64,000 nucleotides of DNA from Paracoccaceae bacterium (GTDB taxonomy: Bacteria; Pseudomonadota; Alphaproteobacteria; Rhodobacterales; Rhodobacteraceae). Under the pieces are notes generated by a model. The model searched no databases, was not told where the DNA came from, and was given only the letters and a program-made list of their open reading frames with translations. The stretch spans positions 124,001 to 188,000 of the forward strand of contig JAIOYF010000004.1 in assembly GCA_021741245.1 (NCBI GenBank). The letters are read 5' to 3'. Each line of letters opens with the position of its first letter. Position 1 is the stretch's first letter. Shown here piece by piece: positions 1 through 64,000 of this stretch. The position numbers were made by a program, and so were the translations under genes.

Positions 1-722
1 ACGCAGCGACCCATCGCGAGATTGCCCTGCTGACCCGCCAATCCCCGGGACGCGAGGCCTATCCGGGGGATGTGTTCTACGTCCACGCCCGTTTGTTGGA
101 ACGCGCAGCCAAGCTGTCACAAGCGGAGGGGGGCGGCTCCTTGACCGCCCTGCCCATTGCCCAGACCGAGGCGGGAAACCTGTCAGCCTATATCCCTACA
201 AATCTGATTTCGATCACCGATGGGCAGATCGTTCTGGATGCCAAGCTGTTCAATGAGGGGCAGAAACCGGCGGTTGATGTGGGTGTTTCGGTTAGCCGCG
301 TTGGGGGCAAGACGCAGGCCCCGGCCTTGCGCGAGGCCGCGAAATCCCTGCGGCTGGATTATGCGCAGTTTCTGGAGATCGAGTCCTTTACCCGCTTTGG
401 CGGCAGTGTGGAGCCGCGCGTGCAGGCCCAATTGATCCGTGGACAAAGGCTGCGCGCCATTTTGCGTCAGCGCCAGCATATGCCGATGCGTCTGGCGGAT
501 GAGGTTGGCTTGGTTCTGGCGGTGCAGGCGGGGTTGCTTGATCACCTGACGCCGGACCAAATGGCCACATTCCGCGCGGCATTGCCCGAGGCGCTGAGGC
601 GCGGGGCCAGCGACGCGCTGGGCCGTCTGAACAGTTCCGACAAATTGAGCGATGACGACAGGGCCTTGCTGCTTGCTGTGGTCCAAAAGCTTGCGCAAAC
701 TGCGGAGCCATCCGATGGCTGA
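1..722 (+). CDS. atpA: Alternative (N-type) F1F0 ATPase, alpha subunit, C-terminal part
   Basis: The 5' end lies outside the window; an open frame runs from the first bases to the TGA at 720-722. The visible part is the C-terminal portion of an F1 alpha subunit: a [19 protein letters not shown] segment, ISITDGQI, and VSRVGGKTQ, where ordinary alpha subunits have VSRVGGAAQ. In the family this region carries arginine-finger and nucleotide-site residues and the C-terminal helical bundle. The KTQ variant, and the position directly before a divergent gamma gene at the end of an operon, match the N-ATPase type, thought to pump Na+ or H+ as an accessory ATPase. It overlaps the gamma gene by 8 bp, so translation is probably coupled. 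Assignment to F1 alpha is secure; the N-type assignment is strong but rests on recognised motifs. Confidence 0.9.
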
Positions 723-1566
723 GGCGAACCTTGGCAGCCGGATCGAGGGGATCCGGCAATTGGGCAGCGTGGTGCGCGCGATGACCGGAATCGCGGGTGC
801 GCGGGCGCGCATGGCGCTTGGTCAGATTGCGGCCGTTGACAGCTTTGCCGAGACGCTGCGCGCGGCGTGGCAACAGGTGACGGCGACCCTGCCCGAAGAC
901 GATGATGCCCCAGCGATGCGCCCGGCCCTGATCGTGTTTTGCGCCGAACAGGGTTTTGTTGGCGCATTTTCCGAACGGGTGTTGGACACCTTGGGTGATA
1001 TCGCAGAGGTCGATGTGTTCTTGATCGGCAGCAGGGGGGCGACAATCGCGCTTCAGCGCGGGATTACCCCCATCGGGTCCACCGCATTGCCCTCGCGTTC
1101 GGCAAGTTTGCCCAAATTTGCCGATCAGGTCTTGGGCCGGGTCTATGCCGCAAACCCTTTACGGGCGGTGGATGTGGTCTATCCAAACTGGCACGACAAT
1201 CAGGTTGTCGTGATCCGCCGGGTGCTTTCCCCTATCAAGGCTGACAAGGGATCGGCCCCCCATCCGCCACCGCCGCTGACCAATCTTGCCCCTGCCAAAC
1301 TTCTGGTGTCCCTTGGGCGTGACCTTGTCCACGCCGATCTGACCCGTGCTGCATTGCATGCCTTTGTGGCCGAGAATGAGGCCCGGATGCTCGCCATGTC
1401 CAACGCCTCACGTCAGATTGATGAGGAACTTGCAGCCTTGGAGGCGATTGCGCGCAGGGACCGGCAAGAGGCGATTACCGCCGAGATCATCGAGATTTCG
1501 TCGGGGGCAAGATCCAGCAAAGAGCAAGATCCCGCGCATCTTGCGGCCCGCACACGCGGGCGCTGA
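715..1566 (+). CDS. atpG: Alternative (N-type) F1F0 ATPase, gamma subunit
   Basis: Encodes 283 residues of an F1 gamma-like central-stalk protein, which transmits rotation between the F1 head and the membrane rotor. The N-terminal helix ([20 protein letters not shown]) and C-terminal helix ([19 protein letters not shown], then [12 protein letters not shown]) form the usual coiled coil around a Rossmann-like middle. The sequence diverges from housekeeping gamma subunits, which end in a MKNATDNA-type helix, and it fits the alternative ATPase family, whose operons end alpha-gamma. The ATG at 715 is chosen because it sits inside the end of atpA with an 8-bp overlap; the frame is open further upstream but that part lies within atpA. 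It is the last gene of its operon; about 190 bp without a gene follow. Confidence 0.88.
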
Positions 1567-1757
1567 TCTATGCTAGCAAGGCCCGGCCCCAAGGCGACTA
1601 TGGTGCAAAAGTAGCCTGCCTGCCTTCCAGACATTTGGATACGCCACCCCGGATTTTCGGAGGCGATGGCTTGGCGCGTGGTCTTTCACCTTTTGGACCG
1701 CTCCTTTGTGACGTCAGTTGTTTCCCCTCAAACCGCCCTTGCCCGAAAGGAACCGCC

Positions 1758-1952
1758 ATGAACTGGGATCAGATCGAGACCAAATGGACTGCTATGACCC
1801 GCCGTGTGCGCCCGGATTGGCCAACAGGGGGGCAGCGTGCTGCCCATAGAACCCAAGACGTTCCCGTTCCCCTCGTCGGTGCGGCGTCGGCTGAAATGCC
1901 CGCGAGCATTGATGGCGCGGCCTTGTCACTCGCCACCGTTGGGGAAGAATGA
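1758..1952 (+). CDS. Small protein with CsbD-like N-terminus, coupled to the glucan synthase gene
   Basis: A 64-residue protein beginning MNWDQIETKWTAMTRRVR. The first residues resemble the start of CsbD-family stress proteins (MNWDQI-x-x-x-W), but the rest, ending in a low-complexity Ala/Ser stretch, does not, so the family link is only suggestive. The ATG at 1758 is preceded by a good ribosome binding site (AAAGGA). An in-frame extension to 1635 exists but has no such site. Its TGA overlaps the ATG of the next gene (ATGA at 1949-1952), which argues that it is translated and coupled to the glucan synthase. Function unknown; it may act mainly as a translational leader or a small partner protein. 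Confidence 0.6.
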   Translation: MNWDQIETKWTAMTRRVRPDWPTGGQRAAHRTQDVPVPLVGAASAEMPASIDGAALSLATVGEE

Positions 1953-4900
1953 GCAAACTCAACACGATGAAGGGCGGATGGCGTGACCGCGTTCGGCGCG
2001 CCATCCAGTGGCCGGGCCAAGGCGCCGACCTTTGGCAAGACACCGCCGCCATCCGGTCGGAGCTGTTTGGCACCGAACGGCTGGAGCATCACGCCCTGTC
2101 TCTGGCAAAAGCACAGACCGTGGCGGTGGGCCGGGGGCTGCGGGTGCGCCCCCTGACCGCGCGGGTCAAGGACAATGCGGTTTTCTTGCTTGACGCCTAT
2201 CGATCCTGCGCACGCAATCTGCACTCGGGCCGTTCGATTTCGCCTGCGGCTGAATGGCTGCTGGATAATTTCCATCTTGCCGAACAGCAACAGCGCCAGA
2301 TCGCTGATGACCTGCCGCCCGACTATTATCGGCAGTTGCCGAAACTGGCAGAGGGCCCCTTTGCTGGCTATCCCCGCGTGCTTGGGGTGGCTTGGGCCTA
2401 TGTTGCGCATACAGACAGCCTGCTGTCTGGGCCAAGTCTGGCGCTTTTCGTGAAGTCCTATCAAACCATCAGCCCGCTGACATTGGGCGAGCTATGGGCC
2501 ATTGCGATCACCTTGCGGATCGTCTTGATCGAAAACATGCGCAGGCTTGCCGGGCAGATCATGCAGGCCAGCGAGTTGCGGATGGTGGCCGATACGCTTG
2601 TGGATCAGGTGCTTGGTGCCAAGAATGATCAAGACCAATCTGCGCTTCAGATTCTGCACGCGGCGACTGCGGATCTTGAGGGAGCCCCCCTGCATGAGGT
2701 GGTGGCCGCCCAGATCGCAAAGCGGTTGCGCGGCTATGATCCGACCGACACGCCCTTGCAGGCATGGCTGGAAGATCGTTTGCGCCAGCAGTCGACCCGC
2801 ATCGAAACCGTGGTCCAGAATGCGCAGCTGCGCCAAGGTGCGTCGAACGTCACGATGCGCAATATCGTGACCAGCATGCGCCTGGCCTCTGAAATGGATT
2901 GGGCGGATTTCGTTGAAGATATCAGCCTGATCGATGATCGGCTTCGTCAAAGATCAGATTTTGCCACCCGCAACAGCTATCGCACGGCGATTGAGGTGCT
3001 GGCGCGCGGCTCAAACCTTTCGGAACTGGGGGTGGCCGATGCGGCCCTGACGTTCGTGGCGGGGAACGATAGCGTATCGCCAAAGGATCCGGGCTTTGCC
3101 TTGATCGGGCCGGCGCGGGCGGGGTTGGAGCGTGCGGTGGGTTTTGAACCCACGCTTTTGATGCGCCTCTCTCGCCCGCTTAGCCGTTTGGGCTTGCCGG
3201 GCTATCTTGGGGCCATCGCGCTTGCCACGGCGGCGGTGTTGGCGCTGGCGCTTTGGGCGGTTGGGGCCAGTGGTCTGGCGCTGGTCATTCTGGCGCTGAC
3301 GGGGCTTTTCACCGCATCCGAGGCGGGGACCGCTTTGGTCAATCTGGCCGTCACCCGCAGCCTGAGCCCAAGTCCCTTGCCGGGCATGGATCTGGCGGCG
3401 GGCATCCCGCCAGACCTGCGCAGCCTGATTGCCGTCCCAGTGCTGTTGCGCAATCTGGACGACCTGCATGCCCAAATCGAGCAGTTGGAGGTGCACCATT
3501 TGTCCAGTGTCGGGGGGGCGGTGCATTTTGCCTTGTTGTCTGATGGGCCGGATGCCAACACAGAAACCACGCCAGAAGACGTTGTCCTGATTGCCGAAGC
3601 CAGAACCGCGATTGCACGGCTGAACGCCCGCTATCCCGCGATTGGGGGGGACCGTTTCTTGTTCTTGCACCGCCATCGCAAATGGAACCCCGCCGAAGGG
3701 GTCTGGATGGGGTGGGAGCGCAAGCGTGGCAAGTTGACGGAATTGAACCGGCTGTTGCGCGGAGATACCAACACCAGCTTCTTGCCCCAGACGACCGTGC
3801 CACAAGATGTTCGCTATGTGATCACGCTGGACGCAGATACGCGCCTTTTGCGCAATACGGTCGCGCAGATGATCGGCAAGATGGCCCATCCGCTCAATCA
3901 CGCGGTTTTTGACCCCAGTCTTCAGCGGGTGGTCCGTGGCTATGGTATTTTGCAACCCCGCGTGACCCCCGCATTGCCGGTGGGCAGCCAAGGCTCACGC
4001 TTTCAGCAGGTGTTCTCCAGCCCCGGTGGGATCGAGCCCTATGCGGCGGCGATCTCGAATGTCTATCAGGACCTTTTCAGCGAGGGGTCTTTCACCGGCA
4101 AGGGCATCTATGACGTCGACGCTTTTCGGGCGAGCCTTGCTGGCCGGGTGCCGGACAATACCATGCTCAGCCATGATCTTTTCGAGGGGATCTATGCCCG
4201 CGCCGGATTGGCCTCTGATATCGACGTGGTCGAGGATTTCCCCACCCGTTATGACGTGGCCGTCCGGCGGCAGCACCGTTGGGTGCGGGGGGATTGGCAG
4301 CTTCTTCCTTGGATCGCCGGGGTAGGGGGCACGCGCCTGCCTGCCGTTGGCCGCTGGAAGATGATCGACAATCTGCGCCGGTCGCTGCTGGCGCCGTTCA
4401 GCATGGCGGCCTTGTTTGCCGGACTGCTTTTGCCGCTGCCCATGGCCATCGGCTGGACGGGTGCGGTGCTGGTGATGTTGGCGCTGCCGCAGGTGATCGG
4501 CCTGCCCTTTGCCGTGATGCCCGGTCGGGCGGGGATCACCTCACGCAGTCACCTTGCGGCCTTGTTGGGGGATGCACGGACGGCCTTTGCCCAGATTGTG
4601 TTTAACACTGCGTTTCTGGCCGACGCTGCGGCCCAGATGCTGGACGCAAGCCTGCGCACGCTGTTCCGGTTGGCGGTCAGTCGCAAACACCTTTTGCAAT
4701 GGGAGCCTGCCGCCGCATCAAACACACGCGCGCGGCCCGATCTGGGCGGTCAGTATCGCCAGATGCTTGCTGGCATGGCGCTTGGGGTTGGCACCTGTGC
4801 CTTGGCACTTTTCCTTAATCCGGCGGCTTGGCCTGTGGCTTTGGCGCCGGCCCTGATATGGCTGGCAGCACCGGCCATTGCCCATAAGATCAGTCAATCA

Positions 4901-7900
4901 TGGGTGCCGCCTGCGGCCCAGCCCCTTGGGGCCGAAAATACCCTTGCCCTGCGCAGCATTGCCCGCAGCACGTGGCGTTTTTTTGAGGCGTTTGTGACCG
5001 AGGACGACAATTTTTTGCCGCCCGACAACTTTCAGGAAACGCCGACGCCTACTGTGTTTCACCGCACCTCGCCCACCAATATCGGGCTTTATCTGCTGTC
5101 CACCACTGTTGCCCATGACATGGGCTGGATCGGCCAAACGGACGCCGTTGCGCGGCTTGAGCAGACGCTGAACACCCTGCAGCGGATGCCCAAGTTTCGC
5201 GGCCATCTGTACAACTGGTATGAAACCCGCGAGTTGCGCGTGCTGGACCCGGCCTACGTCTCATCTGTCGACAGTGGCAATCTGGCCGGGCACCTGATCG
5301 CGGTGGCGCAGACCTGCCAGGATTGGCAGGCCGCCCGCCCGGCAAAGGCCGAGCGTCATGCAGGTCTGGCCGACACCTTGGCGCTTGCCCGCAAAGAGGT
5401 GCCGCAAGCGGCCACGGAGCTTTCCACCCTTCTGGATCAACTGACCCGCGCGAATGACCGCCACGACAGCTTTGCCCAGCTTGCCGCCATGGCCCAAGCG
5501 GCCAAAGCGCTCGCCCAAGGCCATGCGGATGCCGAGTTGATGTTTTGGGTGCAGGCCGCTCTCACCTGCATTGCCCATCATCTTGAGGATGAAACGGCAG
5601 ACAATTCTGCGCGGCTTGTCACCGTGCAAGCACTGGCCCGCAAGCTTGCCCTTGAGATGGATTTTGCCTTTCTCTTGCACCCTGAAAAGAAGCTGCTGTC
5701 GATTGGCTTTTCGGTCACAACCAATACGCTAGACCCCAATTGCTATGATCTTTTGGCCTCTGAGGCGCGGTTGGCCAGCCTGTTTGCCATTGCCAAGGGC
5801 GATGTCGAGACCCGCCATTGGTTCCGTCTGGGTCGATCCGCCACGCCGATTGGTGCAGGCTCTGCACTGATCTCATGGTCGGGCAGCATGTTTGAATATC
5901 TGATGCCTGCGCTGGTGATGCGTGCGCCCGTGGGATCGGTGCTGGAACAGACCAATCGCCTGATCGTCGAACGCCAGATTGCTTATGGCGCAAGTTATAG
6001 CATGCCGTGGGGGGTCTCTGAATCCTCATACAACGCGCGCGATCTTGAGATGACCTATCAGTATTCAAACTTTGGCGTGCCGGGCTTGGGGTTAAAGCGC
6101 GGGCTGAGTGCGAACCGCGTCATCGCCCCCTATGCGACGGGCCTTGCTGCCATGGTCGACCCGCGCGCGGCACTCCACAACCTTGTCTATCTGGAAGCCA
6201 TCGGGGCCAAGGGGCGCTTTGGGTTTTATGAGGCGGTCGACTTTACGGCATCGCGCCTGCCGCAAGGGGCGAGCTTTGCCGTGGTCCGCAGTTTCATGGC
6301 GCACCATCAAGGCATGACAATCACAGCCATCGCCAATGCCTTGCAAAATGGCCGTCTGCGCCGCCGGTTTCACGCCGATCCGATCATTCAAGGCGTTGAT
6401 CTCTTGCTGCAAGAGCGTGTGCCGCGTGATGCCACCCTTGCGCCACCCCGCGCCGAAGAGGTGTTGGTCGCGTCGGTCGAAACCTCGGACTCGCCCATTC
6501 TGCGCCGATTTGAGGCCAAAAATCTGACCGCACCAACCGGGCATCTGCTGTCGAATGGCCATTATGGCGTGATGTTGACGCCTTCGGGTGCCGGGTATAG
6601 CCGCTGGCGCAATCTGGCCATCACCCGCTGGCGGGCAGATGCGACACAGGCGGCATTGGGCTCTTTCATCTTTGCGCGCGATGTCAGATCGGGTCAGCTT
6701 TGGTCGGCCGGGCTTCAACCGACCGGGGCAGAACCGCTGCATCACCGGGCGGTTTTTTGTGAACATCACGCGAGCTTCGTGCACAAGGACCAAAGCCTGA
6801 CCATGACCACCGAGGTTGTGGTTTCGGCCGAAGATGATGCCGATGCGCGGCGTGTCACGCTGACCAATACCAGCCGCCACGCGCGCGAGATTGACCTGAC
6901 CTCCTATGCCGAACTGGTGCTGGCCCCGCCTGCGGCAGATCAGACGCACCCTGCGTTTTCCAAGATGTTTGTCGTGACCGATTACTTGCCCGAGTTGGGC
7001 GTTGTGATCGCGACCCGTCGCCGCCGTTCCCCCAGTGACTCAGAGGTGTGGGTCGCGCATATCGCCATTGTCGAGGGGGAAGAGACGGCCGAGATTCAAT
7101 ATGAAACCGACCGTGCGCGCTTTATCGGACGGGGGGGTAGTATCCGCGATGCCGCCATGTCGGAGCAACCCTTGTCAAACACGACAGGCACCGTGCTGGA
7201 TCCCGTCTTTGCCATCCGCCGCAGGGTAAAGGTGCCTTCGGGGGGATTGGCGCGGGTGACCTTTTGGACCGCTGTTGCCGAAACGCCCGAGGCCTTGCTT
7301 GATCTGGTGGATCGCCACCGTGACCCCTCGGCCTTTGATCGTGCCGTGACCTTGTCGTGGACACAGGCGCAGGTGCAGTTGCACCACCTTGGCATCACAC
7401 AGGCCGCAGCTGCCGATTTTCAGCGTTTGGGCGGCATGATCTTGCGCGGTGACGCACGCTTGCGCAGCCCGGCATTTCGCATCGAGGCAGGTGCCGGGCC
7501 GCAATCTGCGCTTTGGCCGATGGGTATCTCAGGCGATCTGCCGATTGTGCTGTTCCTGATCAGCGACAGTGAAGACAGGGTTGCCCTCAAAGAGGTGCTT
7601 GCCGCGCATGAATACTGGCAGATGCGGCAATTGGATGTTGATCTGGTGATCCTGAATGAGCGGGCCTCGTCCTATATCCAAGAGATGCAGATCGCCATCG
7701 AGGTTGCGGTGCGCTCGGCCCAATCGCGCCCGCACGCTTCGGGCCCAGAGGGTGCTGCCCAAGGCAAGGTCTATGCCCTGCGCTCGGATCTGATCAACCC
7801 CGAGGCCCGCGCCCTTTTGCTGGCGGTTGCAAGTGTCGTTCTGGTGGCCAGCCGTGGCCGCATCGGCGAGCAGATTGATGCCTTGGCCGCGTTACCCGAG

Positions 7901-10261
7901 CCACGGGCCAAGCCCGCTCCGGTCGCAGAACACCTGCCTGCACAGCGCGTGGCCGTACCAGAGTTGGAGTTTTTCAACGGAACCGGTGGATTTGCCGAAG
8001 ATGGCCGCGAATATGTGACCATTCTGCGCGACGGGCAAACGACACCCGCCCCATGGATCAACGTCATCGCCAATCCGGGCTTCGGGTTTCAGGTCTCGGC
8101 CGAGGGCAGCGGTCACGTTTGGGCCGAGAACAGCCGTGAAAATCAGCTGACGCCGTGGTCAAACGATCCGGTGACGGACCCGTCGGGCGAGGCGATCTAT
8201 CTGCATGATCTGGACATAGGTGCGCTTTGGACGCCAACGGCGCTGCCCATGCGTGGCGCGGGCGAGTATGTCGCGCGCCACGGCTTTGGCTACAGCCGCT
8301 TTGCCCATACCGCCCATGAGATCGAGGCGACGATGGTGCAGTTTGTGCCCATGGACGATCCGATCAAGATCACCCAACTGACCCTGCGCAACCTTGGGTC
8401 ACGGCCACGACACCTGTCTGTGACCGCCTATGTCGAATGGGTGCTGGGGGCGGGCAAGTCTGCACAGATCATCACCGGCAAAGATGCACAAACCGGGGCC
8501 ATTTTTGCGATCAACCCCTATTCCATGGCCTTTCCGGGCCGTGTCGCCTTTGCCGATCTGGGCGCGCAGACCAGCAGTCTGACGGCGGACCGGGCCGAGG
8601 TCTTGGGGCAGGGCGGCAGTGTCGCGGCCCCCCAAGGCATAGGGCAGGCCGCACTTTCGGGCCGCACGGGTCCCGCTCTTGATCCTTGTGCGGCACTTCA
8701 ACAGCGCGTGACCCTCGCGCCCGGTGAAAGTGTTGATGTCACGCTCTTGCTGGGGCAGGCGGCGTCTGAGGAGGCTGCCCGCATCTTGATCGCGCGTCAC
8801 CGCGCCGCCGATCCAAAAACAACCCTTGCACAGGTGCGCAAGCACTGGGCCGATCTGTTGGGCGCGGTTCAGGTGAAGTCTCCGGATCGGGCGATGGATA
8901 TCTTGCTCAACGGTTGGCTTTTGTACCAAACTCTTGCCTGCCGGATCTGGGCGCGGGCCGGGTTTTATCAGGCAAGCGGGGCTTACGGCTTTCGGGATCA
9001 GTTGCAAGACGGCATGGCCCTGACATCCCTGCGCCCCGACATGACCCGCGCGCATTTGTTGCGCGCGGCGGGGCGGCAGTTTGTCGAAGGCGATGTGCAG
9101 CACTGGTGGCTGCCCCATTCTGGTCAAGGCGTGCGCACCCGCATCTCGGATGACCGTGTCTGGCTGGGTTATGGTGTGGCGCAATATATCGAGGTGTCCG
9201 GCGATGTGGCCGTGCTGGACGAAGATATCCCTTTTCTGGACGGGCCTGCGCTTTTGCCCGGCGTACATGATGACTTCTTTCAACCCTCGCAATCGGAGCA
9301 CACTGCCAGCCTGTTTGAACATTGCGCCCGCGGCCTTGATCTGGCCATCGCGCAAACCGGGGCCAATGGCATGCCGTTGATCGGGACGGGGGATTGGAAC
9401 GACGGTATGAACCGGGTGGGCGAGGGCGGGCAGGGCACCAGCGTCTGGTTGGGCTGGCTTTTGGTCGCGACCATCGGGCGAATGGCCCCCTTTGCCGATA
9501 CCCGCGACAGGGCGCGCGCGGCGTGTTGGCGGGCCCATGCGGTTGCGGTCAGCGCGGCAATCGAGCGTGATGGCTGGGACGGGGCATGGTATCGGCGCGG
9601 CACCTATGACGATGGCACGCTGCTGGGGTCTGCCACATCGCTGGAATGCCAGATCGACAGCATTGCGCAATCTTGGGCGCTGTTGTCGGGGGCGGGCGAT
9701 CCTGACCGCGCCCGAATGGCGATGGACAGCCTGACCGAGCGGCTGATCCGGCCCGATCCGGGGCTTGCGCTGCTGTTCACCCCGCCGTTCGATCAAACCA
9801 CGCAAGAACCGGGGTATATCAAGGGCTATCCCCCCGGCCTGCGCGAAAATGGCGGGCAGTATAGCCATGCCGCCATGTGGGCGATCCTTGCGCACTGCCG
9901 CCTGGGCAATGGCACAGCCGCAGGGGAGTTGTTCGCCCTTGTCAATCCGATCAACCATGCGCTGACGCCGCAAGAGGCGGCCCGCTATCGGGTGGAGCCC
10001 TATGTCGTGGCCGCAGATGTCTATTCCTCCGCCCCGCATGAGGGGCGCGGCGGTTGGACGTGGTATACGGGGTCAGCGGGATGGATGTACCGGGCCGGGA
10101 TCGAGGGGCTTTTGGGGCTGACACGGGCCAAGGGGGGATCTGCTGCTCTCGCCCTGCTTTCCCAAGGATTGGCCGCATCTGCAGGCCATCCTTGCCCAAG
10201 ATGGTGGTCAGCTTTTGATCAGCATCAGCAACCCCGAAGGCCGCGGTCATGGGATTGTTGA
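1949..10261 (+). CDS. ndvB: Cyclic beta-1,2-glucan synthase (NdvB/ChvB type), frameshifted near the C-terminus
   Basis: A 2770-codon frame, close to the 2800-2870 residues usual for these enzymes. They polymerise UDP-glucose into beta-1,2-glucan on a protein primer, control chain length and cyclise the product at the inner membrane, for osmoadaptation and host interaction. Visible order: N-terminal region; membrane segments at about 418-465; family-84-type glucosyltransferase with LDADT near 627 and the acceptor motif QHRWVRGDWQ near 774; membrane segments at about 815-860 and 938-980; a glycoamylase-like middle; two beta-sandwich/GH94-like regions with GTGDWNDGMN (catalytic Asp region) near 2480. 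After residue about 2728 the frame changes at a run of six G (10132-10137). Removing one G restores a typical C-terminus and extends the product to about 2810 residues, ending at 10382. The last roughly 43 residues encoded here are therefore aberrant. Confidence 0.93.
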   Translation: MSKLNTMKGGWRDRVRRAIQWPGQGADLWQDTAAIRSELFGTERLEHHALSLAKAQTVAVGRGLRVRPLTARVKDNAVFLLDAYRSCARNLHSGRSISPAAEWLLDNFHLAEQQQRQIADDLPPDYYRQLPKLAEGPFAGYPRVLGVAWAYVAHTDSLLSGPSLALFVKSYQTISPLTLGELWAIAITLRIVLIENMRRLAGQIMQASELRMVADTLVDQVLGAKNDQDQSALQILHAATADLEGAPLHEVVAAQIAKRLRGYDPTDTPLQAWLEDRLRQQSTRIETVVQNAQLRQGASNVTMRNIVTSMRLASEMDWADFVEDISLIDDRLRQRSDFATRNSYRTAIEVLARGSNLSELGVADAALTFVAGNDSVSPKDPGFALIGPARAGLERAVGFEPTLLMRLSRPLSRLGLPGYLGAIALATAAVLALALWAVGASGLALVILALTGLFTASEAGTALVNLAVTRSLSPSPLPGMDLAAGIPPDLRSLIAVPVLLRNLDDLHAQIEQLEVHHLSSVGGAVHFALLSDGPDANTETTPEDVVLIAEARTAIARLNARYPAIGGDRFLFLHRHRKWNPAEGVWMGWERKRGKLTELNRLLRGDTNTSFLPQTTVPQDVRYVITLDADTRLLRNTVAQMIGKMAHPLNHAVFDPSLQRVVRGYGILQPRVTPALPVGSQGSRFQQVFSSPGGIEPYAAAISNVYQDLFSEGSFTGKGIYDVDAFRASLAGRVPDNTMLSHDLFEGIYARAGLASDIDVVEDFPTRYDVAVRRQHRWVRGDWQLLPWIAGVGGTRLPAVGRWKMIDNLRRSLLAPFSMAALFAGLLLPLPMAIGWTGAVLVMLALPQVIGLPFAVMPGRAGITSRSHLAALLGDARTAFAQIVFNTAFLADAAAQMLDASLRTLFRLAVSRKHLLQWEPAAASNTRARPDLGGQYRQMLAGMALGVGTCALALFLNPAAWPVALAPALIWLAAPAIAHKISQSWVPPAAQPLGAENTLALRSIARSTWRFFEAFVTEDDNFLPPDNFQETPTPTVFHRTSPTNIGLYLLSTTVAHDMGWIGQTDAVARLEQTLNTLQRMPKFRGHLYNWYETRELRVLDPAYVSSVDSGNLAGHLIAVAQTCQDWQAARPAKAERHAGLADTLALARKEVPQAATELSTLLDQLTRANDRHDSFAQLAAMAQAAKALAQGHADAELMFWVQAALTCIAHHLEDETADNSARLVTVQALARKLALEMDFAFLLHPEKKLLSIGFSVTTNTLDPNCYDLLASEARLASLFAIAKGDVETRHWFRLGRSATPIGAGSALISWSGSMFEYLMPALVMRAPVGSVLEQTNRLIVERQIAYGASYSMPWGVSESSYNARDLEMTYQYSNFGVPGLGLKRGLSANRVIAPYATGLAAMVDPRAALHNLVYLEAIGAKGRFGFYEAVDFTASRLPQGASFAVVRSFMAHHQGMTITAIANALQNGRLRRRFHADPIIQGVDLLLQERVPRDATLAPPRAEEVLVASVETSDSPILRRFEAKNLTAPTGHLLSNGHYGVMLTPSGAGYSRWRNLAITRWRADATQAALGSFIFARDVRSGQLWSAGLQPTGAEPLHHRAVFCEHHASFVHKDQSLTMTTEVVVSAEDDADARRVTLTNTSRHAREIDLTSYAELVLAPPAADQTHPAFSKMFVVTDYLPELGVVIATRRRRSPSDSEVWVAHIAIVEGEETAEIQYETDRARFIGRGGSIRDAAMSEQPLSNTTGTVLDPVFAIRRRVKVPSGGLARVTFWTAVAETPEALLDLVDRHRDPSAFDRAVTLSWTQAQVQLHHLGITQAAAADFQRLGGMILRGDARLRSPAFRIEAGAGPQSALWPMGISGDLPIVLFLISDSEDRVALKEVLAAHEYWQMRQLDVDLVILNERASSYIQEMQIAIEVAVRSAQSRPHASGPEGAAQGKVYALRSDLINPEARALLLAVASVVLVASRGRIGEQIDALAALPEPRAKPAPVAEHLPAQRVAVPELEFFNGTGGFAEDGREYVTILRDGQTTPAPWINVIANPGFGFQVSAEGSGHVWAENSRENQLTPWSNDPVTDPSGEAIYLHDLDIGALWTPTALPMRGAGEYVARHGFGYSRFAHTAHEIEATMVQFVPMDDPIKITQLTLRNLGSRPRHLSVTAYVEWVLGAGKSAQIITGKDAQTGAIFAINPYSMAFPGRVAFADLGAQTSSLTADRAEVLGQGGSVAAPQGIGQAALSGRTGPALDPCAALQQRVTLAPGESVDVTLLLGQAASEEAARILIARHRAADPKTTLAQVRKHWADLLGAVQVKSPDRAMDILLNGWLLYQTLACRIWARAGFYQASGAYGFRDQLQDGMALTSLRPDMTRAHLLRAAGRQFVEGDVQHWWLPHSGQGVRTRISDDRVWLGYGVAQYIEVSGDVAVLDEDIPFLDGPALLPGVHDDFFQPSQSEHTASLFEHCARGLDLAIAQTGANGMPLIGTGDWNDGMNRVGEGGQGTSVWLGWLLVATIGRMAPFADTRDRARAACWRAHAVAVSAAIERDGWDGAWYRRGTYDDGTLLGSATSLECQIDSIAQSWALLSGAGDPDRARMAMDSLTERLIRPDPGLALLFTPPFDQTTQEPGYIKGYPPGLRENGGQYSHAAMWAILAHCRLGNGTAAGELFALVNPINHALTPQEAARYRVEPYVVAADVYSSAPHEGRGGWTWYTGSAGWMYRAGIEGLLGLTRAKGGSAALALLSQGLAASAGHPCPRWWSAFDQHQQPRRPRSWDC

Positions 10262-10382
10262 GGCCACGCTCGACGGTGCCGACCTGCCGCTAAACCAAGG
10301 CAGCTTGCGACTTGCGATGCCAGCGACCCCACACGGAAAGGTGCGGCGGCTGAATGTGCGGCTTGGCGGGTCAAATGGGTAA
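10132..10382 (+). other. Out-of-frame 3' end of the glucan synthase gene (frameshift at a G6 tract)
   Basis: From the G6 run at 10132-10137 the neighbouring frame continues without a stop to TAA at 10380-10382. It reads AKGDLLLSPCFPKDWPH and continues to LNVRLGGSNG. The PCFPKDWP-type motif followed by a short beta-rich tail is how cyclic glucan synthases and GH94 proteins normally end. The frame used upstream instead runs into Ala/Pro/Arg-rich sequence and stops at 10261. Either the read has one G too many or the gene carries a real +1 mutation; sequence alone cannot decide. Confidence 0.85.
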
Positions 10383-10419
10383 GCGCAAACAAACGTCCGT
10401 GGGGACCAGTTTGAACGGC

Positions 10420-11397
10420 TTAGTAAAGCCCGCCTACGCGGGCACGCAAAGTGATCAGGGCCAGCACCGTATCAATCGTGGGTGTCGGTAAATCCGTGAT
10501 CCGGCCCAGTTCCTGAACGGATTTCACAAGGGCGTCGATCTCCATCGGGCGATTGGCGTCAAGGTCTTGCAGCATTGATGTGCGATGCGCGCCAACGGCG
10601 GCCCCGCCGTCAATCCGGCGCTCCACATCAATCGGGAAGGTCACCCCCAAAGCCTCGGCAATGGCCTGCGCCTCCAGCATCATGGCGCGTGCCACAGACC
10701 GCGTGCCGGGATCGGTGCACAGCACATCCAATGTGGCATGGGTCAGCGCCGAGATCGGGTTGAACGACAGGTTCCCCCACAGCTTGACCCAGATCTCATC
10801 GCGCAGCCTTGGCCGCACGGGGGCCTTCAGCCCTGCGGCCTGCAGCGCCTGTGACAGGGCCGTGGCGCGGTCGGATTTCGATCCATCGGGTTCTCCCAAG
10901 GAAAAGCGGTTCCCCTCGATATGGCGGATCGTTCCGGGCGTGCTGACCTCTGCCGCCGGATAGACCACACAGCCCAGCACGCGGTCGGGGCCAAAGCCAT
11001 CCCATTGCACATTGCCCGGATCGACAGAGGCAAGGCGCGTGCCCTCCAGCGCCCCACCGATCTTGTGGAAATACCACCATGGCACGCCATTCACGCCACT
11101 GACGATTGTCGTATTCGGCCCGATCAGCGGTTGCATCGCCGCCACGACAGGCGGCACCGAATGGGCCTTGAGCGTGACGATCACATAGTCTTGCGGGCCA
11201 AGGTCAGCCGGATTTGCGCTGGCGCGCACGGGAACGGTGACGGGGTCTGCGCCCTCTTCGATCAGGGTCAGACCCTTGTCAGCGATGGCGGCCAGATGCG
11301 GGCCGCGGGCCACGAGGCTGACATCTGCCCCGGCCATCGCCAGTTTTGCCCCGATATAGCCACCGATGGCACCCGCGCCGAAAATACAGATCTTCAT
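10420..11397 (-). CDS. 2-dehydropantoate 2-reductase-like (ApbA/PanE family) oxidoreductase
   Basis: A 325-residue protein of the ketopantoate reductase family, NADPH-dependent reductases of 2-oxo acids. It starts with a Rossmann fingerprint (FGAGAIGGYIGAKLA), has VTLKAHSVP in the first domain and the C-terminal helical ApbA_C domain, with a KLWGNLSFNP segment containing the conserved Lys/Asn region. The ATG at 11397 is chosen because it begins at MKICIFGAG and follows AAAGGA; the longer frame to 11418 adds seven residues and overlaps the ribosome binding site. It is the last gene of a minus-strand operon and begins 21 bp after the acyl-CoA synthetase stop. In this setting it more likely reduces a 2-oxo acid of the imported substrate's pathway than makes pantoate. 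The final codons lie in a GCCCGC/GCGGGC hairpin (10428-10443). Confidence 0.82.
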   Translation of the reverse strand: MKICIFGAGAIGGYIGAKLAMAGADVSLVARGPHLAAIADKGLTLIEEGADPVTVPVRASANPADLGPQDYVIVTLKAHSVPPVVAAMQPLIGPNTTIVSGVNGVPWWYFHKIGGALEGTRLASVDPGNVQWDGFGPDRVLGCVVYPAAEVSTPGTIRHIEGNRFSLGEPDGSKSDRATALSQALQAAGLKAPVRPRLRDEIWVKLWGNLSFNPISALTHATLDVLCTDPGTRSVARAMMLEAQAIAEALGVTFPIDVERRIDGGAAVGAHRTSMLQDLDANRPMEIDALVKSVQELGRITDLPTPTIDTVLALITLRARVGGLY

Positions 11398-11418
11398 CTT
11401 GCGTCCTTTGCCGGGCAA

Positions 11419-12948
11419 TCAAACAGCTGCACCAAGCCCCAGTTTCTCGGCAAGTCCGATGCGCTGCAACTTGCCCGTGGCCCCTTTGGGAATTTCATCA
11501 AGGATGATGACGCGGCGCGGCACTTTGAAATCCGCCATGCGACTGGCCGCGAAATCGCGAATGTCACGCTCGGTTGCCGAATGCCCCTCACGCAGCACGA
11601 CCGCCGCGCCGACCTCTTCGCCCAGCTTTGGGTGTGCCATGGCAAAAGTTACCACCTGCGCCACTGCCGGATGATCCATCAACACACCGTCCACCTCCAG
11701 CGGGCTGATCTTTTCGCCGCCCCGGTTGATGATCTCTTTCAGTCGCCCCGTCAGCGACAGATAGCCTTCGGTGTCCAAGGCCCCTTGATCCCCAGTGCGG
11801 AACCATCGCAATCCGCCTTCTACGAAAAAGTTCTTGGCATTGGCATCGGGGTTGCGTTCATAGCCGGGCGTGACGTTCGGGCCAGAGATGACGACCTCAC
11901 CTGTCCCGTCAATCAGGCGATTTTCAACCTCATGCGCGATCCGCAAAAGGGGGCCTGCCGCCACGCCCACCGATCCGGGCTTTTGTGCGCCGGGGGTAAG
12001 GGGATTGCTGGCCATCTGATGCGCAGCCTCGGTCATCCCGTAAGCCTCGATCACCGGGGCGCCAAAGGTCGCCTCCAGCGCACGCATCACTTGGGCTGGC
12101 AAGGAGGCAGAGGAAGAGCGCAAGAACCGCAGCGGGGTTGCGGCAATCACATCGGCATTGCGCTCGGCCCGCGACAAGATCGCCTGATGCATGGTAGGCA
12201 CGGCTGTGTACCACGTGGGCTGCGCATCTTTCATCCAGCCAAAGAATTTCAGCGCGTCAAAGCCGGGCGCGCACCAGATCGAGGCCCCGGCGCAAAGCGA
12301 GGCGCTGACCGCTGCGATCAGCCCATGGATATGGAACAAGGGCATCACGTTCAGGCAGCGGTCCGCAGGCGTCAGCGCAAGGGATTGCCGGATATGCCGA
12401 GCTGAAGCCGAAACGTTGGAATGCATCAACGGCACAATCTTGGGCCGCGAGGTGGTGCCCGAGGTGTGCAAGATCAGGGCTGTATCCTCCGCACCGGGAC
12501 CGGCCCCGCCCGCCGGATTGTCGGCCAACGCACCTGTCAGCCGGAACTGACCCGCAGGCAGATCCGCCGAGGTTTCAAGCCGCAGAACCGCAACACCGCA
12601 GCTTTGCGCCGCCGCAAGGGCAGGGCCAGTATATCCCGCCGCCACAACAAGGGCCTTTGCCTTCAGATCGGCCAGATAAAACGCGTATTCATCCTCTTGA
12701 TAGGCCGGGTTCAAGGGGGCGGTGACCGCCGATTGTGCGATGGTCACAAAGGCCGCCGCCATTTCTGGCCCATTTGGCAAGACGATGGCAACACGGTCTT
12801 GCGCACTGATCCCAAAGCCGCGCAATTGAGCGCCCACATTGGCCGACAGCGCGCGCAGAGCCCCATAGGTCAGCCAGTCACGCCCGGGTGCGCCAATGGC
12901 CAAGGAGTCTTGCGGATGCTGTGCAAAAATGTCTGCGATCATTGCCAT
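11419..12948 (-). CDS. AMP-dependent acyl-CoA synthetase (oxalate/small-acid CoA ligase-like)
   Basis: A 509-residue ANL-superfamily enzyme that would activate a carboxylic acid with ATP and CoA. The P-loop-like A3 motif is LHTSGTTSRPKIV, A5 is EAYGMTEAAHQMAS, A7/A8 are RTGDQG and GRLKEIINRGGEKISP, and the C-terminal lysine motif is PKGATGKLQR. The overall look (YGMTEAAHQM, NPLTPGAQKPGSVG) is closest to plant/bacterial oxalyl-CoA synthetases, but the substrate cannot be read from sequence. It lies between the ABC importer and the PanE-like reductase in one minus-strand operon, so the imported compound or a metabolite of it is the likely substrate. The start is taken at the first Met (12948); a second Met two codons later is equally possible. 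Confidence 0.85.
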   Translation of the reverse strand: MAMIADIFAQHPQDSLAIGAPGRDWLTYGALRALSANVGAQLRGFGISAQDRVAIVLPNGPEMAAAFVTIAQSAVTAPLNPAYQEDEYAFYLADLKAKALVVAAGYTGPALAAAQSCGVAVLRLETSADLPAGQFRLTGALADNPAGGAGPGAEDTALILHTSGTTSRPKIVPLMHSNVSASARHIRQSLALTPADRCLNVMPLFHIHGLIAAVSASLCAGASIWCAPGFDALKFFGWMKDAQPTWYTAVPTMHQAILSRAERNADVIAATPLRFLRSSSASLPAQVMRALEATFGAPVIEAYGMTEAAHQMASNPLTPGAQKPGSVGVAAGPLLRIAHEVENRLIDGTGEVVISGPNVTPGYERNPDANAKNFFVEGGLRWFRTGDQGALDTEGYLSLTGRLKEIINRGGEKISPLEVDGVLMDHPAVAQVVTFAMAHPKLGEEVGAAVVLREGHSATERDIRDFAASRMADFKVPRRVIILDEIPKGATGKLQRIGLAEKLGLGAAV

Positions 12949-12991
12949 TTATCTTGCCGTTTCTTGCTTGCGTAAAATCGAATGCAGCGCC

Positions 12992-13744
12992 CTAGCGCGC
13001 GGATGCATAGAAGGAAACCTTGCGCTCCAGATACCCTAGAAACTCTGAAATCGTGAAGGCAAGACCGAAAAGAACGATCAGCACGGCCCAGAACTCTTTC
13101 ATCAAAAAGTTGCTGGAATAAAGCTCGAACAAGGCACCAAAACCTACGATGGACACCAGAAGTTGGCCGATGATCACCCCTTTGACCGCACGGATGATGC
13201 CGATGCGGACGCCGCCCAGAATCTCGGGCAGGGCGGCCCAGAGATAGATCTTGAAAAACGCGTCCAAGGGTGAGGCCCCAAAACTGCGCCCCATTTCAAC
13301 CATGGAGCGGTTGATCTGCATCACCCCGGCGCGGGCGTTCAAGATGATGATCCAGATCGCGAAAAGTGTGGTGGTGATAACGATGGTCTTGGTCCCAAAA
13401 CCGAACAGCACCATCAGCACGGGCACAAGGGCGGTGAGGGGCGCGCTGATGAAAATATTGACCCAAGGCAGCAGCAATTCATCCAAAAACCGGGTCTTGC
13501 CCATCAAGATGCCCACCGGGATGCCGATCACGATGGCAAACCCCACCCCCAGAAAGAACGCATAAGCCGTGGTGCCAAGGGCGTTTTGAAAGGGCGTGGT
13601 CTGGATCAGGCCAAAGAGCGTGACAAAGACCGCAGAAATCGGCGGGACGAAAAAGGTAAGGTCCATGCGACCCACCACCTCCCACAACGCAGCCCAAACC
13701 AAAAGGGACGACATCGCGGGCAATTTGCGACCAAATAGCATCAT
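12992..13744 (-). CDS. ABC transporter permease (SsuC/TauC family)
   Basis: A 250-residue inner-membrane protein with about six hydrophobic helices and the binding-protein-dependent permease signature (the EAA-like loop around EMGRSFGASPLDAFFKIYLWAALPEI is split here as EMGRSFGASP, then LPEILGGVRIG). It forms the channel half of an importer of the nitrate/sulfonate/taurine/NMT1 class. It is the second permease of its operon, the first being at 14538-15299, so the pore is probably a heterodimer. It lies 6 bp downstream of the ATPase gene. Substrate unknown; the adjacent CoA ligase, 2-oxoacid reductase and FAH hydrolase point to an organic acid rather than a sulfonate. Confidence 0.85.
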   Translation of the reverse strand: MMLFGRKLPAMSSLLVWAALWEVVGRMDLTFFVPPISAVFVTLFGLIQTTPFQNALGTTAYAFFLGVGFAIVIGIPVGILMGKTRFLDELLLPWVNIFISAPLTALVPVLMVLFGFGTKTIVITTTLFAIWIIILNARAGVMQINRSMVEMGRSFGASPLDAFFKIYLWAALPEILGGVRIGIIRAVKGVIIGQLLVSIVGFGALFELYSSNFLMKEFWAVLIVLFGLAFTISEFLGYLERKVSFYASAR

Positions 13745-13750
13745 GTCAGA

Positions 13751-14551
13751 TCACTCCACATAGCTGCGCAGCGAGGCCCAGATTTCATCCACGATATCAA
13801 GATACTCTGGGTCACGGCGAATGTTGTCGACACCCTTGCCACGGAAACTGGTGGGGCGGATGATCTCGGACACGCGGCTTGGGCGGGGCAGCAAGATCGC
13901 GATCTGATCCGAGACATAGACCGCCTCTTCGATAGAATGGGTCACGAAGATGAAGGTCTTTTTCTCATTTGCCACAAGGGCCAGAAGATCCTCTTGAAAT
14001 TTGCGGCGGGTCTGTTCGTCAACGGCGGAAAAGGGTTCGTCCAGCAGCAGAACCTGCGCATCCACCGACAGCGCGCGGGCCAGACCCACGCGTTGGCGCA
14101 TGCCGCCCGAAAGCTGATGCGGGAACTTCTTTTCAAAGCCTGCAAGGCCGACTTCGCGGATGTATTTCTCGGCAATCGCCTCGCGCTCTGACTTGGCCAC
14201 CCCGCGCAGCTCCAGCCCGAAGGCCACGTTGCGCAGCACATTGGCCCAAGGCAGCAGGGCAAAGTCCTGAAACACAAAGGCGCGGTCGGGGCCGGGGCCG
14301 GTGACGGTCTTGCCGTCCACCTCGATCTGGCCCGCACTTTGCGGCAAAAGCCCGGCGATGATCTTGAGCAAGGTGGTCTTGCCACAGCCAGAGGGGCCAA
14401 GCAGCGAGGTCAACTCGCCGCGCGGAAACTCCAACGACAGGTTCTTGAGCGCCTGCACATCGCCATAGTTCTTTGAGACGTTGCGAACGGAAACGGCACT
14501 GTCCAATGCTGGGCGTGCGTCGGCCAAGGTGGCGGGGTTAATCTGAGACAT
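13751..14551 (-). CDS. ABC transporter ATP-binding protein (SsuB/TauB family)
   Basis: A 266-residue ATPase energising the SsuABC-like importer. Walker A is GPSGCGKTT, the signature is LSGGMRQRVGLARAL, Walker B is VLLLDEPFSAVD, and the H-loop lies in FVTHSIEEAVYVSD. The start at 14551 (MSQINPATL) is preferred because the upstream extension to 14587 lies inside the preceding permease gene; even so it overlaps that gene by 14 bp, suggesting coupled translation. Family membership is certain; the substrate is not. Confidence 0.88.
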   Translation of the reverse strand: MSQINPATLADARPALDSAVSVRNVSKNYGDVQALKNLSLEFPRGELTSLLGPSGCGKTTLLKIIAGLLPQSAGQIEVDGKTVTGPGPDRAFVFQDFALLPWANVLRNVAFGLELRGVAKSEREAIAEKYIREVGLAGFEKKFPHQLSGGMRQRVGLARALSVDAQVLLLDEPFSAVDEQTRRKFQEDLLALVANEKKTFIFVTHSIEEAVYVSDQIAILLPRPSRVSEIIRPTSFRGKGVDNIRRDPEYLDIVDEIWASLRSYVE

Positions 14552-15299
14552 AGCCACGGTTGTTCCCTTCGAACAGAGTATTTTCAAGCAATTCCAGCAG
14601 GTTCAGAAAAACCACAGCCAGAAGTATGATCGAGAAGATTGCAGCATACATGCTAGGGTAATCCGCAATCGACCGACTGTAGGAGATGATGTCGCCAACG
14701 CCCGTCGGGGTGATCTTCAACTCCGACAGAATTGCGCCAATGAAACCAGCAGACACGCCAAGCCGCAGGCCCGAAAAGATGATGGGCGAGGCGGCGGGGA
14801 TGATGATCTTGGTCAGCACGTCGCGGTCGCTGGCAAGGAAGGACTTCGCCATATCCTTGATTGAGGCGGGTGTGTTGCGCACGGCGCCAGCGGTGTTCAG
14901 CACGATCACCGGCATCGCCATGATGCAGACCACAAAGACCTTGGACGTCAGGCCAATGCCGTACACCATCACCAAAATGGGGATCAGCGCGGCCAAGGGG
15001 GCCGCCTGCATGACCACGAATATGGGCGCAAACAGCCATTCAAACCGGGCGCTCAGCCCAATCCAAAGGCCCATGGCCACGCCCACGATGCCAGAGATGG
15101 CAATCCCAAGGACCAATGGTTTCAGGGTTTCGGCATAGGCCACAAAGATTGTGCCATCAAAGGTCATCTGGGCCAATGCGGTCATGGATTCCAAGAACGT
15201 CGGAAACGCATAGCTTATCGGGATTCGACCCGCGATCTCCCATGCGCCGAACACAATGGCCGCGCTGAGAAGTTTCAGGAAAAGCGAGCGGTTCTGCAT
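14538..15299 (-). CDS. ABC transporter permease (SsuC/TauC family)
   Basis: A 253-residue membrane protein with an N-terminal hydrophobic helix (LKLLSAAIVFGAWEIAG) and further helices typical of this permease class. The cytoplasmic loop that contacts the ATPase contains AKSFLASDRDVLTKIIIPAA. It pairs with the permease at 12992-13744 and the binding protein at 15370-16332. It begins about 70 bp after the binding-protein gene, across a strong hairpin (15330-15355), and overlaps the ATPase gene by 14 bp. Confidence 0.85.
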   Translation of the reverse strand: MQNRSLFLKLLSAAIVFGAWEIAGRIPISYAFPTFLESMTALAQMTFDGTIFVAYAETLKPLVLGIAISGIVGVAMGLWIGLSARFEWLFAPIFVVMQAAPLAALIPILVMVYGIGLTSKVFVVCIMAMPVIVLNTAGAVRNTPASIKDMAKSFLASDRDVLTKIIIPAASPIIFSGLRLGVSAGFIGAILSELKITPTGVGDIISYSRSIADYPSMYAAIFSIILLAVVFLNLLELLENTLFEGNNRGYVSD

Positions 15300-15329
15300 G
15301 CAATTGGTTCCGGTCGTGACAAGAGGTGT

Positions 15330-15355
15330 GCGGCCCGCAGGGTGGGGCGGGCCGC
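15330..15355 (-). terminator. Intra-operon hairpin between binding-protein and permease genes
   Basis: A perfect 9-bp inverted repeat (GCGGCCCGC at 15330-15338 and GCGGGCCGC at 15347-15355) with an 8-base loop sits in the 70-bp gap after the solute-binding-protein gene. There is no clear T run, so it is more likely an RNA stabiliser or partial attenuator that raises binding protein over permease than a full terminator. Confidence 0.6.
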
Positions 15356-15369
15356 GTCTGGTTGATGGG

Positions 15370-16332
15370 TTACTTCGCGACCGCGTCGAGTGGCGCGAAA
15401 TACCAGAAGTCTTCGGCGTTCAGGGTCGCCGGGTCGCCTTCCAGCTGACCTGCCCCCGTGTACCACTCAAGATCGGCCTGTGCGGCGGCACGGCCACCGC
15501 CGTTCGGATCATAAAGCCCGCCTGCAACGGCGTCGGCGTAGAACCCGTCCAGCTCCGCCAGAACTTCGGCGGGAAGCTGGCCAATTGGCCCATCAGGGTT
15601 GGTTTCGCGGCGGATGATCGTCGGATCCTTGGCCATGTCTTGCCACACGCTGGCAAGCGCCTGCACAAAGATATCGACATCCTTTTCATTGGCCTTGATC
15701 CAATCGAGATTGGCAAAAAGCGCCTCGTCGCTGGCCTTTACCTCAAACATCGGCAAGGAGTGGAAGCGGTCGCCCGCCTCGGCCACGATCTTGTTCTTGT
15801 TGGAAAGATCAAGGATCGTCGCCTCTGCCTGACCTGCCAAAAGCGCGACCACGCGGTTGCCAGAGCCCGGCACATAGGACCGCTCGCCCAGTTTGATCCC
15901 CTCACGCTCTTCGATCACGTTGGCAATGGAGTCGGTGCCGCCGCCCCGCGAATGCAGCAAGATCGGCTTGCCGTCGAGATCCTTGAGTGAAGTATAGTCC
16001 ATTGTCGTCACAGGAAAAAATACCAGCTTGGACAACTGAAAGATGATCCGGATCGGTGCCTTTGACCGCTGCATCGCGGCATAGGGCGTGCCAAAGCCGA
16101 TATCCATCTGGCCACTCAACACGGCCTGAATGGCAAGCTCTTCATCGGCGAAAGCTGTCCATTCATAGTCAAGGCCATTTGCCTTGGCACGGTCAAGCGC
16201 GACAAAGAACGCCGCCAGTTCGTCCGACGGGGTTTCGGCAAGCGCGATGCGGATCGTTTCCGCATGTGCAGCCGATGCCATCAATGATGCCGCCAGTGTC
16301 AGGCCGGCCAGTTTCTTCAACAGGATCTTCAT
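15370..16332 (-). CDS. ABC transporter substrate-binding protein (NMT1/SsuA-like)
   Basis: A 320-residue periplasmic binding protein. It has a lysine-rich start, a hydrophobic core (LAGLTLAASLMASAA) and an AHA-type signal peptidase site near residue 24. The mature part has NMT1/SsuA features: IRIALAETPSDE, VLSGQMDIGFGTPYAAM, and GGGTDS as a ligand-pocket loop. The ATG at 16332 is chosen because GGGAGGAG precedes it and the signal peptide starts there; the longer frame to 16422 would bury the signal. It is the first transport gene after the GntR regulator and is separated from the permeases by a hairpin. Ligand unknown. Confidence 0.87.
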   Translation of the reverse strand: MKILLKKLAGLTLAASLMASAAHAETIRIALAETPSDELAAFFVALDRAKANGLDYEWTAFADEELAIQAVLSGQMDIGFGTPYAAMQRSKAPIRIIFQLSKLVFFPVTTMDYTSLKDLDGKPILLHSRGGGTDSIANVIEEREGIKLGERSYVPGSGNRVVALLAGQAEATILDLSNKNKIVAEAGDRFHSLPMFEVKASDEALFANLDWIKANEKDVDIFVQALASVWQDMAKDPTIIRRETNPDGPIGQLPAEVLAELDGFYADAVAGGLYDPNGGGRAAAQADLEWYTGAGQLEGDPATLNAEDFWYFAPLDAVAK

Positions 16333-16418
16333 GGTTCTCCTCCCTGAGAATTCACGCGATGTTTTGCTCTGTTTCCGAAGCCCTTTTCGGGTTCTTTCTT
16401 CGGACCGAAATGCCTTAC

Positions 16419-17102
16419 TCAAACCTCCCCAAACAGTCGGGCGGACACGGATTGAAGATGGGTCCGCATAGCCTCATAGGCGCGATGGGGATCGCGCGCC
16501 GCAATGGATGCCGCAATCGCGTCGTGCTGGGCAAAGCTGGGGTGGCCCTGCGACGGGCGCACCGTCTGGCGCTCCACATTGCCCCAAGCCACAGCGCGGC
16601 GCACTTCGTTCAACTGGTCAAACAGCGCCAATAACAGCAGGTTGTCACTGCCCTCGGCGATGGCACGGTGAAAAAGATCATCTTCGGCCTCGTAGGTTTC
16701 CCAGGTCGAGGCCGCACGCGATCGGTCCAAGGCTTGCTGCATCCGAAGCAGCGCGTCGCCTGAGGCATTTATGGCTGCCTCACGGGCGATGGCAGGCTCA
16801 ATGGCCAAGCGTGCGCGCATCATCCGAAAGGGTGTAAGCTGACGGCCAAGTTGCACAGAGGCATCTGTGCCGTCTTGCTGGCTGCCATCGGCAACAAACG
16901 TCCCCTTGCCGACATGTCGCCAGATCAGGCCGTCACGCTCCAGCGCATCGAGCGCCTTGCGTAGCGTCGCCCGCGACATGCCCAATTCGTTCGTCAGGTC
17001 GCGCTCTGGCGGAAGCTTTACGCCCTGACCATAGCCGCCGTCCGAAATGAAGCTGCGAAGACGCGCCACTGGGTCGAGGGTGATGGACTTTTGTTCCGGC
17101 AT
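16419..17102 (-). CDS. GntR-family regulator (FadR/FCD subfamily)
   Basis: A 227-residue repressor-type protein. The N-terminal winged helix contains LPPERDLTNELGMSRATLRKAL and the wing GLIWRHVGKGTFV. The C-terminal FCD domain has the metal/ligand-type residues D, H and H in EAEDDLFHRAIAEGSDN, FAQHDAIAASI and AMRTHLQSV. Such proteins bind a carboxylic-acid ligand and release DNA. The ATG at 17102 is preferred over an upstream TTG at 17123, because that TTG lies inside the inverted repeat at 17115-17128, a typical GntR operator. Position upstream of the importer operon and divergent from the FAH hydrolase suggests that it controls both and itself. Confidence 0.88.
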   Translation of the reverse strand: MPEQKSITLDPVARLRSFISDGGYGQGVKLPPERDLTNELGMSRATLRKALDALERDGLIWRHVGKGTFVADGSQQDGTDASVQLGRQLTPFRMMRARLAIEPAIAREAAINASGDALLRMQQALDRSRAASTWETYEAEDDLFHRAIAEGSDNLLLLALFDQLNEVRRAVAWGNVERQTVRPSQGHPSFAQHDAIAASIAARDPHRAYEAMRTHLQSVSARLFGEV

Positions 17103-17114
17103 CTGATGTCCCAA

Positions 17115-17128
17115 ATTGGTCAACCAAT
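17115..17128. promoter_or_regulatory. Candidate GntR/FCD operator between gntR and the FAH gene
   Basis: The sequence ATTGGT-CA-ACCAAT is a perfect 6-bp inverted repeat with a 2-base centre. FCD-type GntR proteins usually bind TGGTnnACCA-like sites, which this matches exactly. It lies 13 bp before the regulator's start codon and 151 bp before the divergent FAH gene; a further half-site ATTGGTC occurs near 17208. Binding is inferred. Confidence 0.65.
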
Positions 17129-17278
17129 TACGGCTTAATTTCCAGCGTAGGCGGAAAAATTTGGCAAATCAATGGTGGATTGGGTTGCGATATTGGATAT
17201 TTTTTACATTGGTCTGGATTGATCTTGGCGAAGTTCTCCAATACCGTCAGGCAAAATGTCATTCCAAAGAGGTACAAG

Positions 17279-17962
17279 ATGGCTGACTTCGTGATTCCCG
17301 CCCCCGCGACGCCCTCCATCCCGACAAGCGGGGGGGCTGCGTTTCCGGTGCGTCGGGTGTATTGTATTGGTCGCAACTACGCGGCCCATACCGTCGAGAT
17401 GGGCGGTGACCCGAATCGCGAAGCACCGTTCTTTTTCCAGAAGAACCCCAACAACCTAGATGCCTCGGGCGAGTTTCCCTATCCGCCGCAATCCTCAGAT
17501 GTGCATCACGAGGTGGAGTTGGTGGTGGCGCTGAAATCGGGGGGAACAAACATCAGTGTGGATGATGCCCTGAACCATGTCTGGGGCTATGCCGTGTCGC
17601 TCGACATGACGCGCCGGGATCTTCAGGGCGAGGCGAAAAAGGCAGGGCGCCCATGGGAGATTGGCAAGGCGTTTGAGCGGTCTGGCCCGGTTGGTCCCCT
17701 GAAGCCCGTGTCCGAAGTGGGGCATCTGACCGAGGGTCGCATCGAGGTGAAGGTCAATGGTGTTGTCCGCCAAGAGGGCGATCTGAATCAGATGATCTGG
17801 AAAGTTCCGGAAATGATTGCCTATCTGTCCGACTATTTCGAATTGCAGGCAGGCGACGTGATCATGTCGGGTACCCCCTCGGGTGTTGGCGCGATTCAGC
17901 GTGGCGATACGATGGATGCGATGATTGACGGGCTGGGCGTGCTGTCGGTCAAGGTGGTCTAA
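17279..17962 (+). CDS. Fumarylacetoacetate hydrolase-family protein (fumarylpyruvate hydrolase-like)
   Basis: A 227-residue FAH-fold enzyme. The short N-terminus and GRNYAAHTVEMGGDP, FFFQKNPNN, HHEVELVVAL (metal-binding Glu residues) and DVIMSGTPSGVGAIQRGD are the hallmarks of the fumarylpyruvate hydrolase/FAHD1-type branch, which cleaves C-C bonds in acylpyruvates with Mg2+ or Mn2+. The ATG at 17279 follows AAGAGGT; an upstream in-frame start at 17180 lies in AT-rich promoter-like DNA. It diverges from the gntR-importer operon and probably acts on a product of that pathway, for example a gentisate-type ring-cleavage product, although no dioxygenase or isomerase is visible here. Confidence 0.85.
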   Translation: MADFVIPAPATPSIPTSGGAAFPVRRVYCIGRNYAAHTVEMGGDPNREAPFFFQKNPNNLDASGEFPYPPQSSDVHHEVELVVALKSGGTNISVDDALNHVWGYAVSLDMTRRDLQGEAKKAGRPWEIGKAFERSGPVGPLKPVSEVGHLTEGRIEVKVNGVVRQEGDLNQMIWKVPEMIAYLSDYFELQAGDVIMSGTPSGVGAIQRGDTMDAMIDGLGVLSVKVV

Positions 17963-18018
17963 CAGCTTAATCAGTGCAGAACCCACAGCCCAAGGTGGGT
18001 TCAGATGTGCAAGTGCAG

Positions 18019-18048
18019 AACGGGTCCCGATGGGACCCGTTTTGTTTT
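18019..18048 (+). terminator. Rho-independent terminator after the FAH gene
   Basis: ACGGGTCCC (18020-18028), loop GAT, GGGACCCGT (18032-18040), then TTTGTTTT. Perfect stem with a T-rich tail. A weaker inverted repeat (ACCCAC/GTGGGT, 17981-18000) precedes it. Confidence 0.85.
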
Positions 18049-18142
18049 GGGAAAAGGGGGACCGAAGGGGCTGGGTCTTGCACCGCAATTGATGCCCCAA
18101 TGGGTGCTTTTCTCAGGTCTTGTGCAGGGCTAAGGTGCCGCC

Positions 18143-19042
18143 ATGATAGACAAGCTGGAAATGTTTCTTGCCCTTGCCCGCGAAAGCCATTTTGGCCGCG
18201 CGGCCGATAGTCTTGGCATCACCCAGCCCAGCCTTTCGGCGGGGATCAAGCAGCTTGAAGCGCAGCTCGGCGTGCAACTGGTCTGGCGCGGGTCGCGTTT
18301 TGGTGGCCTGACGCCTGAGGGACAGCGCGTGCTGCAATGGGCGCGCCAGATCGTGGGCGATACCCGCACCATGCGCGAGGAAATGCGTGCCGTGCGCCAT
18401 GGCCTGTCGGGCAACCTGCGGCTGGCGGCCATTCCCACGGCCCTGACCGTTGCCGCCGATCTGACCGCGCGCTTTGTGCGCAAGAACCCCGGAGTGCGGA
18501 TCACGGTACTGTCGGCCACCTCAATCGGAATCCTCAAGATGCTGGAGGATCTGGAGGTGGATGCCGGCATTTCTTATCTGGACAACGAACCGCTTGGCCG
18601 CGTCGTCAGTGTGCCGCTCTACCGCGAAAGCTATAGCTTTGTCTGTGCCGCCGGATCTGCCTTTGCCAAGCGCGCTCAGGTCGGCTGGGCCGAGATTGCG
18701 GCGGAGCCTTTGTGCCTGCTGACCCAAGATATGCAAAACCGCCGGATCATCAACTCCCATTTCCTTGAGGCCGGCGTGGATGTGATCCCGGCGGTCGAAT
18801 CCAATTCGACCGTGGTCTTGATGAGCCATGTCGAGACCGGCGAATGGGCCACGATCCTGCCGCGCCGGGTGGCGGTGTTTCTTGCAGCCAGCAAAAAGGT
18901 GCGCATCATCCCGCTGGAGCAAAACGCGCCCCCCCATACGATCGGGCTGATCGCGCCATGGCGCGAACCCCATACGCCGGTTCTGACCGCCCTTCTGGCC
19001 GAGGCAAAGGGCCTTGCCGATTTGGTCGAGGGGCAGGTCTAA
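18143..19042 (+). CDS. LysR-family transcriptional regulator
   Basis: A 299-residue LysR protein: winged helix in the first 60 residues (FLALARESHFGRAADSLGI, then QPSLSAGIKQLEAQLG) and a two-lobe effector domain. It lies 73 bp before a FucU/RbsD-type mutarotase and a ribokinase on the same strand, which it may regulate. LysR genes more often regulate a divergent gene, but the gene on the other side is oriented towards it and ends in a terminator. Effector and targets unknown. Confidence 0.87.
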   Translation: MIDKLEMFLALARESHFGRAADSLGITQPSLSAGIKQLEAQLGVQLVWRGSRFGGLTPEGQRVLQWARQIVGDTRTMREEMRAVRHGLSGNLRLAAIPTALTVAADLTARFVRKNPGVRITVLSATSIGILKMLEDLEVDAGISYLDNEPLGRVVSVPLYRESYSFVCAAGSAFAKRAQVGWAEIAAEPLCLLTQDMQNRRIINSHFLEAGVDVIPAVESNSTVVLMSHVETGEWATILPRRVAVFLAASKKVRIIPLEQNAPPHTIGLIAPWREPHTPVLTALLAEAKGLADLVEGQV

Positions 19043-19115
19043 GCCCCCTTGCCCCGCGCCACACCTTTGGGCAGGGTGGCGCAAACACCGCAAGGGCGGG
19101 CAAAGGGGGGGGGCT

Positions 19116-19568
19116 ATGCTTAAAGGGATCGACACACGGTTGAATGCCGATGTTCTGGGGGCACTGCGCGCCATGGGTCATGGCGACTATCTGGTTTTGG
19201 TGGATACGAATTTTCCGGCCGACAGCATCGCGCGCCAGACCGTCGCGGGGCGTCTTCTGCGGATGGAAAACCTGACATCTGCGCAGGCGGCACAGGCCAT
19301 CTTGTCGGTTCTGCCGCTTGACACCTTTGTCGAGGATTTTGCCGGGCGGATGCAGGTCGTGGGCGATCCTGACGCGATGCCAGAGGTGCAACAAGAGGTG
19401 CAGGCCGAGGTGAACCGCGCCGAGGGCCAGCCCCGCCCCATTCCGGGCGTGGAACGCTTTGCCTTTTACGATCTGGCGAAGGGTGCTTATGCCGTGATCC
19501 AAACGGGCGAGCGGCGATTCTATGGCTGTTTCATGTTCCGCAAGGGCGTGATCGGGCCCGAGGGTTAA
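19116..19568 (+). CDS. RbsD/FucU-family sugar mutarotase
   Basis: A 150-residue protein starting MLKGIDTRLNADVL with AMGHGDYLVLVDTNFPA; His22, Asp24 and Asp30 correspond to the conserved active-site segment. These enzymes interconvert pyran/furan or alpha/beta anomers of ribose or fucose before phosphorylation. Length and N-terminus favour the FucU branch over short RbsD proteins. The ATG at 19116 follows a purine-rich GGGGGGGG run. It ends 3 bp before the kinase gene, so the two clearly form a unit. No sugar transporter is adjacent. Confidence 0.82.
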   Translation: MLKGIDTRLNADVLGALRAMGHGDYLVLVDTNFPADSIARQTVAGRLLRMENLTSAQAAQAILSVLPLDTFVEDFAGRMQVVGDPDAMPEVQQEVQAEVNRAEGQPRPIPGVERFAFYDLAKGAYAVIQTGERRFYGCFMFRKGVIGPEG

Positions 19569-19571
19569 GCC

Positions 19572-20492
19572 ATGGGCAAACCGATTGTCGTTCTGGGGAT
19601 TTTCGTGGCGGATGCGGCCTATCGCGCGGATCGGATGCCGCATTTGGGCGAAACCATCCTTGGCCATGATTTCATGCTGGGGCCGGGGGGAAAGGGCTCC
19701 AACCAGTCGGTTGCCGCAGCGCGTTCGGGGGGGGATGTGCATATCGTCACGCGCCTTGGCGTCGATGCCTTTGCCGCGATGGCGCGGGATCTTTGGGCGG
19801 GTGCGGGCATCACCCCGCATGTGACCGAAGACCCCGAAAGCTATACCGGATCGGCCTTTATCTTTCTGGAGGCCGCAACGGGGCAAAACGCCATCATCGT
19901 GGCCCAAGGCGCCGCTGCCCGGATCAGTGTCGCCGATGTCGAGGCAAGCCGCCCCTTGATCGAAGCCGCGGGCCTGTTCATGACCCAATTGGAACAACCC
20001 CTTGATGCCGCCCTTGCGGGTCTGCAAATTGCCCGCGGGGCAGGGGTCACAACCATCCTCAACCCCGCGCCGGCAGCACCCCTCAGCGATAAGATGCTGT
20101 CCCTTGTCGATATCATCACCCCCAATGAGTCCGAGGCCGAGGGGCTGACGGGACTGCCCGTGACCACGATTGCGCAGGCCGAGGCTGCTGCTGATGCGTT
20201 GATTGCGCGGGGCGTTGGGGCGGCGATCATTACCTTGGGCGAAAAAGGGGTGCTTTACCGCAAGGGCGGCGAAAGCCTGCATATCCCGGCCCGTGCGCCG
20301 GGCCCGGTGCGCGACACCACAGGCGCGGGCGACGCCTTCAACGGTGGGCTGGCCACGGCCTTGTCCGAGGGCCTGCCCATAGAGCAGGCTTTGCGCTTTG
20401 GCTGTGCGGTTGCGGGCATTTCAGTCACGCGACCGGGGGCCGCCGCCTCTATGCCCACGCGGGTCGAGGTTGACGCCTTTCTGTCAGCCTAA
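19572..20492 (+). CDS. rbsK: Ribokinase (PfkB family)
   Basis: A 306-residue PfkB-family sugar kinase. It has the N-terminal GGKGSNQSVAAARSGG motif that binds sugar and the C-terminal DTTGAGDAFNGG motif with catalytic Asp and anion hole; NPAPAAPL and TPNESEAEGLTG are ribokinase features. It would phosphorylate ribose or a related pentose/deoxysugar. It starts 3 bp after the mutarotase gene, supporting a mutarotase-kinase pair. It converges with the minus-strand importer operon; the 32-bp gap contains no clear terminator. Confidence 0.85.
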   Translation: MGKPIVVLGIFVADAAYRADRMPHLGETILGHDFMLGPGGKGSNQSVAAARSGGDVHIVTRLGVDAFAAMARDLWAGAGITPHVTEDPESYTGSAFIFLEAATGQNAIIVAQGAAARISVADVEASRPLIEAAGLFMTQLEQPLDAALAGLQIARGAGVTTILNPAPAAPLSDKMLSLVDIITPNESEAEGLTGLPVTTIAQAEAAADALIARGVGAAIITLGEKGVLYRKGGESLHIPARAPGPVRDTTGAGDAFNGGLATALSEGLPIEQALRFGCAVAGISVTRPGAAASMPTRVEVDAFLSA

Positions 20493-20524
20493 CTGTTGAC
20501 GGGGGCATATGGGCGCTGCCCGTG

Positions 20525-21322
20525 TTACCAAACTTGCGCCGGATCGGGCAGGGGGATCGCGGCCAGCAGGTCGCGGGTATACTCCGCCTCTGGCGCGGCA
20601 AACAACTCTGCGGTGACCCGGTCCTCGATGATCCGCCCCTGATGCATGACGATGGTGCGGCTGCACAAACGCCGGATCACGCTTAGATCGTGGCTGATAA
20701 AGGCCAGCGTCAGGCCCAGATCGCGCACAAGCCCCTCCAGCAGGTTCAACACCTGCGCCTGACTGCTGACATCGAGCCCCGACACAATCTCATCCGCCAA
20801 GATGAAGTCCGGCTCCAGCGCCACGGCCCGCGCAATGCCCACCCTTTGGCGCTGCCCACCCGAAAGTTCATGCGGATAGCGCATGGCAAAGCTGCGCGGC
20901 AGGCCGACATGATCCAAGGCCCGGCCGACACGCGCCTCGATCGCGTCAAACCCGTGCAGCGACAGCGGGGCGGCAATCAGCCGGGCCACGGTATGGCGTG
21001 GGTTCAGACTGCTCATCGGGTCTTGAAAGATCATCTGGAACCGGCGGCGCAGGGGGCGCAGGTCGGCATCTGAAAGATGCGTGGTGTCATGGCCATCAAA
21101 GCTGATCTTGCCACCCGAAGGCTCCAACAGCCGCACCAAGGCACGGCCAAGCGTGGATTTCCCCGAACCCGATCCGCCGACGATACCGATCACGGCCCCT
21201 TTCTCGATCCCGAAACTCAGGCCCTTAAGGATCTCAATCCGACGCGCGGAGCCAAAAAGCGGCTTTGTCGTCATATCCGCCAAAGACAGATGCAAATCCT
21301 GCACCGTATAAAGATCAGCCAT
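20525..21322 (-). CDS. Oligopeptide/dipeptide-type ABC transporter ATP-binding protein (DppF/OppF-like)
   Basis: A 265-residue ATPase. Walker A is GGSGSGKST, the signature is LSGGQRQRVGIARAV, Walker B is FILADEIVSGLD, and the H-loop is in FISHDLSVIRRL. It forms a heterodimer with the ATPase encoded just upstream. The start is set at 21322, giving an 8-bp overlap with the upstream gene; an ATG at 21334 is an alternative. It is last of the six-gene minus-strand operon that begins with the flavoprotein gene at 27327. Confidence 0.87.
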   Translation of the reverse strand: MADLYTVQDLHLSLADMTTKPLFGSARRIEILKGLSFGIEKGAVIGIVGGSGSGKSTLGRALVRLLEPSGGKISFDGHDTTHLSDADLRPLRRRFQMIFQDPMSSLNPRHTVARLIAAPLSLHGFDAIEARVGRALDHVGLPRSFAMRYPHELSGGQRQRVGIARAVALEPDFILADEIVSGLDVSSQAQVLNLLEGLVRDLGLTLAFISHDLSVIRRLCSRTIVMHQGRIIEDRVTAELFAAPEAEYTRDLLAAIPLPDPAQVW

Positions 21323-22184
21323 GCCAGCCCCCATCGGCTGCGGCCACCTCGGCCCGAACCGCCGCGATCACCGCCTCGGGAACCGGGGTCAGCGATCCAA
21401 GGGGATCGGTGTATTTCGGCGTCGCGGCCAAAAGCGCACGGGAATAGGCGTGGCGCGGCCCGGCGTAAAAGGCAGCGGTCGCGCTGTCTTCGACCATCAA
21501 GCCTGCATAAAGCACCGAAATCGTCTGGCACACCTTGGACACCACCCCCAGATCATGCGTTACAAACAACAGCGCCGTGCCGTGGCGTTCCTGCATCCCC
21601 TTGATCAGGCGCAAGATCTGCTTTTGCACGGTCACATCCAAGGCCGTTGTCGGTTCATCTGCCACGATCAGTTTCGGTTCCGCAGCAAAGGCCGAGGCGA
21701 TCAAGATGCGCTGGCGCATCCCGCCTGACAGTTCATGCGGATAGGATCGCATCACCCGGGCTGGGTCGGCAATCTGCACCTCCTCCAGCAGTTCCAGTGC
21801 CCGCGCCTCGGCCCGGTTGCGTGCCCAGCCCAGAATATCCACCAGCCTGTCGGTGATCTGCGGCCCGATCCGGCGCGAGGGGTTCAGCGCCGTCAGCGGA
21901 TCTTGCGGGATCAGCGCCGCCTTGGCCCCGATCACCCGCCGCCGTTGGGCCACGGGCAGCGCCAGCAGGTTCTGCCCATCCAGCCAGATCTCGCCCCCCG
22001 CCACCTCGACCGCGCGCGGCAAGATCCCCAGAACCGCCTTGCCGATCATCGACTTGCCCGCCCCGGATTCGCCGACAAGGCCACGCACCTCGCCCACCGA
22101 AACCGACAAGGACACCGACCGCAACAAGCGGGTCTGCTCCCCCTTGATGCGAAGCGACAGATCGCGCACCTCCAGAAAACTCAT
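21315..22184 (-). CDS. Oligopeptide/dipeptide-type ABC transporter ATP-binding protein (DppD/OppD-like)
   Basis: A 289-residue ATPase with Walker A GESGAGKSM, signature LSGGMRQRILIASAF and Walker B LIVADEPTTALD, followed by the OppD-type tail (AFYAGPRHAYSRALLAATP). It overlaps the preceding permease gene by 4 bp and the following ATPase gene by 8 bp. The substrate class of the importer is not determined by the ATPases. Confidence 0.87.
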   Translation of the reverse strand: MSFLEVRDLSLRIKGEQTRLLRSVSLSVSVGEVRGLVGESGAGKSMIGKAVLGILPRAVEVAGGEIWLDGQNLLALPVAQRRRVIGAKAALIPQDPLTALNPSRRIGPQITDRLVDILGWARNRAEARALELLEEVQIADPARVMRSYPHELSGGMRQRILIASAFAAEPKLIVADEPTTALDVTVQKQILRLIKGMQERHGTALLFVTHDLGVVSKVCQTISVLYAGLMVEDSATAAFYAGPRHAYSRALLAATPKYTDPLGSLTPVPEAVIAAVRAEVAAADGGWHG

Positions 22185-23041
22185 CTCAGCACCGGATCAA
22201 AGCGGTCTTTCAACCCTTCGCCCAATTGGCTGAAGGCCAGCACCGTCAGAAACAACGTCGCCAGCGGAAAGACCAGAACCCACCACGCCTGATGGATCGA
22301 GGCACGGCCTTCGGAAATCATCCCTCCCCATGTCGGGTCATCGGTTGAAATCGACAGGTTCACAAAGGACAAGATCGCCTCGACAATCACCGCAATCCCC
22401 ATTTCCAGCGTCAGCAAGACGATCACGGTTGGCAAGACATTGGGCAAAACCTCGACCAACATGATGCCCAAGCGTCCGCGCCCGGCCACACGGGCCGATT
22501 GCACATAATCCATCGCCCCCTGCGCCATCGCCTCGGCCCGCACCACGCGGGCAAAACGGGTCCAGTCAATCACCACGATCGCGATGATGATCGACGACAG
22601 CCCCGGCCCCAGAACCGCGATCAGCAGGATCGAAAACAAAACCGGCGGGAAGGCCATCCAGATGTCAATCAGGCGCGAGATCACCAGATCAACCCAGCCG
22701 CGCATGAAACCCGCAAGCAGCCCCAGACTGGCCCCCAAAAGCGCCGTGATCACCCCGGCAAACAGCGCCACCGCAAGGGCGATGCGCGCGCCATGGATCA
22801 TCCGGCTCAGCACGTCGCGGCCCAATGAATCCGTGCCCAGATAATAGCCCGGCTCTGCCCCTTGCATCCAGACGGGGGGCATCCGGCCCAGAAACAGATC
22901 CTGAGCCAAGGGGTCATGCGGAGCCACCCATGGGGCCAGCAGCGCCACCACAACCACCACCGCCAACCAACAGGCGGAGAGCCAAAGCCGCAGTCCGCCC
23001 TTGCGCCTGACCGCGCCCCGGCCATCCATCACATCAGCCAT
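22181..23041 (-). CDS. Oligopeptide/dipeptide-type ABC permease (DppC/OppC-like)
   Basis: A 286-residue inner-membrane protein with an N-terminal transmembrane helix preceded by basic residues, the OppC N-domain pattern (LAPWVAPHDPLAQD, YYLGTDSLGRDVLSRMIHGAR) and the permease core with ARVAGRGRLGIMLVEVLPNV. The start at 23041 overlaps the DppB-like gene by 8 bp. It is the second permease of the importer. Confidence 0.87.
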   Translation of the reverse strand: MADVMDGRGAVRRKGGLRLWLSACWLAVVVVVALLAPWVAPHDPLAQDLFLGRMPPVWMQGAEPGYYLGTDSLGRDVLSRMIHGARIALAVALFAGVITALLGASLGLLAGFMRGWVDLVISRLIDIWMAFPPVLFSILLIAVLGPGLSSIIIAIVVIDWTRFARVVRAEAMAQGAMDYVQSARVAGRGRLGIMLVEVLPNVLPTVIVLLTLEMGIAVIVEAILSFVNLSISTDDPTWGGMISEGRASIHQAWWVLVFPLATLFLTVLAFSQLGEGLKDRFDPVLR

Positions 23042-24044
23042 GACGCAGCCTTGGGTTCAGGGCCGCATAGGTCAGATCCACCAGCAGGTTCACCCCGGTG
23101 AAAATGACGGCAAACAAGATCACAATCCCCTGTATCAGGGGCAAATCCCGGTTGATCACCGCATCAATGGCCATATTGCCCAAGCCCTCATAGGAAAACA
23201 GCCGCTCGATGATCACCGTCCCCCCGATCAGAAAGGTGAATTGCACCCCCACCAGCGTCAGCGTCGGCAAGATCGCGTTGGGCAGTGCCTCGCGCAAGAT
23301 CACATGGGTTTCGGAATAGCCCTTGGTCCGGCTCAGCGTCACATAATCCAGATGCATGGTTTCTTTCAACGATTGCTTCAGCAACTGCCCGATGATCGCT
23401 GCAAGCGGAATGGCAAGCGCAAGGGCGGGCAAAATCATATGGCCCACGATATCGACCAAAAGATCAAAGCGCAGCCGCACAAGGCTTTCAAACAGATAGA
23501 AATTCGTCACGAACGGCAGATCAAGCGACGGCGTGATCCGGCCCGAGATGTGAAAGACCGGCCAGAACACCCCCAGCCCAAGGATCAAGACCAGACCCCA
23601 CAGGAAATCGGGCACCGACAGGGCCATCCCATTGCCGATGTCGATGGCAGCCTCTGTCCGCCCCCCCCGGCGCAAGGTCCCCAGCAGCGCCGCCATGCCA
23701 CCCAAGACGATCGCCATCAGCAGCGCCATCACCGAAAGCTCCAGCGTCGCGGGCAACCGCCCCAAGACCAGCGCCAGAACCGGCTGTCGCGCGGTGATCG
23801 AAGTGCCGAAATCGCCCTGCAACACCCCACCCAGCCAGATCAGGAATTGCGCGGGGATGCTCTTGTCCAGCCCGTAAAGCGCGGTCAATCGCGCCACATC
23901 CGCCTCTGTCGCCCCCGGCGGCAGCATCATCGCAATCGGGTTGCCCGGCACCACGCGGATAACGAAGAACACGATCACAGCCACCCCAAAAAGGGTGATG
24001 GCCGTGGTCAGAAGGCGCATCAGGACGGTCCTGAACATCTGCAT
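23034..24044 (-). CDS. Oligopeptide/dipeptide-type ABC permease (DppB/OppB-like)
   Basis: A 336-residue permease: hydrophobic first helix (LLTTAITLFGVAVIVFFVIRVVPG), a large periplasmic loop, then the core with SRTKGYSETHVILREALPNAI as the ATPase-contact loop. It is separated from the upstream binding-protein gene by about 140 bp holding a dispersed hairpin repeat. Confidence 0.87.
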   Translation of the reverse strand: MQMFRTVLMRLLTTAITLFGVAVIVFFVIRVVPGNPIAMMLPPGATEADVARLTALYGLDKSIPAQFLIWLGGVLQGDFGTSITARQPVLALVLGRLPATLELSVMALLMAIVLGGMAALLGTLRRGGRTEAAIDIGNGMALSVPDFLWGLVLILGLGVFWPVFHISGRITPSLDLPFVTNFYLFESLVRLRFDLLVDIVGHMILPALALAIPLAAIIGQLLKQSLKETMHLDYVTLSRTKGYSETHVILREALPNAILPTLTLVGVQFTFLIGGTVIIERLFSYEGLGNMAIDAVINRDLPLIQGIVILFAVIFTGVNLLVDLTYAALNPRLRHG

Positions 24045-24082
24045 TGTGCCTGCCCGCCGCGTCTCTTCGGCGCGTCCCTTGG

Positions 24083-24138
24083 TTCATCTGTTCATAAATA
24101 TCCCACAGGGGGGGCCGGGGGGACGTGAAGTCCCCCCG
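24083..24138. repeat. Dispersed intergenic repeat, copy A
   Basis: The core TTCATCTGTTCATAAATATC (continuing CCA, 24083-24105) is followed by a G-rich stretch and the inverted repeat CGGGGGGAC-gtgaa-GTCCCCCCG (24116-24138). The same core and a hairpin with the identical GTGAA loop occur at 56188-56241, and the reverse orientation at 41984-42048. It sits between the binding-protein gene and the first permease gene. Confidence 0.8.
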
Positions 24139-24185
24139 TCGCCGCCGGTGCCCCGCACCCGCGTTCCCCGCCTTGGAGCTTTGCC

Positions 24186-25709
24186 TCAGGCCCGCTTCAT
24201 CAGATGCGGCAAGAGTGCGCCAGAGGCATGCGGCGTGACTACAACGCCGGGCGCGTGCAAGATGGGCTGCACATATTGCAGCAGCGGGATCACCAGCGCG
24301 TTTTCGGCAATATACCTGTCCACGCCCTTCCAGCCCTCGATCCGCTTCGCCTCATCGGCCTCACCCCACAGCGGGCCAATCATGCCGATCAGATCCTCTC
24401 CATCCCAGACCGAGTGGGGCGAGGGGCCGAACATGGCAAAGCCGGTAGAGGTGGTCGGATCGCCAACCGAATTGCCCCAGTTATAGAACGCCGCAGGGGC
24501 CAGTTGGTCAGCGGCGCGCAACTCGTAATGCTTGGCGATCTCATAGACCTCGATCTCGGCCTCGATCCCGACTTTGCGCCACAGACCCACGATAGCCTGA
24601 ATCATCTCATAATCCTTGGGCTTGAAACCCTTGGTGGTCTGGATTTTAAATTTCACGGGATTGTCAGGCCCATAGCCGCTGGCCTTCAGGTATTCCATCG
24701 CCTTTTCGGGGCTGTATTCCACGCTGATCGAGGCATCAAAGGCGTCATATTCCGGGGTTTCCAACGTGTCGATCTTGACGCCATAACCCGACAGCAACCG
24801 ATCAATGATCGTTTGTTTGTCAATCGCATGGGCGGCGGCCTTGCGCACGTTCGGGTCTGTCATCACCTCGATATCGTTGAGGAAAATCATCCCGATGTCC
24901 GAGATGGGGGCCGCGACGCCGGACAAGGCGCCGCCTTTCAGGCGGTCATATTCCTCATAGGGCATTTCCAAGGTGACATGGCTGTTGCCAGATTCCACTT
25001 CCGCCACGCGGGCGGCAGAGTCGGTTACAAACTTGATCGTGACAGTGTCAAAATCGGGCTTGCCGCCCCAGTAATTGGCATTGGCTTTCAGGCGGACAAA
25101 GGCGTTGCGCTCAAACTTGTCGACCATATAGGGGCCGGTGCCGATCGGGGCGGCCTCAAATCCTTCGGCCCCGACCTTTTCGTAATAGGCCTTGGGCAGC
25201 ACATAGCCGGTCAGGAAATACATCCACTTAAAGATTGTTGGGTCAAACTGTGCCACATCGGCAATGACCTTGTTGCCCTCCACCCGGTGATTGGCCAGCG
25301 TGCCCCAGACAAACTGGATCGGGCTGCCGGTTTCGGGATTGGCCACACGTGCAAGGCTCCATGCCACATCCTCGGCGGTAAAGGGGCTGCCGTCGTGCCA
25401 TGTGACGCCCTCGCGCACCGTCATCCAGACTTGCGTGCGGTCCTCGTTCCAACCCCATTCGGTCAGCAGGCCGGGGGCGGGCGACAGATCGGGCTGTTGC
25501 AAGATGTATTGGTCAAAAACCGATTGATAGAGGCCCTGAATGGTCGGGTTGACGGCCGAGGGGCCAACGGTCGGGTCCCAGCTTGGCAAGGGCACGTTAT
25601 ATGCAATTACAAGTTCTTCAATGGCCTGCGCCTTGGCGGCAAAGGCGCTTGCACCAAGCGCCGCAGTCGCGGCCGAAAGTTGCAGCATGGTTCGGCGGTT
25701 GAGTTTCAT
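24186..25709 (-). CDS. ABC transporter substrate-binding protein (SBP_bac_5/DppA type), Tat-like signal
   Basis: A 507-residue periplasmic binding protein of the peptide/nickel/opine class. The start MKLNRRTMLQLSAATAALG gives a twin-arginine-like signal (RRTMLQ plus hydrophobic stretch, AKA cleavage region). The mature part shows VREGVTWHDGSPFTAEDVAW and ANYWGGKPDFDTVTI, which are SBP_bac_5 hallmarks. The ATG at 25709 is chosen for the signal; the longer frame to 25817 runs into the upstream gene. It lies 49 bp downstream of a flavoprotein gene in the same operon, divergent from the isatin hydrolase gene, so it may bind an indolic compound or amino-acid conjugate; that is inference. Confidence 0.85.
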   Translation of the reverse strand: MKLNRRTMLQLSAATAALGASAFAAKAQAIEELVIAYNVPLPSWDPTVGPSAVNPTIQGLYQSVFDQYILQQPDLSPAPGLLTEWGWNEDRTQVWMTVREGVTWHDGSPFTAEDVAWSLARVANPETGSPIQFVWGTLANHRVEGNKVIADVAQFDPTIFKWMYFLTGYVLPKAYYEKVGAEGFEAAPIGTGPYMVDKFERNAFVRLKANANYWGGKPDFDTVTIKFVTDSAARVAEVESGNSHVTLEMPYEEYDRLKGGALSGVAAPISDIGMIFLNDIEVMTDPNVRKAAAHAIDKQTIIDRLLSGYGVKIDTLETPEYDAFDASISVEYSPEKAMEYLKASGYGPDNPVKFKIQTTKGFKPKDYEMIQAIVGLWRKVGIEAEIEVYEIAKHYELRAADQLAPAAFYNWGNSVGDPTTSTGFAMFGPSPHSVWDGEDLIGMIGPLWGEADEAKRIEGWKGVDRYIAENALVIPLLQYVQPILHAPGVVVTPHASGALLPHLMKRA

Positions 25710-25758
25710 TGTGGTCTTCCCTGTTGTTTGTTTTTTTCGTTTTATGGTGGTCTTGGTT

Positions 25759-27327
25759 TCAGTTTCCGGCCAAGGATCGGGCAAGCAAAAAGCCTGATCC
25801 TGCCCCAGTTCCAGCACCGGGCCAGACGGCGGCCCCGGTCAGATAAAGGCCCTTTACAGGCGTGGTTCCATCGGCATGCCCGCGCGCGGGGCGGAACATA
25901 AAATGCTGGCTCAGGTGGTGGCTGCCACAGATTTGATCACCGCCCACCAGATTTGGATTGTCGGCCTCAAGTGCTGCAGGGCTGACGACATGCCGGGCAA
26001 GGATCTTGGCCCTTGTGCCGGGGGCATAGCGCTCCAGAATATCCAGCGCGCGTTCGGCAAAGGGCTCTGCGGCCTCGGCCCAGTTGGTGGCCGTGATCGC
26101 GCCCTTGGCGTCGCCCAAAATGGTGCCCGGTGCCATTCGCACCTGCACCCACAGCACATGCTTGCCCGCAGGCGCGCGACTTGGGTCAAAGACGGTGGGT
26201 TGGCCGACCACTAGGATCGGCTCATCTGGCAAAAGCCCTGCGCGGGCCTGCTGATAGGTGCGCGCCATCTGGTCAAGGCTGGGCGCAAGATGCACGTATG
26301 CGTGGGTTTTCAACGCCTCACCCGCGGCCCAATCCGGCAGGCTGTCCATCGCCAGATGGATCATCATCGTCCCCGGCGCATGGGTGAAATCTGCCATTGC
26401 ACGGTCAAACTTGGGCGTGATCGCCCCGGTGAGTGCGGCCAAGGCAGAAGGCGAGGTTCCGGCGATAACTGCTTTATTCGCCGCTATTTTTCTTCCATCA
26501 ATCAGCTCGATCCCAGTGGCCGATCCGGCCGAACGGATGATGCGCGCCACTGGGGCATTACACTCCACAACCCCGCCGCGCGCCCGGATCGCCGCGACCA
26601 AGGCGCGGGTCACGGTATCGGCCCCGCCTTGGCCAAGGACCATGCCAAAAGCCTGACCCGCCATCCCCTCCAGATAGGGAAACAGCCCACCTCCGGCGAT
26701 ATCAGGGGCATAGTCCAGATGCATCCCCCAAGCCCCCAGCATGGCCTGCACCTTTGGCGAACGAAAGGTCTGGCCCAGCCAATCGCGCGGGGATTGCAGC
26801 AAGAAGCGGCCCAGATCCATGGTGCCCGCAAGCCCTTGCTTGCGCAGCGTCGTGAACAAGAAAGAACCAAGCGACCGCGCCCGCATCGGGCTGCCCAAAA
26901 GGCCAAAGATCGCCTCGGCGCGGGTCGGAAAATCTGCCAGCAATCGCCCCCAGATCTGGGCATCTTCGGGCGAATGCCGGGCGATATTTGCCGTGGTTTC
27001 GGCAAGATCGGTTGACACCCCACACCAGCTGCCATCGGGAAAGGCACTGGCAAAGGGGCGGTTTACGGGCACAAAGCCAAGGCCGTGTTTTGTAAGCTCA
27101 GCCCCATGTGTTTTCATGAAAGCAGAGCCTGCAAACAGCGACAGGTTCATCGCCGCCCAGTCATGCCGAAATCCGGGCAAGGTATAGTCCCCGGACTTGA
27201 CGGCCCCGCCCGGTTCCGCCGCCTGTTCAAACACTCCGACCGACCAGCCCCGCGCAGACAGGTGCAGGGCGCAGGCCAACGCATTGTGACCGGCCCCGAT
27301 GAAGACTGCGTCGAAATGGTCAGCCAT
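25759..27327 (-). CDS. FAD-dependent oxidoreductase, phytoene-desaturase-like
   Basis: A 522-residue flavoprotein. The N-terminal dinucleotide motif is FIGAGHNALACALHLSARG, followed by the FEQAAEPGGAVKS segment typical of phytoene-dehydrogenase/amine-oxidase folds; the C-terminus has GLYLTGAAVWPGAGTGAGSG, the second FAD-contact motif. No carotenoid gene is nearby. It is first in the minus-strand operon with the Dpp-type importer and divergent from isatin hydrolase. A paralogue (28277-29830) follows isatin hydrolase on the other side. I infer that the pair oxidises an indolic or side-chain substrate; the actual reaction is unknown. Confidence 0.8.
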   Translation of the reverse strand: MADHFDAVFIGAGHNALACALHLSARGWSVGVFEQAAEPGGAVKSGDYTLPGFRHDWAAMNLSLFAGSAFMKTHGAELTKHGLGFVPVNRPFASAFPDGSWCGVSTDLAETTANIARHSPEDAQIWGRLLADFPTRAEAIFGLLGSPMRARSLGSFLFTTLRKQGLAGTMDLGRFLLQSPRDWLGQTFRSPKVQAMLGAWGMHLDYAPDIAGGGLFPYLEGMAGQAFGMVLGQGGADTVTRALVAAIRARGGVVECNAPVARIIRSAGSATGIELIDGRKIAANKAVIAGTSPSALAALTGAITPKFDRAMADFTHAPGTMMIHLAMDSLPDWAAGEALKTHAYVHLAPSLDQMARTYQQARAGLLPDEPILVVGQPTVFDPSRAPAGKHVLWVQVRMAPGTILGDAKGAITATNWAEAAEPFAERALDILERYAPGTRAKILARHVVSPAALEADNPNLVGGDQICGSHHLSQHFMFRPARGHADGTTPVKGLYLTGAAVWPGAGTGAGSGFLLARSLAGN

Positions 27328-27482
27328 TCTTTCCCCCGTTGACGCAAGGATATTTGCAAACGCATATAATTATGTCTAGCATGATTCTGCATCCGATGGG
27401 CCACAATCGCCAGATAGATGGTGGCTTGGGCTGGGTCAGAAAGAACAGGCTCCGACGCGAGTGGGGCAAGACAGGGAGAGTG
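27328..27482. promoter_or_regulatory. Divergent promoter region of the isatin island
   Basis: The 155-bp gap separates the minus-strand flavoprotein/importer operon from the plus-strand isatin hydrolase operon and must hold promoters for both. An AT-rich patch at 27350-27380 includes TATAAT at 27365-27370 on the plus strand and the inverted pair GCAA/TTGC (27345-27358). No strong operator palindrome was identified. The MarR encoded at 29827 is the obvious candidate regulator. Confidence 0.5.
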
Positions 27483-28277
27483 ATGATGTCGTCTGAAAAT
27501 GTGCTGTCGCAACTGGCCGGTATGTTGGCCAGCGGGGGGATCGAGGTCGTGGATTGCACGGGCGTGCTTGGCCCCGAGACGCCGCTGCTGAAGTTGCCCC
27601 CGGATTTCGCCAAAGACACCCCACCGATCAAGATTCACAGGATCAGCGAATATGATCAAGATGGGCCGTTCTGGGCATGGAACTGGCTGGAACTGGGCGA
27701 GCATAGCGGCACCCACTTTGATGCGCCGCATCACTGGATCACCGGCAAGGATTACGCCGATGGTTATACCGACACCTTGCCGGTGCAGCGGTTGGTGGCC
27801 CCTGTCAATGTTCTCGACTTCAGTGCCGAATGTGGCGCCGACCCGGATTTCTTGCTGACCATCGACCATGTCAAGGCATGGGAGGCCAAGCACGGGGCGA
27901 TCAACGCGGGCGAGTGGGTGGTTCTGCGCAGCGATTGGGATTCCCGCGCCCATGACGAAGGGCTGTTCCTGAACGCCAATGAAACCGGTCCCCACACGCC
28001 CGGCCCAACCGCCGAGGTGATCAAGTACCTGCTGGACAAAGGCATCGTTGGCTGGGGCAGCCAGTGCATCGGCACCGATGCGGGGCAGGCGGGGGGCATG
28101 GACCCACCGTTCCCGGCCCATAACCTGCTGCATAAGCACAATTGCTATGGCCTCGCCAGTCTTGCCAATCTTGACAAGCTGCCCGCCAAGGGGGCGATCT
28201 TGATCGCAGCACCGCTCAAGATCAAAAGTGGCACGGGTTCCCCGATCCGCGCCTTGGCTCTTGTGCCGAGGGGCTGA
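27483..28277 (+). CDS. Isatin hydrolase (cyclase family, Mn-dependent)
   Basis: A 264-residue member of the cyclase/kynurenine-formamidase-like family. The metal site HSGTHFDAPHHW gives His74, His78 and Asp80, with His84 nearby. The rest (VVDCTGVLGPETP, RISEYDQDGPF, GWGSQCIGTDAGQAGG, FPAHNLLHKHNCYGLASL) matches, as I recall it, isatin hydrolase of Labrenzia aggregata far better than the shorter KynB formamidases of about 210 residues. The enzyme opens the lactam of isatin to isatinate (2-aminophenylglyoxylate), a step in bacterial indole-3-acetate breakdown. The start at 27483 follows GGGAGAG; ATG at 27486 is an alternative. It overlaps the next gene by 1 bp. Confidence 0.88.
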   Translation: MMSSENVLSQLAGMLASGGIEVVDCTGVLGPETPLLKLPPDFAKDTPPIKIHRISEYDQDGPFWAWNWLELGEHSGTHFDAPHHWITGKDYADGYTDTLPVQRLVAPVNVLDFSAECGADPDFLLTIDHVKAWEAKHGAINAGEWVVLRSDWDSRAHDEGLFLNANETGPHTPGPTAEVIKYLLDKGIVGWGSQCIGTDAGQAGGMDPPFPAHNLLHKHNCYGLASLANLDKLPAKGAILIAAPLKIKSGTGSPIRALALVPRG

Positions 28278-29830
28278 TGGTTGACCACGTCATCATCGGG
28301 TCAGGGATCAACGGGTTGGTTGCGGCCAGCCTGTTGGCGTTGAAGGGCCGCAAGGTTCTGGTGCTGGAGCGCGAGGGCGAGGCGGGGGGCTGTATGCGCA
28401 GCCGCCCGCTTTACCCCGGCTTTGTGCATGACCCGTTGGCGGCGACTTTTGTGTTGTTCATGACCTCGCCTGCGGGGGCCGCACTTGGGCCCCATTTGGC
28501 GCGGCATGGGTTTGAGTATTGCCACAGCCCGCATCCAACAGCCGTGCTGCGCCCCAATGGCGAGGCTTTGGTGCTGACCATGGATCAGGCTGAAAACATC
28601 CGTCGCCTCAACGCCTTGTCGGCAGGGGATGGCGATGCACATGCCGCTGTGGTGCAGGGCATCGCGGCGGATGCGCCGTTTTTGTTCGCGCTTTTGGGCA
28701 ACCCTGCCTGGGATTGGAAGATGGCCCGCCTGATGTTTGCTCAGGTGCGCCAGCGCGGTTTGCGTGGCCTTGCCGCGTGGTTTGGGCAGGCGCTTGCACC
28801 CGCGCGCGGCTGGCTGGAGGGCGATTTCAAACACCCGACGGTGCAGGCGCTTTTTGCGCCATGGGTGCTGCACACCGGCCTTGGGCCCGAGGCCGCCTAT
28901 TCGGCGCAGATGGGCAAGGTCATCGCCTTTGCGTTGGAGGCTGCAGGTGCGCCGATTGCCAAGGGCGGTGCCGGCGCTGCGGCGCAGGCTTTTGTGCGGT
29001 TGATCGAGGAACAGGGCGGCGAGGTGCGGCTGAACACCGATGTTGACCGCATCTTGGTGCAGGGCAAACAGGTCACCGGCGTTCGGTTGACCGACGGCTC
29101 TGACATCGCTTGCGCCTCGGTGCTGGCCTCGGTCACGCCGTCGCAGCTTTACGGGCGGATGCTGCAGGGGGATGCGCCAGCGCAAGACCGCGCAGCGGCG
29201 ACAAGGTTCCGCCATGGGCGCGGCAATTTCCAACTGCATTATGCGCTGGATGCGGTGCCGGAATGGCTGTCACCGGGGCTGGAGCAGGTGGCGCTGATCC
29301 ATCTGGCGGATGGGGTGGATTCTGTCTCACGCTCGGTGAATGAGGCAGAGCGGGGCTTGTTGCCTGCGGTGCCCACGATCTGTGTGGGCCAACCATCGGT
29401 GCTGGACCCCAGCCGCTGCCCAGCGGGCAAGGCCGTGCTGTGGCTGCAAATCCCGGATGCGCCGCGCATCATCAAAGGCGATGCGGCGGGTGAGATTACC
29501 GCGACGGATTGGGGCGCGGCCGCCGAGGCCTTTGCCGACCGGATCGAGGCCATTCTGTGCTGTCATATCAAGGATTTCAAATCGCTGGTGCTGAACCGCA
29601 CCGCCTATTCGCCCCAAGATCTCAACCGGATGAACATCAACCTTGAAGGCGGTGATCCCTATGGCGGGGCCTGCACTCTTGATCAGTTTTTTATCTGGCG
29701 GCCCTTTGCCCATTCGACCAATGGCACGAGCGAGATCAAAGGCTTGATCCATATCGGGGCCAGCACCCATCCGGGGCCGGGGCTTGGTGGCGGATCGGGC
29801 TTTAACGCAGCAAAAAGGTTGGGCGCATGA
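28277..29830 (+). CDS. FAD-dependent oxidoreductase, phytoene-desaturase-like (paralogue of 25759-27327)
   Basis: A 517-residue flavoprotein with N-terminal VIIGSGINGLVAASLLALKG and LEREGEAGGCMRS, and the C-terminal FAD motif GLIHIGASTHPGPGLGGGSG. Both ends and the overall layout parallel the enzyme at 25759-27327; the shared N-L-x-G-G-D segment and HxxRP/WRPxxH-like region near the C-terminus support a paralogous pair. It is encoded between isatin hydrolase (1-bp overlap) and a MarR gene (4-bp overlap), so it very probably belongs to the same pathway. Candidate roles are oxidation of an indole, oxindole or dioxindole intermediate towards isatin; none can be read from the sequence. Confidence 0.8.
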   Translation: MVDHVIIGSGINGLVAASLLALKGRKVLVLEREGEAGGCMRSRPLYPGFVHDPLAATFVLFMTSPAGAALGPHLARHGFEYCHSPHPTAVLRPNGEALVLTMDQAENIRRLNALSAGDGDAHAAVVQGIAADAPFLFALLGNPAWDWKMARLMFAQVRQRGLRGLAAWFGQALAPARGWLEGDFKHPTVQALFAPWVLHTGLGPEAAYSAQMGKVIAFALEAAGAPIAKGGAGAAAQAFVRLIEEQGGEVRLNTDVDRILVQGKQVTGVRLTDGSDIACASVLASVTPSQLYGRMLQGDAPAQDRAAATRFRHGRGNFQLHYALDAVPEWLSPGLEQVALIHLADGVDSVSRSVNEAERGLLPAVPTICVGQPSVLDPSRCPAGKAVLWLQIPDAPRIIKGDAAGEITATDWGAAAEAFADRIEAILCCHIKDFKSLVLNRTAYSPQDLNRMNINLEGGDPYGGACTLDQFFIWRPFAHSTNGTSEIKGLIHIGASTHPGPGLGGGSGFNAAKRLGA

Positions 29831-30300
29831 ACGACGAATCCGCGCCGCCGTCCCCACGTTTGGGTGAAATTGGCCTGACCAATTTTGCCCCCTACCTTAT
29901 GAACCGGATCATGGGGCGCTATAACGCGTCCTTGCGCGATGATATGGGCGACATGGGCCTGACCACCCCCAAGATGCGCGCCCTTGCCGTTCTTTCGGTT
30001 GTTGAGGGCCCGCTGATCCGCGAATTGGCTGTTTACACGGTGACGGAACAATCGACCCTGAGCCGTGCGTTGGACCAGTTGCAGACCGAGGGCCTGATCC
30101 GGCGCGAGGCAGACAGTGCCGACAGCCGCGCCGTGCGGGTGCGGATTACCGATGCGGGCCGTGCGGCCTTTGACCGGTTGTGGCCGCATATGGCGGCGGC
30201 GCAGGCACGCATGTTTCGCGGCATTCCCGAAGATGAGCGCCGCGCCTTTGTAACCACGCTTCAAAAGATGCTGACAAACATCAGAAAGCACGAGATTTGA
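29827..30300 (+). CDS. MarR-family transcriptional regulator (isatin operon)
   Basis: A 157-residue winged-helix protein: recognition region TVTEQSTLSRALDQLQTEGLI followed by the wing RREADSADSRAVRVRITDAG, the MarR consensus. It is encoded inside the isatin hydrolase operon (ATGA overlap with the flavoprotein gene; next gene starts 1 bp after its stop). A ligand such as isatin, isatinate, 2-aminobenzoate or its CoA ester is plausible by analogy with other MarR regulators of aromatic catabolism, several of which respond to CoA thioesters. Confidence 0.85.
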   Translation: MNDESAPPSPRLGEIGLTNFAPYLMNRIMGRYNASLRDDMGDMGLTTPKMRALAVLSVVEGPLIRELAVYTVTEQSTLSRALDQLQTEGLIRREADSADSRAVRVRITDAGRAAFDRLWPHMAAAQARMFRGIPEDERRAFVTTLQKMLTNIRKHEI

Positions 30301-30301
30301 T

Positions 30302-32440
30302 ATGGCGGAACGTTCCTTCAAAGCAGAAGTCGAAGACCTGCGCAAAGGCGAAGGGGACACCTTTACGGGTGAGGGAATTCTGGCCATCACCAAGGCGCTG
30401 TTGGAAAACGGCGTGGGCTATGTGGGTGGCTATCAGGGCGCGCCGATCAGCCATTTGATGGATGTTCTGGCCGATGCCCAAGACCTGCTGGGCGAACTTG
30501 GCGTGCGGTTCGAGGCCAATGCCAACGAGGCGGCGGCGGCGGCAATGCTGGCAGCATCGGTGCATTATCCCATTCGTGGGGCCGTCACCTTCAAGGGCCC
30601 GGTGGGGGTGAACGTCGCCTCGGACGCGCTGGCCAACCTTGCGTCCTCGGGGGTGACAGGGGGTGCGCTGATCGTGTTGGGCGAGGATTACGGCGAAGGC
30701 TCTTCCATCATGCAAGAGCGCAGCCACGCCTTTGCGATGAAATCACAATTTTGGCTGCTGGACCCGCGCCCGAACCTGCCGTCCATCGTAAAGGCCGTGG
30801 GGGATGGGTTTGCCCTGTCCGAGGCCAGCAACTCCCCCGTGATGCTGACCATGCGCATCCGGTCGTGCCATGTGACGGGCAGTTTTGCCACGCGCAACAA
30901 TGTGGCCCCGCCCTTGTCGGTGCGCGACGCGCTGTCAAACCCGCGCTCGGATTTTGCCCGCGTGGTCTTGCCGCCGATGTCTTATGTGCATGAGCAAGAC
31001 AAGGTAAAGAACCGTTGGCCTGCGGCAGAGAAGTTCATTCAAGGCAACCGTTTGAATGAGATGTTTGGCACGGGCGGGCGGATTGGCATTGTCTGTCAGG
31101 GCGGCATGTATAACGGGGTCATCCGTGCGCTTCAGCGCCTTGGACTGGCCGATATCTATGGCGAGACGCAGATCCCGATCTATTGCCTGAATGTGACCTA
31201 TCCGTTGATCGCCAAAGAGTTTCTGTGCTTTGCCGAAGGGAAAGGGTCGATCCTTGTCGTGGAAGAGGGTCAGCCGGAGTTTATCGAACAAACGTTGTCG
31301 ACCTATCTTTACCGCGCGGGGGCTTCGGTCAAGTTGTATGGCAAAGGCGTCTTCCCGATGGCAGGTGAATATACCGGGGCGGTGATGCTGGAAGCGGTCG
31401 AGGGGTTCTTGCGGGCCGCTGCGCCCGAGATGCTGCCCGCCGCCGTGCGCGCGCCCAATCAAGACCGCCCGGCGATCCCGGACCTGACCAAGGCCGTGCC
31501 GATCCGTCCACCCGGCTTTTGCACGGGCTGCCCGGAGCGACCCATCTTTGCCGCGATGAAACTTGTGCAACAGGATCTGGGCAAGCATCAGATCAGCGCC
31601 GACATCGGCTGCCATCTGTTCGGCTCTTTGCCGCCCTTTGAAATCGGGGGGGCGACCATGGGCTATGGTTTGGGCCCTGCGGGCAACGGGGCTTTTGATG
31701 GGGGCGGGGAAAAACGCCCGATCTCTATCATCGGGGATGGCGGGTTCTGGCATTCGGGCCTGTCGTCGTCGATGACCAATATGGTGTTCAACAAATCCGA
31801 TGGCGTTGTGATGGTGGTGGACAATTACTATTCCGCTGCCACGGGGGGACAAGATGTCATGTCCTCACGCGCCGAGAATGCGACCAAGGCCACAAACCAT
31901 CCGATTTCGCAGGCGATGAAGGGCATCGGCATCAACTGGGTTCGGCAGGTGGATCGCACCTATGATGTGCCACAGTTGCGCAAAATCTTGCATGAGGCGC
32001 TGACCACCAAGGAAGAGGGGCCAAAGGTCATCATTGCCTCGTCCGAATGCATGCTGAACAAGCAGCGCCGTGAAAAGCCGTTGCGGGCGGCGGCGATCAA
32101 AGAGGGTCGGCGGGTCGAGGCGCCGCGCTTTGGCGTGGATGAGGCGATCTGCACCGGCGATCACGCCTGTATCCGTCTGTCGGGCTGCCCATCCTTGTCT
32201 TTGAAACGGTTGGATGATCCGTTGCGGGATGATCCTGTGGCCAGCATCGACCAATCTTGTGTCGGCTGCGGCAACTGCGGCGAGGTGGCGGATGCCGCCG
32301 TGCTGTGCCCCAGCTTTTACCGCGCCGATGTGGTGCACAATCCGGGCCGGTTTGAGGCGTGGTGGGCCCAAAAGCGGGCGCAGGCCATTGCGTGGCTTGT
32401 GGCCCGACGGGCGGCCAAAAGGTTGGAGTTTTCGGCATGA
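30302..32440 (+). CDS. iorA: Indolepyruvate:ferredoxin oxidoreductase-type alpha subunit (candidate isatinate oxidoreductase)
   Basis: A 712-residue thiamine-diphosphate enzyme of the IorA type. Order: pyrimidine-binding domain (GGYQGAPISHLMDVL, EANANEAAAAAMLAAS), transketolase-C-like linker, PP-binding domain (PGFCTGCPERP; IIGDGGFWHSG with the Mg/ThDP GDG motif; VVMVVDNYYSAATGGQ) and a C-terminal Fe-S segment with cysteines in CTGDHACIRLSGCPS and CVGCGNCGEVA...CP. Such enzymes convert an aryl-2-oxoacid plus CoA to the acyl-CoA, CO2 and reduced ferredoxin. Isatinate, made by the hydrolase three genes upstream, is exactly an aryl-2-oxoacid, so the product would be 2-aminobenzoyl-CoA. Indolepyruvate is the textbook substrate and remains possible. 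The iorB stop/start overlap (ATGA) ties the subunits. Confidence 0.82.
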   Translation: MAERSFKAEVEDLRKGEGDTFTGEGILAITKALLENGVGYVGGYQGAPISHLMDVLADAQDLLGELGVRFEANANEAAAAAMLAASVHYPIRGAVTFKGPVGVNVASDALANLASSGVTGGALIVLGEDYGEGSSIMQERSHAFAMKSQFWLLDPRPNLPSIVKAVGDGFALSEASNSPVMLTMRIRSCHVTGSFATRNNVAPPLSVRDALSNPRSDFARVVLPPMSYVHEQDKVKNRWPAAEKFIQGNRLNEMFGTGGRIGIVCQGGMYNGVIRALQRLGLADIYGETQIPIYCLNVTYPLIAKEFLCFAEGKGSILVVEEGQPEFIEQTLSTYLYRAGASVKLYGKGVFPMAGEYTGAVMLEAVEGFLRAAAPEMLPAAVRAPNQDRPAIPDLTKAVPIRPPGFCTGCPERPIFAAMKLVQQDLGKHQISADIGCHLFGSLPPFEIGGATMGYGLGPAGNGAFDGGGEKRPISIIGDGGFWHSGLSSSMTNMVFNKSDGVVMVVDNYYSAATGGQDVMSSRAENATKATNHPISQAMKGIGINWVRQVDRTYDVPQLRKILHEALTTKEEGPKVIIASSECMLNKQRREKPLRAAAIKEGRRVEAPRFGVDEAICTGDHACIRLSGCPSLSLKRLDDPLRDDPVASIDQSCVGCGNCGEVADAAVLCPSFYRADVVHNPGRFEAWWAQKRAQAIAWLVARRAAKRLEFSA

Positions 32441-33981
32441 CCATCCATGAAGTGCTAGAGCCGCGCCCCGTTGATCCGGCGCTTGGCGGCATCATAAAGC
32501 TGGCTGTGCTGGCCGTGGGCGGGCAGGGCGGGGGCGTTCTGACCGGCTGGATCGAGGCTTTGGCGCGGGCGAATGGCTATGCCTGTCAGGCCACCTCGGT
32601 CGCGGGTGTGGCGCAACGCACCGGGGCCACGGTCTATTACGTCGAGATGTCGCCGCAGACTGACAAGATGCCGATCTTTTCGCTGATGCCCGCGGCGGGG
32701 GATGTGGACATCCTGATCGCCGCCGAGATGATGGAGGCGGGCCGGTCGATCATTCGCGGCTTTGTCACGCCGGATCGTACGACCCTGATCGCGTCGACCC
32801 ACCGCGCACTTGCGGTCAGCGAAAAGATGGTGCCGGGGGATGGCATCGCCTCATCCGCCGAGGTGATTGCCGCAGCCGAGGTGGCGTCGCGGCGCTTTAT
32901 CGCGGCGGATTTTGACGCGGTGGCGGTGGGGGTCGGTTCAGTGATCTCGGCCACCTTGTTCGGCGCGCTGGCCGCGAGTGAGGCCTTGCCGTTTTCGCGC
33001 GTGGCCTATGAACAGGCGATCCGCGCCGGGGGCAAGGGGGTGGAGCCCAGTCTTCGGGCCTTTGCGGCAGGGTATGAGGCCGCATTGGCGGGTGGTGAGC
33101 CGCCGCAGGCCATGGGGGCGGCAGTTCCCCCGCAAGATCAAATGCCGCGCGGACCGCAGCGGTTGGTTCAGGATTGGCAGGGACTTTGCGCGCGGGCGGC
33201 GGCCCTGCCGGCCCCGGCTGTCGATATGGCCTTGGCAGGTCTGCGCAAGGTGGTGGAGTTTCAAGACACCGCCTATGGTCAGCTTTATCTGGAGCGGCTG
33301 GAGGCCGTGGCCGCCCGTGACAGAGCCCCCTTTGATCTGACGCGTGAAGGGGCGAAATACATCGCCAACGCTATGGCCTATGATGACGTGATCCGCGTGG
33401 CGGACCTCAAGACGCGGGGCAGCCGCTTTGTTCGCATTCGCGGTGAGATGGGGGTCAAGGACGGCAATGTGATGCAGGTGACCGAGTTTATGCATCCCCG
33501 CGCCGAAGAGATCGCAGGCATGTTGCCCGCCCGGCTTGGGGCGCGGATCGAGGCCGATCCGAAATGGATGGCGCGGCTGGATCGCTGGTTCAACAAGGGG
33601 CGGCGTTTGCGGACCGATGGCCTGGTGGCCTATGCGACGCTGTATGTCTTGGGTGGGTTGAAGCGCTGGCGGCTGCGCAGCCTGCGGCACAGCCATGAGG
33701 TGGCGCATCTTGAGGCGTGGTTGACCCGCGCCGTAGGCCATCTGGACAGGGATTATGCCTTGTCGGTGGAGGTCATTCGCTGCCGTCGTCTGGTCAAGGG
33801 CTATTCTGATACCCATGCGCGGGGTCTGTCAAAATTTGACCGTGTTCTGGCAGGCATCGAACTGGTCGCAGGCCGCGACGATGCCGCTGATTGGGCCCGT
33901 CGCCTGCGCGAGGCTGCCTTGATGGATGAAGAGGGCAAGGCGCTGGACGGTGCTTTGGCCACGATCCGCAGTTTTGCCTGA
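32437..33981 (+). CDS. iorB: Indolepyruvate:ferredoxin oxidoreductase-type beta subunit
   Basis: A 514-residue protein. The N-terminal third is the 2-oxoacid:ferredoxin oxidoreductase gamma-type domain (AVLAVGGQGGGVLTGWIEALA, GVAQRTGATVYYVEM), which in the family handles CoA binding; the long C-terminal part is the extra domain of the bacterial two-subunit IorB. The start at 32437 overlaps the alpha gene by 4 bp; an earlier in-frame start at 32359 lies within iorA. It is the last gene of the isatin hydrolase operon. A GCCCGCGCC/GGCGCGGGC hairpin without a T run (33991-34024) fills the gap to the convergent kynureninase-like gene. Confidence 0.8.
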   Translation: MTIHEVLEPRPVDPALGGIIKLAVLAVGGQGGGVLTGWIEALARANGYACQATSVAGVAQRTGATVYYVEMSPQTDKMPIFSLMPAAGDVDILIAAEMMEAGRSIIRGFVTPDRTTLIASTHRALAVSEKMVPGDGIASSAEVIAAAEVASRRFIAADFDAVAVGVGSVISATLFGALAASEALPFSRVAYEQAIRAGGKGVEPSLRAFAAGYEAALAGGEPPQAMGAAVPPQDQMPRGPQRLVQDWQGLCARAAALPAPAVDMALAGLRKVVEFQDTAYGQLYLERLEAVAARDRAPFDLTREGAKYIANAMAYDDVIRVADLKTRGSRFVRIRGEMGVKDGNVMQVTEFMHPRAEEIAGMLPARLGARIEADPKWMARLDRWFNKGRRLRTDGLVAYATLYVLGGLKRWRLRSLRHSHEVAHLEAWLTRAVGHLDRDYALSVEVIRCRRLVKGYSDTHARGLSKFDRVLAGIELVAGRDDAADWARRLREAALMDEEGKALDGALATIRSFA

Positions 33982-33990
33982 CGGGGTTTT

Positions 33991-34024
33991 GCCCGCGCCA
34001 AGGCCTTGCGGCCATGGCGCGGGC
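33991..34024. terminator. Hairpin between convergent iorB-like and kynureninase-like genes
   Basis: Perfect 9-bp stem GCCCGCGCC (33991-33999)/GGCGCGGGC (34016-34024) with a 16-base loop. No U tract follows on either strand, so termination is possible but weakly supported. Confidence 0.4.
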
Positions 34025-34044
34025 TCCTGAAGGCGAGGATATGA

Positions 34045-35169
34045 TCAGTGCAGGGCTGTGGCCAAGGCATTTGCCAGACGCTGAACGCCGTTGGTGGTTG
34101 TCATGATCCCCGGTGACAGGCGCAGGGTTTGGCTGCGGCTGTCGCAGGTGATCCCTTGGGGGCGCAGAGCGGCAACGATCCCGGCCGCTGGATGCGTCTC
34201 GGGGACCCGCAGCATGATTGACCCACCGCGCTTGCCTTCATCGCGCGGGGTCAGCAGGGGAAGGCGCATGTCATCTGCCATCTCGATCAACTGCGCGGTC
34301 AGGGCGCGGTTGTGCGCGAGGATCGCGCCATGATCCTGTGCCGCATGCCAATCCAGCGCGGGCAGGGAGGCCAGCGCCCCCATGCACCCCGGCGTGCCGC
34401 TTTCAAAGCGCCTGATGTCGGGGGCAAAGGAAAAGGCCGCTATGTCCCAATTGAACGGGTTTGGCTGGCTGAACCATCCGGCAAGCTCTGGCTGGCAATG
34501 GCCGATCAGGCGCGGCGAGACATAAACGATCCCCGCCCCCGGTGTGCCGCACATCCATTTGAGCGACGTCGAGATGGTAAAATCCACCTCGGGCGCGTGC
34601 ACGTCATAGGGGATCAGGCCCGCCCCTTGGGTGATATCCGTCCCGATCAGACTGCCCATGCGGCGGCCATGCGCTACCATGCGCGGCAGATCAATACGGT
34701 GCGAAGTGGTGGAGGAAATCCATGTCAGCAACGCAAGGCCCACATCCGGGGTCCATGCATCCAGAAAATCCTCATCCTCGACAAAGGCCGCACCTTGGCG
34801 CAGGGGCACCGTGCGCAGGGCAAAGCCATAGCGGTCGGCCATGCTTTGCAGCAAGAAATGGTTCGAGGGAAAGCAATCCGCACCGACAAGGACCGTGCGC
34901 CCCTCAAGATGCCCTTTGGGAAGGGCGGACAGCACCATGTGAAAGCTTTGGGTCACGCTTTCGGTGGTGGTCACGGTTCCGGGCGCTGCCTTCAGGATGG
35001 CAGCCCATCGGTCGATAAAGCGCTGGCGCAGGGGCATGACCGCGGCCCATTGCGCATCATCGGGTGTGGCCCACATGACAGCGAAGTCGGCCATGGCGGC
35101 GGCGGTATCGCGTGCCTTGCCCGGATACATGCCGATGGAGTGATAGAGGAAATAAGCGTCGCCTGACAT
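34045..35169 (-). CDS. Kynureninase-like PLP-dependent class V aminotransferase-fold enzyme
   Basis: A 374-residue fold-type-I PLP protein. The Lys that would bind PLP is in STSLKWMCGTPGAGIVYVSP, the Asp before it is in GTDITQGAG, and the LTWISSTTSHRIDLP and GWFSQPNPFNW...RFESGTPGCM segments parallel kynureninase (LTWVNYRTG, GWMGH, RFLCGTP). Kynureninase cleaves kynurenine to anthranilate and alanine, which would feed the neighbouring 2-aminobenzoyl-CoA route. It is slightly shorter than typical KynU (about 396-416), and the usual YKYLN lysine motif is LKWMC here, so a different beta-C-C-cleaving or desulfurase-like substrate is possible. It is last in the minus-strand operon after thiolase and dehydrogenase. 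Confidence 0.7.
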   Translation of the reverse strand: MSGDAYFLYHSIGMYPGKARDTAAAMADFAVMWATPDDAQWAAVMPLRQRFIDRWAAILKAAPGTVTTTESVTQSFHMVLSALPKGHLEGRTVLVGADCFPSNHFLLQSMADRYGFALRTVPLRQGAAFVEDEDFLDAWTPDVGLALLTWISSTTSHRIDLPRMVAHGRRMGSLIGTDITQGAGLIPYDVHAPEVDFTISTSLKWMCGTPGAGIVYVSPRLIGHCQPELAGWFSQPNPFNWDIAAFSFAPDIRRFESGTPGCMGALASLPALDWHAAQDHGAILAHNRALTAQLIEMADDMRLPLLTPRDEGKRGGSIMLRVPETHPAAGIVAALRPQGITCDSRSQTLRLSPGIMTTTNGVQRLANALATALH

Positions 35170-35187
35170 GTCTGGATAATCCCGGAT

Positions 35188-36363
35188 TCAAACCGCGTGA
35201 AGGGTGAGGGCAATGCCTTGTCCCACGCCGATACAGGCGGTGGCAAGGGCGTGTTTGCCGCCTGTTTCGGCCAGACGGCGGGCGGCGGTGGCGGCGATGC
35301 GCGCGCCCGACATGCCAAGCGGGTGGCCCATGGCAATCGCCCCACCCTTTGCGTTCACATGTGCCGCATCATTGGGCAGGCCCCAAGCGCGGGTGCAGGC
35401 CAGCACTTGGGCGGCGAACGCCTCGTTCAATTCGATGACGTCAAAGTCTTGGGCCGAAAGACCTGTGCGCGCCGTGATCCGCGCCAAGGCGGCCACCGGG
35501 CCAATCCCCATGATGCGCGGGGCGACCCCTGCGCTGGCGCCATGGCCAATGCGGGCCAAGGGGATCAGCCCATGGTCCTTGATCGCGCGGGCGGAGGCGA
35601 TCAGCACGCAGGCGGCCCCATCATTGACGCCACTGGCATTGCCTGCTGTCACGCTGCCACCCGCCCGAAAGGGGGCGGAAAGACTGGCCAGTTTCTCCAG
35701 ACTGGTCGCGCGCGGATGTTCATCGCGGGCCACCGGTTCGGCCCCTTTGCCGGGCGGGGTGATGGGGATAATGTCGGCGGCATGCCAATCGGCGTCATAG
35801 CGACCCTGCGACAGCAGCGCATAGCGATCTTGATCCTCGCGGCTGATCCCGCGTTCGGTCGCCAGATTCTCGGCCGTCTCTGGCATGGACTCGATGCCAT
35901 AGCGTGCCGCGATACCCTTGTGCACAAAGCGCCATCCGATGGTCGTGTCATACACCTCGGCCGCGCGGGAAAAGGCGGTCTCGGCCTTTGGCATGACAAA
36001 GGGCGCACGCGACATGGATTCGACCCCGCCCGCCAGCACGACATCTGCCGCCCCGTCGCGGATCATCCGGGCCGCGATGATCACCGAATCAAGCCCCGAT
36101 CCACACAGCCGGTTGACGGTCGTGGCCGGTACGTCCTCCCCCAAGCCAGAGATCAGGCAGGCCATGCGGGCCACATTACGGTTATCCTCACCCGCCTGAT
36201 TGGCGCAGCCAAAGACAACCTCATCCACCGGCAGGCCCGGATGTTGGGCCATGACGCCGTCGATCACATGGGCGGCCAGATCATCGGGGCGCAGGCGTGA
36301 CAGCGCGCCGCCAAATCGGCCAATGGCGGTGCGGCGGTGGGTGCAAAGAAAGGCCTCGGTCAT
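35188..36363 (-). CDS. Thiolase (3-oxoadipyl-CoA/acetyl-CoA acyltransferase, PcaF/PaaJ-like)
   Basis: A 391-residue thiolase. The nucleophilic Cys is in NRLCGSGLDS, the active-site His are in LNEAFAAQ and GGAIAMGHPLGMSGAR, and the second Cys is in CIGVGQG. The N-terminus (RTAIGRFGGALSRLRPDDLA), EDNRNVARMA and FSRAAEVYDTTIGWRF are typical of 3-oxoadipyl-CoA thiolases. It would release acetyl-CoA in the last step of the beta-oxidation-like lower pathway. The start at 36363 follows the upstream dehydrogenase gene by 1 bp; the longer frame to 36387 lies within that gene. Confidence 0.87.
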   Translation of the reverse strand: MTEAFLCTHRRTAIGRFGGALSRLRPDDLAAHVIDGVMAQHPGLPVDEVVFGCANQAGEDNRNVARMACLISGLGEDVPATTVNRLCGSGLDSVIIAARMIRDGAADVVLAGGVESMSRAPFVMPKAETAFSRAAEVYDTTIGWRFVHKGIAARYGIESMPETAENLATERGISREDQDRYALLSQGRYDADWHAADIIPITPPGKGAEPVARDEHPRATSLEKLASLSAPFRAGGSVTAGNASGVNDGAACVLIASARAIKDHGLIPLARIGHGASAGVAPRIMGIGPVAALARITARTGLSAQDFDVIELNEAFAAQVLACTRAWGLPNDAAHVNAKGGAIAMGHPLGMSGARIAATAARRLAETGGKHALATACIGVGQGIALTLHAV

Positions 36364-36364
36364 C

Positions 36365-37468
36365 TTACAATCCCGGCGCGGGCGCATAGCGCGGTTTCAT
36401 CTGGTCCGGGGCCCGTGCGGCCAGATCGGACAGGGTGGCTTTGATCGCTGCAGACCCATGTTGGGCCAGCATCTCGAACGGACCACGTGGAAAATTGAGC
36501 CCCAGTTTTACGGCCGTGTCGATTCCCTCCGGGGTGGTCCCGCCCTCGGCCAGCAGCCAAAGGGCCTCATTGGCCAGTGTCGCCTCGATCCGCAGGGCAA
36601 TCATGGGGTCCGCATGGGCCACAACCTCGGCCGGAAAGACAAAGCCCGCGCCCGTTTTGCGGCCCAGATGGCCACTGGCCACTTGGGCGCGCAGGGGGGC
36701 AAAGGGGAAATAGCGGGGGTGCCCGTCCATGGCGGCGTAAAGCCCTTCGGTCGCGGCAAGGTTGATATCGGCCCCGATCAGATCGATCAGGGCAAAAGGG
36801 CCAAGCCGGTAGCCCGCCGCCAGCATGGCCGCATCAATGCGGGCTGCGGGGGTGCCAGCCTCCAGCATTGCCAAAGCCTCGCCATAAAACGGGCGGGCGC
36901 AGCGGTTGACGATAAAGCCGGGGCGGTCGGGGGCAGTTATCACGGTCTTGCCCGCCGCCTCGGCCCATTCGCGCACCTTTGCCAGTGCCTGCGGATCGGT
37001 GCCTGCATGCGGGATCAATTCCACCAGTCGCATCACCGGGGCGGGGTTAAAGAAATGCAGTCCCAGCACGCGTTCGGGCCTGGCAAGGCCCTGTGCAAGC
37101 GATGTGACCGAGAGGGAAGAGGTGTTCGTGGCAAGGATGGAGTGAGGGGCCAAAATACCCTCCAGCCGAGCAAACAGATCCTGTTTTGCCTCGATCCGTT
37201 CCACGATGGCCTCGATGGCAAGCGCGGCCGTTGCGAGGCCGTTCAGATCCGGCACCACGGTGAAGTGGGCGAGGGTGGCTGCGGCATCCTCTGGCGATAA
37301 TTTTCCGGCTTTGACCCTTGGGGCAAGGTTCTGGACCAGCCTGTCGGCGGCGCTGTCGCGCATCGGGGCATGGGTATCCGTGGCCAAGACGTCAAACCCG
37401 GCTTGGGCAAAACACTGTGCAATCCCAAGGCCCATCGTGCCAAGGCCAATCACGGCGATTGTCGTCAT
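36365..37468 (-). CDS. 3-hydroxyacyl-CoA dehydrogenase (PaaH-like)
   Basis: A 367-residue NAD-dependent dehydrogenase. Rossmann motif [18 protein letters not shown]; the catalytic His-Glu region in [33 protein letters not shown] starts the first C-terminal domain and a second, partial copy follows ([29 protein letters not shown]). This double C-terminal layout is longer than housekeeping Hbd (280-320) and like PaaH. The ATG at 37468 follows AAAGGTCAGG; the longer frame to 37588 lacks dehydrogenase features. It heads the minus-strand operon divergent from the monooxygenase/reductase gene and shares its 240-bp promoter region. Confidence 0.86.
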
Positions 37469-37630
37469 TTGCCTGACCTTTCGGCATTGTGGGATGGGGT
37501 TGATGCAAGCCCGTGTTCGGTGGCAAGCAAAGGCCAGAAGGCCTTTATCACGTTCAAGGGCCGCGTTTCCCCGACCACAGTTGTGCACCGATATTCTTGT
37601 TCCATGGGGGCATCATGCGCCGCGCCATGG

Positions 37631-37663
37631 AAATTTCAAGTCAAAAATTTCAAGCTTGAAATT
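37631..37663. promoter_or_regulatory. Candidate MarR operator upstream of the monooxygenase/reductase gene
   Basis: A perfect 18-bp palindrome, AATTTCAAGCTTGAAATT (37646-37663), lies 44 bp before the start codon. Its left arm is repeated just upstream (AAATTTCAAG at 37631-37640 and 37645-37654). Palindromes of 16-20 bp are the usual MarR targets, and a MarR gene (40731-41165) lies in the downstream operon. The region lies between two divergent operons. Confidence 0.65.
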
Positions 37664-37706
37664 GTTTGATCCCGGTGGCAGGCTTGCTGCAAGACAGGAG
37701 AGTCCG

Positions 37707-39992
37707 ATGAGAATCCTATGCCTTGGCGGTGGCCCTGCGGGCCTGTATTTCGCGATATCGATGAAGCTGCGCGATCCGGGACATGAGGTCGTGGTTCTGG
37801 AACGCAACCGCGCCAATGATACCTTTGGCTGGGGCGTTGTGCTGTCGAATGACACGCTGGAAAAACTGGCGGCGAATGATCCGGTCAGCGCGGCCACGAT
37901 CCGCGAAAACTTTGCCTATTGGGATGACATTGCCGTCATCCATGCGGGGGTGCGGACCGTTTCCGGCGGGCATGGGTTCGCTGGGATCGGGCGCAAGACG
38001 CTGTTGGTTTTGCTGCAAGAACGCGCGCGCGCCCTTGGGGTCGATCTGCGCTTTGAAACCGAATTCAAGACCGCAGAAGAATACCGTCAGGACTATGATC
38101 TGGTTGTGGCCTGCGATGGCATCAACTCTTCCGTGCGGCGCGAATATGAGGATGTGTTCAAGCCAAATGTCGATACGCGCCTGTGCAAATTCGTCTGGCT
38201 GGGCACGCATCAAAAGTTTGACGACGCTTTCACCTTTATCTTCGAGAAGACGGCGCATGGCTGGGTTTGGGCCCATGCCTATCAATTTGATGACACCACT
38301 GCGACCTTCATCGTCGAATGCACACAGGCGACGTGGGATGCTTGGGGCTTTGACGCGATGACCAAGGAAGAGACGGTGGAAACCTGCCGTCAGATCTTTG
38401 CCAGCCACCTTGGCGGGCATGAATTGATGTCAAATGCCGCGCACCTGCGTGGGTCGGCTGTGTGGATGAACTTCCCCCGCGTGATCTGTGAAACATGGTA
38501 TCACGAGAATGTCGTCTTGATGGGCGACTCTGCGGCGACGGCGCATTTTTCTATCGGGTCTGGCACGCGACTGGCCTTGGAAAGCGCGATGGCTTTGGCG
38601 GATTACGTGCAAAGCGAAGACAGCCTCGCGGCGGCCTTTGTGCGCTATCAAGACGAGCGGCGTCTGGAGGTGTTGCGCCTGCAATCCGCTGCCCGTAACT
38701 CTTTGGAATGGTTCGAAGAGGTGGAGCGGTATCTGGACATGCCGCCACAGCAGTTCGCCTATTCCTTGCTGACACGCAGCCAGCGGATCAGCCATGAAAA
38801 CCTGCGTCTGCGCGACGGGGCCTGGCTTGCCGGGGCCGAGGATTGGTTTGCCGCCCGCTCGGGTGGGCAGGTTGGGCAAAAGCCCATGTTCACCCCGTTT
38901 CGTCTGGGGGAGATGGCCTTGCATAACCGCATCGTCGTCAGCCCGATGGCACAGTACAAGGCGGTGGATGGTTGCCCGACGGATTGGCATTTTGTCCATT
39001 ACGCCGAACGCGCCAAGGGCGGGGCAGGGCTGGTCTATACGGAAATGACCTGTGTATCCCCCGAGGGGCGGATCACGCCGGGCTGTCCGGGGCTGTACGA
39101 TCCGGCGCATGAGGCTGCTTGGCGTCGGCTGACCGATTTCGTCCATGCCGAGACACAGGCCAAGATCTGCTGCCAGATCGGCCATTCGGGGCGCAAAGGC
39201 TCTACCCAACTGGGGTGGGAGGTGATGGACGCGCCCTTGGCTCAGGGGAATTGGCCACTGCTCAGCGCCAGCGCTGTGCCATGGTCGGGCAACAATGCTG
39301 CGCCAAAGGCGATGGACCGGGCCGATATGGATCGGGTGCGCGATGAATTCGTGAAGGCCACGGAAATGGCCGTGCGCGCGGGCTTTGACATGATCGAAAT
39401 GCATGCCGCCCATGGCTATCTGATCTCCAGCTTTATCAGCCCTGTGTCGAACCAACGCGACGATGCCTATGGCGGATCGCTGGAAAACCGCATGCGCTAT
39501 CCGCTGGAGGTGTTTGCCGCGATGCGGGCCGCATGGCCTGCCCAAAAGCCGATGTCGGTGCGGATCTCGGCCAATGACTGGGTTGGGGCAAAGGGTGTGA
39601 CCCCGGCAGAGGCGGTGGAGATCGCGCGCCTGTTCGCGCAGGCCGGGGCAGATGTGATTGACGTGAGTGCAGGCCAGACCAGCACCCTTGCGCGGCCTGT
39701 TTACGGGCGGATGTTCCAGACGCCGTTTAGCGACCGCATCCGCAATGAGGTGGGTATCGCCACCATGGCGGTTGGCAATATCACCGAAGAAGACCACGCC
39801 AATTCCATCCTTTTGGCCGGGCGGGCGGATCTTGTCTGCCTTGCGCGTCCACATCTGGCCGACCCTTACTGGACCTTGCACGCGGCCATCCGCCAAGGGG
39901 ACCAGACCGTGCAATGGCCGCTGCCCTATGAGGCCGGAAGGGATCAGGCGCAGCGCTTGGCCGACCGTGCACAGGAGGTGATCCGTGCCTGA
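37707..39992 (+). CDS. 2-aminobenzoyl-CoA monooxygenase/reductase (annotated elsewhere as salicylyl-CoA 5-hydroxylase/oxidoreductase)
   Basis: A 761-residue fusion. Residues 1-385 are a group-A flavin monooxygenase ([12 protein letters not shown], and [17 protein letters not shown] as the FAD/DG-type motif). Residues 393-761 are an old-yellow-enzyme FMN reductase ([45 protein letters not shown]). This architecture is that of the enzyme described from Azoarcus evansii, which hydroxylates and reduces 2-aminobenzoyl-CoA to a non-aromatic 2-amino-5-oxocyclohexene-carboxyl-CoA. The ATG at 37707 follows GACAGGAG. It heads the plus-strand operon that ends with the CoA ligase, and lies beside beta-oxidation genes, which supports this over salicylyl-CoA hydroxylation. 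Confidence 0.87.
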
Positions 39993-40734
39993 AGGCTTTG
40001 CTGGCAAACGGGTGCTGATCACCGGGGGCGGCACGGGCGTGGGGGCCGACATGGCGCGCCACTTTGCCCAAGCCGGGGCCGAGGTGGTGATTGCCGGACG
40101 GCGGATGGAAGCATTGGCCGCCGTTGTGCGTGAAACGGAAGGGATCAGGGCGATTCAAGCCGATGTGACAGACGAAGCCTCGGTTGCCGATCTTTTCGCA
40201 CAGGCGGGCCCTTGTGACATTGTCATTGCCAATGCAGGGGCGGCAGACTCCGCGCCCTTTGGGAAGATGACGTTGTCGCATTGGAACACGATGATTGCGG
40301 TCAATCTGACCGGCACCTTCCTGACCTTTCGCGAGGCTTTGGGGCAGATGCCCGCCACGGGGGGGCGGCTGATTGCCATCGCCTCGGTCGCGGGTTTGCG
40401 CGGCTATCCCTATATCGCGGCCTATGCGGCGGCCAAGCATGGGGTGGTGGGTCTTGTCCGCGCTCTTGGCGATGAGGTGGCGACCAAAGCCATCACCGTC
40501 AACGCGATCTGCCCGGGCTATCTGGACACCGAGATGACCGACCGCTCGATTGCCAATATCTGTGCCAAGACCGGCAAATCCGCCGTTGAGGCCCGCGCCG
40601 TTCTGGAAGCCGCCTCACCGCAAAAGCGGCTGTTTGATCCGGCCGAGGTGAGCGCAACCGCGCTTTGGCTGGCAAGTACGGCCGCGTGTGGTGTCAACGG
40701 CCAGACCATCACCATTTCCGGGGGCAGCCCATGA
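39985..40734 (+). CDS. Short-chain dehydrogenase/reductase
   Basis: A 249-residue SDR: cofactor motif [17 protein letters not shown] motif [11 protein letters not shown], catalytic Ser in IAIASVAG, Tyr/Lys in YAAAKHG, and the C-terminal CPGYLDTEM. It starts with GTG at 39985, overlapping the monooxygenase/reductase gene by 8 bp, and overlaps the MarR gene by 4 bp. In this operon it probably oxidises or reduces the alicyclic keto/hydroxy intermediate; which step is unknown. Confidence 0.84.
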
Positions 40735-41165
40735 GTGACCAATCCAAACGCCGCCTCAAGATGTGGATCCGTCTGCTTGGCGTCACCCGTGCCACCGAAA
40801 ATCACCTGCGCGAACATCTGCGGATCAATCATGCCACCACCTTGCCCCGCTTTGACGTCATGGCGGCCCTGTGGCGTAGGCGCGATGGTGTGACGATGAG
40901 TGAGTTGAGCCGGATGTTGCTGGTCTCGAACGGCAATGCAACGGCTGTGGTGGATCGTCTGGAAAAGGACGGTTTCGTGGCGCGCCGCCCATCGGAAACG
41001 GACCGTAGGACGGTTTATGTGGCCCTGACGGATGCCGGTTTGCAGGAGTTCGAGGGCCTTGCCGCCGGACATGAGCGAGAAGTTGATCGTCTGTTTGCAG
41101 AGGTCAGCGAGGCAGATCTGGATCAATTGACCGATATTCTAAAGCGTATGGGGGGGATCGCATGA
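40731..41165 (+). CDS. MarR-family transcriptional regulator (2-aminobenzoyl-CoA operon)
   Basis: A 144-residue MarR protein with [13 protein letters not shown], the recognition helix [19 protein letters not shown] and wing [19 protein letters not shown]. The ATG at 40731 overlaps the SDR stop, and the end overlaps the next start (ATGA at 41162-41165). It is distinct from the MarR of the isatin operon; the palindrome at 37646-37663 in front of this operon is its likely site. Confidence 0.86.
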
Positions 41166-41974
41166 CCCAAATGGCAGGGCTTTCGCCCCAGCATTTCTTG
41201 TGGGAGGTGACGGACCGCGTTGCGGTCATTCGTCTGAACCGCCCTGATCGCAAGAACCCGCTGACCTTTGAGTCCTATGCGGAGTTGCGCGACACCTTTC
41301 GCGCGCTGCCCTATGCGACGGATGTTGATGTGGTGGTCTTTGCCTCCAACGGCGGAAACTTCTGTTCCGGCGGCGATGTGCACGAGATCATCGGCCCGCT
41401 GATTGGCCTGCCGATGAAGGACTTGCTGGCCTTTACCCGCATGACGGGGGATTTGGTCAAGGCGATGATCGCCTGCACCAAACCGATCATCGCCGCCGTG
41501 GATGGTGTGGCGGTAGGGGCGGGGGCGATCATCGCCATGGCCTCTGACCTGCGGGTGGCAACACCGGCCGCAAAATGCGCCTTTTTGTTTACCCGCGTGG
41601 GTCTGGCGGGCTGTGACATGGGGGCCTGTGCCATGCTGCCGCGCATCATCGGGCAGGGGCGGGCGGCGGAACTGCTATACACCGGCCGGGTGATGCGGGC
41701 CGAAGAGGGGCAGGCCTGGGGCTTTTGGAACGCCCTGCACCCGGCAGAGGCGCTTGAGGCCGAGGCGATGGCGCTGGCGCGGCGGCTTGCCGCGGGACCG
41801 ACCTTTGCCCATGGTGTGACCAAGACGCAATTGGCGCAGGAATGGGACATGGGACTGGAGCAGGCGATCGAGGCCGAGGCGCAGGCACAGGCGATCTGCA
41901 TGCAGACCCGCGATTTTGAGCGGGCCTATCGTGCCTTTGTCGCCAAGGAACAACCGGTGTTTGAGGGTGACTGA
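41162..41974 (+). CDS. Crotonase-family protein lacking the classical catalytic glutamates
   Basis: A 270-residue crotonase-fold protein. The oxyanion-hole segments are present ([10 protein letters not shown] and [15 protein letters not shown]), but the two Glu positions of enoyl-CoA hydratases are replaced: GGGLE... reads GAGAI..., and the ...PE... position reads ...TR.... A nearby Asp152 ([11 protein letters not shown]) may serve instead. It may therefore act as a ring hydrolase, isomerase or specialised hydratase on the dearomatised 2-aminobenzoyl-CoA product rather than as a simple enoyl-CoA hydratase. It is fourth gene of the monooxygenase/reductase operon and ends before a hairpin repeat. 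Confidence 0.8.
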
Positions 41975-41983
41975 CGCAGTAAA

Positions 41984-42048
41984 GGGGGCTGTCTGCCCCC
42001 CTCGCCGCGGTGCGGCTCACCCCCCGAGGATATTTAGGAACAGATGAA
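41984..42048. repeat. Dispersed intergenic repeat, copy B (reverse orientation)
   Basis: GGGGGC-tgtct-GCCCCC hairpin (41984-42000), a second small hairpin GCCGC-ggt-GCGGC (42004-42016), then a C-rich run and GATATTTAGGAACAGATGAA (about 42029-42048). This is the reverse complement of the core seen at 24083-24105 and 56188-56210, with one difference. It fills the gap between the crotonase and acyl-CoA dehydrogenase genes and ends 3 bp before the ATG, so its AGGAACAG part may serve as ribosome binding site. Confidence 0.75.
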
Positions 42049-42051
42049 ACC

Positions 42052-43185
42052 ATGCCCGACCACAGCTTTCTGACCTGGCCCTTTTTTGAGGATCGCCACC
42101 GTGCCTTGGCCGAAGGGCTGGAGGAATGGTGTGGCACGCATCTGCCGGTGGATCATGGCGATGTGGACGCGGCCTGCCGGGTGCTTGTGTCGGGTTTGGG
42201 CGCGGCGGGCTGGCTGCGCCATACAGGGGCGGATGCAGGCGAGCGATTGGATGTGCGCAGCCTGTGCCTGAGCCGTGAGATTTTGGCGCGACATGACGGT
42301 CTGGCTGATTTTTCCTTTGCCATGCAGGGGCTTGGTATGGGGGCGATCAGCCTCTTTGGCCGTGCGGAGCAGCGTGAATGGCTGGCGCGGACCCGGTCAG
42401 GTCAGGCGATTTCCGGCTTTGCGTTGACTGAGCCTGCCTCTGGATCGGATGTGGCGGCAACGGCCACAACGGCTGTGGCAGAGGCGGGGGGCTGGCGGCT
42501 TGACGGAGAAAAGACCTGGATTTCAAACGGCGGCATTGCGGATGTCTACGTGGTCTTTGCCCGCACGGGCGAGGCGCCGGGGGCCAAGGGATTGTCGGCC
42601 TTTGTGTTGCCAGCCGATACTGCGGGATTGACGGTGGAGGAGCGCCTTGAGGTCATCGCCCCGCATCCCCTTGCCCGGTTGCGGCTGCAGGGGGTTCGTC
42701 TGCCGCAATCGGCGCTGATCGGACGGGCGGGCGAGGGGTTCAAGATTGCGATGTCGGTGCTCGATGTGTTCCGCGCCACTGTCGGGGCGGCGGCCCTTGG
42801 CTTTGCGCGCCGGGCCTTGGATGAGGCGCTGGACCGTGTGAAAGCCCGGCGTATTCAAGGGGCTGCCTTGGCGGAGATGCAGATGGTGCAGGGGCATCTG
42901 GCGGATATGGCCCTCAAGATCGATGCCGCGGCACTGCTGATTTATCGGGCGGCCTGGACCAAGGATCAAGGCGCGGCGCGGATCAGTCGTGAGGCCGCAA
43001 TGGCCAAGCTTTATGCTACGGAAGCCGCGCAGGAGGTGATCGACATAGCCCTGCAACTGCATGGTGGCGACGGCGTTCGGCATGGGTCAGTGGTGGAAAG
43101 CCTGTACCGTGAAATCCGTGCCTTGCGCATCTATGAAGGGGCCAGCGACGTGCAGAAAATCATCATCGCGAGGAGCATCTTGTGA
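42052..43185 (+). CDS. Acyl-CoA dehydrogenase
   Basis: A 377-residue flavoprotein of the acyl-CoA dehydrogenase fold. FAD/substrate motifs [15 protein letters not shown] and [15 protein letters not shown]; the catalytic Glu is in [12 protein letters not shown]. It introduces the alpha,beta double bond in the lower pathway. The ATG at 42052 directly follows the repeat element; the upstream frame to 42010 has no better start. It overlaps the thioesterase start by 4 bp. Confidence 0.88.
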
Positions 43186-43595
43186 TTTATCGTCGCCACA
43201 TCCAGATCGAGTTCAATCATTGCGACCCGGCGGGCATCGTCTTTTACCCTCGATACTTCGAGATGACGAATTCGGTGGCCGAAAATTTCTTTCGCGAGGT
43301 CGCGGGCCAGTCCTATGCGGCGATGATGCGGGACCTTCAGGGCGTGCCGACCGCCCGGTTGGAAGCGGATTTTCATGCCCCCTCTCGCTTGGGCGAGGTG
43401 TTGGAGTGGCGTATGCAGCTGACACGACTTGGCCGCAGCTCCATCGATTTTGGCCTGCAGGCTTGGTGCGGCGATGAGCATCGGGTGACGGTTCGGCTTG
43501 TTCTGGTCTTTGTCGAAGGTCTTGGTGCGCCCAAACCTTGGCCCAATGACATGCGGGCTGCGATCACAGCATTTATGGAGGCACCTGATGCATGA
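43182..43595 (+). CDS. Hotdog-fold acyl-CoA thioesterase (4-hydroxybenzoyl-CoA thioesterase type)
   Basis: A 137-residue single hotdog domain; [20 protein letters not shown] carries the catalytic Asp of 4HBT/YbgC-like thioesterases. It starts with GTG overlapping the acyl-CoA dehydrogenase stop. It would release CoA from aryl- or alicyclic-CoA, perhaps as a safety valve against trapped 2-aminobenzoyl-CoA. It overlaps the RidA gene by 8 bp. Confidence 0.83.
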
Positions 43596-43989
43596 GGTCT
43601 TGCACCCCAGCAGTTGGAAAGCGGCCCGTGGCTACGCCAATGGCGTCGCGGCCGAAGGGCGAATGGTCTTTACCGGCGGCATGGTTGGCTGGACCGGTGA
43701 CTGTGAGTTTGAGACGGATGATTTTGTGGGGCAGGTCGAACAGGCGCTGCGCAACATCGTGGCCGTTCTGGCAGAGGCGGGGGCCCGCCCCGAGCACCTT
43801 GTGCGGCTGACATGGTATGTCACAGACAAGGCCGAATACCTGAGCAATCTGAAAGGCTTGGGCGCTGTTTACAAGGATGTGATCGGGCGCCACTATCCCG
43901 CAATGGCGTTGGTGCAGGTGGTGGCCTTGGTCGAGGATCGTGCCAAGGTGGAAATCGAAGCAACGGCCGTTGTGCCAAAGGAGGCGTGA
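43588..43989 (+). CDS. RidA-family (YjgF/YER057c/UK114) enamine/imine deaminase
   Basis: A 133-residue RidA-like protein (VFTGGMVGW, FVGQVEQALRNIVAVLAEAG, LVRLTWYVTDKAEYL, ALVQVVALVEDRAKVEIEATAV). RidA proteins hydrolyse enamines and imines. The ring product of the monooxygenase/reductase is an enamine, so this protein may remove the amino group as ammonia; this is inference from chemistry and operon position. The ATG at 43588 overlaps the thioesterase stop and its TGA overlaps the ligase ATG. Confidence 0.84.
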   Translation: MHEVLHPSSWKAARGYANGVAAEGRMVFTGGMVGWTGDCEFETDDFVGQVEQALRNIVAVLAEAGARPEHLVRLTWYVTDKAEYLSNLKGLGAVYKDVIGRHYPAMALVQVVALVEDRAKVEIEATAVVPKEA

Positions 43990-45608
43990 TGTTGGGACCG
44001 TCTGGCCATATCGACACATTCTCACGCGATCGCCTGCCTGCGCCGCAAGATTGGCCAGAGATCAATCTTGCCGGGTTTGATTATCCCGATTGGCTGAACG
44101 TGGCGGTGGAATTGACCGACAGAATGGTCGAACGGGGCTTTGGCGACCACACGGCATTGATCGGCAATGGGCGGCAGCGCACATACAAGGAACTGTCGGA
44201 CTGGACCAACCGGATAGCGCATGCGCTGGTTGAGGATTATGGCGTAAAGCCCGGAAATCGTGTGCTGATCCGGTCGGCGAACAACCCTGCCATGGTGGCC
44301 GCATGGCTGGCCGCGACCAAGGCGGGGGCAGTGGTGGTCAACACCATGCCGATGCTGCGGGCGGGGGAATTGACGGCGATCGTGGACAAGGCTGAAATCT
44401 CGCATGCCCTGTGCGACACCAGATTGATGGAGGATCTGGTCACCTGCGCCAAGGGATCGGCTTTTTTGAAAACCGTTATCGGCTTTGATGGCACCGCAAA
44501 TCACGATGCGGAACTGGATCGGGTGGCCCTGCGCAAATCAGTGCGCTTTACGCCGCCGCCGACGGGGCGGGATGATGTGGCCCTGCTTGGCTTTACCAGT
44601 GGAACCACGGGGGAGCCAAAGGCGACCATGCATTTCCACCGCGATTTGTTGATCATCGCGGATGGCTATGCGCGTGAGGTGCTGAATGTGACGCCCGACG
44701 ATGTTTTCGTGGGCAGCCCACCCCTTGCCTTTACCTTTGGTCTGGGGGGGCTTGCTGTGTTTCCGCTGCGGTTCGGGGCAGCGGCAGCCTTGCTGGAACA
44801 GGCCAGTCCGCCCAACCTTATCTCGATTATTCAAGAGCATAAGGCCACTGTGTGCTTCACCGCCCCCACCGCCTATCGCGTCATGCTGAAGGCCATGGAG
44901 GACGGGGCGGATCTGTCCTCCCTTCGTGCGGCGGTCAGTGCGGGCGAAACCCTTCCCGCGCCTGTCTATGACGACTGGATGGCCAAAACGGGCAAGCCGA
45001 TGCTTGATGGCATCGGCGCGACCGAGATGTTGCATATCTTTTTGACCAACCGCTTTGACGATCACCGTCCCGGATGCACGGGCCGCCCGGTCACGGGATA
45101 TGAGGCGCGGATCGTGGATGAGGCCGGTAAGGGCTTGGCACGCGGTGAGGTGGGTCGTTTGGCCGTGCGCGGGCCAACAGGGTGCCGCTATCTGGCCGAT
45201 GATCGGCAGAAGAAATACGTGCAAAACGGCTGGAACCTGACGGGGGACAGCTTTTGGCAAGATGAAGAGGGGCGTTTTCACTTTGCCGCCCGCTCCGATG
45301 ATATGATCATCAGTTCGGGGTATAACATCGCCGGGCCAGAGGTTGAGGCGGCGCTTTTGTCCCATCCGGCCGTTCTGGAATGCGCGGTGATTGGCGTGGC
45401 GCATGAGGAGCGCGGACAAATTGTTCAGGCCCATGTGGTACTTGCGGCAGGTTCTGAAGGGTCTGATATGATGGTCAAGGCGCTGCAAGATCATGTCAAA
45501 GCGGTGATCGCCCCCTATAAATATCCACGCTCGGTGGTCTTTATGTCCACCCTGCCCAAGACACAGACGGGCAAGATCCAACGCTTCATACTGCGTGACG
45601 CAAACTAG
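43989..45608 (+). CDS. abmG: 2-aminobenzoate-CoA ligase
   Basis: A 539-residue ANL ligase of the benzoate/2-aminobenzoate branch. A3 motif LGFTSGTTGEPKATMHFHRD near residue 198, A5 region GIGATEMLHIFLTNRFDD, A7/A8 LTGDSFWQDEEG and ARSDDMIISSGYNIAGPEVE, and the terminal lysine motif LPKTQTGKIQRF. It would activate anthranilate to 2-aminobenzoyl-CoA, the substrate of the monooxygenase/reductase encoded at the head of this operon; the same pair is known from Azoarcus evansii. It begins at ATG 43989, overlapping RidA by 1 bp, and is the last gene of the operon. Confidence 0.86.
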   Translation: MLGPSGHIDTFSRDRLPAPQDWPEINLAGFDYPDWLNVAVELTDRMVERGFGDHTALIGNGRQRTYKELSDWTNRIAHALVEDYGVKPGNRVLIRSANNPAMVAAWLAATKAGAVVVNTMPMLRAGELTAIVDKAEISHALCDTRLMEDLVTCAKGSAFLKTVIGFDGTANHDAELDRVALRKSVRFTPPPTGRDDVALLGFTSGTTGEPKATMHFHRDLLIIADGYAREVLNVTPDDVFVGSPPLAFTFGLGGLAVFPLRFGAAAALLEQASPPNLISIIQEHKATVCFTAPTAYRVMLKAMEDGADLSSLRAAVSAGETLPAPVYDDWMAKTGKPMLDGIGATEMLHIFLTNRFDDHRPGCTGRPVTGYEARIVDEAGKGLARGEVGRLAVRGPTGCRYLADDRQKKYVQNGWNLTGDSFWQDEEGRFHFAARSDDMIISSGYNIAGPEVEAALLSHPAVLECAVIGVAHEERGQIVQAHVVLAAGSEGSDMMVKALQDHVKAVIAPYKYPRSVVFMSTLPKTQTGKIQRFILRDAN

Positions 45609-46054
45609 TCTTGTCAGCTAGTATGCTGTTTAATTTATGATTTATAAATCATATATTTGGGGGTCTTTTCTCGTGTCATTTGTCAAGTGGGATGATCGGC
45701 GTTGTGCTGTCGGGTCTGATCGCAAAAATGTTCGAAAAGGGAAGTATTTTGCCGATTTCAGTGATCACCACCTGCAATGCGATTGGTAAAGGAAAACTCT
45801 GACCGCGACTTGGCTATCAGACTTTACATGTTGAAGAAGACTCGGTTGATTTTGGTTCGACAAAATTCCTGTGGACTCCAAACTGTTATCCCCTCCGGCA
45901 CGATTCATTGGCGATTCATTTTCGCACAATATTTGGGCGTCATGCTTGCATTTTAATCTCTTCTTGAGGATGGGGCGCTTTCAGCCGCGATCTTGCGCTG
46001 CAAGGATTGAGATGCGCCGCCGCGCCAATCAGGGTTGCCGCTACGGGGGACCCA
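45609..46054. promoter_or_regulatory. 446-bp intergenic region before the urease operon
   Basis: Clearly more AT-rich than its surroundings, especially 45620-45960. It holds an inverted repeat ACTAG/CTAGT around the end of the ligase gene (45604-45622) and a perfect 18-bp palindrome (45636-45653). It should contain the promoter of ureD. No convincing sigma-54 site with correct spacing and no credible gene was seen. Confidence 0.5.
45636..45653. promoter_or_regulatory. Perfect 18-bp AT-rich palindrome
   Basis: TATGATTTATAAATCATA is self-complementary over all 18 bases. It lies 28 bp after the ligase stop and about 400 bp before ureD. It could be a regulator site or part of a transcript end; no T run follows. 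Which protein binds is unknown. Confidence 0.5.
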
Positions 46055-46873
46055 ATGACAGCGCATTCCGCAGTAGCACCGATGCAGCGCAGCCGGGGAG
46101 AGGCGATGGTCTCTTTGGGCTTTCGTGCGGGTGCTGTGCGTATTGGGGTGTTGCGCCAAAAGGGCTCGGCCAAGGTGATCTTGCCGCATTGCGGGGAGGA
46201 TCCAGAGGCGGTCTTCCTGAATACATCCGGCGGTTTGACGGGCGGCGACAGCTTGTCTTACGCGGTGGAGTTGGGCGAGGGCGTTGCCGCCACGGCCACC
46301 ACACAAACCGCTGAACGCGCCTATCGCAGCACATCTGGCCTTGCTCGGGTCACGGTGGATTTGACGGTGGGACGGAACGGTTGGATCGACTGGTTGCCGC
46401 AAGAAACGATCTTGTTTGACCAAGCAAAACTTGACCGGCGCACGCAGGTTTCGCTTGGGCACAATGCGGGTTGTTTGCTGCTTGAGACGATTGTTCTTGG
46501 CCGTGCCGCCATGGGGGAAACTGTTTCGACCGTCTTGATGCGCGATTGGCGTGACGTGCGACGCGACGGGGTGCCGCTGATGGTAGAAAAGTTGTCGCTG
46601 ACCCAAGGCAGTCTGACCAGTGGCGTCGCGGGTCTGGATGGGGCGCGGGCCTTTGCCTCGCTTGTGATGATTGCGCCAGATGCGGCGGATTTTCTGGATC
46701 CGGTTCGTAATCTGTTGACGGAACCCGGCGTCCAAGGGGCGGCCTCTGCGCTGGAGGGGCGGCTGATGCTGCGCCTGATGGCGTCTGATGGCTGGCCCTT
46801 GCGGCGTCAGATTGCCCGGTGTCTTGGCCTGCTGCGCCGGGGGCGTCCCCTGCCGCGCGTCTGGCAGATGTAA
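46055..46873 (+). CDS. ureD: Urease accessory protein UreD
   Basis: A 272-residue UreD. The conserved [49 protein letters not shown] and LGRAAMGE segments are diagnostic. UreD scaffolds the UreF-UreG complex on apo-urease for nickel insertion. The start at 46055 is chosen for length and the preceding GGGGGA; a longer frame begins at 46007. First gene of the urease operon, 10 bp before ureA. Confidence 0.92.
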
Positions 46874-46883
46874 AGGAGAAAGC

Positions 46884-47186
46884 ATGAACCTGACCCCCCG
46901 CGAAAAGGACAAGCTGCTGGTCAGCCTTGCCGCAATGGTCGCCCGAAACCGTCTGGAACGCGGCGTAAAGCTGAACCATCCAGAGGCGATCGCCCTGATC
47001 ACCGACTTTGTGGTGGAGGGGGCCCGTGATGGCCGCAGCGTGGCCGACCTGATGGAGGCGGGCGCCCATGTGATCACCGCCGAGCAATGCATGGATGGTA
47101 TCCCCTCAATGATCCATTCAGTGCAGGTCGAGGCGACCTTTCCTGACGGCACAAAGCTTGTGACTGTTCACCACCCCATTCGTTGA
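46884..47186 (+). CDS. ureA: Urease gamma subunit
   Basis: Exactly 100 residues, the usual UreA length, starting [20 protein letters not shown] and ending [11 protein letters not shown] at 46884 follows AAAGGAGAA. Structural subunit of cytoplasmic urease (UreABC trimer), which hydrolyses urea to ammonia and carbamate. Confidence 0.95.
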
Positions 47187-47198
47187 AGAAAGGCTAGA

Positions 47199-47771
47199 AT
47201 GATGAAAAAGCTGCTTGCACTGGTCCCGACCTTTAGCCTTGCCCCGGCACTGGCGATGGCACATGACGGCACGCATGGCCTTGGCTTTGCGGTCGGACTG
47301 GCACATCCGCTTGGCGGATTGGACCATGTTCTGGCAATGGTTGCGGTGGGTCTTTGGGCCGCTATGGTTGGTGGCCGTGCCCTGTGGGCCTTGCCCGTGG
47401 CCTTTGTCGGCGCGATGGTTTTGGGAGGCGTCTTGGGGGCATCGGCGGTTATGCTTCCAGGGACGGAACCCATGATCTTGTCCTCGATCGTGATCTTGGG
47501 TGTCTTGGCCGCCTTGGCCTTGCGCCTGCCCATGGGGGCGGCTTTGGCTGTCGTGGCGGTATTCGGCCTGTTTCATGGCCATGCGCATGGGGCCGAAGGG
47601 CCGGCTGAGGGCCTTGCCCTCTATGCGGTTGGGTTTGCGTTTTCGACCATGGCCCTGCACGCCGCAGGCCTGGCGCTTGGTCTGGCGCTGAACGCCGTTT
47701 CAGCAAGATCTGTTGTGCGCGTTCTTGGTGCAGGAACGGCTGTCGCAGGCCTGTCTCTTGCTTTGGTCTAG
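47199..47771 (+). CDS. ureJ: HupE/UreJ-family nickel permease-like protein
   Basis: A 190-residue membrane protein with a signal-like start and about six helices. The family fingerprint is GFAVGLAHPLGGLDHVLAMVAVGLWA (here in GLAHPLGGLDH) plus a second histidine segment GLFHGHAHG. HupE/UreJ proteins are thought to supply nickel. Position between ureA and ureB is as in several alphaproteobacterial urease operons. Start at 47199 or the adjacent ATG 47202. Confidence 0.88.
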   Translation: MMKKLLALVPTFSLAPALAMAHDGTHGLGFAVGLAHPLGGLDHVLAMVAVGLWAAMVGGRALWALPVAFVGAMVLGGVLGASAVMLPGTEPMILSSIVILGVLAALALRLPMGAALAVVAVFGLFHGHAHGAEGPAEGLALYAVGFAFSTMALHAAGLALGLALNAVSARSVVRVLGAGTAVAGLSLALV

Positions 47772-47780
47772 GAGATAGAG

Positions 47781-48086
47781 ATGATCCCCGGAGAGATTTT
47801 TCCCGCTGATGGCGATGTTATCCTGAATGCCGGGGCCGAAGTTACGGTCTTGATGGTCGCCAATACCGGCGACCGCCCGGTTCAGGTGGGCAGCCACTAC
47901 CACTTTGCCGAAACCAACCCCGGCCTCGACTTTGACCGTGACGCGGCGCGTGGCAAGCGTCTGGACATTCCCGCAGGCACCGCCGTGCGATTTGAACCGG
48001 GCCAGATGCGTGAGGTGCGCCTGATCCCGCTTTCGGGGACGCGCACGGTTTTTGGCTTCAACGGCCATGTCATGGGCGCTTTGTAA
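47781..48086 (+). CDS. ureB: Urease beta subunit
   Basis: A 101-residue Ure[50 protein letters not shown] and the end [11 protein letters not shown]. Length and motifs are canonical. It starts 9 bp after ureJ. Confidence 0.95.
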
Positions 48087-48098
48087 GGACTTGAAAGA

Positions 48099-48257
48099 AT
48101 GTCCATTCCCTTCAAGCCCTGCATGAATCGTGGCAAACGCTGTCCGACGGCCCGAGTGATGGGCATCAACACCCATAGCATGGGTCGGATCGCAACAAAT
48201 TCCAATCTGACCTGCAGTGCCACCCTTGGCGCGGTCACCAAGATGAACGAGGTCTGA
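48099..48257 (+). CDS. Possible 52-residue ORF between ureB and ureC
   Basis: An ATG at 48099 behind AAAGAA opens a frame to TGA at 48255-48257, exactly filling the gap and ending 1 bp before ureC. The product ([20 protein letters not shown] at the start; four Cys in all) matches no family I recognise. A frame on the other strand (48241 downwards) also looks protein-like, so coding is unproven. It could be a translational coupler for ureC. Confidence 0.35.
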
Positions 48258-48258
48258 A

Positions 48259-50010
48259 ATGGCTTATACCCTGTCCCGCGCGACCTTTGCCGATATGTAT
48301 GGCCCCACCGTCGGCGACCGAGTGCGCCTTGGGGACACCGACCTGATCATCGAGGTTGAACGCGACCTGATTGCCGAACGCAGCGGGGCCGCCACCTTTG
48401 GCGCCAATGGCATGCTCTATGGTGAAGAGGTCAAGTTTGGCGGCGGCAAGGTAATTCGCGACGGCATGGGCCAAAGCCAGATCACGCGGGCGGCAGGGGC
48501 GATGGACACCGTCATTACCAATGCGCTGATCGTCGATTACACGGGCATTTACAAGGCGGACGTGGGCCTGCGCGATGGCAAGATTGCCAAGATCGGCAAG
48601 GCGGGGAACCCCGACACGCAACCCGGTGTTGACGTGATCATCGGGCCGGGAACGGAGATTATCGCGGGGGAGGGCAAGATCCTGACCGCGGGTGGTATGG
48701 ATGCGCATATCCACTTCATTTGCCCGCAACAGATTGACGACGCGCTGCATTCCGGCCTGACCACCATGCTGGGCGGCGGCACCGGGCCTGCGCATGGCAC
48801 GCTGGCCACGACCTGCACGCCGGGGCCATGGCATCTTGGGCGGATGCTACAGGCAGCGGATGCCTTTCCGATGAACCTTGCCTTTGCGGGCAAGGGCAAT
48901 GCCAGCCTGCCTGCGGCCTTGGAAGAGCAGGTGCGGGCCGGGGCGTCGTGCCTGAAGCTGCATGAAGATTGGGGCACCACGCCTGCCGCCATCGATTGCT
49001 GCCTGACGGTGGCCGAGGCGATGGATGTGCAGGTGATGATCCACACCGATACGCTGAACGAGAGCGGATTTGTTGAGAACACCCTCAAGGCCATCGCAGG
49101 CCGCACCATCCACGCCTTTCACACCGAAGGGGCAGGCGGTGGCCATGCGCCCGATATCATCAAGGTGGTGGCCTCGCAGAACATCCTGCCCAGTTCGACC
49201 AACCCGACGATGCCCTATACGGTCAATACCATCGAAGAACACCTTGATATGCTGATGGTCTGCCATCACCTTGACCGCCGCGTGCCCGAGGATGTGGCCT
49301 TTGCCGAAAGCCGGATCCGGCGTGAGACGATCGCGGCCGAGGATATCTTGCACGATCTGGGGGCGTTTTCGGTGCTGTCATCAGACAGTCAGGCCATGGG
49401 CCGCGTCGGCGAGGTGGTGACGCGCACATGGCAAACCGCCCACAAGATGCGCCAGCAACGCGGGCGGCTGGAGGGGGAGCAGGGTGCGAATGACAATCTG
49501 CGCGTGCGCCGCTATATCGCGAAATACACTATCAACCCGGCCATCGTGCATGGCATTGCCGATCACCTTGGCAGTGTTGAGGTCGGCAAACGCGCCGATC
49601 TGGTTCTGTGGTCGCCCGCGTTCTTTGGGGCCAAGCCAGAGATGGTTTTGCTGGGGGGCGTGATTGTTGTGGCGCAAATGGGCGATCCGAATGCCAGCAT
49701 TCCAACCCCGCAGCCCGTGCATACCCGGCCCATGTTCGGGGCCTATGGCCGCAGTGTGGAGCGCAACGCCGTCACCTTTGTCTCGCAGGCCGCGCAAGAG
49801 GATGGCATTGGCGCGCGCTTGGGCCTTGCCAAAGACACGGTTGCCGTCAAAGGCACACGCGGCGTGATGAAGGCTGATATGCGTCTGAACGATGCCACCC
49901 CGCAGATCGAGGTGGACCCTGAAACCTATGAGGTGCGGGCAGATGGCGTTTTGTTGACCTGCGAACCGGCAAAGGAGCTTCCGCTTGCCCAGCGGTATTT
50001 CCTGTATTGA
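48259..50010 (+). CDS. ureC: Urease alpha subunit (catalytic)
   Basis: A 583-residue catalytic subunit, somewhat longer than the usual 567-572. Nickel and catalytic residues are present: HIH in [10 protein letters not shown], the carbamylated Lys in [13 protein letters not shown] (most ureases have IGLKIHEDWG), His in [12 protein letters not shown] and [14 protein letters not shown], flap Cys/His in MVCHHLD, and Asp in [12 protein letters not shown]. It ends [10 protein letters not shown]. The SCLKL variant beside the carbamylated lysine is uncommon but conservative. Cytoplasmic. Confidence 0.96.
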
Positions 50011-50062
50011 TGCTTGGCTGCCCTCCTCGGGCTGGTCGCGTGTTGCCCGATTGATCGACAGA

Positions 50063-50392
50063 TCAGTGCAGCGATGCTTGGGCTGTCGCGCGCTGGATCG
50101 GCCAACCGGGTCTGGGGTTGCTTGCCAAGGATTGGACGGGAAGGCAGCGAACCGATTGCGTGATGCGGTCGCGCAAAAAGCGGCAGTCTTGCCGGATCTC
50201 AAGCGGCAAAAGGGCGGGGTCAAGAACCCTGACGCAAGTCTGCGCAACTTCGATCCGGGTCCATCGACCCTGCGGAATGGGTGTGGGAGAGGTCAGGATC
50301 GCCTCACGCAACTGTGCCTCACGCCGTTTCAGGCGCGCGATTTCAGATCGAACTTCGGCAAGGTCATCAGCAAGGCTCAAACGGTGCATCAT
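50063..50392 (-). CDS. Hypothetical protein with N-terminal coiled coil, inside the urease cluster
   Basis: A 109-residue product starting MMHRLSLADDLAEVRSEIARL. Residues 5-33 form a heptad-like charged helix (LAEVRSEIARLKRREAQLRE), followed by a basic, Pro/Arg-rich tail with three Cys (TCVRVLD, RQDCRFLRD, SVRCLPV). ATG at 50392 follows AAAGGAAG, a strong ribosome binding site. The longer frame to 50872 runs antisense to ureE and is discarded. It opposes ureC and diverges from ureE. Function unknown. Confidence 0.6.
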   Translation of the reverse strand: MMHRLSLADDLAEVRSEIARLKRREAQLREAILTSPTPIPQGRWTRIEVAQTCVRVLDPALLPLEIRQDCRFLRDRITQSVRCLPVQSLASNPRPGWPIQRATAQASLH

Positions 50393-50536
50393 CTGCTTCC
50401 TTTCACGCTTTGTTCCCTTCGAATGTCCGACAGATTGGTTAATGATCGGTATCTTTCTTGGTCTTTTCCATGACAATCTTCGTCTTTTGCCGCAGGCAAA
50501 GGCACGATCCATACCAACCCGCACAAAGGTGCCCAG

Positions 50537-51130
50537 ATGTCTGATCTCCCCCCCGTTCGCGCGCTTTTGAAAAGCGCCCCGACCCAGTGCCACGATGTTG
50601 TCGTCCTCACCTACGATGAGCGTCTTTTGCGGCGCAAGCGCTTGGTGACCGTCCACGGCGAAGGGTTCATGGTCGATTTGCCCGAGGTCACGAACCTTGA
50701 TCTGTTCTGGGGGTTTGAGCTGGAGGATGGCCGCTGCATTCAGGTTCTTGCCGCCGAAGAGGCGGTGCTGGAGGTGACAGGCCCTGATCTGGCGCGATAT
50801 GCCTGGCACATTGGCAACCGCCACACTCCGTGTCAGGTCGAGGGCGGGCGGCTTGTCATCCGGGCGGACCATGTGTTGGAGGCGATGTTACGGCAATTGG
50901 GGGCAGGCGTCATCGCACGGCAAGAACCCTTTGCGCCCGAAGTCGGGGCCTATGGTGTTGGGCGGCCAATGGGCCATGACCACGGTCACATGCATGACCA
51001 TGGCCATACCACCGCGCATGATCATAGTCATGATCATAGTCATGGTGTGGGGCATAGCCACGACCATCATCATGACCACGACCATGACCACAGTCACAGC
51101 CCTGCCATCGGTGCAACGTCGGCACAATGA
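50537..51130 (+). CDS. ureE: Urease accessory protein UreE with His-rich tail
   Basis: A 197-residue nickel chaperone: UreE N-domain (VVLTYDERLLRRKRLVTV), metal-site region WHIGNRHTPCQVEGGRL with the conserved His, and a C-terminal stretch of His-Asp repeats from about residue 146 to 187 for nickel storage or sensing. It overlaps ureF by 4 bp. About 145 bp upstream separate it from the minus-strand gene, so ureEFG may have its own promoter. Confidence 0.93.
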   Translation: MSDLPPVRALLKSAPTQCHDVVVLTYDERLLRRKRLVTVHGEGFMVDLPEVTNLDLFWGFELEDGRCIQVLAAEEAVLEVTGPDLARYAWHIGNRHTPCQVEGGRLVIRADHVLEAMLRQLGAGVIARQEPFAPEVGAYGVGRPMGHDHGHMHDHGHTTAHDHSHDHSHGVGHSHDHHHDHDHDHSHSPAIGATSAQ

Positions 51131-51762
51131 AACCCGGCCTGCTGACCCTTGTGCAATGGCTGTCGCCGTCGTTTCCGACGGGTGGCTTTGCCTATTCCCA
51201 TGGGCTGGAGGCAGCCATTGCCTCGGGTCGGGTTGTGGGGGCGGATGGGGTGCGCCATTGGCTTGGTGATGTCTTGGTGCTTGGGGCAGGGCGGCAAGAT
51301 GCGATCCTTTTGGCCCAATCGTTAAAGCCGATGGCGGATCACGGAGCCTTGGATGATCTGGCGCGCGCGCTGCAGGTCAGTTCGGAACGGCTGCGCGAAA
51401 CTCTTGAGCAGGGCACTGCCTTTGCCCGCACGGTGTCTGGCTTGACGGGCCGTGCCCTGCCGCCCCGCTGTCTGCCTGTCGCGGTGGGGGAGGCGGCGCT
51501 TCCGCTGGGCCTTGCAGACGAAGAGGTGGTGGGGCTGTATCTGCACGCCTTTGCCAGCAACCTGACCTCGGTTGCCATGCGGTTCATGCCCTTGGGTCAG
51601 GCCGAGGGGCAGGGCGTTCTCTCTGACCTTCACCCGGTCATTGCGGAACTGGCGGCGCAGGCCCCGCAGTGGCAGTTTGAGGATTTGGGGTCTTCGGCCT
51701 TGGGGGCAGATATGGCAGCAATGGAACATGAGACGATGGATGTAAGGATTTTCCGCACATGA
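51127..51762 (+). CDS. ureF: Urease accessory protein UreF
   Basis: A 211-residue all-helical Ure[22 protein letters not shown] at the N-terminus ([13 protein letters not shown] is diagnostic), and the C-terminal [12 protein letters not shown] and [22 protein letters not shown]. It bridges UreD and UreG and gates GTP hydrolysis. ATGA overlaps with both neighbours. Confidence 0.93.
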
Positions 51763-52385
51763 GTAAGAACGGACCCCTGCGTGTAGGGATCGGCGGGCCG
51801 GTTGGCGCGGGCAAGACCACTTTGACCGAGCATCTGGCCCGCGCATTGGCAGATCGCTGTTCGATGGCCGTCATCACCAATGATATCTACACCCGCGAAG
51901 ATGCCGAGTATCTGATGCGGGCGCAGGTTCTTCCGGCCAACCGCATCCGGGGTGTTGAAACCGGGGGCTGCCCGCACACAGCCATTCGTGAGGATGCCAG
52001 CATAAACCTTGCGGCGATCGCGGAACTTCGCAATGTGCATCCCGATCTTGATTTGATCTTGATTGAATCAGGGGGCGACAATTTGGCCGCGACCTATTCA
52101 CCGGAACTGGCCGATATCACCATCTATGTCATCGACACCGCGGCCGGGCAGGATATTCCGCGCAAGCGGGGGCCGGGGGTGACGCGGTCGGATTTGCTGA
52201 TCGTCAACAAGATCGACCTTGCCCCCTATGTGGGGGTGGACCCCGTGCTGCTGGAGGCAGACACCGCACGGGCACGGGGCATTCGGCCCTATGTCATGGC
52301 GCGTTTGCGGCAGGGCGATGGTCTGGATCAGGTCATTGCCTTCTTGCAGCGTGAGGGCGGTCTGGTTCTGGCCGACCCAAAATAG
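51759..52385 (+). CDS. ureG: Urease accessory GTPase UreG
   Basis: A 208-residue SIMIBI GTPase: P-loop [39 protein letters not shown] (nickel-binding CPH motif), [15 protein letters not shown], and the guanine motif VNKIDLAPY. It delivers nickel to urease with UreD/UreF. Followed by a strong terminator. Confidence 0.95.
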
Positions 52386-52469
52386 CGGGGGGCATGAGGT
52401 CCGCCATGCGCCCTTGCGCGCCTTTGCTACGCCGTTGCTGATCTTGTGCTGAAAACATACCCTGTCCCC

Positions 52470-52504
52470 AAAAGGGCGGTATCCCGTGCAGGGGCCGCCC
52501 TTTT
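52470..52504 (+). terminator. Rho-independent terminator after ureG
   Basis: AAAAGGGCGG (52470-52479) pairs with CCGCCCTTTT (52495-52504), with an inner CCC/GGG pairing in the loop. The T tract gives a convincing terminator, probably active on both strands. Confidence 0.85.
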
Positions 52505-52864
52505 CGTTTGTTTATTGATCAAACTGCAAGGGGGATAGGCTGCGATTCTCTTTTCTTGCGCGCAAATTGGGCGATTGCCTGAATATTGCGCAGAAGATGG
52601 GCAAAAACGCCCCGGAGTGAACACCTGTCGCTCTTGTTCGCCATCCGGTCGTTGCTGCTGTGCAGCAAGGCAGATTTGTTGGGGTGGCGAAGGGCCTTAG
52701 AGCCCCGTGCATAAAAAGAACAGATGTGCGGTGGCGGCCAAGATTTGGACGTCTGCCACCACCGCACGGGTGCAACAGCAACAGTTGCCATCTGAACATA
52801 GGGTGTCCTGCGGATCAGGAAAAGCCCGGTGCTCAAAAAGGTGGCCTCGATAGAGGGAAAACGG
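52505..52864. promoter_or_regulatory. Leader region upstream of urtA
   Basis: The 360 bp between the ureG terminator and urtA hold two inverted repeats: TTGCTGC-tgt-GCAGCAA (52652-52668) and GTGCGGTGG/CCACCGCAC (52726-52734 and 52759-52767, large loop). No T runs follow, so they look like leader RNA structure or protein sites rather than terminators. A nitrogen-responsive promoter is expected here, but no convincing sigma-54 or NtrC site was found by eye. Confidence 0.45.
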
Positions 52865-54142
52865 ATGAACGGTATCAAGGGAATGTGGCTTGCGGGCGCT
52901 GTTGCGCTCGGCGCAAGCACCGCAATCGCACAAGAAGACACGATCAAAGTGGGTGTCTTGCACTCGCTTTCAGGCACGATGGCCATTTCGGAAACCACGC
53001 TGAAAGACACCATGCTGATGCTCATCGCCGAGCAAAACGCCAAGGGCGGCCTGTTGGGCAAGCAACTTGAAGCCGTGGTTGTCGACCCGGCCTCTGATTG
53101 GCCGCTGTTTGCGGAAAAAGCCCGCGAATTGATGACCGTCTCGAATGTCGATGTGATGTTCGGCTGCTGGACATCCGTGTCGCGCAAATCGGTTCTGCCG
53201 GTGATCGAGGAATTGAACGGCTTGCTGTTCTATCCGGTGCAGTATGAGGGCGAAGAATCCTCCAAGAACGTGTTCTACACCGGTGCTGCGCCAAACCAGC
53301 AGGCGATCCCGGCCACCGACTACTTCCTCGAAGAACTCGGTGTGCAGAAATTCGCGCTGCTTGGCACCGACTATGTCTATCCGCGCACCACGAACAACAT
53401 TCTGGAAAGCTACCTGATCTCCAAGGGCATTCCAAAGGAAGACATCTTCGTAAACTACACCCCCTTTGGCCATTCTGACTGGTCGAAAATCGTGGCAGAC
53501 GTTGTGGCCCTTGGCGCTGATGGCAAAAAGGTGGGCGTGATCTCCACCATCAACGGCGACGCCAACATCGGTTTCTACAAGGAACTCGCCGCCGCTGGCA
53601 TCTCTGCCGATGACATTCCCGTCGTTGCCTTCTCGGTGGGTGAAGAAGAACTCTCGGGCCTTGATACCTCGAACCTTGTCGGCCATCTTGCCGCTTGGAA
53701 CTATTTCCAGTCGGCTGACACCCCGATCAACGCAGAGTTCATCGCAAAGTGGAAAGCCTTCGCTGGTGAAAACCGCGTGACCAATGACCCGATGGAGGCC
53801 CATGTCATCGGCTTCAACATGTGGGTTCAGGCTGTTGAAAAGGCGGGCACCACGGATGTCGATGCCGTACGCACCGCGATGTATGGCCTTGAAGTGCCAA
53901 ACCTGACCGGTGGCATTGCCAAGATGCTGCCAAACCACCACCTGACAAAGCCGGTTCTGATCGGCGAAATTCAGGCCGACGGTCAGTTTGACATCATCAG
54001 CCAGACGGAACCGGTCGCCGGCGACGCATGGACCGATTTCTTGCCGGAATCCGCGGTGCTGGAGTCTGATTGGGCGGCGCTGGATTGCGGAATGTACAAC
54101 ACCACAACCAAGACCTGCGTTCAGATCAAGTCGAACTACTGA
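52865..54142 (+). CDS. urtA: Urea ABC transporter substrate-binding protein
   Basis: A 425-residue periplasmic protein of the Leu/Ile/Val-binding fold. Signal peptide MNGIKGMWLAGAVALGASTA with cleavage near IAQ-ED. Urea-specific hallmarks include KVGVLHSLSGTMAISE, FGCWTSVSRKSVLPV, LLFYPVQYEGEESSKN and TNDPMEAHVIGFNMW. The ATG at 52865 follows GAGGGAAAA; the upstream frame to 52829 lacks a signal. A strong hairpin separates it from urtB. Confidence 0.94.
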   Translation: MNGIKGMWLAGAVALGASTAIAQEDTIKVGVLHSLSGTMAISETTLKDTMLMLIAEQNAKGGLLGKQLEAVVVDPASDWPLFAEKARELMTVSNVDVMFGCWTSVSRKSVLPVIEELNGLLFYPVQYEGEESSKNVFYTGAAPNQQAIPATDYFLEELGVQKFALLGTDYVYPRTTNNILESYLISKGIPKEDIFVNYTPFGHSDWSKIVADVVALGADGKKVGVISTINGDANIGFYKELAAAGISADDIPVVAFSVGEEELSGLDTSNLVGHLAAWNYFQSADTPINAEFIAKWKAFAGENRVTNDPMEAHVIGFNMWVQAVEKAGTTDVDAVRTAMYGLEVPNLTGGIAKMLPNHHLTKPVLIGEIQADGQFDIISQTEPVAGDAWTDFLPESAVLESDWAALDCGMYNTTTKTCVQIKSNY

Positions 54143-54148
54143 TCTTTT

Positions 54149-54181
54149 GGCCGGGGGCGGCGTGCCTGCCCCCGGCCTTTT
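54149..54181 (+). terminator. Attenuating hairpin between urtA and urtB
   Basis: GGCCGGGGGC (54149-54158) pairs perfectly with GCCCCCGGCC (54168-54177), followed by TTTT. It probably lets only part of the transcripts continue into urtBCDE, favouring excess binding protein. Confidence 0.8.
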
Positions 54182-54218
54182 GGGCCTCAAGTGCCACCCA
54201 AACTCCCCCAAGGTTTAC

Positions 54219-56177
54219 ATGCGCAACCTGATCCTCGCCCTTTTCGCGACGCTGTTTTTGGGGCTGCCACAGCTTGTCGCAGCCCAGACAGCACCGGCAC
54301 AAACAGCTGCAGAGATCCTTGTCCAGAACCGCGATCTTGTGGAAAAGCCGTCCCGGCAGACCATCGGCCCGGTGATTGCCGCCCTTGCAAGCTCGGGTGA
54401 TCCGCAGGCTGCCGTGATCTTGTCCGCTTGGGCCGACAAGGGGCTTGCGGTGCGCAAATCTGATGGTGCTTTCTTCTTGATCTCTGCCGCCCCTGACGGG
54501 TTCGCCCTGCGCACCCTAGATGGATCAGAGGCGGGCACGGCCCCTAAATCGGACATCACAGAGCTAAAGCCCAATTCAGGCGTGCGCGGCCTGATCGCCA
54601 CGGCACTTGTGCGCTTCCAACTGTCAGATCCCGATCCGGCCGCGCGTGAGGCGGCGTTGACCTCCATCGCCCGTGATCCGACCGCGGATCATCTCGATCC
54701 CCTGCGCGCGGCCATCGACGACGAACCCGATGCCGCGCTAAAGGCGCAAAAGCAACGGCTTGAACGCCTTTTGACCCTGCGCTTTGATCCCGACAGCGCG
54801 GCCCGCATCGCGGCCATCAACAGCTTTTCCGGCGATCTTGGCCTTGATCTGCGCGCCGCCCTCAACCCGCTTCTCGTCACCACCCGCAACGTGGCCGAGC
54901 TTTCGACCACTCTGCCCGCCGATGCGATGCCGCTGCGCGTGGGCCGCGATCTGACCGAGGCCGAGGCTTATGACCTTTTGGTGGCCGCCAACCTCGCGCC
55001 CGCGCGACTGACCCGCGCGGATCTCAAGGTGGCGCTTCTGGCCAATATCACAGATGGCACCGTGGCAGGCACCCCATTGGCCGCTCTGAACACCCCTGCC
55101 GCCCGCGACGCCGCCTATAACGCGCTGGAGGCCGCCGGCACCGTCCCCGCAGCCGCCACCGATGCCGAAGTCACCGCCGCCGTCGCCGCCCATCAGGTCT
55201 ACGAGACCTACGCCGAACCCGATGCCGCCGTGGCCGCCGCCGCCGTGGCTGCCCTCAAATCCATCGAGACAAAGCTTGGCCTGATGCAGGCCGCTGACCT
55301 TGGCCTTGATGCGCTCTCATTGGCCTCGATCTACTTCCTTGCCGCCATTGGCCTTGCCATCACCTTTGGCGTCATGCGGGTGATCAACATGGCACATGGT
55401 GAATTTATCATGTTGGGGGCCTATACCGGCTATGTCGTGCAACTCTGGATCACCAATTACACGCTCTCGATCATCGTGGCGCTGCCGCTCGCCTTTGCGG
55501 TCACATTTGTGGCAGGCGTCGCGATGGAGCGACTGGTGATCCGCCACCTCTACAAACGCCCGCTTGAAACCTTGCTCGCCACCTTTGGTATCTCGATTGC
55601 CCTGCAACAACTCGCCAAGACCATCTTCGGCACGCAGGCCCGACCGCTGACATCGCCCGCATGGCTTGACGGTGCGCTCACTTTCAATGATGTGGTATCG
55701 ATCAGCTATATCCGCATCGCGATTTTCGTCCTCGCCCTCCTGTTCTTGCTGTTTTTCTTGTGGCTGATGAACCGCACAAGGCTGGGGCTTGAGGTGCGGG
55801 CCGTGACGCAAAATCCGTCGATGGCCGCCTCCATGGGCATCAACCCTGACCGCATCAACATGCTGACCTTTGGCTTGGGCTCGGGCATTGCAGGGATCGC
55901 AGGCGTTGCCATCGGCCTTTTCGCCAAGGTCACTTCGGAACTGGGCAATGATTACATCGTGCAATCCTTCATGACCGTCGTCGTCGGTGGCGTTGGCAAT
56001 ATCTGGGGCACGCTTGCCGGGGCGCTGTTGATTGGCGGTCTGCAAAAGGGGATCGAATGGCTCAACCCCTCCAACACCCTTGCTGCGCAGACCTATATGA
56101 TCCTCTTCATCATCCTTTTCATCCAGTTCCGCCCAAGGGGCATCATCGCCCTCAAGGGCCGCGCGGCGGGGGACTGA
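54219..56177 (+). CDS. urtB: Urea ABC transporter permease UrtB
   Basis: A 652-residue permease. A cleavable signal (LILALFATLFLGLPQLVAAQ) is followed by about 330 residues of Ala-rich, HEAT-like soluble sequence, probably periplasmic. The LivH-type membrane domain starts near residue 360 (SIYFLAAIGLAITFGVMRVINMAHGEF) and includes RAVTQNPSMAASMGINPDRIN as the ATPase loop. The long extension is usual for UrtB. The start at 54219 is chosen for the signal peptide. Confidence 0.93.
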   Translation: MRNLILALFATLFLGLPQLVAAQTAPAQTAAEILVQNRDLVEKPSRQTIGPVIAALASSGDPQAAVILSAWADKGLAVRKSDGAFFLISAAPDGFALRTLDGSEAGTAPKSDITELKPNSGVRGLIATALVRFQLSDPDPAAREAALTSIARDPTADHLDPLRAAIDDEPDAALKAQKQRLERLLTLRFDPDSAARIAAINSFSGDLGLDLRAALNPLLVTTRNVAELSTTLPADAMPLRVGRDLTEAEAYDLLVAANLAPARLTRADLKVALLANITDGTVAGTPLAALNTPAARDAAYNALEAAGTVPAAATDAEVTAAVAAHQVYETYAEPDAAVAAAAVAALKSIETKLGLMQAADLGLDALSLASIYFLAAIGLAITFGVMRVINMAHGEFIMLGAYTGYVVQLWITNYTLSIIVALPLAFAVTFVAGVAMERLVIRHLYKRPLETLLATFGISIALQQLAKTIFGTQARPLTSPAWLDGALTFNDVVSISYIRIAIFVLALLFLLFFLWLMNRTRLGLEVRAVTQNPSMAASMGINPDRINMLTFGLGSGIAGIAGVAIGLFAKVTSELGNDYIVQSFMTVVVGGVGNIWGTLAGALLIGGLQKGIEWLNPSNTLAAQTYMILFIILFIQFRPRGIIALKGRAAGD

Positions 56178-56179
56178 GC

Positions 56180-56266
56180 ATGACCTTTTCATCTGTTCAT
56201 AAATATCCCACGGGGGGTGCGGGGGGTGTGAAACCCCCCGCTACGACGGCAGGACACTTAGCATGA
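56180..56266 (+). CDS. Possible 28-residue mini-ORF bridging urtB and urtC (inside a repeat)
   Basis: ATG at 56180, 2 bp after the urtB stop and behind GGCGGGGGACTGAGC, opens 28 codons (SSVHKYPTGGAGG in the middle) that stop in an ATGA overlapping the urtC start. It lies almost entirely in repeat copy C. It may couple translation across the gap rather than make a functional peptide. Confidence 0.3.
   Translation: MTFSSVHKYPTGGAGGVKPPATTAGHLA
56188..56241. repeat. Dispersed intergenic repeat, copy C
   Basis: Core TTCATCTGTTCATAAATATC (then CCA, 56188-56210) identical to copy A over 23 bases, followed by GCGGGGGGT-gtgaa-ACCCCCCGC (56219-56241). The stem differs from copy A but keeps the GTGAA loop, indicating a conserved structure. 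It fills the urtB-urtC gap. Confidence 0.8.
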
Positions 56267-57495
56267 CCCGAACATTCCTGGCCAAGAGCCCCTCCGTCCT
56301 GATCTTCTTGTTGATCCTTGCGCTCTTCACCCTCGGCGTCACCCTTCTGTCCGAGGCTTATGGCGTGGCCTTCCTTTCCACGTCCTTCATCAAGACGCTG
56401 GGTAAGACATTGTGCCTGTGCCTTGCCGCACTCGCGATGGACCTGATCTGGGGCTATGCGGGCATCTTGTCGCTGGGCCACATGGCGTTTTTCGCCATCG
56501 GGGGCTACATGGTTGGAATGTGGCTGATGTACGCCCGGACTGAAGAAATCGTGGTTGCCGCGCTGTCGAATGAGACGCTGCCCGCCACGGCTGAGGAAAT
56601 CCGCAACGGCATCGCAGGCCAGATCTTTGGTGTGGTGGGGGCGTCAGAACTGCCGCCGATCTGGATTTTTGCCCATTCGCTGCCGCTGCAATTGATGCTG
56701 GTGGTGGTCCTGCCCGGCCTCATTGCGCTGGTCTTTGGCTGGCTCGCCTTTCGCAGCCGGGTGACGGGGGTGTATCTCTCGATCCTGACCCAAGCCATGA
56801 CGCTGGCCCTCGCTCTCTACCTTTTCCAGAACGATTCCGGTCTGCGCGGCAACAATGGCCTTTCGGGTCTGCAAAACCTGCCGGGTCTGGCGGATGTGTC
56901 CCAAGATAACCTCTCGGTCTGGTTCTTCTGGGCCTCGGCGCTGGCCCTTGGTCTTGGCTATCTGCTGGTCGCGTGGATCGTGTCGGGCAAGTTTGGCTCG
57001 GTGATCCGCGCCATTCGCGATGATGAGGCGCGGGTGCGGTTTCTGGGCTATTCGGTTGAGGGGTACAAGCTTTTCGTCTTTACCCTCACCGTCATCATAG
57101 CGGCGATTGCGGGCGCGCTTTACTACCCGCAGGCTGGCATCATCAACCCGGCCGAGCTTGCCCCCATCGCCTCGATTTACCTTGCGGTCTGGGTCGCCAT
57201 CGGCGGGCGGGGGCGGCTTTACGGCGCGGTGATTGGCGCGGCGCTCGTCTCGCTCCTCTCGTCATGGTTCACCGGCGGGCGCGCGCCCAGCATCAACCTT
57301 GGGATCTATACCATCAACTGGGTCGATTGGTGGCTGGTGCTGCTTGGCATCTCCTTTGTGCTTGTCACACTGTTTGCGCCCAAGGGGATAGGCGGGCTGT
57401 TCGATCTGGCCCAAGGGCTGCGCAGGCCCGACCGTAAGGGCGCCCCCCTTGGCCCCGATGATGGGGCCCTGATGGAAAAGGAGGCGCGGGAATGA
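56263..57495 (+). CDS. urtC: Urea ABC transporter permease UrtC
   Basis: A 410-residue LivM-type permease with about ten hydrophobic segments. WGYAGILSLGHMAFFAIGGYMVG and RDDEARVRFLGYSVEGYKLFVF are typical; NDSGLRGNNGLSGLQ is a UrtC-like loop. ATG at 56263 follows AGGA. It overlaps urtD by 4 bp. Confidence 0.93.
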   Translation: MTRTFLAKSPSVLIFLLILALFTLGVTLLSEAYGVAFLSTSFIKTLGKTLCLCLAALAMDLIWGYAGILSLGHMAFFAIGGYMVGMWLMYARTEEIVVAALSNETLPATAEEIRNGIAGQIFGVVGASELPPIWIFAHSLPLQLMLVVVLPGLIALVFGWLAFRSRVTGVYLSILTQAMTLALALYLFQNDSGLRGNNGLSGLQNLPGLADVSQDNLSVWFFWASALALGLGYLLVAWIVSGKFGSVIRAIRDDEARVRFLGYSVEGYKLFVFTLTVIIAAIAGALYYPQAGIINPAELAPIASIYLAVWVAIGGRGRLYGAVIGAALVSLLSSWFTGGRAPSINLGIYTINWVDWWLVLLGISFVLVTLFAPKGIGGLFDLAQGLRRPDRKGAPLGPDDGALMEKEARE

Positions 57496-58235
57496 GTGCG
57501 CTTTTGGAGGTTTCCGGCGTTTCGGTCAGCTTTGATGGCTTTCGCGCGATCAACAACCTGTCGTTCAGCATCGGCCCTGCCGAATTGCGGGCCATCATCG
57601 GCCCCAACGGGGCGGGCAAGACCACCTTTATGGATATCGTCACCGGCAAGACAAAACCCGATGCGGGCAAGGTGCTGTGGGGCGAAACCTCGGTCTCGCT
57701 TTTGTCGATGTCCGAGGCGCAGATTGCCCGCACGGGTGTCGGGCGCAAGTTTCAGCGTCCGACGGTGTTTGAAGATCAATCGGTGACCGAAAACCTGATC
57801 ATGGCGCTGAAAGCCAACCGCAGCCCTTGGGCCGTGCTGGGCTGGCGCGCGAAAGCCGCCGATCTGGACCGTGTCCGCGCCTTGGCCGAGGAGGTGGGTC
57901 TTGCCGATGCCCTGCCACGCAAGGCGGGGGAGCTGAGCCATGGGCAAAAGCAATGGCTGGAGATCGGCATGCTGCTGGCGCAGGAACCGCGCCTGTTGCT
58001 GGTCGATGAACCCGCTGCGGGCATGACATTGGCCGAACGGGAACATACCACCCGCCTGCTGGTCGATCTGGCCAAGACGCGCGCGGTGGTGGTGGTGGAA
58101 CATGACATGGAGTTCGTGCGCCGCCTGAACTGCCGGGTGACCGTCTTGCATGAAGGTAGTGTTCTGGCCGAGGGCAGTCTGGATCATGTGACCGCCAACC
58201 CCGAGGTCATCGACGTTTATCTGGGAAGGGGCTGA
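57492..58235 (+). CDS. urtD: Urea ABC transporter ATP-binding protein UrtD
   Basis: A 247-residue LivG-type ATPase: Walker A GPNGAGKTT, signature region LSHGQKQWLEIGMLLA, Walker B LLLVDEPAAGM, and H-loop VVVEHDMEFVR. The LSHGQ signature instead of LSGGQ is normal in UrtD. 3 bp before urtE. Confidence 0.93.
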   Translation: MSALLEVSGVSVSFDGFRAINNLSFSIGPAELRAIIGPNGAGKTTFMDIVTGKTKPDAGKVLWGETSVSLLSMSEAQIARTGVGRKFQRPTVFEDQSVTENLIMALKANRSPWAVLGWRAKAADLDRVRALAEEVGLADALPRKAGELSHGQKQWLEIGMLLAQEPRLLLVDEPAAGMTLAEREHTTRLLVDLAKTRAVVVVEHDMEFVRRLNCRVTVLHEGSVLAEGSLDHVTANPEVIDVYLGRG

Positions 58236-58238
58236 TCC

Positions 58239-58934
58239 ATGTTGCAAACCAAGGGGTTGACCCTGCATTACGGCGGCAGCCAGATCCTTTACGGCATCGA
58301 CATGCAGGCCACGGCGGGGCAGGTCACCTGCGTGATGGGCACCAACGGGGTGGGCAAGACCTCGCTTCTAAAGGCGTTTGCCGGAACGCATCCCCGGTCT
58401 GGCGGCACCATTACCCTTGCGGGGGAGGACGTGCCGCGCGTGCCGCCGCAGGGCATGGCAAAACGTGGACTGGCCGTGGTGCCGCAAGGGCGGATGATCT
58501 TTCCCTTGTTGACGGTGACCGAAAACATGGAAACCGCCTTTGCCCTTTTGCCCCGCGCAGAACACCGCATCCCGGATGAGATTTATGATCTTTTCCCAGT
58601 CCTCAAAGACATGGGCCACCGGCGCGGCGGCGATCTGTCGGGCGGGCAGCAACAACAGCTTGCCATCGCGCGGGCCATGATCATGAAGCCCCGTGTGCTG
58701 TTGCTGGATGAACCGACCGAGGGCATTCAGCCCAATATCATTCAGCAGATTGGACGGGTGATCGAATATCTCAAGGGCAAGGGTGATATGGCGATCATTC
58801 TGGTGGAGCAGTACTTCGACTTTGCCTATGGGCTTGCGGATCAGTTCTATGTCCTGAAACGCGGCGCGGTGGCGCTGGAGGGCAGCAAAGCAGACCTGTC
58901 CAAGGAAACCCTGCGCCAGACAGTGTCGGTCTAG
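58239..58934 (+). CDS. urtE: Urea ABC transporter ATP-binding protein UrtE
   Basis: A 231-residue LivF-type ATPase: Walker [26 protein letters not shown], signature [15 protein letters not shown], Walker [17 protein letters not shown], and H-loop [11 protein letters not shown]. Last gene of the urt operon; converges with a LysR gene 15 bp away. Confidence 0.93.
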
Positions 58935-58949
58935 CGCCATGCCTGTGGT

Positions 58950-59852
58950 CTAGGCGGTGCTGGGCTGGTCTTTTGCAACCTCTGCCTTGATCCAATCGAC
59001 GAACTGGCCTGCATCGGGGTGGGTTTTGCCATGGTCGGATTGCAGCAGGTAGAAGGCCTCTTCTATAGGTAACTCCAAGGCAAAGGGCGCAATCAGCCGG
59101 CCAGTGGCGCGGTCTTTCGCGGCAAGGGAACTGCGCCCAAGGGCGATCCCTGCGCCCGCCGCCGCCAGCTCAAACGCCATCAGGGAATTGTCCATCTGCA
59201 ACCCCTGGCCCGGATCGACGCGACCCGCGCCCGCGGCCGTCAGCCAGCGACCCCACCCCTCTTGATAACCCATGACGTGCAAAAGCTGATGGGCCTGCAG
59301 ATCATCTGGCTGATCCAACGGCAGTCGCTTGGGCAGATCGGGGGCGCAAAGCGGCGTGATCCGCTCCCATGTCAGGCGATGGCTGGTGATGCCCGGCCAG
59401 TCGCCTGTGCCATATTGGATATCCAGATCAAAGGCCCCCTTGACCGGATCATCGTTCCATACGGTAGAGATGATGCGCAGCGTCCTGCTGGGATGCAGCG
59501 CAAGAAAACCGGGCAGGCGGGGCGTCAGCCAGTTGACGGCGAAAGACACCGCGCAGCGCAGGGTAAGAACCTCGGTCCGTCGGCGGCCAAACACCTCTCG
59601 CGTGCCCGTCGCCAACCGTTCCAGCGCATCTTGCACCTTTGGCAAATAGGCTTCGCCCGTCTTGGTCAGGTCCAGACTGCGGGGGCCGCGCAGGAACAAT
59701 TGCTGGCGCAGGTGCAGTTCCAGTGACCGCACATGTTTGGACACCGCCGCTTGCGTCAGGTGCAACTCGGTTGCCGCATGGGTAAAACTGCGCAGCCGGG
59801 CCGCCGCCTCGAACGCGCGCAACCATGTCAGGGGGGGAAGGTCGGTGAACAT
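58950..59852 (-). CDS. LysR-family regulator (GcvA-like)
   Basis: A 300-residue LysR protein: MFTDLPPLTWLRAFEAAARL and THAATELHLTQAAVSKHVRSLE form the winged helix of the GcvA branch, and the effector domain has the GcvA-type IQYGTGDWPG segment. Divergent from the DmdA-like gene with a 114-bp gap, the classical arrangement for LysR control of the neighbour. Effector unknown. Confidence 0.87.
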   Translation of the reverse strand: MFTDLPPLTWLRAFEAAARLRSFTHAATELHLTQAAVSKHVRSLELHLRQQLFLRGPRSLDLTKTGEAYLPKVQDALERLATGTREVFGRRRTEVLTLRCAVSFAVNWLTPRLPGFLALHPSRTLRIISTVWNDDPVKGAFDLDIQYGTGDWPGITSHRLTWERITPLCAPDLPKRLPLDQPDDLQAHQLLHVMGYQEGWGRWLTAAGAGRVDPGQGLQMDNSLMAFELAAAGAGIALGRSSLAAKDRATGRLIAPFALELPIEEAFYLLQSDHGKTHPDAGQFVDWIKAEVAKDQPSTA

Positions 59853-59966
59853 CGGGCGTGCTCCAACGCGGTCATAACTTTTAGTAGGGGCAATGGCCCC
59901 GAATACGTCGTTTGACCAAAGGGCGCCAGACCCGTCATGTCACCCCATCACCAGAGGGCTCCCCAC

Positions 59967-61070
59967 ATGTTTTCCGTCTTTCCCACGGCGCGTCTGCGCC
60001 CCTCACCGTTCTACGAAAGTGCCGTTGCCGAAGGCATGACAGCGGCCAGCATCTATAACCGCATGATCATGCCCACCAGCTATGGCAACCGCGAGGCGGA
60101 ATACTGGCGGCTGATCAATGGCGTGTCGCAATGGGATGTGGGGGTGGAGCGTCAAGTTCAGCTAAAGGGCCCCGATGCGGGCAAACTGGCGCAGATCCTG
60201 TCACCGCGCGATTTGTCGAAATGCAAGGTCGGGCAGGGCAAATACGTGCCCCTGTGCAATCATCGCGGCACCATCATCAACGATCCTATCGTTTTGAAAC
60301 TGGATGAGGATTTGTATTGGCTGTCCATCGCCGACAGTGACATCTGGTTTTGGGCCAGCGCGCTTGCCGCCGAGCGTGGTCTGAATGTGGAGGTGTCGGA
60401 ACCCGACGTCTCCCCCATGGCCATACAGGGCCCAAAGGCCGAGGATGTGGTGGCCCATGTCTTGGGCGACTGGGTGCGTGAGTTGAAGTATTTCTGGTTC
60501 AAGGAAACCGAAATCGCAGGCATCCCGGTGGCCGTCCAACGCTCGGGCTGGTCCAAACAGGGCGGGTTTGAGATTTACCTCAAAGACGGCACCAAGGGCA
60601 CGCAGCTTTGGAACATCTTCAAAGAGGCGGGCCAGCCATGGGGCATCGGCCCCGGCGCCCCCGCCACGGCCGAGCGCACGGAAAGCGGCCTTGTCTCGGT
60701 CGGTGGTGATACCGATGACATGACCAACCCGTTCGAGGTGCGGCTTGGCAAATACGTCGATCTGGATGTGCCTGATGATGTGGTTGGCATCAAGGCGCTG
60801 CGCCGGATCAAGGCTGAAGGCGTCGCCCGCCATCAGTTGGGCCTGGTCCTAGAAGGCGGCGTGCCCGCCCCGCTTGGGTTCCACCGTGAGGATATTTTGC
60901 ACGAAGGCGTCAAGGTCGGTATGATGACCAACTGTGTCTGGTCGCCGCGCATGATGTGCAACATTGGCTATGCGCTGATCTCTGCCTCGGTGCCCGCGGG
61001 GGAAACGGTGCAGGTGATGCGCGCGACTGGGCCGGTGCTTGCCAAACTGGTGGAACTGCCCTTTTTGTAA
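59967..61070 (+). CDS. dmdA: DmdA-like (GcvT-family) tetrahydrofolate-dependent demethylase
   Basis: A 367-residue GcvT-fold protein, the length of DMSP demethylases (about 369). Features shared with DmdA: VSQWDVGVERQVQLKGPD, RDLSKCKVG, NDPIVLKLDEDLYWLSIADSD, MAIQGPKAEDV, RSGWSKQGGFEIY and GPGAPATAERTESGL. DmdA moves a methyl group from DMSP to tetrahydrofolate. GcvT-like demethylases of other methylated compounds exist, so the substrate is not certain. The ATG at 59967 follows GAGGG; an earlier ATG at 59937 adds ten unconserved residues. A CoA ligase and a crotonase follow, matching DmdB- and DmdD-type activities, but no DmdC-like dehydrogenase gene is adjacent. Confidence 0.68.
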   Translation: MFSVFPTARLRPSPFYESAVAEGMTAASIYNRMIMPTSYGNREAEYWRLINGVSQWDVGVERQVQLKGPDAGKLAQILSPRDLSKCKVGQGKYVPLCNHRGTIINDPIVLKLDEDLYWLSIADSDIWFWASALAAERGLNVEVSEPDVSPMAIQGPKAEDVVAHVLGDWVRELKYFWFKETEIAGIPVAVQRSGWSKQGGFEIYLKDGTKGTQLWNIFKEAGQPWGIGPGAPATAERTESGLVSVGGDTDDMTNPFEVRLGKYVDLDVPDDVVGIKALRRIKAEGVARHQLGLVLEGGVPAPLGFHREDILHEGVKVGMMTNCVWSPRMMCNIGYALISASVPAGETVQVMRATGPVLAKLVELPFL

Positions 61071-61097
61071 GGGGGGAAATGCGGGGGAGAGCGAGCG

Positions 61098-62723
61098 ATG
61101 AAAGCAGAATTTGAGGCCATGCCGCGCGGGGCGGCAAACCATGTCGCCCTGTCGCCTTTGTCATTCCTGAAACGTGCCGCACAGGTCTATGCGACCCGGC
61201 CCGCCACGACCTATGGCAGTCAAGCCCACACATGGGCCGGGGTTGCCACGCGCTGCCGCGCGGTTGCGGCGGGGTTGGTGGCGCGGGGTGTGGGGCAGGG
61301 CGACGTGGTGTCTGTGCTGTCGCCCAATATCCCCGAGCTGTTTGAGCTGCACTATGCCGTGCCCTTGGCGGGTGGGGTGCTGAACACCATCAACACGCGG
61401 CTTGAGGCGGAAACGGTCGCCTATATCCTGACCCATTCCGACAGCCGCCTTGTGATCTGCGACAGCGCCTTGGCCCCGCTTTTGCGCGCGGCCTTTGCGA
61501 TCAACGGGCGCGAACTGCCGGTGATCGATATTGTTGATGCTCAGGCAGGGGCGGCCCCCGGCTTTGGCCAATCCACCTATGCCGATTTGCTGGCCCATGC
61601 GCCGATGGAGTGGCGCGGGCCTGTGGATGAATGGCAGGCGCTGGCGTTGAACTATACCTCGGGCACCTCGGGGCGGCCCAAGGGTGTGGTTTATCACCAT
61701 CGGGGCGCTTATCTGATGGCCATGGGAACGGTGGCGGGCTGGGCGTTGCCGTCAAACCCCACCTATCTTTCTGTGGTGCCGATGTTTCATTGCAACGGCT
61801 GGAACCACCCTTGGGCCATGGCCATCGTCGGCGGCCATATGGTCTTTACCCGCGACACAACGCCCAAAAAGCTGTTTCAGGCGATTGCCGCCCATGGTGT
61901 GACCCATCTCGGCGCGGCCCCGATCATCCTGCAAATGATGTGTGAAAGCGCTGATGCACCCAGTCAGCCGCTGTCTCCCGCTCTGAAAGTGCTGACCGCA
62001 GGCGCGCCACCGCCCCCTGCCATTCTGGAAAAGGCACGCGCTTTGGGTCTGGACGTGATGCAGGTTTACGGCCTGACCGAAACCTACGGCCATATCTCGC
62101 AATGTTTGTGGCAAGAGGGCTGGGAAGATCTGAGCCAATCGGAACAGGCCGAACGGCAGGCGATGCAGGGCGTGGCCTTTCCGATGGTCGAAGATATCCG
62201 CGTGGTGGACCGTGCCACGGGGGCGGAGGTGCCGATGGATGGCGCGACCCAAGGCGAGATTGCCATTCGCGGCAATACGGTGATGTCGGGCTATTACAAA
62301 GACCCCACGGCCACGATGGCCGCGTTTGAGGGCGGCTGGTTCTGGTCAGGCGATGCGGCGGTGGTGCATCCGGATGGCTATATCCAGATCCGCGACCGGC
62401 TGAAGGATGTCATCATCTCGGGCGGCGAAAACATCTCGTCGGTCGAGGTGGAGGCCGTACTTTATCGCCATCCTGCCATCATCGCCGCCGCCGTCGTGGC
62501 CCGCCCGCATGCACGGTGGGGCGAGGCCCCTTGTGCCTTTGTTGAGCTGCGCGCCGGACATGCCGTGGCCGCAGATGAGGTGATTGCCTTTTGCCGCCAG
62601 CATCTGGCCGGGTTCAAGGCCCCGAAATCCGTGGTGTTTCAAGACCTGCCCAAAACCGCGACGGGCAAGATCCAGAAATTCTTGTTGCGCGATGCGGCCC
62701 GTGCGATGGGACTGCAAGAGTGA
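61098..62723 (+). CDS. Acyl-CoA synthetase (DmdB-like candidate)
   Basis: A 541-residue ANL ligase: A3 motif LNYTSGTSGRPKGVVYHHRG, MFHCNGWNHPWAMA, A5 VYGLTETYGHISQ, A7/A8 WSGDAAVVHPDGY and RLKDVIISGGENIS, and C-terminal lysine motif LPKTATGKIQKF. It belongs to the medium/long-chain-like branch that includes plant AAE1-type and bacterial DmdB-type ligases. Its place after the DmdA-like gene suggests activation of methylmercaptopropionate or a similar acid; unproven. RBS GGGGGAGAG; 27 bp after the demethylase gene. Confidence 0.82.
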   Translation: MKAEFEAMPRGAANHVALSPLSFLKRAAQVYATRPATTYGSQAHTWAGVATRCRAVAAGLVARGVGQGDVVSVLSPNIPELFELHYAVPLAGGVLNTINTRLEAETVAYILTHSDSRLVICDSALAPLLRAAFAINGRELPVIDIVDAQAGAAPGFGQSTYADLLAHAPMEWRGPVDEWQALALNYTSGTSGRPKGVVYHHRGAYLMAMGTVAGWALPSNPTYLSVVPMFHCNGWNHPWAMAIVGGHMVFTRDTTPKKLFQAIAAHGVTHLGAAPIILQMMCESADAPSQPLSPALKVLTAGAPPPPAILEKARALGLDVMQVYGLTETYGHISQCLWQEGWEDLSQSEQAERQAMQGVAFPMVEDIRVVDRATGAEVPMDGATQGEIAIRGNTVMSGYYKDPTATMAAFEGGWFWSGDAAVVHPDGYIQIRDRLKDVIISGGENISSVEVEAVLYRHPAIIAAAVVARPHARWGEAPCAFVELRAGHAVAADEVIAFCRQHLAGFKAPKSVVFQDLPKTATGKIQKFLLRDAARAMGLQE

Positions 62724-62766
62724 CCCTGCCTGCCATTTTCGCCTGACCTGACCCAAAGGAAGTTCC

Positions 62767-63573
62767 ATGACCATCGACCTTCACGCCCTTTCCATCAAGA
62801 ATCTTGCGCTTGATCTGCATGACGACGGTGTTCTTGTGGCCACCCTGAACCGTCCGGCCAAGCGCAATGCGCTGAACGCCGAAACGGTGGAGGAACTGGT
62901 CACCCTGTTTTCCGCCGTGCCGCGCGCCGGTGTGCGGGCCGTGGTGCTGGCGGCCGAGGGGGATCACTTTTGCGCTGGGCTTGATCTGGTGGAGCACCAC
63001 CGCGAAGATCGCAGCCCGGCCGAATTCATGCACCTGTGCCTGCGCTGGCATGAGGCGTTCAACAAGATGGAATATGGCGGGGTGCCGATCATTGCCGCCC
63101 TCAAAGGCGCGGTTGTGGGCGGCGGGCTGGAACTGGCCAGCAGCGCCCATATCCGCGTGGCCGATGCCAGAACCTATTTCGCCCTGCCCGAGGGGCAGCG
63201 TGGCCTGTTCACGGGCGGCGGGGCAACGATCCGGGTGGCGGGGCTGGTCGGCAAGGCGCGCATGATCGACATGATGCTGACGGGCCGCGTCTACCAAGGG
63301 CAAGAGGCGGTCGATGTGGGCCTTGCGCAGCATCTGGTCGAGGGGTCCAGTTTTGACCGGGCACTGGATCTGGCCCGCCGCGCGGCGCAAAATCTGCCGC
63401 TGACCAATTTCGCGATTTGTTCGGCCATCTCGCATCTGGGCAATATGTCGGCCCTTGATGCCTCTTATGCCGAAGCCGTGGTGGCGGGCGTGGTCAATAC
63501 CCAACCTGCTGCGCGCGAACGGCTTGACGCCTTTGCCAAGGGCACAGCGGCGCGGGTGCGCCCAACCCAATGA
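62767..63573 (+). CDS. Enoyl-CoA hydratase/crotonase (DmdD-like candidate)
   Basis: A 268-residue crotonase with the full hydratase apparatus: oxyanion-hole [11 protein letters not shown] and [13 protein letters not shown], and two Glu (122 in GGGLEL and 142 in ALPEGQRG) spaced 20 apart as in classical hydratases and DmdD. Length matches DmdD (about 267). In the demethylation pathway DmdD hydrates and hydrolyses methylthioacryloyl-CoA; a generic hydratase is equally possible. ATG follows AAAGGAAG. Ends before a shared terminator. Confidence 0.82.
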
Positions 63574-63591
63574 CCCAAAGTCACAATGCAA

Positions 63592-63623
63592 AAGGCCCCG
63601 GCGTTTCCGCCGGAGCCTTTTTT
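63592..63623. terminator. Bidirectional terminator between the crotonase and cytochrome genes
   Basis: AAGGCCCCGGCG (63592-63603), loop TTTC, CGCCGGAGCCTT (63608-63619), one mismatch, then TTTT. A-rich on the other side, so it can serve both convergent genes. Confidence 0.85.
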
Positions 63624-63640
63624 GATGATCCGCGCAATGA

Positions 63641-64000
63641 TCAGTTGGTTGCAGGTGCGGCCTCTGCCGGGGCAGGGGACAGCGACGCGATGAATGCATA
63701 AACGTTCTTTGCGTCTGCTTCCTTTGGCAACTTGAAGCTCATCAGCGACTTGGCGCCTTTGTCATCCAGCTTGGCTTTCAGGAACTTGGCCGGATCGGCC
63801 ACATATTCGACAAAAGAGGCCTCATCCCAGACAAAACCGGTTTCGCCAAGCGCGACAATGGATTTGCCATACTTGAACCCTTCAAAGGTGCCAGCCACGC
63901 GGCCCGGCATGCCCCAAAGATCAGGGCCCACTTTCGCATTCTTGCCAGCAAGTACATTCCCATCGGCATCTTGAACAACGTGGCAGGTCTGGCACTTTGC
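63641..64000 (-). CDS. Class I c-type cytochrome, C-terminal part (truncated by the window)
   Basis: The frame is open to the window edge; 119 residues are visible. The edge-proximal part reads AKCQTCHVV, the CXXCH haem-binding motif; VGPDLWGMPGR and FEGFKYGKSIV follow, and the axial Met is likely in LMSFKLP. This is the cytochrome c2/c550-like fold with a proline/alanine-rich tail (SPAPAEAAPATN). It is exported and carries electrons in the periplasm or membrane. The N-terminus lies outside the window, so a membrane anchor cannot be judged. Confidence 0.88.
   Translation of the reverse strand, partial: AKCQTCHVVQDADGNVLAGKNAKVGPDLWGMPGRVAGTFEGFKYGKSIVALGETGFVWDEASFVEYVADPAKFLKAKLDDKGAKSLMSFKLPKEADAKNVYAFIASLSPAPAEAAPATN

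Follow-up and report, generated by a model that had tools for sequence, protein, structure and literature searches.

An isatin hydrolase and its oxidoreductase partner adjoin predicted 2-aminobenzoyl-CoA genes in a relative of Tabrizicola

One close comparison for the island described here is the abm-type anthranilate pathway of Azoarcus evansii and Cupriavidus, whose gene set in Azoarcus reportedly comprises a ligase, a two-domain monooxygenase/reductase and beta-oxidation genes. Others are the solved isatin hydrolase B of Labrenzia aggregata (4j0n, 4m8d) and the iad loci of Variovorax, Bradyrhizobium and Achromobacter. As far as the available portions of PMC9613470 and PMC12633357 describe them, iad loci carry a MarR gene, IorA/IorB homologues (iadA and iadB) and iadI, an amidase annotated as kynurenine formamidase, with isatin and isatinic acid as reported intermediates. 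Anthranilate breakdown through 2-aminobenzoyl-CoA is also mentioned in the accessible part of PMC6221969.

Our subject is an island in a window of 64,000 nucleotides (the whole stretch of DNA analysed) from a bacterium related to Tabrizicola. A first-pass annotation had described it as a candidate complete route for indole-3-acetate-type isatin breakdown in four adjoining operons, and its genes do lie at the positions first given. The operons are FAD1 with OppABCDF (minus strand), IH-FAD2-MarR1-IorA-IorB (plus), HADH-thiolase-KynUl (minus) and ACMR through to the ligase (plus), with these predicted features:

20525–24044, minus: OppF, OppD, OppC and OppB, ABC importer of the peptide/nickel type
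24186–25709, minus: OppA, substrate-binding protein of the Opp importer
25759–27327, minus: FAD1, CrtI/amine-oxidase-fold flavoenzyme, carotenoid-desaturase-like (CrtO and TIGR02734 matches below cut-off)
27350–27371, plus: putative isatin-core operator ATATTTGCAAACGCATATAATT, with a conserved 10-mer
27486–28277, plus: isatin hydrolase (IH), B type (IHB)
28277–29830, plus: FAD2, carotenoid-desaturase-like paralogue of FAD1 (36% identity)
29827–30300, plus: MarR1 regulator (family match)
30302–32440, plus: IorA, 2-oxoacid:ferredoxin oxidoreductase subunit
32437–33981, plus: IorB, partner subunit, long form (NF006179, 671 bits, cut-off 348)
34045–35169, minus: KynUl, kynureninase-like PLP enzyme
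35188–36363, minus: thiolase, PcaF-like (NF006551, 552 bits, cut-off 605; TIGR01930, 383 bits, cut-off 240.6)
36365–37468, minus: 3-hydroxyacyl-CoA dehydrogenase, HADH (NF006124, 376 bits, cut-off 508)
37646–37663, no strand: palindrome AATTTCAAGCTTGAAATT, heading the 2-aminobenzoyl-CoA genes
37707–39992, plus: 2-aminobenzoyl-CoA monooxygenase/reductase, ACMR (NF006101, 1286 bits, cut-off 1078)
39985–40734, plus: SDR dehydrogenase (family match)
40731–41165, plus: MarR2 regulator (family match)
41162–41974, plus: enoyl-CoA hydratase family protein, crotonase (NF006107, 480 bits, cut-off 330)
42052–43185, plus: acyl-CoA dehydrogenase (best match 246 bits, below equivalog cut-offs)
43182–43595, plus: YbgC/FadM-type thioesterase (TIGR00051, 40 bits, cut-off 68.7)
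43588–43989, plus: Rid-family deaminase (TIGR00004, 58 bits, cut-off 106; start chosen from the translation)
43989–45608, plus: 2-aminobenzoate-CoA ligase, benzoate-CoA-ligase family

Isatin hydrolase, the oxidoreductase pair (30302–33981), the monooxygenase/reductase and the ligase were all located, and family matches recovered the acyl-CoA dehydrogenase, crotonase, HADH, thiolase and two MarR genes. The dedicated importer is present as well, at 20525–25709, just outside the range 25759–45608 first assigned to the island; KynUl, the paralogous flavoenzymes and the thioesterase and Rid genes had been missing from the first list. Gene families, operons, conserved operators, co-occurrence and a gene fusion are direct observations.

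Judged from its sequence, the island's isatin hydrolase is an orthologue of the Labrenzia enzyme. It matches 4j0n over its full length without notable difference, resembles solved isatin hydrolases more than it does kynurenine formamidase (486 against 31 bits), and carries as HSGTHFDAPHH the same metal motif, given as HxG[T/A]HxDxPxH in the available part of PMC6117287. The company of IorA/IorB, markers of iad loci recognised here at the family level rather than against the Variovorax sequences, might suggest that the island degrades indole-3-acetate, and the MarR genes, the formamidase-like amidase and the reported intermediates of iad point the same way. We nevertheless consider that reading very improbable. 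Among the island genes, family matches revealed none that would turn indole-3-acetate into isatin and no IadCDE-type Rieske oxygenase, the genome's sole PF00848 match being a 71-bit hit on another contig. Beside IHB, the side-chain set of IadF ligase, IadG thiolase and IadH dehydrogenase is absent too, and the Opp importer and two flavoenzymes stand in place of acetate-entry genes. Iad-like ligase, thiolase, SDR and IH genes do occur about 120 kb from the island (locus L100, C18:20–31 kb), where they lack an oxygenase and include a second isatin hydrolase 51% identical to IHB. In other genomes an iad-type locus lies beside ACMR (L090 and L091, with the Rieske pair confirmed in L091), accompanied by the other IH type. 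The label "indole-3-acetate-type" is therefore not borne out for this island.

The conserved partner of isatin hydrolase is IorAB. In a sample of 246 genomes of the family, about one per genus, IorA at 60% identity or more occurs in 48 of 48 genomes with IH and in 4 of 198 without it (Fisher 8e-47, kinship ignored), tracking both IH types. It lies within 15 kb of IHB in 34 of 39 IHB genomes and is present in 68 of 70 named IH loci. A looser limit adds seven genomes without IH (52–55% identity; 59 genomes in all), and at the class level IorA reaches 60% in 6 of 11 IH genomes, the other five standing at 53–55%. ACMR is likewise found in 45 of 48 IH genomes, G013, G099 and G178 being the exceptions, and in 44 of 198 without IH (1e-20, kinship ignored; 42/48 against 44/198 when three hits of 48–50% identity are left out). 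In one genome without an IH match (G220), a single run reads MarR1-IorA-IorB-thioesterase-ACMR-SDR-MarR2-ECH-ACD-Rid (L102). The isatin and 2-aminobenzoyl-CoA halves, whose never co-occurring in relatives had been named as the result that would speak against the route, do co-occur; among 39 IHB genomes, 10 have the two no more than 25 kb apart, and the physical join looks real.

The reading we prefer has IorAB oxidising isatinate straight to 2-aminobenzoyl-CoA. ThDP and Fe-S motifs can be read by eye in the translation of IorA. A model for the proposed step is phenylglyoxylate:acceptor oxidoreductase, which converts an aryl-glyoxylate and CoA to the aroyl-CoA and CO2; the likeness is one of chemistry, and the subunit make-up of that enzyme is said to differ from that of IorAB. 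Alternatively, isatinate might reach anthranilate through another enzyme and then be taken by the ligase, with IorAB serving a different 2-oxoacid such as indolepyruvate. The IorA family name and its 270 bits to TIGR03336 (indolepyruvate:ferredoxin oxidoreductase alpha subunit) would suit indolepyruvate, although the score falls under the 650.9-bit cut-off; the window contains a ligase, and a relative was found in 75 of 80 tested genomes. Moreover, in the available parts of PMC12633357 and PMC9613470, the Variovorax iadC-K2 region restores anthranilate in a locus-deleted strain; judging from gene numbers, iadA and iadB lie outside this region, so that in Variovorax isatinate could apparently reach anthranilate without IorAB. 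We find this alternative doubtful, given the constancy of IorAB beside IH, the run of IorAB into ACMR genes in L102, and the lack of a decarboxylase or aldehyde dehydrogenase among the island genes (relatives' other neighbours being annotated in part). No ligase match came from G093, G125 or G229, three genomes that carry IH, IorA and ACMR, whereas ACMR genomes without IorA at 60% matched a ligase in 28 of 28 tested; the comparison is 3/46 against 0/28, with G093 in 870 contigs and 18 of 40 candidates scored in G125.

The 2-aminobenzoyl-CoA half shares its two-domain monooxygenase/reductase, its beta-oxidation genes and a candidate ligase with the abm-type pathway and differs in lying beside an isatin module and also, within the window, beside KynUl. 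It also departs from iad, which in the available accounts ends at anthranilate, whereas the next island genes would use 2-aminobenzoyl-CoA. ACMR comprises a VioD-like domain (1–358) and an OYE-like domain (about 393–741). The NCBI name of NF006101 is salicylyl-CoA 5-hydroxylase/oxidoreductase, but the neighbouring beta-oxidation genes, and the palindrome shared with kynU, speak for 2-aminobenzoyl-CoA rather than salicylyl-CoA as substrate. The ligase scores 372 bits to TIGR02262 (cut-off 375), and the models used do not encode substrate specificity.

The two halves have different operators and form two regulons. One putative operator heads the importer, flavoenzymes, IH and IorAB; no other genomic site matches it with fewer than 3 mismatches, and its 10-mer GATATTTGCA recurs in 62 of 72 IH upstream regions. 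MarR1, present in 67 of 70 loci, is the presumed repressor of this isatin core, and the palindrome at the other half is presumably the MarR2 operator, although which regulator binds which site is our assignment. The palindrome's only other site in the genome (3 mismatches or fewer) immediately precedes the canonical kynureninase gene, and it recurs near ACMR in many, but not all, relatives. Because this element is common to both, the 2-aminobenzoyl-CoA half in this genome seems primarily to be the anthranilate branch of tryptophan degradation.

KynUl shares the kynureninase fold and PLP lysine, and an arginine that aligns with the one we take to bind carboxylate in kynureninase, and it bears a conserved signature of its own. 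In both sequence and fold it most resembles kynureninases, cysteine desulfurases ranking closely after them (the predicted model is weak, pLDDT 69), and in the window its operon is headed by the kynureninase-linked palindrome. It might thus be a second kynureninase, with IHB as a formylkynurenine hydrolase and their fusion carrying N-formylkynurenine to anthranilate for the ligase. We regard this as unlikely. KynUl fails the TIGR01814 cut-off (79 against 246 bits), which the genome's canonical KynU passes (307 bits), and it has a Leu before the PLP lysine (Leu203-Lys204, invariant in a 7-sequence alignment) where canonical KynU and 1qz9 have the Tyr that matters for kynureninase catalysis. The formamidase score of IHB likewise argues against such a hydrolase, and the proposal leaves the IH–IorAB bond unexplained.

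KynUl instead follows the B-type hydrolase: it occurs in 27 of 39 IHB genomes (12 lack it), in 0 of 9 A-type-only genomes and in 3 of 198 without IH. It is fused to IHB or within 15 kb of it in 19 of those 27 and was never found near an A-type IH in the family genomes, although of the 48 named loci that extend 9 kb to either side, only 6 include it. Fusion to IHB occurs in 11 of the 246 genomes; the eight fusions read keep both motifs, their IH domains form one clade, and a fusion adjoins IorAB in L084 and L085, with one small gene between in L106. The fusion suggests that KynUl converts dioxindolylalanine, which is known to form when tryptophan is oxidised, to isatin and alanine. We know of no dedicated catabolic enzyme described for this compound. 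Section 7 of PMC13397446, in its available part, reports PLP enzymes that join the alanine beta-carbon to isatin and names KynU as an enzyme that works through a nucleophilic intermediate of the same type.

We therefore favour, at a probability of roughly 0.55, a pair of adjacent regulons converging on 2-aminobenzoyl-CoA through a direct IorAB step and a KynUl lyase, every catalytic step, from importer to IorAB, being one that we infer from sequence. In the MarR1 regulon, OppABCDF would import a compound that FAD1 and FAD2 presumably turn into isatin; IH would hydrolyse isatin to isatinate (2-aminophenylglyoxylate, a 2-oxoacid), and IorAB, with CoA and ferredoxin, would decarboxylate it oxidatively to 2-aminobenzoyl-CoA and CO2, bypassing anthranilate and the ligase. 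In the MarR2 regulon, the ligase would take anthranilate, mainly derived from tryptophan and kynurenine, to the same thioester, and ACMR and the beta-oxidation genes would burn both streams. KynUl would act as a PLP retro-aldol lyase, the amino-acid counterpart of side-chain removal in iad. The full-length IH match, the tracking of IH by IorA, the L102 run, the ligase-less genomes and the distribution and fusions of KynUl support this reading. It is weakened by the Variovorax anthranilate result, the genomes lacking ACMR, the IorA relatives at 52–55% identity without IH and the class-level counts, and for KynUl by its absences and by a palindrome that would suit a kynurenine enzyme. Of the route first claimed, the link from isatin through isatinate and 2-aminobenzoyl-CoA to central metabolism is supported by co-occurrence, gene order and L102; the word "complete" is not.

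If correct, this reading would give a job to IorAB, for which we found no assigned step in the available iad literature; the shortcut would save the ATP needed to activate anthranilate and yield reduced ferredoxin. Gene patterns across relatives point to such a direct link between the isatin-opening enzymes and the anthranilate-CoA-burning enzymes beside them. The reading would also explain why 39 of 246 genomes keep a B-type IH without acetate-entry genes beside it in the loci examined, and dioxindolylalanine would gain a dedicated catabolic enzyme. A feed from damaged tryptophan is possible. More tentatively, Rhodobacterales may harbour an undescribed oxidised-tryptophan route from KynUl through IH to IorAB, with IH and IorAB as a hub for at least four exchangeable input modules, candidates being KynUl, Opp with FAD1 and FAD2, a molybdenum hydroxylase and iad-type genes.

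Relatives do appear to swap input modules around the IH/IorAB core. The Opp importer is kept beside IH in relatives, with OppA in 54 of 64 loci having at least 3.5 kb upstream; OppB and OppC have NCBIfam matches below equivalog cut-offs, and OppD and OppF are named solely from ABC motifs in the translation. FAD1, whose best Foldseek matches are 4rep and 4dgk, followed by 3ka7 and nicotine oxidoreductase, occurs in 58 of the 68 loci that include 2.5 kb or more of upstream sequence, and FAD2 in 62 of 70 with at least 3.5 kb downstream. All ten of the 68 loci that lack FAD1 or keep a mere remnant of it still have IH and IorA together, and in 5 of 64 loci a molybdenum hydroxylase lies beside IH instead.

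The arrangement of the island in four adjoining operons, as described in the first-pass annotation, is borne out by gene order and strands across 20525-45608:

20525-27327, minus strand: operon 1, the flavoenzyme FAD1 and the importer OppABCDF
27486-33981, plus strand: operon 2, isatin hydrolase (IH)-FAD2-MarR1-IorA-IorB, divergent from operon 1, with genes that touch or overlap
34045-37468, minus strand: operon 3, HADH-Thl-KynUl
37707-45608, plus strand: operon 4, ACMR-SDR-MarR2-ECH-ACD-thioesterase-Rid-ligase, divergent from operon 3

The IH (27486-28277) has an intact metal motif and aligns along its full length with the solved Labrenzia isatin hydrolase B (486 bits, versus 31 bits for kynurenine formamidase, an identity rejected on this score). 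Tabrizicola and other Rhodobacterales supply the closest named isatin hydrolase loci. IorA, a 2-oxoacid:ferredoxin oxidoreductase subunit, scores far under the indolepyruvate cut-off and had no match in a sequence search of the PDB, and IorB lies above its subfamily cut-off. The monooxygenase/reductase ACMR combines VioD-like and old-yellow-enzyme domains and passes a model that NCBI names salicylyl-CoA 5-hydroxylase/oxidoreductase; 2-aminobenzoyl-CoA, its candidate substrate, would fit the beta-oxidation genes around it. FAD1 and FAD2 are paralogues of the carotenoid-desaturase/amine-oxidase fold, which was checked for FAD1, where Foldseek returned this general fold only. Directly after the island, translation reveals urease-type genes, HupE/UreJ-like and UreC-like (47199-50010).

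The two halves of the island, isatin hydrolysis and 2-aminobenzoyl-CoA breakdown, do co-occur in relatives as proposed. We drew 246 genomes evenly from the larger family, about one per genus, and separated IH into A and B (IHB) types with our own split at 65% identity; the counts are uncorrected for kinship. Only the best candidates per genome were scored (four for ACMR and IorA in the family, three for IorA in the class, eight for KynUl and 18 for the ligase), and absences mean none among these rather than full proof. Of the 246 genomes, 48 have an IH of either type, 52 have IorA with an identity of at least 60%, and 89 have ACMR (86 at 60% or more). At that limit IorA accompanies IH in 48/48 genomes versus 4/198 without IH; a looser limit gives 59 matching genomes, and thus 11/198 of those lacking IH. 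ACMR occurs in 45/48 IH genomes versus 44/198 others. At the class level, where IH is found in 11/289 genomes, IorA matches of at least 47% are present in 11/11 IH genomes versus 36/278 without IH, and matches of at least 60% in 6/11 versus 7/278.

Physical linkage is less even. The distance between IorA and IHB is at most 15 kb in 34/39 IHB genomes, and ACMR lies within 25 kb of IHB in 10/39. Among the 80 nearest named loci, where matches had to pass thresholds of identity and length and each count took in the loci with enough flanking sequence, IH is accompanied by IorA (68/70), MarR1 (67/70), FAD2 (62/70), FAD1 (58/68) and OppA (54/64); ACMR adjoins it in 11 of the 53 loci with 9 kb downstream, and KynUl in six of the 48 with 9 kb on each flank. 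Opp-FAD1/IH-FAD2-MarR1-IorAB is therefore a tight unit, and the ACMR block is its frequent genomic partner and occasional neighbor.

Within this unit, the parts that would supply isatin appear exchangeable. FAD1 is absent or a remnant in 10/68 named loci, all ten of which keep IH and IorA. At L027 and L044, IH-MarR1-IorAB is flanked up- and downstream by truncated FAD1, FAD2 and Opp pieces, which would fit decay of the input module with retention of the core. In five of 64 loci (L068, L052, L053, L078 and L033), FAD1/Opp is replaced by a molybdenum hydroxylase divergent from IH, a candidate indole or oxindole hydroxylase supplying isatin, whose subunits are named in one of them:

L068:6205-9790: molybdenum hydroxylase, large, 2Fe-2S and FAD subunits

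The proposal that the island itself degrades indole-3-acetate is not supported, as the island contains no entry step for this compound. The genome's genes resembling iad, the indole-3-acetate locus of Variovorax (ligase, thiolase, SDR and A-type IH), lie about 120 kb upstream of the island together with a TRAP importer:

L100:7912-18581: two CoA ligases, OsmC, thiolase, SDR-DUF35, A-type IH, Asp/Glu racemase-like protein, TRAP importer

There is no Rieske oxygenase at this locus, and it may import indole-acetate that is already oxidized; a candidate Rieske subunit proved to be DctM. In other genomes, too, A-type IH sits within iad-like loci; a family scan found ligases, thiolase and SDR at L100, and an SDR and a Rieske pair in the scanned part of a second such locus (L091). 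At L090 and L091 the iad-like locus adjoins the ACMR operon, and IorA lies within 15 kb of A-type IH in 8/24 genomes with this type. The feature common to these settings is IH with IorAB.

Because the IH product, isatinate, is a 2-oxoacid and IorAB is a CoA-acylating 2-oxoacid oxidoreductase, the simplest reading is that IorAB converts isatinate and CoA to 2-aminobenzoyl-CoA and CO2, with reduction of ferredoxin. One locus without an IH match anywhere in its genome (L102:2636-13566) has IorAB running straight into ACMR and genes like the abm set of Azoarcus, with the ligase elsewhere in the genome. The ligase was sought in 80 of 92 genomes, the omitted 12 having ACMR but lacking IorA at the 60% limit. 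It was matched in 28/28 searched ACMR genomes without IorA, and was unmatched among the limited candidates scored in three genomes with IH, IorA and ACMR (G125, G229 and the fragmented G093), a small number. Counting against the proposed route, three IH genomes have no ACMR match among the best scored candidates. In addition, Variovorax is reported to yield anthranilate from its iad region (PMC12633357, PMC9613470), and gene numbers suggest that the region responsible lacks iadAB, which would also argue against the IorAB step. The latter source uses IorAB-type subunits as markers of iad-like loci (PMC9613470).

The first-pass gene list omitted KynUl (34045-35169), a PLP enzyme closest to kynureninase in sequence and fold (the model is weak, with desulfurases close behind). 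It scores 79 bits against a kynureninase family cut-off of 246, and in alignments of at least 330 residues it has a signature of its own and a Leu before the PLP lysine, where canonical kynureninase has Tyr. We rejected it as the genome's kynureninase, as a canonical KynU lies near tryptophan 2,3-dioxygenase at 248-251 kb of C18, the contig whose bases 124001-188000 make up the window. KynUl is found in 30/246 genomes: 27/39 with IHB, 0/9 with A type only and 3/198 without IH, including one (G139) whose contig stops inside FAD2, where IH would be expected next. It still tracks IHB when only genomes with ACMR of at least 60% identity are counted (24/35 versus 3/51). In 19 of the 27 genomes having both, it is either fused to IHB or no more than 15 kb away, and in 11 genomes a single open frame holds the two, with 85-118 bases separating their matches. 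We rejected an assembly artifact as the source of these fusions, since they span 11 genera, the eight that were read retain both active-site motifs, and the IH domains of these eight form one clade beside other IHB sequences, in a tree that sampled the named IHB loci one in six and excluded fragments below 230 residues. The fusion adjoins IorAB at two loci (L084, L085), is separated from it by one small gene at L106 and is otherwise unlinked to IorAB; neighbors of the unlinked fusions, in the selection scanned by family, had nothing in common.

The fusion suggests that KynUl passes isatin to IH. As a kynureninase-type lyase, it could split dioxindolylalanine, its proposed substrate, into isatin and alanine by a retro-aldol reaction. 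PMC13397446 reports PLP enzymes that join alanine to isatin, the reverse reaction, and cites KynU as using a nucleophilic aminoacrylate. The proposed cleavage parallels the iad pathway, where, according to PMC12633357, the acetyl chain is taken off dioxindole-acetate. Counting against this view, KynUl is missing in 12/39 IHB genomes and the window copy lies in a palindrome-headed operon. Among the open-access papers searched, we found no isatinate:ferredoxin oxidoreductase, KynUl-IH fusion or island of this kind, and only PMC9613470 mentioned isatin together with indolepyruvate ferredoxin oxidoreductase.

Two different operators head the halves. Comparison of 72 regions upstream of IH, taken from the window and near relatives and chosen for a FAD1 or molybdenum-hydroxylase gene within 600 bases upstream, shows a conserved element of some 40 bases. 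As the alignment limit was loose (16/40 mismatches, which 71/72 regions passed, L033 having 17), we rely on exact 10-mers: GATATTTGCA in 62/72 regions and TATTTGCAAA in 59/72. A core variant is present in the molybdenum-hydroxylase loci displayed. Genome-wide, only the site at 27351-27369 matches with fewer than three mismatches; the window's other match, with three, lies inside oppA (25597-25615), and the second IH locus, L100, has no IHB operator above the score limit. A perfect palindrome at 37646-37663, between HADH and ACMR, recurs near ACMR with up to three mismatches in many relatives and was not found near ACMR within that limit in L091, L093, L098 and L102. A single regulon for both halves is rejected, as the operators differ and neither occurs before the other half within three mismatches. 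MarR1 and MarR2 are assumed, from gene position, to bind the operators of the isatin and 2-aminobenzoyl-CoA halves, respectively. A reversed-pattern control for the palindrome gave no site in the genome. Allowing up to three mismatches, a search of the 4.2 Mb genome gave one further site of the palindrome, a three-mismatch copy at C18:250693-250710 (L120:12693-12710). It lies six bases before the canonical kynureninase frame's first ATG, with tryptophan 2,3-dioxygenase downstream on the same strand. This sequence match hints at one anthranilate/kynurenine regulon joining the ACMR half and kynureninase, and the 2-aminobenzoyl-CoA half therefore looks tied to kynurenine-derived anthranilate, with the isatin half under separate control.
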